From Liolophura sinensis (Eukaryota; Mollusca; Polyplacophora; Chitonida; Chitonidae), in contig NC_088295.1 in NCBI RefSeq assembly GCF_032854445.1, positions 26,959,385-27,023,384 on the forward strand: a DNA stretch of 64,000 nucleotides. Reading direction: 5' to 3'. This document shows, in pieces, positions 1 through 64,000 of the stretch. A program made the position numbers and the translations under genes. Position 1 is the first letter of the stretch; the number at the start of each line of letters is the position of its first letter. The notes beneath the pieces are model-generated. The model saw only the letters and a program-made list of their open reading frames with translations. It searched no databases and had not been told where the DNA came from.

Positions 1-98
1 TACTGGTTTTAAAGTTTACTGACTAAATACGTCACAGCTTTGGTTTCGCTCATTTAACCAAGGAATGTTAGGCCTTGTGTTTCACATTTTTTTTGTAG

Positions 99-3000
99 GA
101 AGCTGACATGGCCATCGGGCCGTTCACGGTAACACATCAGCGAGCAGCAGTGATAGACTTCACCACAGCCTTCATGCAGCAGAGTGTTGGAATCCTCACC
201 CCTACACCGGCCAAGTCACCTCAGCTTTTCCAGTTCCTTAAGCCGTTTTCTCTTTTGGTCTGGATAATCATAGCCGCCTTCATAGCCCTGACAGGCCTCT
301 GTTTGTTCATGATTAACTACAGCACTCATCTGACTTCCAGCAAGGCAAACATCAAGCACCGGCCCCAGGAGATCCGACTCTTGGAGAATATGGAATTGGT
401 CATTAGCTCAATCTTTGGGCAAGGTATAACAAATATAGTCTCCAATTTAAAAAAAAAAGAATTTCTTTTTACCTAGGCCTGCTTAAAGCTTAGCTGTAGG
501 GTATGTCAAATTTCACCGGTAATACGTGTGACCATTTGTCAACTGTCACACCATATCTGGTTTTATTCTCTGAATGACTTATATGTGTCTTTCATATTAT
601 TTTGGGGAGCCTACGTGGCCAAAGGAGGTAGCACGCCAGCGCGGCACAATGGTTTAGTAGCCTGCCTCTCACCCATGCTGTCGCTATGAGTTAAAGTCCA
701 GCTCATGCTGGTTTGCTCCCTGGTCCAGGTTACCAGCAACCTGCGGGTGGTTGTGGGTTTCCCCCGGGCTCTGCCCGATTTCCTCCCACGATAATGTTGG
801 CCGCCGTCGTATAATCGAAATATTCTTGAGTCCGGCGTAAAACAACAGTCAAATAAATGAACAAAAATCAATTATTTTTCTGCGATTGGGTAATTTAACT
901 GAATGTATTCAGTTTTTACATGCTACAAGGCATATACATGGATCACGTAGCTAAACAACTGTGACAGTACAATGATATAGCTTGGGCAACCGTGAGTTTA
1001 ATTCCTTGCTTACTCGATCGCTGTATATTAATAGTAAGAGTTATTAGTATTGAAAATTTTATGATGACCACAATATCACTTGATCAGTTGTTATCAAAGT
1101 CAAAAATGACACCCAGTATCTAATGTAGCCTCTACTTTGAACACTTAGTGGTAAGTAATTGCTATTATGCTCTTTCGCCATCTACTTTAAAGGCCCTACT
1201 TATCATCCGACGGTGCTGTCTGCCCGTTGCTTGTTGGGGGTGTGGTTACTATTTACGGAACTCCTCCTCTCCATGTACACCGCTCACCTGGCCGCTGTCC
1301 TGACCGTAGCCACACCCCTCAAGCCAATCGACAGCCTTGAGGACCTAGACAGTCGCGATGATATGACAATTTTGGTGGAATCGGGTACAAGTACATGGAC
1401 ATTGTTCGAGGTATGACTGTATATATATCACTGTTAACTCGGCGGGTATTCCCAAAGTGTACAAGGGAAAGTAATTCCGTTGAGAATCTGTAAAATCACA
1501 TTTTCTCGTAATGCTAGGAGATGGTGGAAACCAGGAAACATGTATGTCTAGACACAGACCTTTTTACCTCCACTTTTTGTTTTCATTCACAATTTTAATT
1601 CATTTAATTCTCGGACAGGGTAGATTTAAGACTTGGACGCAAGAAGCTGTCAACAACTCCATCTTGTGTTGTCTTACACTATGTCACACGTGGGAAAGAT
1701 CGCAATTAACTTGCTAGAAGTCGGTGGTATATTCCAGACGCTCTGGATGCATGATGGTTAAATATTCGTACCACTACATTGTTAAATGTGTTAAGTCATA
1801 GAATGGTATGCATCTCTAATCTAAATTTTTGAAATCGTGTTAATCTGTTTATAACTGCAGCAATCAAATCTAGATTTATACCGCTCCATCAATGCCAAAA
1901 AGAAACCTGTTGAGAAGTCTGAGATTGGGATCGACGCTGTGAAGAAAGGCGGTCATTGTTTTATAGGTGGCAGAGTGTCGCTGCAGTTTGGAGTGTCCGA
2001 ATCGTGCGGGGAGATCCGGGTAGCCGAAGAACAATTTTTCAGCGGCTCATACGCCTTTGTGCTGCCCAAACTCTCCCCTTTCAAGAAAGCTATTAATTTT
2101 CGGTGAGTAAGTGGCTGGTTGTATGACACAGGACGGACTCCATTACAGCTTATTGGGTAGTCATTGACGTCCATAACCCTATAGCTAGTCTCCATGGCAC
2201 ATTGCATGTTACGTCATCTGTAGAAGGTCGCTACACCTAGTGGAGAAATATGTCAACGTCTTGGGTGGAAATTGGGAACTGAATCATGTAAAATCTAATG
2301 TAAACGGCCTCTACAAAGAACTAGTCACATCTTGAAATCGAATCTCCGTATTTAAAATCTACAATTTCGCTAATCATTGTTGCTATGCAGTTATGAAGCC
2401 ACTGACCATTTTTATATTTCTAAGCAACTCTAAAACTATTACTATGAAACACATTGTTATCCTTTCACAAAACTCTCCGTTGTCGTAATTTTTTAAGTCT
2501 GTTTCAAGACAAACGCGTTTGGAACATTTTTTTTCCCACCATGCATCAGCCGTTTCTCAAACTTTGCTGCGCAATAGAGAGAGAAAAAAATACTTCGCTA
2601 CGCAGATACGTTACATAATGTGTTGGCGATAGGAAAGTTGCATACTTGCAGGTAATGCACTTCTGGTGGTCATCATAAGCATCCCTTAATACTCGTATTT
2701 TAACAAAGAGAAGTATGCCATTGATTTGTATGGTAGTCCCCTTGTCTGTACTCCTCCAACAGATTGCCCTCTGGAGCCGCGTTACTTAATATTGATAGCG
2801 CGATAGTGAGGAATTATGGGAAGTCAGTTTTACTGCTCTCAATGAATCGAACGGTTGAGCCACAACTCTCTGGAAGTTGGTGACTTTGTCAAGCTAATAT
2901 TGTAGAAGGTATATGATGCGTTTGGCTTCATTGTTATATTTCTTCCCACATTTACTCGTCTCTACATTTGAAACCAATAGTGATTCGGCTCAACGCGATT

Positions 3001-3454
3001 TTAGTGTTTACTTTAAAAACTCAATGTACAGTTCTTGCATTTAAAATATGTGAAAATAAATATTTTGGTAATTTTACAACAAAATAACAAATTTATTTGT
3101 ACAGTTCATGAAGAAAGCTTTCTTATAGTGAGAAGAGGTATTCTGATATACCGCCATATAAAAGGATAACGAAAAATTGAAATAAAAAGCTGTTTGGTGT
3201 TTCCATACAGGATCCTTAAACTGGTGGAGTATGGAATTGTGAAGAACCTGAAAGACCAATGGTTTAACACAATCAATGTGTGCCCGCAGAGGACTCAAAA
3301 CAGCGATTTTATCAGGCTAAGCATGAAGACGCTTGGAGGAGTATTCTTGACCTACGGAATTGTGGCTGTTTTGGGCGTTATTATTCTAATACTTGAAAAG
3401 ATACGAGTCAGACTTGACTTGAAACCTTCTGCGCCTCCATCATGTCATGGATAA
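99..3454 (+). CDS. iGluR-1: ionotropic glutamate receptor, 3' four exons only
   Basis: Partial gene; the window starts inside an intron and the exons for the amino-terminal domain lie to the left. Exons: 99-423, 1193-1410, 1861-2102, 3211-3454 (stop TAA 3452-3454). All boundaries are AG/GT and the phases join. Order of parts: the S1 ligand-binding piece with PFTVTHQR (P, T and R as in the amino-acid-binding site), M1, a re-entrant pore loop ending IFGQG at the first exon junction, M3 ending MYTAHLAAV, S2, then M4 and a short tail ending PPSCHG. Such receptors are tetrameric cation channels of the plasma membrane, opened by amino acids. It is the near twin of the gene at 31302-45731, with about 10 residue differences in some 342. 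The usual acidic ligand contact in S2 is Gly, as in its twin. Splice sites and frame are intact, so I see no sign of decay in this part. Confidence 0.88.
625..871 (+). repeat. SINE family A copy, in an iGluR-1 intron
   Basis: tRNA-like head (tgagttaaagtccagctc in place of the B box), central domain with tttcctcccacgataatg and ggccgccgtcgtataat, and an AT-rich tail of aaataaatga. It lies in the intron between 423 and 1193. The orthologous copy is at 42662-42903, so it was present before the iGluR duplication. Confidence 0.75.
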
Positions 3455-3579
3455 AGCTGCCGTTTATCACTCTACTACTGCCAGACTTCTGCCCTCAGAC
3501 ATTTTACTTTGCAGAGCATTTTCATCCCAGAAAACCGACGATGTTGAAGCTCAGAAACTACAGCTCAATATTATTGTCT

Positions 3580-3585
3580 AATCAA
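3580..3585 (+). promoter_or_regulatory. AATCAA at the place of iGluR-2's AATAAA poly(A) signal
   Basis: At this point the 3' flank of iGluR-1 reads ctaatcaagctg, where iGluR-2 reads ctaataaagctg (45857-45862). If iGluR-2 ends its transcript there, iGluR-1 probably uses a later signal such as the AATAAA near 3714. Confidence 0.35.
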
Positions 3586-4438
3586 GCTGAATCATTTGTG
3601 GAATAATTTTCTCTGTGGTAATATCGGTGCATTCCCGTAATATGTATCATGCAAAGGACATCAAACATCAAAGCTAAGTACCCTATTGATAATTAACAAA
3701 GTACTAGTACCGAAATAAATATTGCCAGTGATGCTATCAGATGTTTAAAATACAGAGTCAGTTGTCACACCGAACACATTTGGGGGCATGGTTGCTTTCG
3801 GAGATAAAATTATGTGGTGGAATGATGTGGATCTATTTTGACCCACACGGGAGAGCTCTGGGTTAGTCGCCTTTCACGCCAGACGCTGGACAACAGAGAT
3901 ACAATTCTTTTCACCCAGGAGATCTCATCGGGTCGAAATAATGGAGAACACTGTTCTATCTCCCTGCCCGCAACAGCTGATAGTGTTGACACAGTATCGC
4001 TGTGAATGCGAGCAATTGATCTACCTATGGACTGTATGTATGTGTCGACTGCATAAACATTTTACGAAGAAAAACAAAAACCCTTCGGCGTACCAAAACA
4101 CCAATGTACACACAAAATGTACTTTTTGAACGTGATATGATTTTGTTTTTTTTGTGTGTGTTTTACGTCGTCATTCATTGGTTTAGCAATGCTTGAAAAA
4201 CTCATGTGAAATGGAAAATAAAAATGTAATTGACGCAATGCTATTTGCGATCAACAGTCATACAAGGATCCTCTGGCATGTAACTGATAATCTGATAGTC
4301 GAGAAACTTGCTAAGAGTTGTCGCCCTTCCTATGTATTACTACTTCCTTACTGAAAGACTCGTTGAGCAGATTCATAAGTTGTTATTACCTTCACTAAAG
4401 AGGCTATGTTTCTGCTGATATTTATCTGTCTCTTTATT

Positions 4439-4567
4439 TGCTGTCGCCGTGAGTTCAAGTCTAGCTCATGCTGCCGGGTCCCCCTCACCATAATGCTGGC
4501 CGCCGTAGTATAAGTGAAATATTCTTGAGTACGGCGTAAAACACCAATTAAATAAATAAACAAATCA
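4439..4567 (+). repeat. SINE family A copy with internal deletion
   Basis: The B-box region (gtgagttcaagtctagctc) is joined almost directly to the 3' half (caccataatgctggccgcc), then cttgagtacggcgtaaaac and the aaataaataaac tail. The matching copy downstream of iGluR-2 (47805-48050) retains the missing middle, about 75 bp. Confidence 0.7.
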
Positions 4568-4748
4568 AATAACGTACCAGAATAAGGCGTTAGAAGTGCC
4601 CGATTGTCTTATTTTGCTTGAGAGGTCTCGCTGGCTCCGATGGTTAAGCTTGCCCGTTGCGACCACATTCCAATAACTAGTGTATAAAGTGATAAATTCT
4701 TGAGTGCGGCAACAATCAAATAAATAAAAGTTTTTCTTGACAACACTG

Positions 4749-5830
4749 ACACTCATATTTCGGGTGACTTTACCCAGGTAATCTTTCGCACTTCTTCACT
4801 ATCCCTGTCTGGTTTGTATGTTTTCACCATCGATTCATGTACTATTGCATGCCTACATCTTTTATCATGTTAATGCGAACTCGCAGCGACAGTGACTTTC
4901 AGAACTTCACCTTGTGCGTGAAATCGTTCTCTCCAATGTCATACGCTATAGGTCGCTTAATTACTGTTGATTATAGTGGATTATAAGGATTATTACAATA
5001 AGCTATACCAATATATTGAGCACCTTTCAGGATTATCTTCAGACTGACAATTTCAAACTCTTGTGTATAACCCGTGTCAGTCGTGAGCATTTCATGGTCC
5101 GTTGCTCACAAAGAGGACGTTGTAGTCAGGATACATAGTTGTGCACTTGCAATTAGTCTATAATCTACGGTTTATGACTGGTAGCTTCCTCGCGTTCAGC
5201 GTGAAGGGGATAGTGCAACGACTGGTTGACCCGTATAAGTATAATGGCTCGGGCGGGGCAGCTTTCTTGCCTTCGGTAAGTCATCTCAGTGAAGCAGCAC
5301 TAGATAAAAGAGCGGTGAAAATCCGTCCTGCAACAAAGAGGCACATAGTATACACTCTAAGGATTCCTTCGTCGTCATATGACTGAAAAATTGTTAAGTA
5401 CGACGTTAAACCCCAATCACTCATTCACTCACTCACGGTTTATGACTGTACCATAATCCAGAGATAAAAATAACGAATGGCAGACAAGAATGAGACCTCA
5501 TTCGAGTTCCCCGGAAATATCGCCAGAGTCTCGAGATTTTGCGAGTTAGAGGTCAGAGTTCGCAGAAAAGCATATAACATTAAGCTAGACTTGCATGAAC
5601 GATATACGAAAGGAAGGAAGAGGAGCTTCCTTCCAGTTTCAGTTCATTGCTGGCGGGTCACAGGATAAAGTGATAGGCCTTCCCAAAATCTATCAAAAAC
5701 CTTAACTAACTCACCGCATCCCATCTGTTGCGAGATTTCCATGGAACAAATAAAACTCATGGGCACTGGTAAACCTTTATTTTTCGTTTGCCCACATTGC
5801 GGAGAATGGTAATGAATGGACGTTTGGGTG
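4749..5830. repeat. 1082-bp tandem duplication, unit 1
   Basis: Begins with acactcatatttcgggtgac and ends with ggacgtttgggtg. The next 1082 bases repeat it, and I found no difference when reading the two side by side. It contains a SINE family B copy. The first part (to about 5180) is also homologous to about 48270-48703 downstream of iGluR-2. Confidence 0.93.
5181..5434 (+). repeat. SINE family B copy, 5'-truncated, with 14-bp target-site duplication
   Basis: Flanked by acggtttatgactg at 5167-5180 and again at 5435-5448. The body shares gcgtgaaggggatagtgcaac, gtccgtcctgcaac-like and cgtcgtcatatgactg blocks with the other family B copies, and it ends in cactcattcactcactc. It lacks the tRNA-like head seen in the copy at 50961-51296. 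Confidence 0.85.
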
Positions 5831-6912
5831 ACACTCATATTTCGGGTGACTTTACCCAGGTAATCTTTCGCACTTCTTCACTATCCCTGTCTGGTTTGTA
5901 TGTTTTCACCATCGATTCATGTACTATTGCATGCCTACATCTTTTATCATGTTAATGCGAACTCGCAGCGACAGTGACTTTCAGAACTTCACCTTGTGCG
6001 TGAAATCGTTCTCTCCAATGTCATACGCTATAGGTCGCTTAATTACTGTTGATTATAGTGGATTATAAGGATTATTACAATAAGCTATACCAATATATTG
6101 AGCACCTTTCAGGATTATCTTCAGACTGACAATTTCAAACTCTTGTGTATAACCCGTGTCAGTCGTGAGCATTTCATGGTCCGTTGCTCACAAAGAGGAC
6201 GTTGTAGTCAGGATACATAGTTGTGCACTTGCAATTAGTCTATAATCTACGGTTTATGACTGGTAGCTTCCTCGCGTTCAGCGTGAAGGGGATAGTGCAA
6301 CGACTGGTTGACCCGTATAAGTATAATGGCTCGGGCGGGGCAGCTTTCTTGCCTTCGGTAAGTCATCTCAGTGAAGCAGCACTAGATAAAAGAGCGGTGA
6401 AAATCCGTCCTGCAACAAAGAGGCACATAGTATACACTCTAAGGATTCCTTCGTCGTCATATGACTGAAAAATTGTTAAGTACGACGTTAAACCCCAATC
6501 ACTCATTCACTCACTCACGGTTTATGACTGTACCATAATCCAGAGATAAAAATAACGAATGGCAGACAAGAATGAGACCTCATTCGAGTTCCCCGGAAAT
6601 ATCGCCAGAGTCTCGAGATTTTGCGAGTTAGAGGTCAGAGTTCGCAGAAAAGCATATAACATTAAGCTAGACTTGCATGAACGATATACGAAAGGAAGGA
6701 AGAGGAGCTTCCTTCCAGTTTCAGTTCATTGCTGGCGGGTCACAGGATAAAGTGATAGGCCTTCCCAAAATCTATCAAAAACCTTAACTAACTCACCGCA
6801 TCCCATCTGTTGCGAGATTTCCATGGAACAAATAAAACTCATGGGCACTGGTAAACCTTTATTTTTCGTTTGCCCACATTGCGGAGAATGGTAATGAATG
6901 GACGTTTGGGTG
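5831..6912. repeat. 1082-bp tandem duplication, unit 2
   Basis: Direct repeat of 4749-5830 at an offset of exactly 1082 bases, including the embedded SINE and its 14-bp target-site duplications. The small ORFs at 5141-5386/6223-6468 and 5477-5668/6559-6750 are translations of repeat DNA and are not called as genes. Confidence 0.93.
6263..6516 (+). repeat. SINE family B copy, second exemplar inside tandem unit 2
   Basis: Same sequence and same flanking acggtttatgactg repeats (6249-6262 and 6517-6530) as the copy at 5181-5434. It arose from the 1082-bp duplication, not from a second insertion. Confidence 0.85.
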
Positions 6913-7955
6913 CACCCAGATATGGTATATCGTCTGTTGCTAATTGTTATCGGCGTGTTATGCCCTTGTTATAGATATACGTTTACATAACCGTGACTGT
7001 GCAGTGGCTCGTGTTACGACTAACAACTGATGATTACATGGTTGAATTTGAGTAGGTATACGAAGCACGGGCAGTGTTGAGCATTCCCCTGGCTGGAGAA
7101 CACTGCTAAATTTCCCGAGCACGTGGCAATTCATGAAGAGTGAAGCGTACATCGCCCACGTGTGACAAGATCTTACTGTTATTGATATAAACTACACAGT
7201 TTTCAGGATTTCTGGAGTAAACGTTTATCCCTACGCCGTTGTCTGTTTATCCTTGTCCTTTGTCTAGTCAAATAATCACTGTAAAATAACTTTCAAGCCT
7301 CAGTCCTAGTGTTTAGCGTGCGAGCACTGCACGATGACCGAATAGCCTCTCACCAGTGCGATCGCCGTGTGTTCAAGTCCAGCTCTAGCCGACTTCTTCC
7401 CCGGTCATATACAGGGAAAAGCCAATCGGCGAATGCAGTAACTTATCCAAGAGTACTCCCAAAAGAAAACTAGTGACGTCTTCATTCCTCGTGAAGATTG
7501 TACCTTTCATTTTTTCTGTCCTACTTTATAGCCAGCATAGAAAGGAATAGCTGTGAGCAAGTGACCCAGCTCAAAGTTTTACGAGCTTTAAGCACACCAA
7601 AGGCAAACCATACACATATGGTTGCCATGACAACAGGCTGATCCCAGCGCGGGCTGCAAGGGAAATGCCTAAATCAATACATTTCAGTCTACACCGTTAA
7701 CCGTCCATAGATTCTGCCAAGCTTTTATTCTAAAATTTTATAGAAGGCAATAGGTCAGTACGAGTGACCTGCTGAGAGAAGTCATGTCAGTTTGTCATCA
7801 TCTGGTCCGAAAGTGTCGGACATCTGATCATTTTACAGGTGTTTAAGCCACCTGCTGAAGATGTTACCCACAGGCTAGACGAGACCGTAGAACAAAAAGC
7901 ACAGCTGGTTGTGGCGGCCAATCCACCTCGTTGTGCTGACGTCTGAGGGCACGAA
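6913..7955. other. Intergenic and 5' flank of claudin-fold gene 1
   Basis: Holds a truncated SINE family A head at about 7322-7425 (gatcgccgtgtgttcaagtc). The last few hundred bases before the ATG at 7956 probably contain the promoter and 5' UTR, but I see no clear TATA box. Confidence 0.4.
7322..7425 (+). repeat. SINE family A, 5' head fragment
   Basis: Matches the tRNA-related head of the family (tctcaccagtgcgatcgc, gtgttcaagtccagctc) but stops before the central domain. Confidence 0.55.
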
Positions 7956-10900
7956 ATGGCGATTTCACCCCTTCACATAGTTGTGCTGAATGCAGTGATA
8001 TTTGGGGTCCTGGCAACCATCTTCACAGTGATCGCGGTGGCCACAACGGCATGGCAGGATTACAAGTGGGACTACAGCGCACTTCAAAAGTTAAACGACA
8101 CTAACCACTGGCAAATAATTGAGCCATTGTCGAGTGATGGCTATTACATAGCTAAGCAAAAAGTGACGAACATACTGAACGATACGGAGATTACGGCATG
8201 GGTGGAGAAAGAGTTCTTGTACGACACGTATACTGGCGTCTGGCAGATCTGTAATTCTCTGTCCGGTAAGATTCGTCTCCCTGCATTCCAACATTAAATG
8301 TGGAGGAATTTCTGACGTCCGTTTCCTGTCAGGCTGATAATAATTTATTTAGCGCTCAGGATTATGAACCGATGCTTCCCGACACAAAATCGATAGTATC
8401 TCGTAAAATATTAACACATTCGCTCTCTCAGAACACATTGCCTATTAGATGTCCACATACGGGGATATAGTACATAATGCATGCGCCCTCCCCGGAAAAT
8501 GTGATCCCGGAGGCGTGAAGGTACCAGTAACAATGCAATTAAACAAAACATTTGACATTTATAAAACATACAAAACCAGGAAAAACAGCAAATATATAAT
8601 TCCCTTTCTAAACATGTACGATAGTGGAATATAACATTTTAAATTTTGTCTATTTAGTGTTCATGAGGTTAATACTTTGCAATCATTTAATACAAATGTG
8701 TTTTTTCACATGTTCCATACAGCTTTTTTTTACGATTACAGCACTGCACTTCATTAAAATTTGTCGTGTATAATTCTAGGAGTGAAAATACGAGGTTGAG
8801 TTTACTTTCCAACGGTGTGTTCTTTAAGTGATCTGTACAACACTAGCTTCCTCAATATGACTGTGTTCCCTATTTAATGATAAGAGCAGCAAACTCTCCA
8901 GCGCCTGGAACTTCCTGCTGTAGATATGCGATTACTGTAAAGACGCTTGTTTCGCGTTTCACAGGGTGATAGTTTCTAGTAGTTGTTCATCGTCATCGTA
9001 TACACTGCTTAAGAACATCCAACTATAGGCTAGCCCTATTTACCTAGTAAATTAGATTTAAATCTTTAAAACTAAAGTTTGACTGCCACCTCATTTTAAG
9101 TTATAGGAAACCACACTCTTTTCAATACAAGGTTTTAAAGAAATGTACCAAATGTAGTAAATGACAGTTCAAAAAATAACTGGCGCTTCTGACAACCGAC
9201 TGTTTCATAACATCAGGAAAATTTTACGGAAACTGCCGAAGATTTTGTTCATGAGGACTCATCACTTATACGAGTTAAATAGTGTTATTCGTCGTAAATT
9301 TTTTTGAATCCTGGTGTTAGCTCTGTTCCCTGGGGTACCCTTCATATCATTTTACTATTCGGTATATCTTCTCTGAAGACTGAAGCACTTTAAAGCAAGA
9401 TCTCCACTCTGAGACATCAGCACGACATGGTCAAAAACATTGATAACTTAACAAACAGCACTACAGGCTATATCAAACACTATAAAAAATTGTTTTAAAA
9501 ACATGTTAAAGAAAACCTATGTGTTTTCCTCGACATTTGAAGAGACAAAAAGATCTGAAACTGCAGACTCCCTTGAGACAACATTGTAGAATATTCTACG
9601 GTTACTCGTTTCTGTGGATAACGAAGACAATGAGACACAACAATGGCGAAGTCGACTTTCCTCCCCTAATAAGATGATATTGCAGTCACGTGCAAATATG
9701 TGGATACAAACGTGATTCCTTGCATCTAGTGTTGTCTCAACAAAACTAATTAAAGTAAAATCGGTTTTAATGTGTATGTACAGTTAAGGAACCAGTCCAC
9801 TTTCAGAACCAGAACATCAACGAGACCTGTTCAGCTGTAATTAAGTTACCTACACTCCACATATTCACAACACATGTATTTATAAAAACACATGCACTAA
9901 TGTGCAAACCCCTTGCTGTTTTTATTTGAATCCAGACATCTTGTTGATAAACGAGTTATATGCATATGGTGGAACTATACCATACGTTTTTATTAAAACA
10001 TAGGCTGGCATTCTTTTTATAATGCCGACGTTTTCAGTAAATCATTTCAACGTTTACTCCAAAACACTGGTGTTATATAGAAAACATGTGACATGTTTAC
10101 TAGAGTGGTCGACTTGCCGTTTTTATTTTAACATGTATATGCCTATCAGTTTATGCTGTTTATTATTTAATATTCCTTTTAAGATTATTTTAATATGGTG
10201 ACAGGTAAACATTTTCTACCTACTCTTTGATTTGTGTACTCAAAACCCTATAACATAACAAAAATACCCGACTGGTTGATCATGAAGTGGTTAGGACTGA
10301 CACAACATTCACAGTGAGCATATATCCCAGCGGGTTATTGGTATTATGCTGACGCATGTTGTATTATGCAAAAGTTAACTTGACCGTGTGGGCTGAGTGA
10401 AAATAAACGGGAAAAGCCACTCAACAAATGTACCTATAGTATTAATAAAACATTGATATTGCTCTTCACTTTTTGTAACAAACAGATTCCATCGACTATA
10501 TGTTAATCCATTACTTAAGAAGAGAGATTCAATGCGCATGGGCAAATGTATAAATAGTCTATGAAAACCGGTTTGTCTTTGAAATTGATCTGTAGGGATG
10601 TGAGCTATGAGAAATTTTTTTTTCAAAATTCTGACATTTGTGTTTCACCACAAATACCTCTAGGTAGATATACTGAACTGGTGAATATTGTTTACTTATA
10701 AGCAGTATTACTGGGGGAAAGCGGAAATTAATCTGTCCGTAGAGAAATGAAACATAAACTGAAAATCAATATCAGAAGATAAACAGAGAGGCCTTGCCAT
10801 TGATTTAATTTCTACCCACTAGTGTTGCGATACATCCTTCGTGTCTAGTTAACGGGTTGAGATGAATTAGTACTTATAACTTATTCAATAAGTAACTGGG

Positions 10901-13900
10901 TAAACACATATCAGTACGATAACTTGTACGTAAGCTGTAAACATCTGTATTCTTTTATTTCCACCATGTGAAACGTTTCAGATGAGATCTAATATGTATT
11001 AAATTTCATTCAGTAGTATATTGAAATCAAAAACCCATTTGGAAATGGTCAAATGTTTGTTTTCATTGAAAACAAAACTCGAAAATGCCAATTCATTTCT
11101 CAGGTTCTGAACAGAAATTCGATCATATTACATATGGATCCTTTTGTAAAATATTTCAAAATGAGTGAAACGCTTTAAAACATAGCTATATGTTGGTACA
11201 CCGTGGATATAAATGGCGTCACCTCCGTGCTTTGGCTTGAAATAGTTTATGTAGTCCTCTACAGTCCATGTATTCATAGATCTGTATCGGTTTAGCATGT
11301 GTATATTAAATAGCAAAAACCTGATGTGAAGTCACATGGTCACTGTACAATCCAATTTTAAATACATTTTACTCAGTTATTTGATTATTTGATAAAATAA
11401 TCTATCAAACTATTTTCTGGACAGTGTTTTAATGTCTGACATACATGTATATTCGCATTTAGCCTTTATTTGCACTTTAGTAACACATGCCCCTTAATGT
11501 AAGTCTCTTTCATGTGTTCGTATGGCTGGATCATGTGCCATATTAACATGTTAGTTATAGACCACTTTGCCTTCTCCAAAATCTGAGATATAAGTCCTCC
11601 AGCAGGGATAAGTGAGAAGTGTGTTATTGTAGATTGGCCAGGTGGCCGGCATCAGGGATATACAGCCAATGTTAATAAGGCTTGTTCTCCTCCAGGCGCG
11701 TTATTGACTTGCCATTACCTCCTTATTCCAGTGCTCAGCTGTGCCTCTTGACACTCCTGGTAACAAATCAGTCTGACCACCTACCTGCATATCCACATCA
11801 TCTCTTTCACATCGTTTCAATGCACGCTCTGTGATTTTGGTAGTCATGACACTGCAGTAAAACTACCACCCATTCTGAAAGTATGTACACCATGGGTATG
11901 TCTTTACATATTGGTAGTGTATGTTTTGATACGATAATTATAAATATATTCAACAAAGTGAGAGGTTATAAAAAAGCGGAAGTTTAAAAAATTGCACCAA
12001 CACTCTATTTCCGGAAATTAATCTCAAATATCTTTACAATATATCAGTTGCACCCATGTGCAAAACTCAAGCATCCAAACATCAAAATTTTAAAAAAGAC
12101 ATGTATTCGTTAATAAGCAAGACAAAATGACCTTTAGACTGTCCCATAGACCTGCTCGTATACATCCAAAAATTATATCACAACCATAATGTCTCTCACT
12201 TGTGTTATTTCTTGCAAAAACAAAAAACGTATACCTATTAGTTAATACACTCATCTCATACGTAGAGCTTCAGTGAATGTTATATGTGTCGCTTTTTCAG
12301 ACGCCCAAGGTTAAAAGGTATAAAAGGTAATAAACTTTATTCGGATTACGCTGTGCTGGCGCGCTAACCAACTGAGCCACGATGCCCCCTTCCGTCATTA
12401 ATTAGAACAATAACTGTGCCTTTTATCCACAGACGAAGCCCTTCAAGCCGTCGGGAAGAATTCCCGGTGCTTCGGTTTTGTGACAGAATATAACAAGGAA
12501 ACAACACAGTTTGATGAAAACGGGAAATGGTTGGCACGTAAGTATTTGCTGCTTGGTGGTGAAACATGATACATTCACAATCATATATGATGACACTAGT
12601 GGGAAAGATGCTACTAGCATGTACAGGAAAGCGAACGGTATTTGCTACATATGGTCCAGGATCAGTAACGGAATCTAGGCGAATCTAAACAGTGGTTAGG
12701 ACAATCCTATGGGAACATTATAAATCGTTCGTCATGTGACACATTTTCTGCTGTTAAGTTCTGAAACACTAACACATTACGGCGTGAGGAACACAGAGGA
12801 ACTCTCTTATCGGCTGATCGAGCCTGAGACAAGCAATCACCACTGTCAAACATTACACCTAGAGAATGTTTTGGACATGGAACTGTGACTCTTCCTACAT
12901 GCCTTATGCAAGTCTAACATTTTATTGTTAATGAAAATGAAATATAAGAAGAGTTTCATGGGGTTATTTTTGATAAAGGTATGTGTTGACGATTGATAAC
13001 AACAACAACAGTCAAATTTCAGTGACAGTGATTATTCTGGTATAAAAATGTACTCAATGTTGGTTTAAAGCTCATAGCTCATGAAACAGGTACATAATTC
13101 TGGAGTTTCTATGTTCTTACCTCGGTTAGAAGCCATTTAGATATTTATTTCCGACCGAAATGATTCACGTCACTTCGTCGCGGTTTGCGAAGTTCGCCAT
13201 GATTAGCATTTCGGATTGGAGGCTATGTAATCTAGAATTGTGATAATTACGAAAACGGCTCATGTGTTATAGTCTGATAGATGGTCCTGCTGTCAAGATC
13301 GAAAACAAAGACCAGAGCAAAAGCAAAGGCAAGATCAAGCCAAGCCACAGAGGATTAGTTAGAAGATATCACAGATGTAAATTTACAGCATAGAGATTTG
13401 CCAGGGATCGCCGATCCTACCAAGAGGAGGCTATCGTGATTGACAGCGGGCAGAGGTAGTGTATTCGATCCTGCGAGAGTTTCGCGGGAGATCATTAATT
13501 TTCAGTATATTAAAGGATTTAGTGTTATGCTGAGGGGACTGTGATTATATGATTTAAACAGTTCCTTCTCTTGCATTAAACTGTACCTAAGGATAACGGT
13601 TAGATAGAAATTCCAACACATATAACTATGGTAATATTTTTAAATTACTAAAGACTGTTCACCGTCTGTAGCCGCGTCAACAAGCCGCCCAGAGCTATTC
13701 CCCCTGAAACTATTTCTCACAAACGGTATTGCTGATTCTGATGAAATATTTGATGATTTGACTGTATATATGTAAACAAATGGATTCCACTGGTTAGTGT
13801 TCGAACTGAAAAACAAATCTTCTGGTCTTCTATTATGCTGTTCTTGCTGATCCACTGAAATAAGTCGTAAGACTGAGTTCTCTTCCAAGAGTTGTACTGG

Positions 13901-16900
13901 AACAATACAGACTGGGAATGTATTTGGCGTTATAAATAGAATAACAGCATTGAAATAAATGATTGGAGTATTGAGAGTAAATCCATTTTTCTGTAGCGGT
14001 GTTTCCAAATACCCGAGGTAAATATCGATCTCACACGCTACCAAAATATAAAACTTTTTTTTTTACCTCGATAGAGATTAACTGGTGATAAATAGTGGGG
14101 CAGAGCAAAGCCTACATTCTTAATCTTATAGGTCATAAGACTGGGTTTGTTTTTTTGTTTTGTTTTTTTTTTTCAATCCACTACACTTCTCAATCTGTGG
14201 ATGAATACGGCGTGGCGTTTAAATAAGCCACAATCATTCATTCTTTCGATGGGCAGCTTGAAGGCAGCCCAGAAGTTTGACAATACCAAGTCATTTGTCA
14301 TTTGACCTGTTGGTGACACTATGGTGTGTTCTCAAACATGATACCTCCATTCACTGCCAGATACAAATGACTGAATAGGTGTGGCGAAATGCCGTCAGAC
14401 ACATTTGTAAGCAACATTACATTGCACAGCCCGGTCACAGATGTCATTGTGAATCTAACCTGGATCTATTTCCACCATTTGGTAACAATCTTCGCTTTGT
14501 TTTATTTGTTTTTACAAGGTATGCACAACTCAGCCGCCACGTGTTTCATTGTGTCTCTTGTTTATCTGTTCGGGGCATTGGTGATAGGAGCTATAGGCAT
14601 CTCCCGGAGACAAGTTTCAGTGTGTATGCTCACGGGAGTTCTCTATGTACTCGCAGGTAAGGTTTGTCTGACCGTCTACGCTCATGTCCATACTCAGAGA
14701 CAAGTGTCCGTGTGTATGGTCACGGGATCCACTATGTGCTCTCAGGTAAGGTTTGTCTGATCGTCTCCACCCATGTCTGTACTCAGAGACAGGTGTCCGT
14801 GTGCATGGTTACGGGATCCACTATGTGCTCTCAGGTAAGGTTTGTCTGATCGTGTACACTCATGTCTGTACTCAGAGACAGGTGTCCGTGTGTATTGTCA
14901 TGGGATCCACTATGTACTCCCAGGTAAGGTTTGATCGTCTACACTCATGTCTGTACTCAGAGACGGGTGTCCGTGTGCATGGTTACGGGATCCACTATGT
15001 GCTCTCAGGTAATATTTGTCTGATCGTCTAAATCCATATCTGTTTTAGTGTGTATGCTCAGGAGAGTTCTCTATGTACTCGCAGGTAAGGTTTGGTAAGG
15101 CACTAGATAAAAGAGCGGTGGAAATCCGTCCTGCAACAAGAAGGCACATTACATACACCCTAAGGATTCCTTCGTCGTCATATGACTGAAAAATTGTTGA
15201 GTTATACGTTATACCCCAAGCACTCACTCACTCACTATGTACTCTCAGGTAATGTTTGTCTGATCCTCTACACCCATGTCTGTACCCAATCCTGTATGTA
15301 TTCCCAGGTGAGGTGTGTCTATTCTTCTACACTGGTGTCATTACCCAGAGAAGGTGTTCGTATGTATTGTCATCGGTCGGTCTCCACAGTAAGGTCTCCA
15401 TGTAGTTTCAGGTGGAGGTGATTTTTCCATGATATGTTTGTGTGCAGTCAGCGTTGTGGATTATGGGTATAGCGAAGTCTTATTTGAAGCGCTCCAATCG
15501 ATTTTCACTTCCTAGTAATGGCAATTAAAGAATAATTGAATAGATGATATTTCAGGTTACAGAGCTAGATTAACCCGGTCCAAAGGCATTTCGACATGGG
15601 TCAACAAAGACCTGCCATTGATTCATCGATAACCCATACCGTCGCTGTTGACGATTAGCCTGCGGTATCAAACCAAGCACGACAGTTTAACGTGCAGGTT
15701 AAACGCGATGCAAAGTAAGTTAATTCAAAACAGACTCCGACGTCTACTCAGACATAACTATTGGACCACAAACACAAAATGTTTTATTTATTTCAGATAT
15801 GGTTTTATTCTACCAGTTGATTACAGTGATTAAATTCTATAATCATATCTTAGGAAAGTTATCCTATGTTTTTACGGTTATCATGATCGTTAGGGATTTT
15901 AAGCATTACAGATAAACCAATTATTTACCTTTCCTTGGTCGAATGTTTGAAACTTTGTATCTTTACTTTTATATTTCGTTATGAAACTAGTTTGATAACA
16001 GCAAGTTCAATTTTGAACAAAATAAAATGTTCCACAAATCAAACATGAACTGTAGACAGCGTAAAATTACGCGAAGAAAATTTCACCGATTTCTGAAATT
16101 GTTGGTTTCATCATCCTGCTATTTAGCATTTTGTATTATGTCACTGTTATAAATGCGTAAACTGCCTCGGCCTTTTGGGTTTTAGCGCAGCATAATGACC
16201 CAGGAGTCTCTCACCAATGCGGTCGCTGTGAGTTCAAGTCCAGCTCATGTTGTCTTCCTCTCCGGCCGTACGTGGGAAGGTCTGCAGCAACCTGTGGATC
16301 GTCGTGGGTTTCCACCGGGCCCTGCCCGGTTACCTCCCACCATAATGCTGGCCGCCGTCGTATAAGTGAAATATCCTTGAGTTCGACATAAAACAACACT
16401 CAAATAAAGAAATAAATCACAGTGGCTGGGGCTACCAGAACTTAGCTATCGATTGAAACTATACTTATCTACGATGGAGAAAGAATTATATATTAAGTTG
16501 ATGTGCCAGGTTCCAGTGTTAAAACGTACTTAAACGACATCGTCGCTTAGGCGGGCGTGCTGCGACTCACAGGATCCATTCTGTCACGTTGCCGTTATTA
16601 TAGAGGCTGGTATAGTGTACTAATCAACTAATTCGCCTGATGAACGAAGTTAGTTGAAACGAATTGCAAGCGACATGTGATTCCTTTTAGTGAATAATAC
16701 AGAAATGGGAGCACTCAAGCCTTAAGCCTTAATTTTGTGAATGTTTCTGTCTTTTTTCTCCCAGCTGTATTCTCGATATTTACGAACTTGGCAATTTTTC
16801 ACAGTACTGTGACAGTCTATTATTTGTGCTTCAGTTGTTCATGTTTCTTCACACTTTTTATTCCAGCTGTGTTTTCGGTGTTCGGCCTAGGGATTTTCCA

Positions 16901-17102
16901 CAGTAAGAACAACAATGAGAAATATGAGTGCTACGCTCTGGAAAACATCCCAGAAGACCTTTGCTCCGCCCGAACGGTCACTGTCCTCTGGTCGCTTACT
17001 CTGGGCTGGGTTGGGGTTGCCTTCGCTCTCATCGCCTCCTCTTTCTGGCTATTTCTGGTACGAGCGCTCAGAGTCATCAGGGCCAAGACGATAAACATAT
17101 AA
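7956..17102 (+). CDS. Claudin-fold gene 1: four-transmembrane protein of the claudin/PMP22/TARP superfamily
   Basis: Four exons, 7956-8265, 12433-12537, 14519-14656, 16867-17102, all with GT-AG ends and phase-1 introns. They total 789 nt, 262 residues plus stop. TM1 is at about 9-31, followed by a long first extracellular loop with W33, GVW at 94-96, C99 and C116 (the superfamily's W...GLW..C...C pattern with V for L) and N-glycosylation sequons at 47 and 75. TM2 is at about 143-164, TM3 about 168-190, crossing the last intron, and TM4 about 228-250, starting near LWSLTLGWVG. Members act at cell junctions or as channel auxiliary subunits in the plasma membrane. The subfamily is uncertain. Introns carry a SINE head, a donor-site minisatellite and a duplicated acceptor. 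It follows iGluR-1 on the same strand. Confidence 0.8.
8266..12432 (+). other. Intron 1 of claudin-fold gene 1 (4.2 kb)
   Basis: AT-rich, with no supported exon on either strand. A SINE family A tRNA-like head lies just before its 3' end (12340-12388). Confidence 0.6.
12340..12388 (-). repeat. SINE family A tRNA-like head fragment
   Basis: gcgcgctaaccaactgagcc, read on the minus strand, gives the A-box head GTGGCTCAGTTGGTTAGCGC seen at 41543. The fragment lies about 45 bases before the acceptor of exon 2 of claudin-fold gene 1. Confidence 0.55.
14657..15315 (+). repeat. Minisatellite made of exon-3 end plus 5' splice site units
   Basis: The junction of exon 3 and intron 3 (tactcgcag|gtaagg, donor at 14657) is repeated: donor-like ag|gtaagg sites recur at 14746, 14835 and 14924 (period 89), then weaker or shifted ones at 15009, 15084, 15249 and 15308. 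Each unit holds a copy of the last ~55 exon bases and the first ~30 intron bases. A family B SINE fragment interrupts it at 15097-15231. Use of donor 14746 or 14835 would shift the frame, and the extended frame soon reaches a stop, so 14657 is taken as the productive donor. Confidence 0.85.
15097..15231 (+). repeat. SINE family B 3' fragment
   Basis: Contains gcactagataaaagagcggt, gaaatccgtcctgcaacaag, ttcgtcgtcatatgactg and a cactcactcactcac tail. It is inserted in the splice-donor minisatellite. Confidence 0.8.
16180..16415 (+). repeat. SINE family A copy in intron 3 of claudin-fold gene 1
   Basis: Nearly full length: tctcaccaatgcggtcgctg, gtgagttcaagtccagctc, central cacccaccataatgct-like block and ggccgccgtcgtataagtg, ending in caaataaagaaataaatc. 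Confidence 0.8.
16765..16866 (+). other. Alternative in-frame 5' extension of exon 4 (duplicated acceptor)
   Basis: A copy of the exon-4 acceptor and start (ccag|ctgtattctcg at 16765) lies exactly 102 bases before the main one (ccag|ctgtgttttcgg at 16867). Reading from 16765 stays open and in frame into exon 4, adding 34 hydrophobic residues that repeat the TM3 half encoded there. It is either an alternative isoform or a decoy. Confidence 0.55.
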
Positions 17103-17210
17103 CCTTCTGTGGACAAGTGCTATCGAGTGCTGTACCAGGCCGCTTATTGACCAAATCCTTTTCAGTACGTAGTACGTAACAGCCGTAGAGTACGTCAATA
17201 TCGCCTCAAC

Positions 17211-17216
17211 AATAAA
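17211..17216 (+). promoter_or_regulatory. Candidate poly(A) signal AATAAA of claudin-fold gene 1
   Basis: First AATAAA after the stop codon at 17100-17102, about 110 bases downstream. Confidence 0.4.
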
Positions 17217-19681
17217 TCTCTTAGAACTGTAATCCTCAAGACTTACAGTGTATATGTACTTAATTTCTAGTACAAGAACGGTGGTAAATCCCTTACTTGA
17301 CCCACCGAATTTCAAATAAGCGCGAATTAATTCCAAGCCAGTAAATCACAACGCTAAAAATGAGCATCCCATAAAAGCTTTTGTGGGTCATTTAAGCATA
17401 ATGAATGTATGTTATACGTAGAGACAATCCCGAATGGAACTGACAACCATTCTAAAAATAAAGCCAACTGTTAACGTTTGTATGTACTGTTTAAAAGTCA
17501 TCGAAGATTACTAGAAATGATCCTTAAAGTTTTGCAAGAGAGGGAAATTAATAAGAGTAACTTGTTGAACTGAGTAAGACTTTTATATGAAACACTTAAC
17601 TTTAGATATGAATCGTTTAACTCATTACTTGTGTGTTTGTGCAAGTACAATGTTTGAGTTATTATTTTATTCGAGGCCAAGTTTTGTTAAACTGATGCCT
17701 GGCCTTATAGAACTAAAGCTTTTAAATGTAGCATTTGTTTGTTCACAGTGCTGTTATGAAAAGTATATCTTGTCCAAGCATGGTGGTAAGATCACACAAT
17801 CTCCGCCACAATCCACCACCTTCAACCACCACGTTGTGCTGACATACCAGTTATAAAACAAAAATCAACCAGTAATGATATAAAACGTGTTTTTTTTTTT
17901 TTTTTTCATTACTGGTGGATTTTTATTTCACGACTGGTTCCGGTTTATTACAAGTCCCGTGTAGTTTATCATCTTACACAACAGGGCACAACAACATACA
18001 TGTACAATCGTTTGGTTTCTATCCTCCACTGCAAGAGACATTGTTTATCCATCGTCAGTTTTGCTTTGATTCCCTATCATATAAAGGCCAACATTCATTC
18101 ACGTTATATATACATTTATAACGTACAGTATATGGAACTACTCAGGCTAAATTAAGTATAACTTATCATTCCTGGCAAATCTTGCCAAGTTTATCAACAA
18201 CGTGAAGCTAAAAGCTCAGGCAGTCATTTTTCTGCCCAATGGAGTCATCACAATGATAGTGTTAGCCAACAACGCTTCAAAGTACCTATCTAAACAAACA
18301 CAACGTTGTCCTAAACCCAAAAGTCGATAATAACACCTTTTCAATGCGCAGTGTGTAGTATAAACATTTATATTTCTTGCTGGAACATACAATGCTATTT
18401 AACCTATTCAGATGATAGTCAAATCTTTATATACTCAGCATGACCAACAGTTACACAAATGACCTGTCTTTCTCCACTCGTCAAATAAAACATAAAGAAA
18501 CTAAAAAAAGTATATCTAAACTCGTATATACGCAAAATAAAGAACAATAGACGTGACAAAAGACATGTCCACTTCAACAGCTACTATAATCGGCTCGGCA
18601 GAAGCTCAATCGATCGTAAAAGGGTAATGAAGGTAACTCGTGACTGTTATGTGAATTACTTTTAGAAACGTTTCTCATCAGTATACATGTATATCACGCC
18701 CATCGCGATTTGGTTGCTATGCATTTTCACCTTTCATTTCATTGCCCATGAACGCAGCAATGGATATACAAGCAGCTTTTACAAGCAACTTTTGCCATGT
18801 GACAGGCGTCACGTGATCCGATGGTGCTTTTTCATTGGTTAACACGTACAACTTGTTGGATGAAAATAATTATATTTCTTGCAACTCGCATGCAACATAT
18901 TGCATACACTTAAAATTGCTGCAATTTCCTGGTTTACACAACGAGTTGTATGCAATTATTTGCATACTGTGAACGGGCAATTAGGTGAATATTTATTTTG
19001 TAAAGCGTCACGCCAAGTCACACGTCACAAGTCACGCCAAGTAGTGAGTTTGATAGAGGCAGGCGTAACCTTTCAACGCTCTCCATTTGGACTAATCCAC
19101 TTTAACAGTGTGCGTTTTTGGATTTTCGTGTCGGCTCCATTTCATGTTGCCTGACAAAGAAGCAAAATAAGCTAAGTAAAACCAAAATTTTGGTCAAACT
19201 CGAAGCCCATCCACTAGTACGTTTCAAGTTATTCACACTTTCTTCTTTTGTGATTTGTATAATGCAAGACGAAGTTACGTGTACTTACCTTTCTTGTTCA
19301 TTATAAGGAGCAGGTCATATATTGCTCAACTTGTTAAACATCCTCTCCCAACTCTTCATATTTTGTCACCAATACATGTACTTTATGACTGGTTTCCTCC
19401 ATGTCACATTATACATATATAATACCAACAGCGAAGTTGAAACAAGATTTAAGAAATCAATTCAATTCGAATTAGACACCAAACATATTAAGCAATATCT
19501 TTGATGTGAAAACGGCGTTTCATTATTTCTCAACCTTTTTAATTGCTGACTATAGACCCATAGTATGTGCAAATCGTTCAGCGATTTCGCAGTTCGGACG
19601 TTGCAGTTCGGAAGTCATTCTGGTCACACTGATTTCTCAGCAATCACTGTGTTATTGATACACTGCACTATAATGTCTTAA
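17217..19681. other. Intergenic, AT-rich, no supported gene
   Basis: Contains an inverted repeat around a run of T (17861-17924) and short ORFs with no recognisable domain. The gypsy element begins at its right end. Confidence 0.5.
17861..17924. repeat. Inverted repeat with poly(T) loop
   Basis: Left arm aaaatcaaccagtaatga (17861-17878) pairs with right arm tcattactggtggattttt (17906-17924), and a run of T lies between them. The ccagtaatga word recurs at 24665-24890. Confidence 0.6.
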
Positions 19682-19841
19682 TTATTTGTGCGTAGACAAA
19701 TAAAAACAGTTTGTTTGGTTACACACATGACGGCTGTATTCAGGCTTGTTTACATGCTGGCGGACTCCCTGCATGTTACCATGTAGACTGACTAGCTCAT
19801 GTTATATAACCTGTAGTGGGTATCCATACGGCCTAAAACTT
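19682..19841 (-). repeat. 3' LTR of the gypsy element
   Basis: 160-bp direct repeat of 24043-24202 with scattered substitutions. Shared blocks include gctgtattcaggcttgttta and ggcctaaaactt-like ends. The purine tract abuts its inner edge at 19842. Its ends are not the usual TG...CA, so the exact limits may be a few bases off. Confidence 0.8.
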
Positions 19842-20232
19842 CCCCTCCTTTTTTGAATAACTGCTTAACCCAAATTACTCGTTGAACTATAGTAAAATTT
19901 TTACGAAATCTTTTGGAACTTTGAAATTAAAAACCATGAGTTTACAGATTTAGTCAACCTATTGTCCGTAATAGTGAATTCGTTGCACATTTAAGAATTC
20001 AATGCGTTAATAGCGCCCTTTAAAATTACTTGAACACAATTAATACAATTTCGCGAACAGTCAAAACAAATGCACTGGATCAAAACAGTTCAAGCTGAAA
20101 CTGTCAGTAATTAAAATATCTTAAAAGTTCAAATGAATTGATCACACGCATTTCACTCGATGCAAATAATTTTCACATGTCAGTGTTGATGTAAAAAATA
20201 AATTTCACTAAGGAAATTCACATTCCAGCAAA

Positions 20233-21241
20233 TCACACATAGTCAGACAGATACGCGGGCCGGACGCGATTTCTCGTCGGGAAGCGTCTCGGAATATCCT
20301 GCTGGTTCGGTTCTGACGGAATGTCCAGATCATCGCACGGATCGTTGACTTCCACTTTAGGTAGGTTCATTCTCGGGATTTTCTTCAGATGAGAACAATT
20401 CCGTGCGTACTGTTCACCGTTAGAACCTTGGACGACTACCATCGATCCTTTTGTGAAGACCACTTTGAATGGGCGTTTGTCAAATTTGGTTAACAGTTTG
20501 TTTTCAAGTTTGGCTGCTAGGAGGACTGTATCTCCTTGTTTAAGGTTGGAGACACGGGCACCAGATTTCGCGTCGGAACGAGGTGTCATTTTAAGTTTGG
20601 CTTGTGTTTTGCAAATTGATGTTTCTCGTTGCACGAAGAGCTTACAGGTTCTGGTAGTTTGGCCTTGATTGGTCGCGCAAGAGCAGCTCGGCCGGCGATA
20701 CATCTGATGTTGAATGTAGGGTTGCTCGATAATTCAGCAGAAACTGGTCAAGATCTTTCTTCCACTTTCCCGTTTCAATGAAAGAAGATCGAACAGCAAT
20801 TTCTAAGGTCCGAATGAAGCGTTCTGCGTCGCCCTTTGCTCTGTGTCAGTAAGGAGTTACTTTTTCTGTGTTCGAAGCCTTGTATTTCCGCAAAAACGGT
20901 CCACAAAAATCGGCACTCACATGACAAGGCTTGTCAGGGATTTCAGTCATATTCAGTGGCTCTGGTTTTGGAGATTGTCCGTTTGCTTGACATGGAATAC
21001 ACTGACTAATTAAAGTCTCTTTGTCCTTGTCGATACCTGGGTACCAGACTTTTTCGCACAGCGATCGCTCTGTTTTCTGATATCCTTCATGGGCAAGTTT
21101 AAGGATGTGTGATCTGAGCATTTGTGGAATGATAATACGCGATCCGCAAAGAAGAATGTCCCCAGACAGTGTCAGACTCTCTGATTTTGTAGAACTGCTG
21201 CTGCCCTGGATCATGTTTGTCCCATTTTCCAGATGAAACAT
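20233..21241 (-). pseudogene. Integrase remnant with deleted catalytic core
   Basis: The zinc-binding part (LAHEGYQKTE ... CIPC) has Tyr for the second His. The first catalytic Asp is visible in VSADFCGPF. About 15 residues later the reading jumps to GDAERFIRTLE, which normally follows the catalytic Glu region, so roughly 90 residues including the second Asp are gone. The C-terminal part (20703-20233) carries a basic domain. Confidence 0.8.
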
Positions 21242-21256
21242 CTGCCGCGAGCTTTG

Positions 21257-22893
21257 TCATAACCTTGTCCTGTGTGGTTGCATTTGAAAATCAGTCAGAG
21301 TAAGTGACTTCGGTACAGCATTTTCGGCGATGAAATTGACATATTCATCGGCCTTGTTTCTGTCGGAGAAAGAAACTGTCGACTGGGGATGTCGAGACAG
21401 GAGGTCTGCGGGGTTGTTTGCCCCTGGTTGGTAAACAACTTTCATGTCGTATGGTTGTAAACGAAGCTGCCATCTCTGGAAGCGCGGCTTGTTGAACATC
21501 GGTGTCAGCGGCTTGTGGTCAGTTATCACAGTGAATGACTGTCCAAACACATGTAGATGAAATTTTCTTGCAGGCCCAAACTATGGCCAGAGCCTCTTGT
21601 TCCGTTTGCGAATATCTGCGTTCGACGTCCGAGAGCGTGCAACTTGCGTAGCAGATGACGCGGTGTTGTCTGTTTCCGTCAACCTGTGTAAGGGTCGCAG
21701 CAACACCGACCGGGCTGGAGTCAACGTAGACTTCCGTTGTGTTTTTTGGATCAAAATACGACACCACTGACGTATCTGACAGTGAGGATTTTAGACGATC
21801 GAAGGCGTGTTGGTGTTTGTCAGTCCAATCAAATTTCACGTTCTGTCCCGTCAGCTCGCGCAGTGGTTCCGTTATCGTCGCGTAGTCGTGAATGAAGCGC
21901 GAGACGTAGTTTGTCATCCCTAGGAGGTTTCGCACACCCGATGCATCCTTTGGAATTGGAGCGTTTTTTACTGCGTCCACTTTTGCCAGATCTGGGGATA
22001 TTCCTTGCTTGGAAAACACAAATCCGAAGAACTCCATACTGGGTTTGTTAAAAACACATTTTTCCAGCCTGAGTGTAAGGCCTTTGTTAGTCTGTGGAAA
22101 ACTATTCGCAGCGACTTGTCATGTTCAGTTTGTGTTTGGCCAAACACGATGATGTCGTCCAACAGGTTTATCACACCCGGTATGTCACTTAGCGTCGGTT
22201 GAATCACGTTTCTGACGCTGACGACAAACCAAACATCAGGTGCTTGTATCGCCGCAGGCCTTTGTGTGTGGCAAATGTTGTCAGGTACCGTGAATCTGGG
22301 TGTAATTCGATCTGATGATACCCTTGTCGCATGTCGAGTTTGGAGAATACTGTCGCTCCGTTTAGATCATGTATGATTTCGTCCATGGTGGGCGTTGGAT
22401 GACGTTCACGAAGGACAGCAGTATTTGGGGGCCTCATATCGACACAGACATGGGCACTTGATTTGTCCTTTGGGACCACCACTACTTGCGATACCCACGG
22501 TGTAGGACCATCAGCCTTATCTATGATGAAATGGTATGTGAAATGGTATGCGTCGTGGTCGTTGAGCAATAGGTTTGACTGACGGATCTACATGTATTTT
22601 GAATAGGTAGCCATTTAATTTGCCTACACCATTAAATATTTCTTAGAACTCAGATATGACAGAGGTTCTTCTGTTGCGTGATTATTTTTCTTCACTATCG
22701 GGAGTTTATCAACTGATGGCAGAGGTTGTTGTGGTAGGGAACTATTTTTCTTCTCTGTGAGGAATTTACCCTGCTTGTTTATCACTAAAGGGAGATTGGG
22801 GCATAAACTGTCTGCCACTTTGGGGAGTGTGATAAGTTCTAGCTGTATAAATATCTCAAAACCTAACAAGGAACCTGAATTTTGATCCACCAC
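21257..22893 (-). pseudogene. Protease/linker, reverse transcriptase and RNase H remnants
   Basis: Minus-strand pieces at 22893-22624 (linker), 22569-22204 and 22207-21968 (reverse transcriptase) and 22037-21257 (RNase H) lie in different frames. Visible RT signatures: VFSKLDMRQGYHQIEL, FGLSSAS and NLLDDIIVFG with the two catalytic Asp and Leu for the usual Tyr. RNase H signatures: VYVDSSPVG, YSQTEQEALAIVW and VITDHKPL, then GANNPADLLSRHP. At least four frameshifts separate them. Confidence 0.88.
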
Positions 22894-23557
22894 GTAAAAT
22901 AACAGCTGAGCACTTTTTCTCTGACGTTTCTATGTTTGCCTCAAAAGTACCCATAACAGGCAAAGGGGTTTTGGAACTACAGACAAATATTTTTGATTTG
23001 GGCTTGCCGAGTGAGACTTTTTTGTTTCGTTATTTCTGTGTAACATGATTTATCTACTGTCCACTGTAGCGCCACTATCAACTAAGTTTGGAACCGCTGT
23101 GCCTGCCATTTTGACTGCAATTTTGGGCTGTTCAGTGGGAAACTTTACACTGCTGCTTTTGTCACAAACGGTAAAACATACTCATCCCCTGATGATGAAT
23201 CAGTGTTACCCACTGCTGCGCGTATTTGATTAACAGGGTTTTTGGTTCGATTTTGTAAGCTACGATACACGCTACCAAAATGGTTGAGTTTACCACAATT
23301 CCCACATGTTTTACCAGCAGCTGGACAACTTGTATTTCTTTGTGGCCAAACACCTCCACAATTTCTACACTCATTATTTCTGTGTTTTGGGGTTTGTGAA
23401 AAGGTGTGCGCTTTTTGCTGTTGTGTTTAAATTTGCCTGGCTTGTGTGAGAGATTGTTTACACTGACTGGGTCTGGTTCTGACTTTACTTCCATTTTCTG
23501 ACTTTGGAGTTCAGATGTTTCTGTGTCTCGGGCAATGTCTAGAATTTTATTCTCTCA

Positions 23558-24004
23558 TCAGTCTGCGTTTGAGATGGGTTGATCTGAACTTTTCCACCAC
23601 TTGATCTGCGATGGCGTCGGGAATTCCGGGAATTCACAAGTTATTGCAAGGGACCGAAGTCGCGTGACGAACTGTCGCGTGACGAACTGTACCCTCCTGT
23701 TGATTTGCATCCTTGAACACGTACCGTTCGTAGCGCACATTTTTCTTCGGTAAGAAATATTCATCAGGCTTTTCTGATGCGGTTGCAAAGTCATCACCAG
23801 TGTCTTTGAGTCCTCGGAAAACGTCTTGAACAGACTCACCTGCCAGATGTAACAACAGCGCGCGTTTCTGTCGTTTTTGATACCAGTTGCACTTACGTAC
23901 AGGTCAAATCTCTCACGCCAATTTTTCCATCGCGTGGCAAGTGACGACTGATCAGTGTCCGCTTGGAAGGGAGGAATTGCCGGTATGTTCAGCGCTTGAG
24001 CCAT
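23558..24004 (-). pseudogene. gag-like capsid fragment of the gypsy element
   Basis: Starts with ATG at 24004, just inside the 5' LTR. The early part contains RWKNWRERFDLYV, typical of gag proteins of gypsy elements. A frameshift near 23850 moves the capsid frame (VQDVFRGLKDTGDD follows in another frame). Further downstream on the minus strand two CCHC-type knuckles are visible in broken frames, the second (CGNCGKLNHFGSVY) with Tyr for the last Cys. Confidence 0.7.
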
Positions 24005-24042
24005 CGTTTGAATGTCCGTTGGCCTTGATCGCCTCGTTCGCC

Positions 24043-24202
24043 TTATTTGTGCATAGACAAATGAAAACAGTCTGTTTGGTGACACACATGGAGGCTGTAT
24101 TCAGGCTTGTTTACATGATGGCGGACTCCCAGCTTTTTACCATGGAGACGGACTAGCTCATGTTACATAACCAGTAGGGGGTATCGATATGGCCTAAAAC
24201 TT
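24043..24202 (-). repeat. 5' LTR of the gypsy element
   Basis: Partner of 19682-19841 with the same orientation and length. The substitutions between the two LTRs show the insertion is not recent. Confidence 0.8.
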
Positions 24203-24664
24203 AGACAGTACATGCACAAACAGTGGAAAATGAAATATGTTATACCTTCGGCAAAAAATTTCTTTCGGAAATTTGTAGCATTTCTTACCAGTTCCTGAGA
24301 TTAAAATAATGAGACAAGAATCGAATAATACACAAAATCGCTTACATGAAACTTTTTATCGGACTTAACCGACCACTTCTTACAAAAAATGCATGCGAAA
24401 GGAGACGCGCGGAGTCAGAAATTCGGAATATCTTGTGAAATCTTCACATCTCGTAAAATCCTCAAAAGTCTCTTAAAAATTCATGAAATCCTGTGAAATC
24501 TCGTGAAATTTCATGCAATCTCGTTCTGTGGGCGTGGACGGATGTTGAAGGTGAACGTTAACGCCCATGTAACAGCTTTAACTTTTTGAACTTTCGTTTC
24601 ACAGGAAATGGAAAATTGATTCACTTTGTAAAATACACGGTGCGCTAAAATTATCTCCCCGTTA

Positions 24665-24890
24665 AAGGACAAACCAGTAGTGAAATAAAAACCAGCAAAA
24701 TCAGCCAGTAATGAAAAAATCTCATTTTTTGTCACCACTGGTTGTTTTTTACTTCAGGACTGGTATTTCATAACTGGTTAATTTTTATTTCACTAGTGGC
24801 TTTATTTCATTACTACGAGTTTTTTATTTAACGACCTGTTGTTCTTTGCGAGTTACTTCATTACTGGAGGTTTATATCACCGCTGGTTGT
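24665..24890. repeat. Imperfect inverted repeats built on ccagtaatga / actggt words
   Basis: accagtagtgaaataaaaac near 24675 is the reverse complement, with few changes, of tttttatttcactagtgg near 24785. More ccagtaatga and ttcattactgg words alternate through the block. Related to the inverted repeat at 17861-17924. Confidence 0.55.
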
Positions 24891-25625
24891 AACAAATACT
24901 GCTGTATATATGCTGGTAAGGCCCCCATCGTCGCTCCCGCAGTGGCGTGTTTTTCCAATTTCTGTCCTCAAAATTTCAACATTATCTGGTTTTTAATTGT
25001 TGTTATCTTGCGAAGATTACATGTTGTGTTTGTTATCAACCAAACAACTTTATCGCTGTTTAATATTTCATTATTAGTAATAGAACGATGGCATAGTACC
25101 ATTGCTTCCTGTCGTCGTGGCATCGCTTCCTGCAATAGTGCCATCGCTTCGTACAATCGCCGGTTTGTAAATATTTACAACTGGGTGGACCCGATTATAA
25201 CATCTGATTGTAAATTATACCTTTCGTATCTTACAGTCCTTCGTGCAAGAGGGTGTCGATTGTTAGCTATACCTACGATCGAGATCTCAGTGATTTACAA
25301 TCATTTACAAGTGGGTCTACAGTCGATTGTAGGTACACTCTCTTTGACTCACTTTTTTTACTTCAGAGAGTTTGAATGGAGAATTTTGGTCTCCTAAGAG
25401 GCCATGCAAGGTACCAACTTATCCTCTCTTTTTCTTTAACATGGCAGGGAATATAATTTTTATGGATATACAAATTATGTTTATACGACGACTAACATTG
25501 TTATCAAGTCAATTGGAATAACAGATCAGTAACTAGGTATACAAACATAACATAGAACATAAATGTCAAAACATGAGCAGTACTTAACAAATGAATGGGT
25601 GAACAGAATGTATGTATTTGTGTAG

Positions 25626-25985
25626 GTCTGCGTGCGTGGGGTTTAACGTTTTACTTTGCAATTTTTCAGTAATATGACGACGAGAAGTCATCTGGTGTGT
25701 GTACTAATATTTTGTCTTCTTGTGGCAGGGCGAGTCCATGCCGCCACTTAAGCATCATGCCGAAGGCACCAGACATGACACTTCATCCAGTCACATTATA
25801 CTGACAACAGGCCAACCAGTCATATTCCCTTGCTCTAAACTCTCACTGCTGAGGGCCAAGCGGGTGCCATTTTAAAAGTCTTCAATATGACCCGACCCGG
25901 GTTTGATCGAGGCCAGCCCACGATGACACGGTTGTAGCCATACACTAGCCTGTGTGTGATGTTTTGTCAGAGGTCGATTCTACCG
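25626..25985 (-). repeat. Divergent SINE related to family B
   Basis: ggggtttaacgttttacttt, atttttcagtaatatgacga and cgacccgggtttgatcgagg match family B in order on the minus strand, but the middle differs (cttgtggcagggcgagtcc). A fragment of the same subtype lies at about 60058-60182. Confidence 0.6.
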
Positions 25986-27671
25986 GGAGATTTCTTTATG
26001 TCTCTCGATTTTGGCAACGGATCCAGTTATTTAAAACTAAGCCTTTAAACAGATTTACTGCTCTGTAGTCCTTAGTAACAACCGGAGGTCTCCAGCGCTC
26101 CTTTAGGAGTTTCCAAAAGGAGTGGTGATTAGTTCCTTTCTGTCAATACGATATTTAATATTATATACGTCGGAAAGCTTGTCATTTACTTGCCAAAGGT
26201 ATGTGATTTTCTTCGGGCACTTTATTTTCCTCTACGACTGGAAATGTCAGTTGTTGTGTAAGTGATCAGTAAGTATTTTTTGGACAGATAAACAAATGAA
26301 GTCGCTTTTGAAATGTTAGCAGAAGTCTATAATACCTTTGTGCAACACGTCCATTGTGATCTGGCGGACTGCAGTGGCTCTACACGCCTGGTTTCCTCCA
26401 CCCATCAACATAATCCCGTTCGATATATATAAAATAATCTCGTGTATTTGTATACCAATAAAATAAATGAGTAAATAAATAAATAAAATACATGTATACT
26501 CATATCTGAACGAAAGGCCTAGAAATAAAGTAATTAAGTTTTACAGTCTCACGAGTGATCTCCCCTGAAAGTGGGCACATCTCGCATGTTTACATGTTTC
26601 TTTGCAGCGGCGGGAATGTCGCCGTATATCAGATTGGTGTTTCTTTAAAGGCCGTCATCGTACGTTACAGATGACATATATGATCATGGCGATCGGTTAG
26701 GGGAAAAGCAACACTTAAATCTGCGAATGGTTGCTAGACGGAATAGGAGTAATTCTTTTAACAGCTCTTATTTTTGCCACAATAAATTCAAATCTGTCAA
26801 TGTCCGTGATCTTCCTATTGTCACCTAATAGCTCGAGTGTTTTCATACCTCCATTACACAAATTTCTTTAAGTTCTGATTTTGCGATAATTGCATGTAAA
26901 ACGTGAAAAATTCCGACTGCAGATATGACACTTCTGATAAGGGAAAAGCGTAGGAAGAAGTAAAAGAACAAAGAGATGTCATTAGGTACGCTGTGTTTGG
27001 TTGCATGTTGTTAGGTTGTAAGAATTATATTTAAAGCATTTATTTATTCGATTGCTGTCTAACGCTTTATATTTAAAGTATTAATGTGCCTTTTCTTAAT
27101 AGTGGTCCCCAAAGGGTGTTCGTAAAAAATTATTTACATAGATGTACCCAGTTCCAGTAGCGAGTGTGACTGGTTTTACAGACACAAATTAAAAGAAACA
27201 GCTGATTGACACCTAATCTTCCGGCCATTGTTCTTCATACATGCAGGAAAAATAAAACATGAGCACATACTGTGCGATTTATTTCACGTGTTGGGCATAC
27301 ATACAGGCTGAATCACAGTGTACGAATCGTCCACATAATGTTCACGACAGCACATATATAGTCTCCACAGTAAATATGACTGCAGCCGAGTTGCGACATA
27401 AATGGATCCCATCCATATGCACTGATTGGCACTTGCAGATAAACAATTTCAATGAATCAGAAGCCATGTTTCGAGCCTCAAACAGACTAATTTCAACAGT
27501 ACATGGTTTGGTGGCTATATAGTCGCTAATGGAACGTCAAAACGGAATTAAATACGCTATACAAAAACAAAGAGCATAATGCATTAAAAATTACAATATC
27601 ATTATAGCGTTATATCTATAACAGCATCAATTGTCTCCTACACTAAAAAACCGAGTGAAACCTGATTTTCA

Positions 27672-27860
27672 GTAGAGTTAGATTCGTTAGAATAGAGGCG
27701 CCATCGAAACAAATCATCAACATCAGCAATGGAGTTAAGTAAATCACAACAATGCGAAAATACAAGTGGGGTGAACAAAAGTCCTCAATAAAGTTAGATT
27801 CGCTAGAACGGAGGCGCCATCAAAATAAATTATCAACAGCATAAATGACATAAAATACAT
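27672..27860. repeat. Short direct repeat, two units about 117 bp apart
   Basis: gttagattcgttagaataga followed by ggcgccatc at about 27676 recurs as gttagattcgctagaacgga then ggcgccatc at about 27794. Confidence 0.6.
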
Positions 27861-28690
27861 GTAGCGTGAATGAAATTTAATTTCGTATCATGGTTTGAAC
27901 CAGAATTATCAAAGCACATTATCATTTTGTTAAGCAATTATTCAGTTAATATTTTAGCAACATCACTCATCCATTGTCAGTTTTATAAATTTAACCACAG
28001 TAATGCGTTAGTTCATTTGCTGCAAGTGGTTGTTGCATATTGTGCACAGTGTACCCGTATCGACGTTTATCAAGTGTTTCGTTGAAATTTATATTGCCTG
28101 TGTACTGGTAATTTGGACATTTTAAAGGTTTATGGTTTGATTAGTGTCTGTTTGAGAAATGTAGAATGATACTTCATTCAGAAATTTGAAAGGCTCTAAA
28201 CTATTCTTCGCCAGTTCAGAAAATAAGAAGCTTAGGTGACATACAATGTCCGCATTTGCTGAAGTCACAAAAGAAAAAAGCATATATAGCTGACTATTCT
28301 TCAGTCGAAAGGTTTTGAAATGCTCTTCCCAGTGTCACAAAAATTGCATAGGTGACTTGCATTATCCACAAGTGAAAGGTTTTGTAGTGCTTTTCAAGAA
28401 CTTTACGACAGAAGAAAGAATGGATGGCTCGTATATTGGAGGCCATTCCCTTATACGCTCAATAAACTCTTAACAGAAAAGCTAAAGGTTTAATTTTGTA
28501 ACGTCGCAACTCATAAAGAGAGAGTATGTTTTTCCACTGCCGAAATGCAGCGCCTTCTGCGGCCTAAATTATCGGATAAATGACAATTCTTGTGTGTGTT
28601 TGTAATCAAGATATAGACTTGTCATGCGACCGAAAATACGCAGAAATAGTTTTTTGTGAATACAAAACTGTGGCAATGGCTGTGTCTTCA

Positions 28691-29174
28691 TTAAAAGAAA
28701 ACACCTCTAAAAAGCGATGTAGGCATCACTAAACAGATCACTTAAAACTATACATAAAAATACTTTAATTTATTTTTTGTGTCTTTTGTGAAAAGAAACA
28801 TTTGAATTATAAGGTGGGCTTTATGGATCATACTATCAGAGGTTATGAACTCTGAGATCACATGAAGTTTTTCAACTGTAATCACGACACTTAATGTTGG
28901 GATAACTCTGTTTACCCAATGAATAAAGATTACTGAAATAGTTGTTACAAAAAATTCCTTCCTTCTGGTGAACATCAGGAAAAAAATGTTGACATCAGAG
29001 TTCCTAGATACCGTTAGAGAGGCTCAAAAAGCCCGCCATAGTTTTCAAATATTTGAATGCCTTTCAACAGTCTTTAAAAAATCTGAAAAAATAAATGAAA
29101 GTATTTTTACGCATTGTTTTGAGTTGTCTGTAAGATGCAACCTTACTTCATATTTTAGCTTTCTTTTACTTTAA
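28691..29174. repeat. Dispersed ~480-bp repeat, copy 1
   Basis: From ttaaaagaaaacacctctaa to ctttcttttacttt. A second diverged copy is at 37882-38608 in intron 6 of iGluR-2, interrupted there by a SINE. No coding potential; probably an old transposable element of unknown type. Confidence 0.75.
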
Positions 29175-31301
29175 TCAATAAAAATCGTTGACATCTTTTA
29201 GAGACCTAAATAATAATGATGGATTTTGGATGAATTGTTAGTGCGATTCATGGTTATTTATGGCATCACCGCATTTATACTGGGACTGGAAGCCTATTTC
29301 CTCTAGTCCCTATAGCAACAAGCTCTAATTTTTAGTGATTTTTGCTAAGAAAATACAAAGTTTCAAAGATAGAGAAACAAATATCGTGAACCTGTAAAGA
29401 GACGGGTGGTTCTTTAGCCAGTCAGTAAGCAAAATTCCGGGAAATCCCCTGACGTCCATTCTCTGACAAAATTTACATTGCACTCTCTTGTAGACGCGGA
29501 AAGCAAAATAATGAAAATGCCTGAAGGCATCACAAATTTCAAGACCCTGAAGACATCAGGTCCAACTACCCGAACATGGGTGGCTCTAATTATTTGTGTC
29601 TCTATAAATGTAATCGCTGTTATTTTTTAGCTATATTTTCGTTTTGCTTTTAGTGCATGGAGAATCTATTGTGAACTGTGAACTTTATACTGTGACTAGT
29701 ATATCAATACTCTCTCACAAAAAAATCGTAAAGTTAAACATGAATACCATTGTTGCGAACCCCGTCTGTAAACATTGTATAGATGTTGTTATTGTTTTGT
29801 TTTTTTGTTTTTCATTTGTCAATGTCTGACCAACATTTTTCTCTCTGTGTACGTTATAGCCTGCACCGTAATTAATTATCGAACATCCAATTATTTTGAA
29901 ATTTTGCTTTGACCAGTCATTTTTGGACTTTTTCCATTGTACTTTTTTGACACTTTTCCTCCAGCATATTCACATGAACAAATGAAGGCCCGAGCACTTG
30001 TAAGAATAAGCATAGATCTATAGCAGTCCAATTTTTAGCAGCTATGACTTATATAGATTTCCCCCACTCTAATTGTTCCTAACGGGGCCTAATGTGCTGT
30101 TTAAATCAGTGAAAATGCCATGTGCGAAGAACTCATTAAATCGGACAGGCATGTGGTCACCAGCCACGTGAAACCGTTTGCGCGGTCGTACGTTCGTTGA
30201 AGACAATATGTCACCCTCCAATATGGTGTGCAAGTCTTTACGTCACACATCTGAAAGGTCGTCAATAACTTTTCACTGCTCGGTAGTTTACATCGGTACT
30301 CCAGTTTTCTGCACCAAACAACTAACTGCCCTTGTGTGCTGTAAAAACTGTTTACTATATTTCGCGTTAAACAGCCAATAAACATTATTATCAAGTTATT
30401 AAATATAATCGCGCATGTCGACGATCAGAATACTTTAAGTTATTACAAATTCATAAATAAATATATACACAGAAAGTAAGCTTTGTGACATGTAACAGGA
30501 CAATTGAATTCTTCCAGTTTTCAGACTGGTGTTCGTGGCTACCATCTTGTGTGCAGTTCATATAATTTGACATATAATGCGCCTGGTAAGAACAAATATT
30601 TAACTGCCTATAAATGCCCATTCATGGGTTGCCTGTGGCAACAATGGGTACTTCACTAAATGTATAGATAAAATAGAACACATTAGAATCAGTATTTGTT
30701 TAGCTTCATACTGTGCAATAAGATGTCTGCGAAAGATACGCCGACGCTGTGTACGATTGGATCGTATTAATAATGATCTCAACATTTGGGATGTAGACAT
30801 TTGTCGTCAAAATGTCGTGTTTAAGGGCCGAATTCGCGAATGAGTTAAGCACAAATATTTTAGTTCGATATATTTTCATCAGACTCGGTTGATAAAAACC
30901 CAGAATGTAAATCACCTATGTCATTAGACATTATTTCATTTGATTTGTTCCTGTCCTTTTGACTTGACTGTATAGGCAAAATATCGGAATAACATCCCAT
31001 AACAATGTTACCGGACGTCATTAGGTACCGGCTGTTTGACATTCACTTTACTCTCCTGTTTAAATCGACACTGCGCCCTCGGGCTGGAAAAGGACAGATA
31101 TTTATGCAGGGCAGGTTTTCACTCCAAAAAAGGAAAGTATGCATTGTAATGCAAAGTTCGTACAGTGAGACCGACAAGGATCGATGCGGCATCGAAGGCT
31201 ATGATGATTTGTTGAAACACACCCATTGTTGTATCAGGTTGTTTCAGATGTAGTTCCCAATAAACGAGCTCGTGGACTACAGAGGTTCTCTTTGGAGTAA
31301 T

Positions 31302-31410
31302 ATGCTGGACAAATACTGGACAATGGTCAAGTTCTGTCCTGTTACAACTGTGCTAATACAATCAGTGTTGATGGTTGCATCAACAAATGAAGAAACAACA
31401 GTCAGAGTCG
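31302..31410 (+). CDS. iGluR-2 exon 1, signal peptide
   Basis: Encodes MLDKYW..., a hydrophobic stretch (about residues 11-26) and TVRV at the start of the mature domain. Donor g|gtatgt at 31411. The phase-1 split glycine codon is completed by exon 2 at 33185 to give VGILFSNG, which supports this exon. Confidence 0.75.
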
Positions 31411-34400
31411 GTATGTATAGTTTTTATTCGTAAATGAATCAAGTCCTGGGACATTTGTACGTGAATATAATCTGTGTCTTAGATTTTTAGCGATTTCTGT
31501 TAATTTAGGATTTCGGGAGTGAATCGTGGCCTAGTGGCTTGTCGCTTATGTCTGGTCTGGTGGGTTCAAATCGGGCTTTGGACAGAGAATTTGTAGATTC
31601 GTCTAATCGTGAGACCTTTGTGATAATACGCGATCGGCGACACTCGTGTGACCGCTTGTGCAATGTAACGCAGATTTAATAATACTTCTCACCCATATTG
31701 TCGGAATGTTTGTACGTCAGAAGTGGAAAAATGCGTCAATAACTTACCAAAGGTTGAAGGTTTACGTCGGCACTCAATTTTCGTTACCTCATAACACTTG
31801 TCGCCTTATAGGTGAAAAATTCTTGAACAAAGTGTTGAGCAGTATTTCGGATTTCTTCTGTAGACCTATAAAATTCTGTGGGTATGAAAAAGAACATTAA
31901 TAATTTTTCTATTTGTTCCAACATTGTACCATTTTATAGGTATACAACATAAAATTATTTTGATTTTTGTGGTGCCCTCGAGTGTACAATGGAGATTCAT
32001 TACCAACGAGACTGAACAAGCAAATCTTATAAAATTGTGGTCGCTTTATTCAACATTAAAAATCTCTACTTGGAAAACTGTAAATCAAATATGCAAGCCC
32101 ACACAATATTGCGAACATTTTTGTACATCGCATGTTAACAAGTAGCCAAACAGAAGGCATAATCGATTTAATTTTTTAAATTTTTCTTATAACTCTTGGC
32201 TCTTCGTGTTATTTATGCCTTTCAGAAGAATGTTTTAAATCGAAAACGCCCAATCTGCATAGGCTCAGAAAGTTTGATTGTTAAAATTGTTAGAAAGTTT
32301 GTGATAACAAATGCGCATTGACGTCTGGTGTAGCCACGCATATACGATGAGTAAACACAGTCCGTGTACAATATATTTATTTACTATGTAAGGAAAAATA
32401 CAGAGAAACGATACCTTTGTAAACAGAAAAATGCACTTAATCATCATGCTGTGCATCAATTATTGCTGAATGCCAAAATAGAGTTTTGAAGACGGGCTAT
32501 GTTTTCATGTTTCATACTTGTTGAATAATGATAACTAGATCACTTTTGACACACCTTGACAAAGTTAATCTCGCGTGATGTGTTTGACGTGAAGATGCTT
32601 GACCAGAGAACATATAGTAAAACATTGGATACAAAAAAAATATCCGTTTTCCGTATAATGTGAGGATATCATTTCCGGTGTCTTTAACATGGCGTTCCAA
32701 TGAGGCAACATTATAAATATGTTACTACTGACTCTGTCACAGCGTGACTCATAGGTTCTTGCATATTACCCTGTAAGCCCATGACTACGTATTTAAAGGT
32801 CTCCTAATGTCAGATGTCTATATAATTTCTACCATATCTTCATTTCTGCTATCGCTCAAGCGATAGCCCTTTACATATTATGGCGACGTAAACCCAAGCC
32901 CAACAACGAAAACCGTTTTAGGAGAATAACCTCGTACAATGGATGATTGAATGAATCAGGTTTAACAGCAGTTAACATCATATCGTGGCAAGAACATGTT
33001 AAAACTATACAGGAGACAGTTATGACTCTTAATATGAGAATGCAAGAATCCAAATTCAAACCCTAACATTAAACTCACCAGATCACTGGTGACCGTGTGA
33101 CAAAATTTAAAGCCCCAGGATGGAATTAGGAGACAGTGAGTCTTGTCCGTGGCTTGTAAATGGTCACACTAATTGATTTTACAGGTATTCTTTTTAGCAA
33201 CGGGACTGTCCCTGATGACTCGCACAGATTAGTACAAAGAACTGTCAGTAAACTTAAACCAGACAAGAACGCTTCAAATATCACTATTGAACTGTCATGG
33301 ATGCGAGTGGACATAACACAAGGGCTGTCAAAGTACTGGACAGGTAATTATGAAAAGTTTTTTTTTTTCCTGCATTATAAAACCGTTCATCAAGTAATGC
33401 GTTTTTTAAATTACCCAGAGATTGCATAAAGTCTCACTTTCATAAATCATTTATGACACAAGCTATACTTACTATATCTTTTCTATATCGACTGGTTGGC
33501 TTACTTGCCTTCGGTAAGTCGTCTTAGTGAAGCAGCACTAGATAAAAGTGCTGTGGAAATCCGTCCTGCAACACGGAGGCACATTACACGTACATGCTCC
33601 CTAAGGACTCCTTCATCGTCATATGACTGAGAGTACGACGTTAAACCCCAATCACTCACTCACTAACTCACTCACTCATCATATCTAGTGTGAGATTGAT
33701 CAATGTAAAAGTTCTGATCCTCAAGCTATATCCTTGTGATCATGGACATTCGCCTATTTTGAAATTTCAGCCATATTTAATCTATCCAACATGTCAGCCC
33801 TCATAGGTGAATGTGCAACAATTTGGTCTTCAGTTTCACATAAAAAGGAGTATACTGCGTATACAATTTGAGTTAAAAAGTGAATTTGTCCTCCTTTTTT
33901 ATAGAACGATCGGAGGACTGCAGTCGTTAATCGAGATGTCATTAGTAGCCTATATCTTCACAACAACAGCTTGAGTTCCAGAAATATGCAGGAAAATGAC
34001 CCATATGCAGTCACGTGCTGCGACTCATGCACGTTTCAAATTGTATCCCATCGGAGCTAAAAACAGTAAAGTTTATTAAAAATAAGTTGTAGCTTTGCTT
34101 TGCTTTGGGACAGACGAGATGCTTATATGTACAGAAAATACATGACTTCCGCAATAGAGTCCATTCCCGTTGAAAAATTCAGGCTTCTTTCAGGCCGTAA
34201 CGACTCGAGTGAAGGGCTGTGCTATTGCTGAAGAAACTTGCGTTTCGCGATAAAGTTGAATTGATGTTAAACCGAGAGGAAGCCAGATTTAGCTGGACTC
34301 CCAGCGACCGCATTGGTGGGTCATTGCGCCGCGCTGTACATACACTCCTATAGTCCGAGATTGCTCTGATGTTAGATTTGACAGAATTTTGTTTGGTCCA

Positions 34401-37400
34401 TTTGTGTTAAATCTACTCGCATCAATTTAAAAACCTGATGAAGATACCTAAAAGACAACTGTCTTCAGTCTTAAGGCCGTGGAGACGTATTTGATGGGCA
34501 ATTTTTGTCTCAAACACCGTGACAAAAAACATCAGGTTTTTGAATGAACGCTCTGACGTTGGTTTGGGCCATCCTAATTTTGCCAAACCTGAAGTCAGAG
34601 CAAACTCGGATTGATACATACCTAGTATTTAGTAACGTGCCAAGACAATTCAACAGTACGTAAACAGCTGTTCAGTATTCTAGCTATTATTGTTTGCATT
34701 TATTTTTCGTATATTCTTTTGGTTGTGTTTTACCCCCCTTGCATGTTTTCAGTTGACGACCTTCTTCCCGACGGCGTAGGTGCGATCATATCAATTTTGA
34801 AGTGTAGTCAAACACGCTTGGTTGATAGAATTGCCCAAATACAGAACATACCCCACATTTCAGTCAGTTTAAGAGACTGTGATTCTCAGAGAAGATACGC
34901 CCTACCCACTGTTTTGGTCTCAACTGTACCAACGGAACTCCTCCTATCGATCGTCAAACTGTCTCCATTTGAAACAATTGGGCTGATATTTGACCACTGG
35001 ATCGGTAAGTAGCTGTCCAAAGTTATGTAGTTGTGAAAATAACGAGAGGAATGGCGTTTAGGAGTAATTATTGGTATTGTAATGTCGCCCAAAAAATTAA
35101 ATGTATTGTAATGCGGCAAAAATAATTAGTAATATTCCAATGTCGCAAAATAATTAGTGGCATCTTAATGTCGCAAAAGTAATTAGTGGTATTGTAATGT
35201 CGCAAAAATAATTAGTGATATTGTAATGTCGCAAAAGACGTTATGGGTCGGAGAGGTGTCATGTATGGGGTTTTGCTGTGTGCTTTTCCTTAATGTTGTA
35301 GGTGTACTGCATTTAATTATCGTTGTCGTTCGTTATCACAATTTTACAATTATCACTGCCCTGATTAATTTCCTCAATTTAGACTCAAGACAACGAAATC
35401 GACAGATGTTTGCCTTGTCATCAGTCGGAGTATTTTCTAAGCCCGCTGTTTGGAGCAGTGACATGAATACACAAGACTTCAAGAGAGCTCTACAGAGAAT
35501 GCCAGCACGAATCGTCATCATGGCAGAGTCGAAGAGTGTAAGAGCAATATTCAGTCAGGTGAGCTGCTAAAATATCTATAGTAATTGCACTCTTAGCATT
35601 GTCATCGAATACAAATCGAATCATCCCATTTATATTTCTGGAAGTACATATATAGAGAGAAGAGTGCCACGCTCTCTTTATATGATTCCCCATCTTGATT
35701 TATTTATTTGATTGATGTTTTACGCCGTACTCAAGAATATTTCACTTATACGATGGCGACCAGCATTGTGGTGGGAGGAAACCGGGCAGAGCCCGGGGGA
35801 AACCCACGACCATCCGCAGGCTGCTGCCAGACCTTTCCACGTACGGCCGGAGTAAAAGACAGCATGGGCTGGACTTGAACTCACAGCGACTGCATTGGTG
35901 ATAGGGTCCTAGGTTATTACGCTGCGCTAGCGCGCTAATAAACAGAGCCACGGATTCCTCGATTCCCCATCTTCGCACTCCCACTCCACACTGATACAGG
36001 TAGAAGCCATAGCCGATGTCACATTTCTGACCAACAAATCCAAACATGTCAATCAATATGATTAGTTAAGGAAAGTCTTGAACACTTACCGTATTTTCTT
36101 AGATAGAGAATTTCTCTGACAATGCTCTCTATTTGTTTGCTTTCCCCAATCTTAGCGAGGCTCCATGCTAACTGAGCGGCTTATATTGTCACAGCATGTT
36201 AATACCACTGTCTTTTGTCCGGTCACGTTGTGTACTCTCTGGCTCGCCTTACTGTTTACCTCAGGATGGTTGATAAAATTTCTCAAATAGTCTCATTTTC
36301 CCCTTTTTCCTTTGATGTAGGTGGTTTTGTTAAACATGATGTCTCACCAAGACGCGTGGATCGTTATCACTGATAACATGGCGAGAGAAGAGGCGCTGTT
36401 GTTGTTGGGCCCCTCGTCTAGCGCTAACCTTCTCCTTGTGCAACCACAGAAATCCTGGTGTTCCTGCTGTTCGGAGAATATCCAACAAAGTATGTGTGGC
36501 AATTTGGAGAAAATCCATCTATCGGTGAGTATTATTACCATGTCGGGCTGACTTGGGAAGGCTTACCGGTCTGTAGGCGTCTCATCAGATTTTAGGGCTG
36601 TCCATTACTAATTATCAAATAATATGATACATCATATCATTTATTCATGGCACGGTGAGATAAAACGAAAGTCTGCAGACTGAAGTTAATATTTGTCAAG
36701 TGGCCGTTTTCACCTTTTACCAGCGAGCTTGACTGTCATTACCCTCACTTTGTTTCTTTATGAATTACCATTTACTGTAGGCCTACTGACCCTTTTTTCA
36801 TCCTACTTTTTTTTTTGTTTTTACGCCTCTGCATCTCCTAAGCTTTTCTGCTCAATGCAGCTTTTCATCTGAACTATATACATGAGATCTATTTACATGA
36901 AGCTGACTGCAACTGCAATTTTCTCCCTGAGTTCGGCCAGTACATACGGTAAAACCTGTGAATGAGACAGTCGTCACATGAAATAACAAAACATGTGTTC
37001 TATATAATTTAAACTATATTCATGTGGTTTCTCAAAACATTGCAAGTATGACACGGTCTTAGTTGTCTTCCTCGGCAAAATTGCAACTTTGATGCATTCG
37101 TATTTTATTTGTCATTGTTTTACCGCCTGAATTCTTAGTTATGAGACCAGTTCTATAGAACAAAGGAAAACATAATGGACCCTAGAAAGCAGAGCAATAA
37201 GTGTCTGAGGGTCAAACAGTGAGTTACTAAATGTGAAAGTTGGATTTATCAGAATGTCAAATGAATGATCTTACGATATTGTGTAATCATCTAAGTTGTT
37301 ACGGCTGTTAACAAACCGTGCGTGGTTGTAGAAGTATAATCTTCATCACCCGCAATTGTTTCTGTGTACACACCAACTTGTGAGTCTCATTCCAGATGAT

Positions 37401-40400
37401 TTCCAGTCGATTGATAGAAGCTGTTTGTTTACTGCATTGGGCTTTCGATCGAGGGAATAAAGAACAGACATTGCCTCCACGAGCTGGACCAGTGAGTTCT
37501 TAACCACAAATGACAATCATGCATGTAGCGCAACCATCAGCCAATTCATTATCTTCCTATCCTGTCCATGTAGAATGAGACATTTATGATAACGTTGATA
37601 TCACGTATATACACGTCAGGGTAAACACACTTATTATAATACTGATGTGCCGTACTTATAGGAAATCATTTATTCCAATGTTGATATCCTTTATATATAA
37701 AGAAATACTATTAAAGGCGTACAGCACAGTGAATAAAACCAGAGCAGCGACTGCAGTGTGATAGCTGGATAATGGTCACACGTAAAAGGTTAAATACGGC
37801 CTCTTTTCAGTTTATCTGTCAAAATTTTATTCTATCTTCATGTAAATAGTAGCAATTTACACCCCCTCCCAGCACCATGGCTTAAAAGAAAAAACCTCTA
37901 AAAACGAAGTGGGCATCACTAAATAGACCACTTAAAACTATTCATTTATTTTTTGTGATTGTTGTGAAAAGGCGCTCAAACGTCTCTATTCTATGGTGGG
38001 CTTTGTGGACCATACTATCCAAGGTTAGGAATTCTGACGTCACAGGAAGATTATTCAACTCTAATCATGACACTAAATATTGGAATAACTCATTTACCTA
38101 TGAGTAATAGATTACTAAAATAGAGTTCCCAAAAATTCCTGCCGTCTGGGAACATCAGGAAAAAAGGTGATGTGACGTCAGAGTTCCCGGATACCGTCAG
38201 TATGGCTCTTAAATCCCCCATATTTACTTTATTATTTATTTTTATTTAATTAGTGTTTTACGCCGTACTCAAGAATATTTCACTTATACGACGGCGGCCA
38301 GCATTATGGTGGAAGAAAACCGGGTACAGCACGGGAGAAACCCACGACCAGCCGCAGGTTGCTGGCAGACCTTTCCACGTACGACCGGAGAGGAAACCAG
38401 CATGTCCTGGACTTGAACTCACAGCGAATGGATTGGTGAGAGGCTTCTGATTAATTACGTTGCGCTAGCGTGCTAACCAACTGACCCACGAATAATCTCT
38501 TAAATGCCTTTTTGACATCCGAAAAAATAAATGAAAGTATTTTTATGCAAAGTTTTTAGTTGTCTGTATGATGAACCTTACTTCATATTTTGGCTTTCTT
38601 AACTTAAAGGAGAATTAGGTAAAAGAAAAAGATTGCAGTGATCATATTTGCAATTTATTAAACGTCACAGGTCTAGACTTACTCAAAATGCTAAGTTATC
38701 ATCACGTTTAACATACGATCACAATAGAACAATGCAAAACACTTTTATCATAATGTTGATATTACATTGCCTGGAATGACTTCTTTTTTGTTTGTTTCTT
38801 GTTGCTTTTTTCCAGATGTTCTCCCTTAAAGACAGTGTACTCCAAAAGATCATGGAAAGAAAAGTCACGTTCGATATTATAGAAATAAGTCATTTTCCTC
38901 AAACTTCTGCGCATGTGATCGGAAGATGGTCTGAAACCGACGGCTTGGAGATGAGAGATGGAGAGAGTCTGTTTGCCGACATCGTTGATTTTGGTGGAAG
39001 ACGACTGATCATTGCCGCAGATCCGGTATGTACAGCAACACCCTCTGCATCAGGGCATAAGAACAATAATAACACCTACACATAGGGAATGACAGCTATG
39101 GCAATGGTGAAATTCAGTACTTTTTGGGAAGAACATTTATGAAAATGTTCATATCTCGTACGTTTAGGGAAAGATATTTATGACAATGTTAATATCCCGT
39201 AATTTTGGGGGAAGACATTTATGGCAATGTTGATATTCTGTACTTGTAAGGAAAGACATTTATTGCAATTTTGATATCCCGCACGTATAGAGAAGAACAC
39301 TTATGACAGTGTTAATATCCCTTACTTTCAGGGAAAGACATTTATGGCAATGTTAATATTCCGTACTTATAGGGAAGGACACTTGTGGCATTGTTAATAT
39401 CTCGTGCTACAGGGAAGAAGATATTTATATGTTATCATTTATGCCGATGTTGATGTCCCATACTTATAGGGAAACACATTAATGACAATTTTGATATCGT
39501 ATACTTTGACTTCCCATAGAGAAGCACATTTATACAGATGTTGATACCTTGAACTTAGTCTAGTGAAAGATGTTTATGCCACCGTTGGTATTCTGCACTT
39601 ATAGGGAAGAAAACTATATGCCAATGTTGACAGCTCGTACTTATGAGGAAAGACATTTTTGACAATGTTCTTATATCGTATATATAAGGAAAGACATATA
39701 TACTGAGAAGTTATGGACATCTAACGTCTAAAATGTGGACGTGCTCTATGCAAAGATGCCTGTCATTCTATTGTACCCTATAACCTCTCTCCAGCTGCAC
39801 AGTTCTCTATACCAAAAATATAGCGTTACTAAGCTAGGATTAAGTAGATGGATATATGATGACGATATGGCGTATGGATCGGCTCAGATTTCGTAAGTGA
39901 CTATAATTATATATTATGCGCCGTCAGGCATGTCCTAGTAGTGCTACAAATGTGTATTTGTTTTCACATTTCACCTAGCATACACGACAATTTTACAGCC
40001 TTCCTAGATTGGTGAAAGAAAGAGGCCATGACAAATATAGCACTTTGATCTGCCATGAGCACCGTTCGATAACGCTACCTCAATAGCCAGAAACTCTCAT
40101 TCCGCTCACTCCGCCAAGAAAGGCTTCACACTGATATGACAATAGTGCTCTAATGTTCAATAATCAGTGGAGTGTATGAAGTTCCAACATGCTGGGAACT
40201 GCCAATGTGCAATTCGTTATTTTCATATACATGAGAAATAATGTTTATTATCTTGTTTTCAGAAATCACCACCATTTGCTCGCAAAGCTGAAGGTGACAC
40301 GGAATTTACCGGATTGGCAGTTGATATTGTTACCTATTTAGCAGGAGCGCTGAATTTCACGTGTGTTTTGAGAAAAACTATTCTTACTTTTCGTTTCCGT

Positions 40401-43400
40401 TACCAGTCCTTATATTTGCATAATACATATTTTATTTACGTTTACCAAATTATGACTTTGTACTTGTTATCAACCTTATGACATAATTATTTTATTGACC
40501 TCATATAGGTTCGTGTATTATACATTACTGTAGGTTCTCTGCACTCTATATCGTTGCCCTAAGGGTTGCTTGTTCGAGTCCAGCTTTCGCAGTTTGTGCT
40601 ACGGCTTCACGTGAGGTTTACCACGTATGTGACGAAGGTCGATGGTTTACTCCCACCCATAAACCTGACCGTCGTCATATAAGTGAAAAATTTTTGAGCA
40701 CCCTCGTTAAACACCAATCAGATAAATCTAGAAGTGCTTTTGTTTAGGCTTTTATTTATTGCTGCCGACCTCTATACTGACTTTGTATTTCATCAGATAT
40801 GATTTTGTCGTGTCCCCTGACGGTTTTTACGGCGTTCCAATGGACAACGGTTCCTGGACTGGCATGATTGGAATGATTCTGCGTGGAGTAAGTAACAGTG
40901 TATGTTTCAGTCCAGGTCCTTCTATGATCTAACCACACTAGTTTTGTCAGGTGCCCGGTGAAGAATAGTAGCCATGGCCGCTGAAATGGAATATTTTTGT
41001 ATACGGCAGTTTTGTTATGTCATCTGCTTCATAAAACCTTCATAAAACCTGAGAATAAGTACATCATACTGCCTCGCTGATGGGTCATCTTTCCTCATTA
41101 TTGACAGAAGGCTTGACAGAAGGCAGAACATAGGTGAGGCTGCCGAAATTATAGCACGTATATTTGTGGAGGTCTCCTTTCGCTGGAGATTCACAAGTGC
41201 GTGAGGTGAGAGGCGACAGATCGAAGGTGGTGTCCAGTAGGACTATTGTTACACGTGATCTTTTATTATGTGCCTGTACCAGAGGACATTGAAAACTCTG
41301 GCATATTTTCCTAGGACAATTTTCTTAAGCATATTTAAGTGATACAAGGCGTATTATATGTACAGATGGTTTTTGCGTCATTGAGGGATTTTATTCCATC
41401 CGTTCATGACGGTGCATTCATTTGTATGATCCAGCAGGCCTTCGGCACCGTGGCTTGAGCGCCTTAATAAGTGGTCTAACGAGGACTGCTTTATATGGCC
41501 AGAATACAATCCTGATAAAAGGTTTCCATAATGTGGGGTCTCCGTGGCTCAGTTGGTTAGCGCGCTAGCGCAGCGTAATGACCCATGAGTCTCTCACCAA
41601 TGCGGTCGCTCTGCGTTCATGTCCAGCTCATGCTGGCTTCCTCTTCGGCCGTACGTGGAAAGGTCAGTCAGCAAGTTGCAGATGGTCGTGGGTTTCCCCT
41701 GGGCTCTGCCCGGTTTCCTCCCACCATAATGCTGACGGCCGTCGTATAAATGAAATATTCTTGAGTACGGCGTAAAACACCAATCAAATAAATAAATAAG
41801 TTTCCATAATGTACACCAGAGGAGTACTTCAACATTTTCATATGAACATCTGAGACAAACCAAAACAGAGCGTTTTGATTTGTCTGAAATAAAAGTCTTT
41901 GGCATGCCTGAAATATTTAAATGTAAATTTGTATTTTTTCAATACTTGGCATAAGCGTACATAAAACACGGCTTTCGGTACCACGCTGACTTGTCAATTG
42001 TATGTTGACCTATTTGTTACTGGGTTTATAGTTTACTGACTAAATACGTCACAGCTTTAGTTTCGCACTTAACCAAGGAATGTTAGGCCTTGTGTTTCAC
42101 ATTTTTTGTAGGAAGCTGACATGGCCATCGGGCCGTTCACGGTAACACATCAGCGAGCAGCAGTGATAGACTTCACCACAGCCTTCATGCAGCAGAGTGT
42201 TGGAATCCTCACCCCTACACCGGCCAAGTCACCTCAGCTTTTCCAGTTCCTTAAGCCGTTTTCTCTTTTGGTCTGGATAATCATAGCCGCCTTCATAGTC
42301 CTGACAGGCCTCTGTTTGTTCATGATTAACTACAGCACTCATCTGACTTCCAGCAAGGCAAACATCAAGCACCGGCCCCAGGAGATCCGACTCTTGGAGA
42401 ATATGGAATTGGTCTTTAGCTCAATATTTGGGCAAGGTACGAGTATAACAAATATAGTCTCCAATTTTAAAAAAGAATTTCTTTTCACCTAATTCTGCTT
42501 AAAGCCTTGTTGAAGGGCATGTTCTAGCTGCTGGTATTTAAGCATTTCTGTACGTGAACATTTAGAATAAAAGCCTGAGGTAAGGCCTTTGAGAGGACGC
42601 CAAATTTATCTGGTTTTAATCTATGTATGACTTACATTATATGTGTCTTTCGTATTATTTTGAGGTAGCACGCCAGCACGGCGCATTGACCTAGGAGCCT
42701 CTCACCAATGCGGTCGCTGTGAGTTCAAGTCCAGCTCATGCTGGCTTCCTCCCCGGCCAAGGTTACCAGCCACCTGCTGATGGTTGTGGGTTTCCCCCGG
42801 GCTCTGCCCGATTTCCTCCCACTGTACTGTTGGCCGCCGTCGAATAATCGAAAATGTTCTTGAGTCCGTCGTAAAACAACAGTTAAATAAATAAAAAAAA
42901 TAAATTATTTTTCAGTGATTGGGCAATGTAAGGGGGTTTTAGCTGAATGTATTCAGTTTTTACATGCTACAAGGCACATACATGGATCACGTAGCTAACC
43001 AACTGTGACAGTACAGTGATATAGCCTCTGGAACCATGAGTTTAGTTCCTTGTTTACACGATCGCTGTATATTAATAGTAAGAGTTATTAGTATTGACAA
43101 TTTTACGATGATCACAATATCACTTCATCAGTTGATGAACATGTTATCAATGTCAAAAATGACACCCAGTATCTAATGTAGCCTCTACTTTGTACACTTA
43201 GTGGTAAGTAATTGCCTTTATGCTCTTTCGCCATCTGCTTTAAAGGCCCTACTTATCATCCGACGGTGCTGTCTGCCCGTTGCTTGTTGGGGGTGTGGTT
43301 ACTATTTACGGAACTCCTCCTCTCCATGTACACCGCTCACCTGGCCGCTGTCCTGACCGTAGCCACACCCCTCAAGCCAATCGACAGCCTTGAGGACCTA

Positions 43401-45731
43401 GACAGTCGCGATGATATGACAATTTTGGTGGAATCGGGTACAAGTACATGGACATTGTTCGAGGTATGACTGTATATATATCACTGTTAACTCGGCGGGT
43501 ATAACCAACGTGTATAAGGGAAAGTAATTAAGAATCTGTAAAATTACATTTTCTCGTAATGCTAAAAGATGGTAGAAACCAGGAAACATGTATGTCTAGA
43601 CACAGACCTTTTTACCTCCCTTTTTTGTTTTCATCGCAATTTTAATTCATTTAATTCTCGGACAGGGTAGATTTAAGACTTGGACGCAAGAAGCTGTCAA
43701 CAACTCCATCTTGTGTGGTCTTACACTATGTCACACGCGGGGAAGATCGCAATTAACTTGCTAGAGTGAGTGAGTGAGTGCTTGGGGTTTAACGTCGTAC
43801 TCAACAATTTTTCAGTCATATGACGACGAAGGAATGATTATGGTGCATGTACGTGTAATGTGCCTCCTTGTTGCAGGACGGATTTCCACCGCTCTTTTAT
43901 TTAGTGCTGCTTCACTGAGACGACTTACCGAAGGCAAGTAAGACGCCCCGCCCAAGCCATTATACTGATACGGGTCAACCAGTCGTTGCACTATCCCCTT
44001 CATGCTGAACGCCAAGCGAGGAAGTTACAACTTCCTCTTTAAAAATCTTAGGTGTGACTCGATCAAGGATTGATCCTGGATCTACCGGTCCCGAAGCGGA
44101 CAACTTGCTAGAAGTCGGTGGTTTATTCCAGACGCTCTGGATGCATGATGGTTAAATATTCGCACCACTACATTGTTAAATGTGTTAAGTCATGGATGGT
44201 ATGCATCTCTAATCTAAATTTTGAAATCGTGTTTATCTGTTTATAATTGCAGCAATCAAATCTAGATTTATACCGCTCCATCAATGCCAAAAAGAAACCT
44301 GTTGAGAAGTCTGAGATTGGGATCGACGCTGTAAAGAAAGGCGGTCATTGTTTTATAGGTGGCAGAGTGTCGCTGCAGTTTGGAGTGTCCGAATCGTGCG
44401 GGGAGATCCGGATAGCCGAGGAACAATTTTTCAGCAGCTCCTACGCCTTTGTGCTGCCCAAACTCTCCCCTTACAAGAAAGCTATTAATTTTCGGTGAGT
44501 AAGTGGCTGGTTATGTGAGAGCAGAACGGACTCCATTACAGCTTATTGGGTACTCATTGACGTCCATTACCCTATAGCTAGTCTCCATGGCACATTGCAT
44601 GTTACGTCATCTGTAGAAGGTCGTGCCACCTGGTGGAGAAATATTCCAACGTCTTGGGTGGAAATTATGAACTGGATCATGGGAAATCTAATGTAAACGG
44701 CTCCTACAAAACCTGGTCACACCTTGAAACCGACACTCCGTATTTAAAATCTACAATTTCGCTAATCAATGTTACTATGCAGTTATGAAGCCACTGACCA
44801 TTTTTATATTTCCAATCAAATCTAGAACAATTACTATTAAAGACATTGTTATCCTTTTACAAAACTCTCCGTTGTCGTAATTTTTAAGACGATTTTAATA
44901 TAAACGCGTTTGGAACACTTTTTCCCACCATGCATCAGCCGTTTCTCAAACGTTTGCTGCGTAAAAGAGAGAAAAAAATACATGGCTACGTAGATACGTC
45001 ACATAATGTGCTAACTATACGAAAGTTGCATACTTCTAGGTAATTTACTTCTGGTAGGCATCATAAGCATTCCTTAATACTAGTACTTTAACAAAGACAA
45101 GTATGCCACTGTGTTGTGTGGTAGTTCGCTTGTCTGTACTTCCTCCAGCAGATTGACCTCTGGAGCGGTCTTACTAAATATAGACAGCGGGATAGTGAGG
45201 AATTATGGGAAATCATCTTTAATGCTCTCAATGAATCGAACGCTTGAGCCACAACTCTCTGGAAGTTGGTGGATATGTCAAATAAATATTTTAGAAGGTA
45301 CATGATGCGTTTTGCATTTAATATTGGTGAAAATAAATATTTTGGTAATTTTACAACAAAATAACAAATTTATTTATACAACTCATGAAGAAAGCTTTCT
45401 TATAGTGAGAAGAGGTATTCTGATGTACCCCCATATAAAAGGATAACGAAAAAGTGAAATAAAACTCTGTTTGGTGTTTCCCTACAGGATCCTTAAACTG
45501 GTGGAGTATGGAATTGTGAAGAACCTGAAAGACCAATGGTTTAACACAATCACTGTGTGCTCGCAGAAGACTCAAAACAGCGATTTTATCAGGCTAAGCA
45601 TGAAGACGCTTGGAGGAGTATTCTTGGCCTACGGAATTGTGGCTGTTTTGGGCGTTATTATTCTAATACTTGAAAAGATACGAGTCAGACTTGACTTGAA
45701 ACTTTCTGCGCCTCCATCATGCCATGGATAA
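31302..45731 (+). CDS. iGluR-2: complete ionotropic glutamate receptor, 15 exons
   Basis: Exons 31302-31410, 33185-33343, 34753-35004, 35302-35558, 36321-36524, 37396-37491, 38816-39025, 39795-39892, 39999-40011 (13-nt micro-exon), 40263-40360, 40797-40887, 42112-42436, 43246-43463, 44253-44494, 45488-45731. All have GT-AG introns; the sum is 2616 nt, 871 residues. ATG 31302 follows an in-frame stop at 31251. A signal peptide (about 1-28) leads into VRVGILFSNG, start of the amino-terminal domain. S1 has SPPFARK and PFTVTHQR (P537, T539, R544), M1 about 579-601, a pore loop ending FGQG, M3 ending MYTAHLAAV (665-673), S2 with ESGTS (700-704), M4 about 831-852 and a 19-residue tail. Residue 747, normally Glu or Asp, is Gly. 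Plasma-membrane cation channel; the ligand is uncertain. Confidence 0.9.
33488..33672 (+). repeat. SINE family B 3' fragment in iGluR-2 intron 2
   Basis: cttacttgccttcggtaagt, gaaatccgtcctgcaacacg, catcgtcatatgactgagag, then a tail of cactcactcactaactcact. Only the 3' part of the element is present. Confidence 0.8.
35068..35236. repeat. Minisatellite, ~35-bp units, iGluR-2 intron 3
   Basis: About five units of the form attgtaatgtcgcaaaa then ataattagtg, drifting in sequence. It fills the middle of the 297-bp intron 3. Confidence 0.8.
35697..35955 (-). repeat. SINE family A copy, nearly full length
   Basis: Minus orientation in iGluR-2 intron 4: tttatttatttgattgatgt, acgccgtactcaagaatatt, cactgcattggtg-like B-box region and head gcgctgcgctagcgcgct then gagccacgg. 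Confidence 0.8.
37882..38608. repeat. Dispersed ~480-bp repeat, copy 2, with nested SINE
   Basis: Homologous to 28691-29174 on both sides of a family A SINE (about 38222-38492). Shared blocks include tgggcatcactaaatagacc, ggaacatcaggaaaaa and aaataaatgaaagtattttt. Confidence 0.75.
38222..38492 (-). repeat. SINE family A copy nested in the dispersed repeat
   Basis: Minus orientation: attagtgttttacgccgtac, cacttatacgacggcggcca, acttgaactcacagcga and gcgctagcgtgctaaccaac. It interrupts the older repeat, so it is the younger insertion. Confidence 0.8.
39120..39720. repeat. Minisatellite, ~48-bp units, iGluR-2 intron 7
   Basis: About ten diverged units of the form agggaaagacatttatggca then atgttgatatcccgtactta. 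Related single units appear in intron 6 at about 37575-37700 and near 38745. Confidence 0.8.
39999..40011 (+). CDS. iGluR-2 predicted 13-nt micro-exon
   Basis: Thirteen bases between acceptor ttttacag and donor gtgaaa. Without it, exon 39795-39892 (ending in phase 2) joins 40263-40360 in the wrong frame and meets a stop. With it the phases fit and the protein reads ISLPRL then KSPPFARK, as expected at the start of S1. Confidence 0.6.
40535..40735 (+). repeat. Degenerate SINE related to family A
   Basis: gttgcttgttcgagtccagc (B-box region), ttactcccacccataaacct, cgtcgtcatataagtgaaaa and caccaatcagataaat follow the order of family A but with many changes. Lies in iGluR-2 just before the exon at 40797. 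Confidence 0.6.
41535..41800 (+). repeat. SINE family A, full length with 12-bp target-site duplication
   Basis: Flanked by tttccataatgt at 41523-41534 and 41801-41812. Head ccgtggctcagttggttagc gives a tRNA-like A box and gcgttcatgtccagctc sits at the B box. The central domain has cggtttcctcccaccataat and the 3' end cttgagtacggcgtaaaaca, with a caaataaataaataa tail. It serves as the reference copy of the family here, in the iGluR-2 intron before exon 12 (42112). Confidence 0.9.
42662..42903 (+). repeat. SINE family A copy, orthologous to the one at 625-871
   Basis: Same position relative to the pore exons and the same orientation as in iGluR-1, with the same caggttaccagc-type changes. It predates the gene duplication. 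Confidence 0.8.
43766..44101 (-). repeat. SINE family B copy with 11-bp target-site duplication
   Basis: Flanked by aacttgctaga at 43755-43765 and 44102-44112. The same intron in iGluR-1 carries a single aacttgctaga (1708-1718) with matching sequence on both sides: an empty site. The SINE entered iGluR-2 after the genes were duplicated. The tRNA-like head is cut short. Confidence 0.92.
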
Positions 45732-45856
45732 AGCTGCCGTTTATCACTCTACTACTGTCAGACTTCTGCCCTCGGAAATTTCACTTTGCAGAGCATTTTT
45801 ATCCCAGAAAACCGACGATGTTGAAGTTCAGAAACTAAAGCTCAAGTTTATTGTCT

Positions 45857-45862
45857 AATAAA
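45857..45862 (+). promoter_or_regulatory. Candidate poly(A) signal AATAAA of iGluR-2
   Basis: 126 bases after the stop codon. iGluR-1 has AATCAA at the same place. Confidence 0.45.
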
Positions 45863-46209
45863 GCTGAATCATTTGTGGAATAATTTTCTCGGTGGATTGT
45901 ATCAAAGCAAAGGATCCTACCGGTAATTAATAAATTAACTCATTCTATTCTGGAAAATTCTGTGAAAAGAACTGTATTACATGTGATAGTATATATACTG
46001 AGTGCCAAAACTTACTGTTTTTCTGATCGAAACCATCTTATATGTAAACATACGGAAGGCATGGGGAATGCTTTGGACAAAGAAAACCAGTCTACTAGTA
46101 CCTAAATAAATATTGCCAGTGATGCTATCAGATGTTTAAAATACAGAGTCAGTTGTCACACCGAACCCTTCGGGGTGCATGGCCGCTTTCGGAGATAAAA
46201 TTATGTGGT

Positions 46210-46560
46210 GGAATGATGTGGATCTATTTTGACCCACACGGGAGAGCTCTGGGTTAGTCGACTTTTACGCCAGACACTAGACGATAGAGATACAATTTTT
46301 TTTATCCAGGAGATCTCACCGGGTCGAAATAATGGAGAACATTGCCCTATCTCCCTGCACGCAACAGCTGACTGTGTTGACACATGATGTGGACCTATTC
46401 TGTTCACTGGGCCCACAAGAGAGAGCTCTGGGTTAGTCGCCTTTTACGCCAGACGACAGAGGTACAATTCTTTTCACCCAGGAGATCTCACAGATCCGAA
46501 ATAATGGAAAAACATCTCCCTGGACGCAACAGCTGATAGTGTTGACACATGATGCTACAG
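46210..46560. repeat. Local tandem duplication, ~180-bp units, only in the iGluR-2 flank
   Basis: gagagctctgggttagtcg at about 46242 and again near 46423, followed in both by cgccagac, caggagatctcac and gcaacagctga. The iGluR-1 flank has one unit (about 3826-3990). Confidence 0.7.
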
Positions 46561-47264
46561 TATCGCTCTGAATGCTGACAATTGATCTACACATCGACTG
46601 TATGTATGTGTCGACTGCATAAACATTTTACGAAGGAAAAAACCCTTTCGGTTTACCAAGATACCAATATACACAAAATGCACAAATGTACTTTTGAACG
46701 TATTATTATTTTGTTTATCTTGTGTTTTACGTCGTGGTGCATTGATTTAGCAATGCTCGCAAAACTTATGTGAAACGGAAAATAAAAATGTAATTGAAAC
46801 AATGCTATTTGCGATCAACAAAGCCATACAAGGATCCTCTGGCATGTAACTGATAATGTGATTGGGAGTTGTCGCCCTTCCTTTGTATAGCTACTCCCAC
46901 TACTGAAAGATTCATTGAACAGATTCATAAATTGCTATTACCTTCACTGAAGAGGCTATGTTTTTGTTGATGTTTATTTACCTGTGTGTGTCTTTATTTG
47001 TCTGTCTGTTTAGGAAAAAGTTAAGCAGGAATTTGGATGGAATATTGTGTGTGGGCTGGTCTTTGTCCAGAGACCAATCCATTGAATTTTAATGATGATT
47101 ATCTGACGATCATAGTACTCGAGCTGATGCTGTGATTGATTAGTTGTTTGGGGTTGAAAAGTAGACATAAGATCTGTGGAAATACACACACAGAAAGGGA
47201 GAAAAAAGCAGAGGTATCACAGAAAGATGACCAAAAAATTCAGAGAAGTGTTTAAAGCTGAGAA

Positions 47265-47360
47265 TATGGATTGCAGCAACAGATATATGGCATTGACATA
47301 TATATGTCTCTGGCAGATATATGGCATTGACAGATATATGGCATGTATAGATATATGGCC
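47265..47360. repeat. Short array of ~18-bp units
   Basis: Four to five units of gatatatggcattgaca. Confidence 0.7.
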
Positions 47361-47804
47361 CTTGAAAATCTCTCCTGTACTTGACCAACCATTAGCACTG
47401 AAATTACCGCGTGATATTATTTTCTGTATTGAATTGTTTTTTCACATTTTGAGGGATAGCGTTTCTTCTTTATAGACCTTATAGACAAATTGGCCAATTT
47501 ATTAATTTGTTTAAAGTTATATTGAAGAACTTCTCACTTATCGTTACTATAAGAACATTCCCAAATGTGACGTACATATATGCTCACCATATTGTTGGAG
47601 ACCTGTGGCCTACAACGAACGCTGGACTATGCTGACGGTCAGATAGCACAACGAACAGTGAAAGCAACAGTTGAATTCAGTGACAGTGAACTTTTGCTTG
47701 ACAAATTATACATATGGAACTGCGAACTGATTTGTTATGCCTATCTAGCTTGACACCATAGCTTGCATCAAATAACAGGTGGTGTGAGAGGGGGCAGAAG
47801 GTGT

Positions 47805-48050
47805 TGGTACGCCAGCACGGCGCAATAACACAGGAGCCTCCCACCAAAGCGGTCACTATGAACTCAAGCCCAGCTCATGCTGGCTTCCTTCCTCTCCGGT
47901 CGTACGTGAGGTCTTTCGGCAACCTGCGGATGGTTGTGGGCTTCCCCCGGGCTCTGCCCGACTTCCTCCCACGATAATACTGGCCGCCGTAGTATACCTG
48001 AAACATTCTTGAGTACGGTGTAAAACACCAATCAAATAAATAAATAAATC
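47805..48050 (+). repeat. SINE family A copy, intact partner of 4439-4567
   Basis: Head tacgccagcacggcgc, B-box region gaactcaagcccagctc, central gacttcctcccacgataata and tail aaataaataaataaatcaaa. Confidence 0.8.
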
Positions 48051-48703
48051 AAATAAAGTACTTGTATTAGGAGGCGATAGAAGTGCCCGACTGTCTTATT
48101 TTGTCTCGCTGGCCCTGATGGTTAAGCTAGCTCGTTGCGACCACATGTCCATGGCACGTGTATAAAGTGATAAATCCTTGAGTCCGGAAACGATCAAATA
48201 AATAAAAAGTTTTTCTTGACAACACTGACATTCTCTCTGATTACTGAGTAAGTGAGATGTGACAGAGTTGCCCACACGTATTTCGGTTGACTTTACCCAG
48301 GTAAACTTCCGCACTTCTTCACTATCCCTGTCTGGTATGTAAGTTTTCACTATCGTTTCATGTACTATTGCATGCCTACATCTTTTATCATGTTTATGTG
48401 AACTAACATCGACCGTGGCTTTCAGAACTTCATCTTGTGCGTGAAATCGTTCTCTCCAATGTCATACGCTATAGGTCGCTTAATTACTGTTGATTATAGT
48501 GGATTATAAGGATTATTACAATAAGCTATACCAATATATTGAGCACCTTTCAGGATTATCTTCAGACTGACTCTTTCAAACTCTTGTGTATAACCCGTGT
48601 CAGTCGTGAGCATTGCATGGTCTGTTGCTCACAAAGAGGACGTTGTAGTCAGGATACATAGTTGTGCACTTGCAATTAGTCTATAATCTACGGTTTATGA
48701 CTG

Positions 48704-50760
48704 ATTTTATAGTATTTGTGTTCACATTAATTGGGTGTATCTACACTGGAAACTCCTGAAAATAACTGGCAGTGTCAATACTTAGGGTTTCACTTTATAC
48801 TTCGGAATTTGCCACCGATTTTTTTAAGCTTTCTGTGCTAAGCTGTAAAAAAGCTGAGCGCCTTGCGTTAGGACTGTACTTGATGTCAGAGAGGAACTGT
48901 ACAAACTATTTACTCTGTCACCATTGTAGGCCTACCACCATAAAGGGCATGCATCGTTTGAGCGGTCATCTGACGTTATTAGTTCATAGATTTCCCATAA
49001 ATCTGTCATTATTGACAGTCAGTTATAAGACAGGAGCCTCATGCCCCATACCTAAATAAAACCGAAGAAGTCTTAGGCCTATTGTTAATATAGTAAAACT
49101 ATATACAGTTTTAAAAAAAACTGTTTTCCAAAATGTAACCGTCACACATGACATCATCATTCCTTCCATAAACCTAAAAAGAAATTTTCGTAACATTCAG
49201 CTAAAAATGGCGTATAAGCAGACTGGTTAATTGTTCAAGATAAGCAGAGATGGAGGCAATCAGGTTTGTGGATGCAGGAAAACCAGCGGCACCTGAGGAA
49301 AATAGCCGCCCCACGCCATGGACATGACAAACCCCCATACTTAAAGCCACAGCCGAATTTACAGGTACTTGATTTGAACACGCGATGTTACAGTCCAAGG
49401 GCAAGACAAAAAGTCACAAATGACGAATCACTGATGGCGGCAATCAATGAAATCAATTAATCAATCAGTTATCAGTTCTGTAGGGAAACGCTTATATGTT
49501 GTGCCGACATTTGTAATAACACCAGTTAACAGCTGCTTGCCTCAAGAACCACAGATTAGCGGTCGATTATACGTTTCTTTAAACAGGGACTGCCAGTTTC
49601 AATTAGGGATTAATTTCGTAGTCAAACTTTCATCGTATTATTATAGTCACATGCGCCTGCTCGTGTTAGACTTTCATTTCAGACCGCATACATCCCACAC
49701 AAATGAATTTCTATTTTTGGCGTCAGACTCTGCTCTGAGTACTTAATGAGAAATTAAGGCTGGAGAAAGGTTAGTAATGTTTTCCATAATCTATTCTAAG
49801 ATGGCAGCGCCTTTTAGCGGCACCATGCTCTAGTTTTGTTCTTATGACAACAAAACTGATGTAGAGAGATAATCGACCGGCAGCTATAATCAATCTGTTG
49901 TTTCTTTGGAAATATTTATTATACGTTTTGGTACGTTTGTTCTATTTATACTTGCACTATAGCTAGCTCCCTAGACCCGTGAACGGAATCTGACTTTGCT
50001 CGAGATAAAATAAGATTAACTTTGACTTGACTCCAATCTTTGATCATCTGCTCGAATTTGCGCACACGGATCCCAGTAAAGGCGTCCACACATGGAAACG
50101 TGTAATCTTCACAGCTTTAAGCTGTTTACGGAGGAATGTCTGCGGACCGAAGCTCTCTTATATCAGTCAGACGACAGATTGATTTAATACCACATCGATT
50201 AGGTATAGAGCACAGGTCAGGCCCTCGGCCAGATTTCTCCTGCGTCCCACTATTCACAACCTCGTAAACAGACAATATAAATTCCGAGGGATAAACGCAC
50301 TAGTGACCGTTCACTCCATGAATAAAGGGACAAGATTTTCCCAGTGATGATACCGACCATCACGTGCGATGACAACACCACCTCAATACTGTAAGGCTCA
50401 GAAATACGGACTGAAATATTTTAAACCAGAAGATAGCATTTCATGATAAACAGACGTGTTAAAATACCTGAAGTACTTCCTTTATTCCTAACAGAAACTC
50501 TTTAAGTGAAGAAAACGGTTTTAAACATTTCTCACTAAATATAATATTTTCTACATATGTACACGCACAGCGCTTCGTGGCTGCCGTGTTCCCGCGAACG
50601 TTCCTCTTTCTAAATTTGACCGTATGCTTCATGATAAGTTATCATTTTTAATTAGAGGCAAATCATAGCATTAATTTCCTAACCTTGTAATAGTCACTAC
50701 TTTGTATCTCGTGTGATTTGTTGGTTTATGGATTGAATCCGATATATCCAATCATCCAAT
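48704..50760. other. Intergenic, no supported gene
   Basis: Starts where homology to the iGluR-1 flank ends. It holds short ORFs only, none with a recognisable domain. Confidence 0.5.
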
Positions 50761-50960
50761 TTCAAGTTTTGCAGCGTATGGATGGAACACAGTTATACGA
50801 GTATGAGATTGTTCCAAAACCGTTGTGTTAACTCGTGGTTGACACTGCCTAAGTCATGATTTATCTATTGACTTGTGTATATTTTTATGTGCAACAACGG
50901 TCTGCTTGTATGAGGTTGTAACAAGGCGTTTGGTGTAACTTGTGCTTGACACTGGCTAAG

Positions 50961-51296
50961 TGAGTGAGTGAGTGAGTGCCTGGGGCTTAACGTCGTACTC
51001 AACAATTTTTCATGGATATGACGACGAAGGAGAATGTATGTCAGATGCCTCCTTGTTGCAGGACGGATTTCCACCGCTCTTTTTATCCAGTGCTGCTTCA
51101 CTGAGACCACCTCCAGAGCCATTATGCTGATACTTGTCAACCAGTCGTTGCTCTATCCCCTTCACGCTGAACACCTAGCGAAGTGGTTACAACTTCCTCT
51201 TTTTTAAGGTCTTAGGTGTGACCCGACCCAGGTCTGACCCTGGATTTATCGCTCCCGACGCGGACGCTCTACTAACTGTGCTATCGGAGCCGGTTT
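50961..51296 (-). repeat. SINE family B, most complete copy, with target-site duplication
   Basis: Minus orientation, flanked by gacactggctaag (50948-50960) and gacagtggctaag (51297-51309). The right end, read on the minus strand, is a tRNA-like head (gctccgatagcacagttagt then agagcg, A box), with a B-box-like region in ggtcagacctgggtcgggtc. The left end is the gtgagtgagtgagtg tail. This identifies family B as a tRNA-derived SINE. Confidence 0.85.
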
Positions 51297-51678
51297 GACA
51301 GTGGCTAAGCGATGATTTATTGACTCATGTATACCTCCATCCGTAAACAACGTTATTGGCGTAGAAGTTGTATCAAAGGTGTTGTTAGTCTAACTCGTCC
51401 TTGACTGATTAAGTATGATTTATCGATTGATTTGTGTTTTTCTCCATCCTTAAATATGCAACGTTATACATGTATGAAGTTGTAACTAAACTGTCAAGTT
51501 TTACTTGTGGTCGACACTTGGCACGTGTTGATTTATCGGTGGGTTTGTGTATACCTCCATAATGTTATACTTGTATGAGGTTGTAACAAAATCACCTCGC
51601 TGTTGCTTCCGGCGATATAATGAACTATCAATTGATTTTGTATACCTTCATTCGTGAAAAACGTTGCACATTTTATGA

Positions 51679-51877
51679 TTTATTTATTTATTTATTTGAT
51701 TGGTGTTTTACGCCGTACTCAGGAATATTTCACTTATACGACGGCGGCCAGCATTATGGTGGGAGTAAACCGGGCACAGCCTGGGGGAAACCCACGATCA
51801 TCGGCGGGTTGCTGACAGACCTTCCCACTTACGCCCGGAGAGGAAACCAGCATGAACAGGACTTGAACTCACAGCGA
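51679..51877 (-). repeat. SINE family A, head-truncated, with target-site duplication
   Basis: tttatttatttatttatttg tail, then acgccgtactcaggaatatt through to cttgaactcacagcga. Flanked by tgcacattttatga (51665-51678) and tgcacatttatga (51878-51890). Confidence 0.85.
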
Positions 51878-52669
51878 TGCACATTTATGAAGTTGTAACT
51901 AAGTTGTCAAGATCCACATATAGGGTTGACAGTTGGTTTTTTCAGTGAAACGTTTATACAGTGATCTGTAAATCTGTAATATTCAACTATTGGTCAATAA
52001 TTTTCAAGATTGAGCATTATTTACATGAATTGTTATTTATGTTTGTGTAGGTTTTTCTCACTGTTTGGTAGTTATTTGGTGGTGAAAATGTACCCGATTA
52101 TAGGCCAGTATGTCGATAGACATGGGTTAAAAAGGATCATCGTTTGGGATCTCACCACTAAATGTGTTTGACCAATACTTTTCGTTTTCCTGCAGAATAT
52201 ACTACATTTTTTAAATAACAAGTCGTATTGATCTTCATCAATAAATATCCTGGCCAGAAGACAAGGGCTTACAGACAAAAGCGACAGAAAACTGTACAAA
52301 TAATGGTTTTAGACTGACTAAGTATTCTGGCCTGGCCGTTGGCCAAAAGGTCATGATACCATATACAGAATGACGAACAACCACACGAGCTATCTCCTTC
52401 CAGGAGCTTCACGTGAACGCCTGTATAGCTGCAGCATGCCGAGTGTGTATACATAGGTTGTATTGTTATAAGCTCTTGAATCCAGCACTTCAGTGTAACA
52501 GCTGTTCGTAGGGCTGTGAAATCGAGGACACCGCCATCTGGTGTAGAGTAAAGTTGTCCGTGTACAAACTATAGTATTTTCAAGCAATAAATACGGGTGG
52601 ATCATCTTCCAGCCTCTCGAAGTGACGTTCTCATTTTGTCGATATTCTAAATTAAGAATATTTGATCAA

Positions 52670-53672
52670 ATCCCAGGGCGTCTGTAAATAGCTGCCGACG
52701 TTTCAGTGTGCAGTGGCATTTGGCCGAGGATGGTCATTTGCTTCAGGAGTGTCTCGGGTACCAGCGGCCCGCGGTAATGACGCTATTCAGCTAAGAAGGA
52801 TCGTGCTTTGGCGTAGACCGAGGCGTGGCCGTGTTACTGTGGATCGTCCTCCGGCCGAGAAGGGACACCCTCCAGGGAGGCACATGTGTGCTAAAATCTC
52901 TACACGTAGTAACCAGTGGTTCCAAGCGATACATCACACGCGTACCAAAAGGCCATGACAGGGAGTCAGAGCCGAGCATGAATAATTTATCGGCCTGTTA
53001 TCGCCACAAAGCGTGCTTCACCGGTATTAGTGTCAAACTGGCCTCCCCTAGGTAGAAACAGCCTCGTCTTCCTGACTTCTGATGACAAGAGTCGGCAGCA
53101 GCGGAAATGTAAAGGGAGTGACCAGGAGACCTGTAAAGCAGCCGTCCAACATGGTCCACCAGCTGCCCGACAGGATGCGGGGCGCTGCTCCATGAGTTGT
53201 GGGGGACGATTGTGTCTCTTGTAAACGATGCCAAGAGCAATAATAGATAGCAGTCAGATTGAGAAAAGGGAAGACCTGGTGTTACCGAGGGATCCTGTCA
53301 TAACCAGCTCACCACACGGCCGTTTAGTTAGCTCACCTGTCCAAACTTACTTTCTGTCAGGATTTCTTAGAAGCGTTTCTCCCTACATCACCAGGAACCA
53401 AAGAGACCCGGCGGAGACAGACACCAGTAAAAAAAAAACTCGGCCAGCTCCAAGGAGATATTTGTGGACACCAACTGGCAAGAATTGCACTCTCTCAGAC
53501 GACAAGCCGTCCTCAAGAGAAAGTCTCTCAATCGATTTACACCTCCTTTCTTGTTATTGCTCTTGGGAGTGTTGGCAAAATACTGTCAACGGAGAATTGG
53601 TAGACGGGCGTTATCGGATACGGGAATAGTTACAATTAACGCTCAGCGTGTTCTCTGGCGAAAGTAAGCCCG
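52670..53672 (+). promoter_or_regulatory. GC-rich, CpG-rich stretch upstream of claudin-fold gene 2
   Basis: Clearly richer in G+C and CpG than its surroundings and ends at the first exon of claudin-fold gene 2. Probably promoter and 5' UTR. ORFs in it (such as 53228-53629) are not in frame with the ATG at 53673, and an in-frame stop lies at 53637-53639. Confidence 0.4.
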
Positions 53673-56600
53673 ATGGTTAGCATTTGCAAATACAGTACTT
53701 TGATATTTGCCGGTAACGTTACAGTCCTGCTTATTGTGTCCATGTCTACGGATTACTGGGAATACCGTGGCTTTGACATGGACAATCTGAACAAGACCCT
53801 GAGGCGGTCCAATACAACGACTGTGATAATACCCAAAGATACGAGGTCCTATATACAAATTCACCATGTAAGAACTAAACGGACAAACAACCCAGCTGAG
53901 GCTTACCCTTTCAATGTGACTATGTACCAGCCGCCAATATTAGTTCATAAATACTACTCACATAATATCTCCCAGGTGCCTCCAGATACTTTAGATAATT
54001 CAAGCTGGGCTGCAGAGACAACCATAATTCTCTTCGTTCAATATGGAAACCTGTTTCGAGACTGTGATAATCTTGAAGGTAAGATCATAGACGTGATATG
54101 AGACTCAAAAGATGTGCTAAATGTTGTCTGGCTTTACGTTTGATACCTGTGTCATAATGTAAGAAAATGATCTTTACCTTGTTGCAATCTCTGTCATAAA
54201 ATTTAATCAATAAAGTTGCATTCGTGTATATGCATATTATAACGTATAAAAATATATATACATATCGTATTTCCGTGGATGAGATAATAATTATCATCTG
54301 TTCAAATCGTGTTTAGATCTACCCCAGTTTATCAGACTTTACGATTTGGATGCCTACACCCATAGTTTGTGACTATTTTTCACTTCTACTAATGTAGAAT
54401 GTAATGTAAAAAAATTTCATCATATTACTTTTATAAAGTCACAAAACAATTTTCACACTTTTCCCATAAGAAAGTCAGTGGCATGCATCTCATCGAGGTT
54501 TACACCAAAGAAAAAAATACCATACGAAACAGAAAACATCAGCCACATTAGAATTAAAGACAATCACGTTCTTTACAAAGTTACCTTTGCCTTATATATT
54601 TCTAACATCGTATAAGTTCTAAGGTTCAAAATAGTTTTAAAATAACAAATTTTTACTTACGTATTTATATGAATGAATGTCATTAGACATATAGACGAAA
54701 CACAACAATGTTGTATTTGGAATTACTTCGTAATTTTAACGATATTTCGTCCTAATGTTCCCATATCAATGGCTTTTGGATACAATAGCATTCAAATCTT
54801 GCGATTTTGCCAAACGTTTTGCTTCCCGGGATTTTCTTGTAGAACATGTTTTAATTTAACACATTTTATCATGACGTTTTCAAATTTGAAAGTATTTATA
54901 CATCTATATGGATTCTAAATTTGGGAGAATGTGGCGGATGCCGTCAAATTGAATTCTTAGAGATGAGAGCACTTACTGTTTTTGCTGAAAGCAAGTGTAT
55001 ATCCAAACTCAAAATAAAACATAAGTACGCAAAGTGACATGTTTCTGAAAACTAGTTCTTGTAAACGACATTTGTAAAATGATTGCTTATTGATTATGGC
55101 GAATTTAAAGAGCCACAAGACAGGATGAGTAATATTTAGGAATGTATTGAAATCATCGTCGCTAGCTAAATGTATTACATCAATAAGTAGATATATTAAC
55201 TAGTTATGCAGTCCAAATGTAATTAAAAATCACCAAAGAGCCATAATTGTGTTTATTGACATTGCTTTATTTTAGATCACATCAAACATCGATTTGCAGC
55301 ATTTAAGTTTATTTGTTCTTGTTACCCAGAAATACTTATCATCTGCTTAGTGAAAATTGTTTCAACCCATTTGTAATTTAAAACTCTTATCAGACTTCGC
55401 CGAAATGGCAGCATGCTCATGACAGTCTCGAAAATAGATCTGTTGTCCATTAACGCCTTTTCCTCATATCTACGATCCTGGTTTATTTATTTATTTATAT
55501 ATTTGAGCGTTGATCAACATCTTACTCACTTAGTATTCTTGTTTTTGCTTTGCATTTGATTCCGTCCAATTTTGTACTTTATAGACTTGCTTAGTTCTTA
55601 GGTGGTTTTGTGTTAAACATCATTTTGACAATTGTCCTTGCGATTATTCACATGAACGTCCATTTTTGTTGACGGCTGGTGTACGAATGTCTGTCATAGA
55701 CTCAAGAATTTTTCATTTAAATGATACCTTAATGGGTTTTATTGGTGGAACAAACCGGAGTGCCCGGGGTAAAAAATAGATCTTTGACAATTTTTAAATA
55801 TACATGCTATATTGATGGAAGACAAAAGCTGAACCGGTGCAATATAAGTTCCCAGTATCTTTGTCAGACTAGCTACATCTCTCAGGGGTATGTAACTCAG
55901 CACAATAGGACTGAAATTCTGGTGACGTGATGTTGAAAGCTAATTACTCAGCACACCAGATAAGCGATAGGATGGGAGAACTAGACGTACTCGCCTGGCT
56001 CTGGGCTGGAAATTTGATGACTATAGGTCAGTTATAAATTCTCCATTGCTTTTGCAGAAGGTGTGAGACAAAGACTTGGGCTTCTCCACTTAAACCCATG
56101 GAGATGTTACAGCTTTTTGACCTTGACACGGCGTGATGACGTCGTGAAGGACACGCCTGCAGCTAAGTGTAAGTATGGCTATGCAGTTAGTTACAATTGT
56201 CACTTGAAGAAACCTTCCAATTCCTGGATTTGTAAAATTTAAATCTGGAAATGTTTGCTTAAAGACAGCAATGTGTACTTCTCTGTAGCGCTCTAGTCGA
56301 AAAGTAATTGGTTAAGGCGGCACTGGTCTATGAGTTTGTTGATATGTACACGGTATCACATGTACTGTGTACATTTATAATGGTCCCAGGGATATTAACT
56401 GCAAATGAGACGATTGTGTAAAGCCGCTAGTATAGAATTCGACCTGCCAAATAAAAATAGAACAAGATCTCTTCGATACCATTTAATGGTCTACAATATG
56501 TACATATACAGACCTCCTTCTAAAACGATTGACAGTTCAAACGGTCTCAGTTATGCACAACTGCAAAGACAGGAGATAGGAAATATGTATTTCTATTTCT

Positions 56601-59600
56601 TATAAGTCAACTGTAGGATTGTATATTTGTATGCAGAATTTTTGCATGTGCGAAGTCCTGATATCTAGATACGCATGTTCGAAAGAAGGGGGAAATAACA
56701 AAATTCCTGCACGATTGTGCAGTTTGTTACTATGTCATTTTCTAATCGTTAAATGAAAAACACAAACGGGTTTCATGGGTCCCGAGATGAAAACGTGGAA
56801 AGGTGGCATATACCGGAAAACTACATCATGCACGTTAGACGATCATAATGTAGCCTGTTATGTAGGGGTGAAATTCCTGATACTTTGCTACGCGCTTAAC
56901 ATGTAGGATAAGTGACATGATGGTGACAGATGGTGGTATCACAGCCCAGCGTGAGCTTGACCCCTAGCTGTGTTCAGACTCATACGTAACATGTGCTTGA
57001 ACTTTACTCTCAGACCTGCGCCTGTTTGTGGTAACTGTATAACCATGCACCTATTTATAAATTATAACTTTACTTATGTCGACTCAACCACTGTTGACAG
57101 CTGTCACTGGTTCAATACGAATAATCCACCCTCGGAACGCGCATGCGCCCCGTGGCTGCATTACAGAACAGATGGTCCACTAATTGAACACTATATACAG
57201 GCCCCTGTCGATAAGGATATACACACACTACGTACAGGACGTCAGAATCTTAAACATAGTGGCCTTCCCTAACTGTGAGGGTTCAAATGAAAACTTCTAG
57301 TGAAGCCAAGCCTTGATGGGGTGAAGGCAACTTAGGAAGACTATTCTAAACTTGATATGAAAGTTATAGACGATCGTTCAACGTTTGAGTGTTCATCAAA
57401 ATAAAATGATTCTGTTTCTGCTTCTTCAGGCAATTAACAAAACGTTCATGTTTAATGGGTCAGTTTGGAAAGTTTTGGACGAAGTTTTTCTCCGTGTCAA
57501 ATATCTTCTCCAATAATATATGCATTGAACGTTATGCATATGTATCTTGCTTTAGTGAATCTTGCTTTAGGAAGTGTAGTGAATTCGGAGGAATATCGAT
57601 GTGCATCTACCAAGGTTGCATGTCCGAATTCGCCCACGGCTTGCTCTGTTTCGATTTTAGGTCTCGGAGTTTCGGGTCTGGGAATTTTTCAAGTACTTGG
57701 CTAAGAGCGGTTTTAAACTTTTTAACAAATGAATAATTTTTTTAAAAATCCTTTGACGATGTGTTGGCGCTTTGTTGCTAAATTGAGTTCCTGGCGTTTC
57801 ATCGTTTACAAGGTCAATGTATAAACAGCTAACTAAACCGAGCTCATCAGAGCGGGAAAATTAACTGTATACATTAATCGTTAGTTTCAATTTAATTGAC
57901 TTTCAGTCTTATCCGCTTGATCCATCTTTGTGATTGGGTCAGATAGAGAATTCTAACATATGAACAAATTTCTCTTCACAATGTGTGGGCGTAGCATTTG
58001 TGGATTCTCTCCCGATAACTAAAGCTCTTAAATAAATGAGACGCATTTAACTATTGAGATGAGTATCCCTGGCAGGCATATAATATAATTTTCACTTTGA
58101 TCAAAACTCGAATACGCGAAGACATTAGTTTACTGATATGGATAGTGCATTTTATTTTTGAATTGTTACAGCCAAGGGTAAACCAAAATATGAAAATTGA
58201 GAATTTGGGTTATTGATCAGATATAACAGACTGACCACTTGGTTATAAGCTTACTGTCCAGACTACTTGGATATATGGCCTTGCTGAACTGTTGAAACCA
58301 ATTGGTTATAGCCTTTCTAAGCTATTCAAACTACTTGATTATATCTTTCTGTGTTTTTATGCTTTTTGAGCTGTCCAAAGTACTTGGTTAACGGCTTTCC
58401 GAGTTGTCCAAAGTGCCTGGGCCGAGTTTTCCACACCACTTGGTTTTATAGGTTTTCTAAATTATCCACAAAACTGGACACTGCATGAAAGCCAAGCTTC
58501 TGTATTCCAGTCAGTTCAACTTCTATAAGAATCATCCTGTTTGCACGGATATTCCTTAATTATTACATTGTATGAAACAGGAGAAATACTTAGTCTATAT
58601 CTATAGCAAAGTAAAGTAACATTCTCTTAGCCTAAAACCAACGGCTTGCTTAATTCAGATTTACGTCCTTAGTATGCACAAAAACAAAGTTTTGCCATGA
58701 AGGTTCGTGTTCTGCTAGTGAATCTGCATCTCTCTTTTGCTGATATATGTTACCGTATCTTCTTAAAATGTGAAACTTTTTTTCATTATTTCCCTTTCCT
58801 CTTTAATCTTATTTCCACATTCCGTGTGTAATTTATGCTTGTGCTGTTGTTTTTTCTTTTCCTCAGCTGTTCTGTAATTGTAAAAGACAGATGTTTCAAA
58901 GGCTGTCTACGACCAGACAACGGGAAAAACGCTATATTTAACATTGCCATTCAAGAAAAAATAGTATTGCATGGGAAGAAAGTAAACTTTATCGGCAGAG
59001 AAAGAGACAAATAAATTTCGGTGATTGGTGCACAGTAAGTCAACTTTGTGCTTCTCTGAATGTCTGTATAGAAAGCTCTTTGAGCACATCGTCGCAGACG
59101 ATTCAGTTGCCATTTCTCCCCTGGACTGTGTCAGAGGGATGACATCGACACTCTTCAGCCAGTTCATCTTACACTAATACTTCTCTCCCTCTTAAAATAC
59201 AATTAGCATTACATTTGGAATGAGCCGAACAAGTTATTGGCTCGTAATGAAGAAAACAATGGAGAAGTGCACAGCTACTAACACTCTCAGCAAAGTTTTT
59301 TTACTTTACTGAGACATTACGCTATATTTGTCCACTTGAATTTATTGCCAAGTTAAACCTAAAGAAAAAGTATCCAGTTCCCGCCGGAAAACTTTACCAC
59401 ACATTACAACACGGGCGGGCCAACGTCACCAATTTCTACTCAGTATCTACTGAGCTCAAACTCATTGTGACATTTTCTTCATTGTTCACAATAGATGTTA
59501 TATTATTGTATTTTGTAAATAAGAATTTCACAAGAAGTTGTTCAAGAAGTTTGTTAAAATATAATTGGAAGAACAAATTGCTCTTAATCACGGGAGCCCG

Positions 59601-62600
59601 GTTGTTCAAAACTAGTTTAAGACTTAATACCAAATTTAACTTTAATTCAAGTCTTCGGTTTCGTATTTAGCTTACAAAGATTGTGTAACAGTATATTAAA
59701 TACGAACTAAAACTGCTGCTGTTATACTTTGAATTTGCTGAACTGCATTGGCTGCTGAGCTTGGCTAAAATTTAAATATAAAATATAACTTAATACCAGT
59801 ATTAGCCTATACGCTTTCGAGCAACTGGGCCCATAAGTTTTGTTTCGCCAAAAAGGGAGCGTAATTCTACTTGTTAAAACACTATATTAAGCCACTTTTG
59901 TGCAACAGATAAATATGTTTTCTAAAGGGGGGCCTCGACCTAGTGGTTAGGGAGCCAGCTTTCCGATCACTAGACCACACCAATCTTGTGTTTAGTCCCA
60001 TTCTTGGACAAAAATTTTCTGAATTTCACCGCTCTTGTTGTTCACGCAACCTTATGTATGTATGCTTGGGATTTTACGTCGAATCATAAGGCCGAAACAA
60101 CTTTTTGGCCTTATGACGACGAGGAGTCATTCGGTGTGTGTACAAGTATTGTGTCTTCTTGTGGCAGAGCAAGTCCATGCTTCCAAAGCTTTAAACAACA
60201 ATCATACAAATTTAACAAATATGGTTTCTCTATTTACCTTATTGATAACAGTTAGTTTGTCGGAACGATTTCACACGAAGTCACGAATGGCATAACGTAA
60301 ATATTTACTTACACTGTGAAAATACTGGGGTAAGTATTGTATAGTTTTGCAGTGGCAATATTCAATACGGATGGCAACCTATCAACGCTACATTCGTTTA
60401 TTTCCAAGTATGTCATCTGTTGCACTTATTAACATTGGCCTATATCTGTAGTTATCACATAACCAGTAAACGATGTATTTATTTATGAAACAAAATACTG
60501 CAAAGTAGGTAAAGGTGCGTCAAAAGTCAGTATATCACTATATATAAGTCAATCAGTGAACGCAAAACTCAAAGATAAAAATTACCCCAGTGAGATTAAC
60601 TTAATATATACATTTTAATTTCATACAAAAGTATTTAATGAACACCAAGAGTGCATTTTAATTAAGAAATAAAGCGTAGTTTGAAATGCTCAAATCACTA
60701 AGATAGTGCACAGAAGGCCTTCTGAGTTCTCAAACAGTGGACAACTCTCGCCTGCTATGCATTATCTTCGTGATTTGATCATGGCAAACTATTTATTTCT
60801 ATTCTAACATACCATTAAAAAATAATGGAACCATTAGGGGGGGGAAAACGAAAACGATCGCTCTCTCCTTTTTGTTTATGTGTAACGGCCTAACTTCTTT
60901 TGTTATGATTTTGGGTAAGTTGGGATAAATAAAGCATCCAATCAGAGCGAGGCAAGTGACAGTTATTGACTAATAAATGCATATTTCCCGCCAGCACCTC
61001 TCCATGTAAGTGCGAGCTCTAAATTTGAACATAACAGTTTTGCAACAACAGAGGAATGATGGTTTTAAGTCAAAGTAATAAAAAAACTGTCAGAAGTGAA
61101 CAATTTATTTCGTGGAGAAACTTGTAGATTCAGTTGAAGCTTAAATGGAAGGTGCTTCCTGAGATAGTAGCGTTGCCGAGAATTTGATGACCGTGTGGAG
61201 CCGATTTCGACAGACTCAAACGTACAACTTCTTCATCTCGGGTCACACGCTGTGTCTGGGTGACGGTAGGTGTGGAGTCAGGAGCGTTGACATAGATCAC
61301 AGAGGCATCCAACGACTGGGATGAAACAACGGTTGAGTGTAAAAAGAGCTGAAAGAGCTGTTCTTCAGACGGCCATCATCGAGCACAAGGTGCTTGTAAT
61401 GCCATCAATTCGCAGTTTTTGGACGGGTTACAAGTAAACGTCTAAGAAACGCATCGTTGCCCATATTGCGCTTATCCACATATGGTACCTAGATGCTTGT
61501 TGTTTGATGCCACCTCTTTATATCGCATACACTTGACAAGTGCCCATTGGCCATATGATGTCGGCAATAGTAAATAATTCACCTTTAAACTTCACTGCCG
61601 GACCAGTTGTATGTAAATTCATTTTGCCTTTGTCCTCGGAAAATGTGAGCTGTCAAATTTTGAAGAAAACAGACGTTCTGACAGCACAACTCAGCCCCCC
61701 GCCCCAGCTATTTTATTAGCGAAATGGAACCGTCTCAGCGTACATGACAAGGACGCAAGTGTGTAAAAATTGTCAATTTGAGCACACTTCTCTCACCACT
61801 GGTTTTAGTGTTAAAATTTTGGAAGTATGCTAGAATTTGATTGAAGATTTTTGTTTTTTTTTGGGAAATGGTGCAAGAACAGAAAAACAACGTTGGCATG
61901 CTTTTCTTTATTTGTGTATTTCTCGTTGACGTATCACTGAACATGGCGATATGCAGCTTAGCAAAATGCTATATCTTCAGTGCACACGCTTTCTTAAGAC
62001 TGGTAATAGTGACACAGTGTCAGCATATCTATATCTGAAAGAGGTTGTAAGGTCAGCTATAGCTACCTTGACGTTTCTTATCTAGTTTTCTGATAAAACA
62101 CATAAATCCATTAGAGCTGCTTTAAAATTTACGTCGGTGAATAAAATGTTGGTAAACGGGAAAAGAACGTAAGTTAGGAGAAAAGAGGATATGTTTAAGA
62201 GACGAACTCGATGCACATCAAAAAACAAGAACCGATAAATTCAACAACAAAAAAACTTCAGGAAATTGCGAAGCTCGGATCCGTCGCACGACTGAAAACA
62301 CCCGAAGGTGTTGGATTATAGGTTAGATCACGGACCTGACAGGGGACTTATCAGCTAATCCGCCTAGTTTACCAGGCTATGCTAAGCCACCTGCAGCCAT
62401 TCTCTCCCCAATATCCTGTTAGTCTCTGCCTGCCACATGTTCTCCAGTCAAGTGGCTGAGAACCCGATGACATCCACCTCCGTTAATCTGAAGAAAACTT
62501 CTATTAAGTGCAGGTTACTGCCAGAGAAGTGTCATTTCTTGCTAAAAGAAAAAAGAGCTTACTGGAATCTTTTCTCTGTTCAAAAAAGGTTGTAATACTT

Positions 62601-64000
62601 AGGTTTTTTTAACTGAAATTATCTTTTCTACAAGACAATTTGCACGCAAGTTTAAAATGATAAGTGTTTTATTGAAGACTAAAATAGACATTTCTGTTCA
62701 TTAAGAGGAGCAGTGAATGGGGATTAATGTCAGTAGTATTTATTGTGTATGAGTGATCACCAACAGAAACCATATGACTTATTTGGTAACAGTAAAAAAA
62801 ACAGGTTATATTTACCCTGAAACAATAACTACATGCAATGTTCGTAAACCAATTTCACATTGTTCATAATCCCATACGACTTCAAACTATGCTCTTACTG
62901 TATTAAAAATTCTTATTATAACGACCACTTACTGTTTTGTTTTGTATATTCAGACCTAGAAAGAGCGGCTTTCGCTTTCGCCTTGATATGCCTTATGTCC
63001 ATGATGACAGCTTGTGTGACAGGAGCTTATGGATCGTTCTGCAGATCGAAAGATTCCTTAATGGTATCCTCGGCCACTTCGCTATCAGCAGGTGAGTTAA
63101 CAGGCCAGGCATCACAAAGCTCGTCTGGAGGTTTTACAATTTAAACCGTCTAGACAAACCTTCATATTCGTCCGATGTTAATTAGGCAGCAGACATTGAC
63201 ACATATGCTAATTTGAGATTTGTTCACTAGTTGAAGACTTTTGTAACTTGTAAGACAGGCCCAGTTAAGGCCGCTTAAGGTTTTAGTCACCAGGGGCCAG
63301 TTATTCAAAAGTGTATTAAAGTTAATATCAGTCTCATCCTTATACAAATTAAATGACACTTTAGTCTGAGCTAAAGTTTATACCAAGCTGAAGCCCTAAT
63401 ACACTTTTGAGCAACTAGGTGATATCTTTTGTTTCTTAATTTTAGCTAATTTGATTAATGAATGCTTCTTTTGAGGAAATTGAAGTTTTGTTTTGAATGT
63501 GACATACTAAAATAAATATCTGTTGGCTAGCTTCTGAGACAATCCTGTGGCTCAGTCTTTTTTCCTGACGAAATATTTTTGCCATCAGCTTACATAATTC
63601 GGAGAGATCTGTAACGGGGAACATTGGACGCCTAACACAAGTCTACCTAAATGGTGTACTATTTTGTTCTTCTATGCACTATACAGTCTAGTTGTGCTCG
63701 TAAAGTAAAGAAGGCGTTTACAAGAACTCCATCGTGATAACAGAGAAGGTGTTTTTGACACAACTGGGACCTGCTTGTGTAGGCGAGAAATATTAAGCAA
63801 CCGTATGAATATCATGCGCTGTCCACGTGCTTGATTTCACAATGCATGCGTTTCTCTCCAACAGGTATGTGCTTGACTTTCGCCATTGCTTTATTTCACG
63901 GGAAGTGCCATTTACTACGCCGGCGTGAATTGGTGCTGGGTCACGATGTCCCTTTCAAAGAGGTGATCAATGCAAGAAGGACGTATGACTATGGCTGGTC
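53673..64000 (+). CDS. Claudin-fold gene 2: TARP/CACNG-like four-transmembrane protein, 3' end beyond window
   Basis: Exons 53673-54078, 56058-56168, 62954-63091 and 63865 onward, all GT-AG with phase-1 introns. The third exon is 138 nt, exactly as in claudin-fold gene 1. TM1 runs into IVSMSTDYWEYRG, which resembles the end of TM1 in stargazin-type proteins (GTDYW...RG). The long first extracellular loop has five N-glycosylation sequons, then GNLFRDC, a weak form of the GLW..C motif, and a later Cys in WRCYSF. TM2 follows YLERA, TM3 spans SLSAG and IALFHGK, and the window ends at YDYGWS, which resembles the YGWSF opening of TM4 in TARPs. By family it could be a channel auxiliary subunit in the plasma membrane; a different claudin-fold role is possible. 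It follows iGluR-2. Confidence 0.72.
58236..58460. repeat. Degenerate array of ~40-50-bp units
   Basis: Repeated words actacttgg or ccacttggtt followed by ttatagc and tttctaa, with gctgtccaaag-like links. Five or six units, strongly diverged. Confidence 0.5.
60058..60182 (-). repeat. Fragment of the divergent family B-like SINE
   Basis: tgggattttacgtcgaatca, ttatgacgacgaggagtcat, gtgtcttcttgtggcagagc: the same order and subtype as 25626-25985. Confidence 0.55.

Follow-up and report, generated by a model that had tools for sequence, protein, structure and literature searches.

The alternating order of ionotropic glutamate receptor (iGluR) and claudin-like (CL) genes in a 64,000-nucleotide stretch of the Liolophura sinensis genome (hereafter, the window) arises mainly from the side-by-side copying of a 42-kilobase block that holds one gene of each kind. 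The locus is probably a cluster of diverged CL genes around one iGluR, in which the block of CL1 and iGluR was duplicated and the adjacency of channel and CL gene is mostly an accident.

Gene organization of the locus

Gene models placed iGluR-1, claudin-fold 1 (CL1b), iGluR-2, and claudin-fold 2 (CL2) on the + strand in that order, as a sequence-only reading of the window had described. Just upstream of the window lie a second CL1 copy, CL1a, and another gene of the claudin-fold type, CL0; hence, the order with the flanks is CL0, CL1a, iGluR-1, CL1b, iGluR-2, and CL2. All coordinates below are on the + strand.

The start of iGluR-1 lies upstream of the window by about 9.5 kb or more. Its exons in the window were modelled at 99-423 (end of S1, M1, and M2; also found by tblastn), 1193-1410 (M3 gate, MYTAHLAAVLTV, and start of S2), 1619-1648 (a short S2 exon with a weak donor and an uncertain boundary), 1861-2102 (S2, with Gly in IGGRV at the position of the acidic ligand residue by comparison), and 3211-3454 (end of S2, M4, and stop codon). 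iGluR-2 occupies 33185-45731, with exons at 33185-33343, 34753-35004, 35383-35558, 36321-36524, 38816-39025, 40263-40360, 40797-40887, 42112-42436, 43246-43463, 43666-43695, 44253-44494, and 45488-45731. Both are open multi-exon models; the gene modelling recovered neither their first exon nor, probably, one ATD exon.

CL1b consists of exon 1 at 7956-8265 (TM1 and ECL1 with GVWQIC), exon 2 at 12433-12537, exon 3 at 14519-14656 (138 nt; TM2 and the start of TM3), and exon 4 at 16867-17102 (TM3, ECL2, TM4, and stop codon). CL1a has the same splice sites, including those of exon 2 and the acceptor of exon 4, and zero stops. Acceptors further upstream of CL1b exon 4 were also open. CL2 consists of exon 1 at 53673-54078 (TM1 and a long ECL1, STDYW to GNLFRDC), exon 2 at 56058-56168, exon 3 at 62954-63091 (138 nt; TM2), and exon 4 at 63865-64166 (TM3, ECL2, YDYGWSF, and TM4), of which 63865-64000 lies in the window and the last 166 nt, to the stop codon, outside it. 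The STDYWEYRG and YDYGWS motifs of CL2 were present as previously described.

Tandem duplication of CL1 and iGluR

Self-comparison of 154 kb revealed a collinear repeat, offset by 37.7-44.2 kb, that covers CL1 and iGluR. Copy A starts ~35.6 kb before the window, at C1 ~26,923,812, and its 3' end occupies 1-6262, whereas copy B, with CL1b and iGluR-2, occupies 6686-48703. The sequence-only reading had denied that one recent event copied both the claudin-fold genes and the iGluRs; this is wrong for CL1, since one ~42-kb block carried both CL1 and iGluR. Its view that the claudin-fold genes are the more diverged was correct, as CL1b and CL2 are 23% identical while 721 of 745 aligned residues are identical between the two iGluRs.

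Open reading frames were retained in both copies of both genes. The pN/pS between CL1a and CL1b was 0.025/0.093 (p 0.0002), which indicates purifying selection on CL1 at the sequence level. The synonymous divergence of the iGluR pair was only 0.022, and pN<pS was not significant for this pair alone (p 0.23). By subtraction within the aligned pieces of each half, the copies diverged less in coding than in noncoding sequence of the same half for both iGluR (p 1.5e-25) and CL1 (p 1.3e-9).

The repeat could instead be an assembly artefact, i.e., two haplotypes of one locus with the true order CL0, CL1, iGluR, and CL2. The copies lie head to tail within one contig with ~0.4 kb between them, a 1,094-bp repeat at 99.7% is present at their junction, neither CL0 nor CL2 had a second close copy in the searches, and the iGluR copies differ little at synonymous sites, all of which would fit such an artefact. 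However, the synonymous divergence of CL1 and the noncoding divergence between the copies (6.5-10.2%) are high for alleles, the degree of divergence changes strongly from one part of the block to another (3-15.5%), and copy B contains a retroelement where the copy offset jumps by 5.4 kb. We regard an artefact as very improbable.

Claudin-superfamily membership of the CL proteins

Both CL1b and CL2 exceeded the Pfam Claudin_2 cut-off of 29.1 bits (50.2 and 59.5 bits, respectively), which assigns them by sequence to the claudin superfamily, in agreement with their earlier designation as claudin-fold proteins. Exon 2 of CL0 was looked for and not found, which leaves CL0 as a possible pseudogene or partial gene; without this exon it scored 25.3 bits, below the cut-off. 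In a search set of seven proteins, CL0, CL1, and CL2 matched each other at 3e-9 to 5e-15 and TARP13 at best at only 1e-4, suggesting that they are one diverged family. W33 and C99 were invariant in all six aligned rows, and the ECL1 motif GLWxxC reads GVWQIC in CL1, GLWKIC in CL0, and, in degenerate form, GNLFRDC in CL2.

The introns of CL1b and CL2 are all GT-AG and phase 1. These phases and the common length of exon 3, noted earlier as shared by the two genes, are real but not distinctive: the gene models of one TARP of the genome and two other claudin-like genes likewise have phase-1 introns, with middle exons of 135, 153, and 141 nt, and the corresponding exon of CL0 is 144 nt. The 138-nt exon was rejected as a special link.

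Relationship of the CL proteins to TARPs

Among solved structures, the best matches of a CL profile were CACNG5/7/3/8, with CACNG5/7 at E 2e-6 to 5e-6. CACNG5 and 7 are AMPA-receptor partners, and this match counts against an accidental adjacency. CL1b alone was nearest to CACNG7 (E 0.001); CL2 alone gave nothing better than E 1 in PDB, with lens MP20 very weak at E 3.3. An AlphaFold model of CL1b from the single sequence had a mean pLDDT of 54.4 and a pTM of 0.33 and was discarded. Although the CL proteins share the superfamily with junctional claudins and PMP22-EMP-MP20 by Claudin_2, no junctional claudin in PDB was matched by the profile up to E 10.

The genome contains two clear TARPs elsewhere, at C1:13.616-13.623 Mb (CACNG7, E 3e-27) and C1:12.940-12.965 Mb. 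Their mutual matches lie at 3e-26 to 8e-26, whereas those with the CL proteins reach 1e-4 at best, and the two TARPs pair in trees of 8 rows (93/93) and 10 rows (92/97). They sit 13-14 Mb from the locus, and no iGluR match was found within 5 Mb of them. The TARP-like character proposed for the CL proteins is partly supported, by the superfamily, the best PDB matches of the profile, and the CL2 motif, but not as TARP orthology. Orthology of CL2 to TARPs on the strength of YDYGWS alone was considered and rejected; the clear TARPs are other genes.

Like TARPs and the CACNG-GSG1 family, the CL proteins have phase-1 introns, a Claudin_2 domain, W with a GLWxxC-type motif in ECL1, and WS at the start of TM4, whereas the long ECL1 of CL2 is unlike them. 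The CACNG-GSG1 motif before TM4 is given as YSYGWSF in section 3.2 of PMC7653359. Counted by eye, CL2 keeps six of its seven positions (YDYGWSF), CL0 four (ISNGWSM), and CL1 two (VTVLWSL), so that much of the motif is missing from the latter two; among controls from the same genome, TARP13 and T2 keep 6/7, and the non-TARP proteins C3 and C6 3/7 and T3 4/7. By C-terminal PDZ class patterns, the TARP motif is mostly class 1. By eye, this TARP-type motif is absent from CL1a (MNI) and CL1b (INI), which are class-2-like only, and from CL0 (CGE) and CL2 (GFD), as it is from TARP13 (PIY); the TARP at C1:12.94 Mb ends in RRTTPV, an end that the CL proteins lack.

These data bear on the possibility that CL2 and its family are real CACNG-GSG1 members acting on AMPA receptors encoded elsewhere, the adjacent iGluRs being irrelevant. 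The CL2 motif and the profile matches to CACNGs are in line with it, as is a tree of 8 rows that set CL proteins and TARPs together against C3/C6 (96/95). The same tree kept the CL proteins apart from the TARPs (81/90). In a tree of 7 rows, TARP13 fell with CL2 and CL0 inside the CL proteins, against C3/C6 (98/88). In a tree of 10 rows, however, the CL clade had 63/81, the support for CL proteins and TARPs against C3/C6 fell to 49/16, and three other groupings were not rejected (p-AU 0.225-0.236). These trees of sequences from this genome do not place the CL proteins firmly. Local comparison also argues against membership, in that CL2 and CL1 matched some non-TARP claudin-like genes at least as well as TARP13: CL2 was closer to T3 (1e-6) and C3x (4e-5) than to TARP13 (1.5e-4), and C6 matched CL1a at 5e-6, so the within-genome comparisons do not favour TARPs over other claudin-like genes. 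Considering also the C-terminus of CL2, its lack of PDB matches, and the motif losses in CL1 and CL0, we judge this possibility quite unlikely.

Class of the receptors and frequency of the pairing

iGluR-2, the receptor scanned against Pfam, contains ANF_receptor (35.0 bits; cut-off 25.4), Lig_chan-Glu_bd (93.9; 30), and Lig_chan (94.7; 30.8) domains. Within the classes represented in PDB, it matched GluD1 (181 bits) and GluD2 (174) best, followed by GluK1 (172) and GluA2 (159), which does not sustain the earlier link to AMPA-type receptors. As in delta/kainate-type iGluRs, it has ATD, ligand-binding, and pore domains, and the S1 arginine is kept. In contrast, GluD1 and two cousins have Asp in S2 where both window copies have Gly, and MYTAHLAAV stands in place of SYTANLAAF. 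Gly is the residue aligned to the Q/R site.

In this genome, the pairing was observed at one of nine claudin-type loci and one of 28 iGluR loci, and its chance under uniform placement was about 0.09 (P 0.088). A look for further pairs in the flanking genome had been suggested; CL1a beside iGluR-1 is one, and no second pairing was seen elsewhere. Around the nearest iGluR relatives, a 70-kb search detected no CL-like exon (best E 0.41). The claudin survey is rough in both directions. The PF00822 profile found one exon in the whole genome; PF13903 at E up to 10 gave 36 matches, some of which may be chance, since it also matched in E. coli at this threshold, and it touched three of the four CL genes and missed CL1b, so that further pairs may have been missed. 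Among the literature matches listed, no title reports a pairing of claudin and glutamate-receptor genes.

Discussion

Here, we propose that CL0, CL1, and CL2 make up a small claudin-superfamily cluster of diverged genes, nearest to CACNG among solved structures and not TARP orthologues, in which one diverged iGluR gene came to lie. The ~42-kb tandem duplication of the CL1 and iGluR block would then have created the alternating order and carried along an adjacency that was mostly a genomic accident. The CL proteins may be membrane proteins with four TMs and an accessory or adhesion-type role.

A functional pair would, however, also leave both genes intact in each copy, which counts against an accident. 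CL1, and perhaps CL0 or CL2, might encode a four-TM protein dedicated to the neighbouring iGluR as its auxiliary subunit, similar to TARPs or GSG1L on AMPA receptors; close linkage would keep the expression of the two genes, or combinations of their alleles, together, and duplication would have copied them as a unit. Claudin-superfamily partners are described for AMPA receptors (PMC7653359), among them Cldn24 (PMC12965324), and LHFPL4 is named for GABA-A receptors and HPO-30 for nematode AChRs. The joint duplication with both genes open, the selection on CL1, the CACNG matches, and YDYGWSF in CL2 are also consistent with such a cassette. Nevertheless, no second pairing was seen in this genome, the iGluRs are closest to GluD rather than AMPA receptors, the clear TARPs have no iGluR nearby, and CL1 and CL0 keep no more of the motif than non-TARP genes. 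Based on this analysis, a maintained cassette is unlikely, as is a physical role for a CL protein as auxiliary subunit of the iGluR next to it. The specific case of a diverged claudin-fold protein dedicated to an iGluR that has lost the acidic residue serving the amino group of the ligand, and co-duplicated with it as a linked cassette, seems rather unlikely. If true, this would be an auxiliary subunit of claudin type for a receptor that is not of the AMPA class; linkage would have kept it, and its evolution would be separate from that of the genome's TARPs.

A published survey (PMC7653359) places the origin of most auxiliary subunits of AMPA receptors within the vertebrates. The co-duplicated claudin-fold and iGluR unit of this mollusc offers concrete gene pairs for testing whether partnerships of this kind have an independent origin in further iGluR classes. 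Should there be no interaction between the proteins, the locus would be a warning against inferring function from adjacency and alternation, since one tandem duplication explains the pattern.

Gene order and gene models

In the 154-kb region that was read (the window and its flanks; C1:26899385-27053384, C1 being the contig NC_088295.1 of the 609-Mb assembly), claudin-fold genes (CL) and ionotropic glutamate receptor (iGluR) genes lie on the + strand in the order CL0 - CL1a - iGluR-1 - CL1b - iGluR-2 - CL2. When both strands were scanned with a profile, strong matches were confined to exons of the four CL genes. CL0 was found with PF13903 and ORF reading and was assembled from exons 1, 3, and 4, and CL1a, a second CL1 copy upstream of the window, was found by a genome search with CL1b. 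The models of CL1b (262 aa) and of CL2 (318 aa) comprise four exons apiece, with GT-AG splice sites, phase-1 introns, and a 138-nt third exon; the gene models thus bore out the same-strand order, common intron phases, and third-exon length noted in the sequence-only reading. The profile search it proposed identified both proteins as claudin-type (Pfam Claudin_2, 50.2 bits for CL1b and 59.5 for CL2; cut-off 29.1). CL1a and CL1b agree in splice sites and in all four exons, and their proteins share 247 of 262 residues. An 89-bp unit that takes in the 3' end of exon 3 of CL1b, its splice donor, and the beginning of intron 3 is repeated in tandem at 14607-15030 of the window (4.8 copies), and further copies follow exon 3 in CL1a. 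The repeated donors might permit variant splicing at CL1.

All 745 aligned codons of the iGluR-1 and iGluR-2 models were open. These models lack the first exon and probably one ATD exon, which were not located, and the donor of the internal exon 1619-1648 is weak. The domain scan of iGluR-2, the only receptor scanned, indicated ATD, ligand-binding, and pore domains.

Joint duplication of a claudin-fold gene and a receptor gene

Self-comparison revealed a head-to-tail tandem duplication of about 42 kb, consisting of copies A (26.9238-26.9656 Mb) and B (6686-48703 of the window) in collinear pieces with offsets of 37.7-44.2 kb. Each copy contains one CL1 and one iGluR, indicating that the claudin gene and the channel gene were copied jointly. 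The claim that the claudin-fold genes were not copied in the recent iGluR event was therefore wrong for CL1; the comparison behind it was between CL1 and its older paralogue CL2 (23% identity), and CL1a lies beyond the window. The offset shifts by 5.4 kb inside copy B (17.8 to 25.6 kb); remnants of RNase H and integrase ORFs lie within this jump, together with an RT match just below the cut-off. The remnants at 20846-22587 (- strand), between CL1b and iGluR-2, with integrase H2C2 and RNase H above the cut-off, were read as Gypsy-like. A 1,094-bp direct repeat at the A/B junction (4747-5840 and 5829-6921; 99.7% identity) is far more alike than the 42-kb copies themselves. A dispersed repeat of about 260 bp, read as SINE-like, occurs in many copies on both strands (e.g. 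605-871, 35695-35954, 38227-38490, and 41529-41799).

Noncoding divergence, computed by subtracting coding sites from the aligned pieces, was 10.2% for the claudin half against 6.5% for the iGluR half (p 8e-20), an unevenness for which gene conversion of the latter would account. It is improbable that the tandem is a false haplotype duplication in the assembly. The gene cluster and the joint claudin-iGluR duplication are real, the latter not being visible from the window alone.

Coding sequence differs far less than the noncoding sequence of its half for both iGluR (odds 0.23, p 1.5e-25) and CL1 (odds 0.37, p 1.3e-9), and the assembled models of both pairs contained no internal stops. For CL1a/CL1b, pN was 0.025 and pS 0.093 (Fisher p 0.0002). 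For iGluR-1/iGluR-2, pN was 0.014 and pS 0.022 (p 0.23), so that constraint was not shown by this test alone.

Relationship of the claudin-fold proteins to TARPs

In single-sequence PDB searches, CL1b had CACNG7 as its best match (E 0.001), and all further matches were to other CACNGs (21 sequences). CL2 gave no match better than E 1; its weak matches were NDUB8, lens MP20 (3.3), and two GluA2 chains, of which one is labelled a GSG1L chimera, that aligned at the DYGWSF-LAW stretch. The non-TARP claudin-like controls C3 (C3:12.18 Mb) and C6 (C6:17.78 Mb) found no claudin-fold chain in such searches; CL1b alone did better than these controls, and CL2 alone hardly did. A profile of CL0, CL1a, CL1b, and CL2 (27 sequences matched) found CACNG5 and CACNG7 (2e-6 to 5e-6), CACNG3 (5e-5), and CACNG8 (0.013 to 0.09), followed by two unrelated synthase chains (0.01-0.02), LHFPL4 (2), and CACNG2/3 chimeras (6-8), with no claudin chain up to E 10. 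Of the YSYGWSF motif described for the CACNG-GSG1 family (PMC7653359), CL2 matched 6 of 7 positions, CL0 4, and CL1 2, and the non-TARP controls 3-4.

The clear TARPs proved to be other genes in a claudin-type gene region of C1: TARP13 (13.616-13.623 Mb, +), which matched CACNG7 at E 3e-27 even without exon 2, and T2 (12.940-12.965 Mb, -), whose last exon ends in RRTTPV, an end resembling that of vertebrate TARPs. In within-genome comparisons, whose E-values are only relative because the search sets were tiny, TARP13 and T2 found one another with E 3e-26 to 8e-26, and no match between them and the CLs was better than 1e-4. CL2 was closer to the non-TARP genes T3 (1e-6) and C3x (4e-5) than to TARP13 (1.5e-4), and C6 matched CL1a at 5e-6; these matches count against a special CL-TARP tie.

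A seven-row tree grouped TARP13 with CL2 and CL0 (93/96), split from C3/C6 at 98/88. With eight rows, the TARPs paired (93/93), the CLs grouped (81/90), and both stood against C3/C6 at 96/95. When two partial rows were added, however, the CL clade fell to 63/81 and the CL+TARP clade to 49/16, and three other groupings were not rejected (p-AU 0.225-0.236). Taken together, the PDB, within-genome, and tree results show that the CLs are one diverged lineage and not TARP orthologues: the PDB profile leans to CACNG, and the trees leave them unplaced.

Properties of the receptors

An AMPA-type assignment of the neighbouring receptors was not supported. Among the best 60 of 362 PDB matches, iGluR-2 was closest to GluD1 (181 bits), GluD2 (174), and GluK1 (172); next came a chain titled simply 'Glutamate receptor' (170), further kainate receptors, and GluA2 (159). 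Aligned with GluD1, iGluR-2 retains the S1 arginine but has Gly (IGGRV) opposite the S2 aspartate (LWDVA). This Gly occurs in both window iGluRs (exons 1861-2102 and 44253-44494); two S2 exons of relatives at C1:18.7 Mb retain Asp (IGDAS and IGDRA). The S2 acidic residue holds the amino group of the ligand. Judging from this substitution, amino-acid binding has probably been changed or lost in iGluR-1 and iGluR-2. Large iGluR tandem arrays at C1:6.07-6.31 Mb and 18.67-18.80 Mb are among their closest relatives.

Claudin-iGluR pairing in the genome

Clustering of 88 Lig_chan matches (E up to 0.001) and 36 Claudin_2 matches (E up to 10) gave 28 and 9 loci, respectively, joined at this locus only, so that the further iGluR/claudin-fold pairs that had been envisaged were not found; the sensitivity of this survey is limited, as CL1b escaped the Pfam search, whose weakest matches may be chance. 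The next nearest claudin-type locus lies 2.5 Mb from an iGluR match, and three are on contigs without one. Under uniform placement, the chance of a claudin-iGluR meeting within 50 kb was P 0.088. In 70 kb covering the surroundings of two of the closest iGluR relatives, plus the 3' end of another, no CL-like exon was found (best E 0.41). At C8:37.88 Mb, eight haemocyanin beta-sandwich units were observed in a row, an arrangement indicative of a mollusc.

Functional pairing of the claudin-fold proteins with the receptors is a reasonable hypothesis rather than a finding. LHFPL4 and HPO-30 have been described as claudin-superfamily partners of ligand-gated channels, as has Cldn24 (PMC12965324). 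Since such partners are established, a partnership between the CLs and the iGluRs is worth testing.
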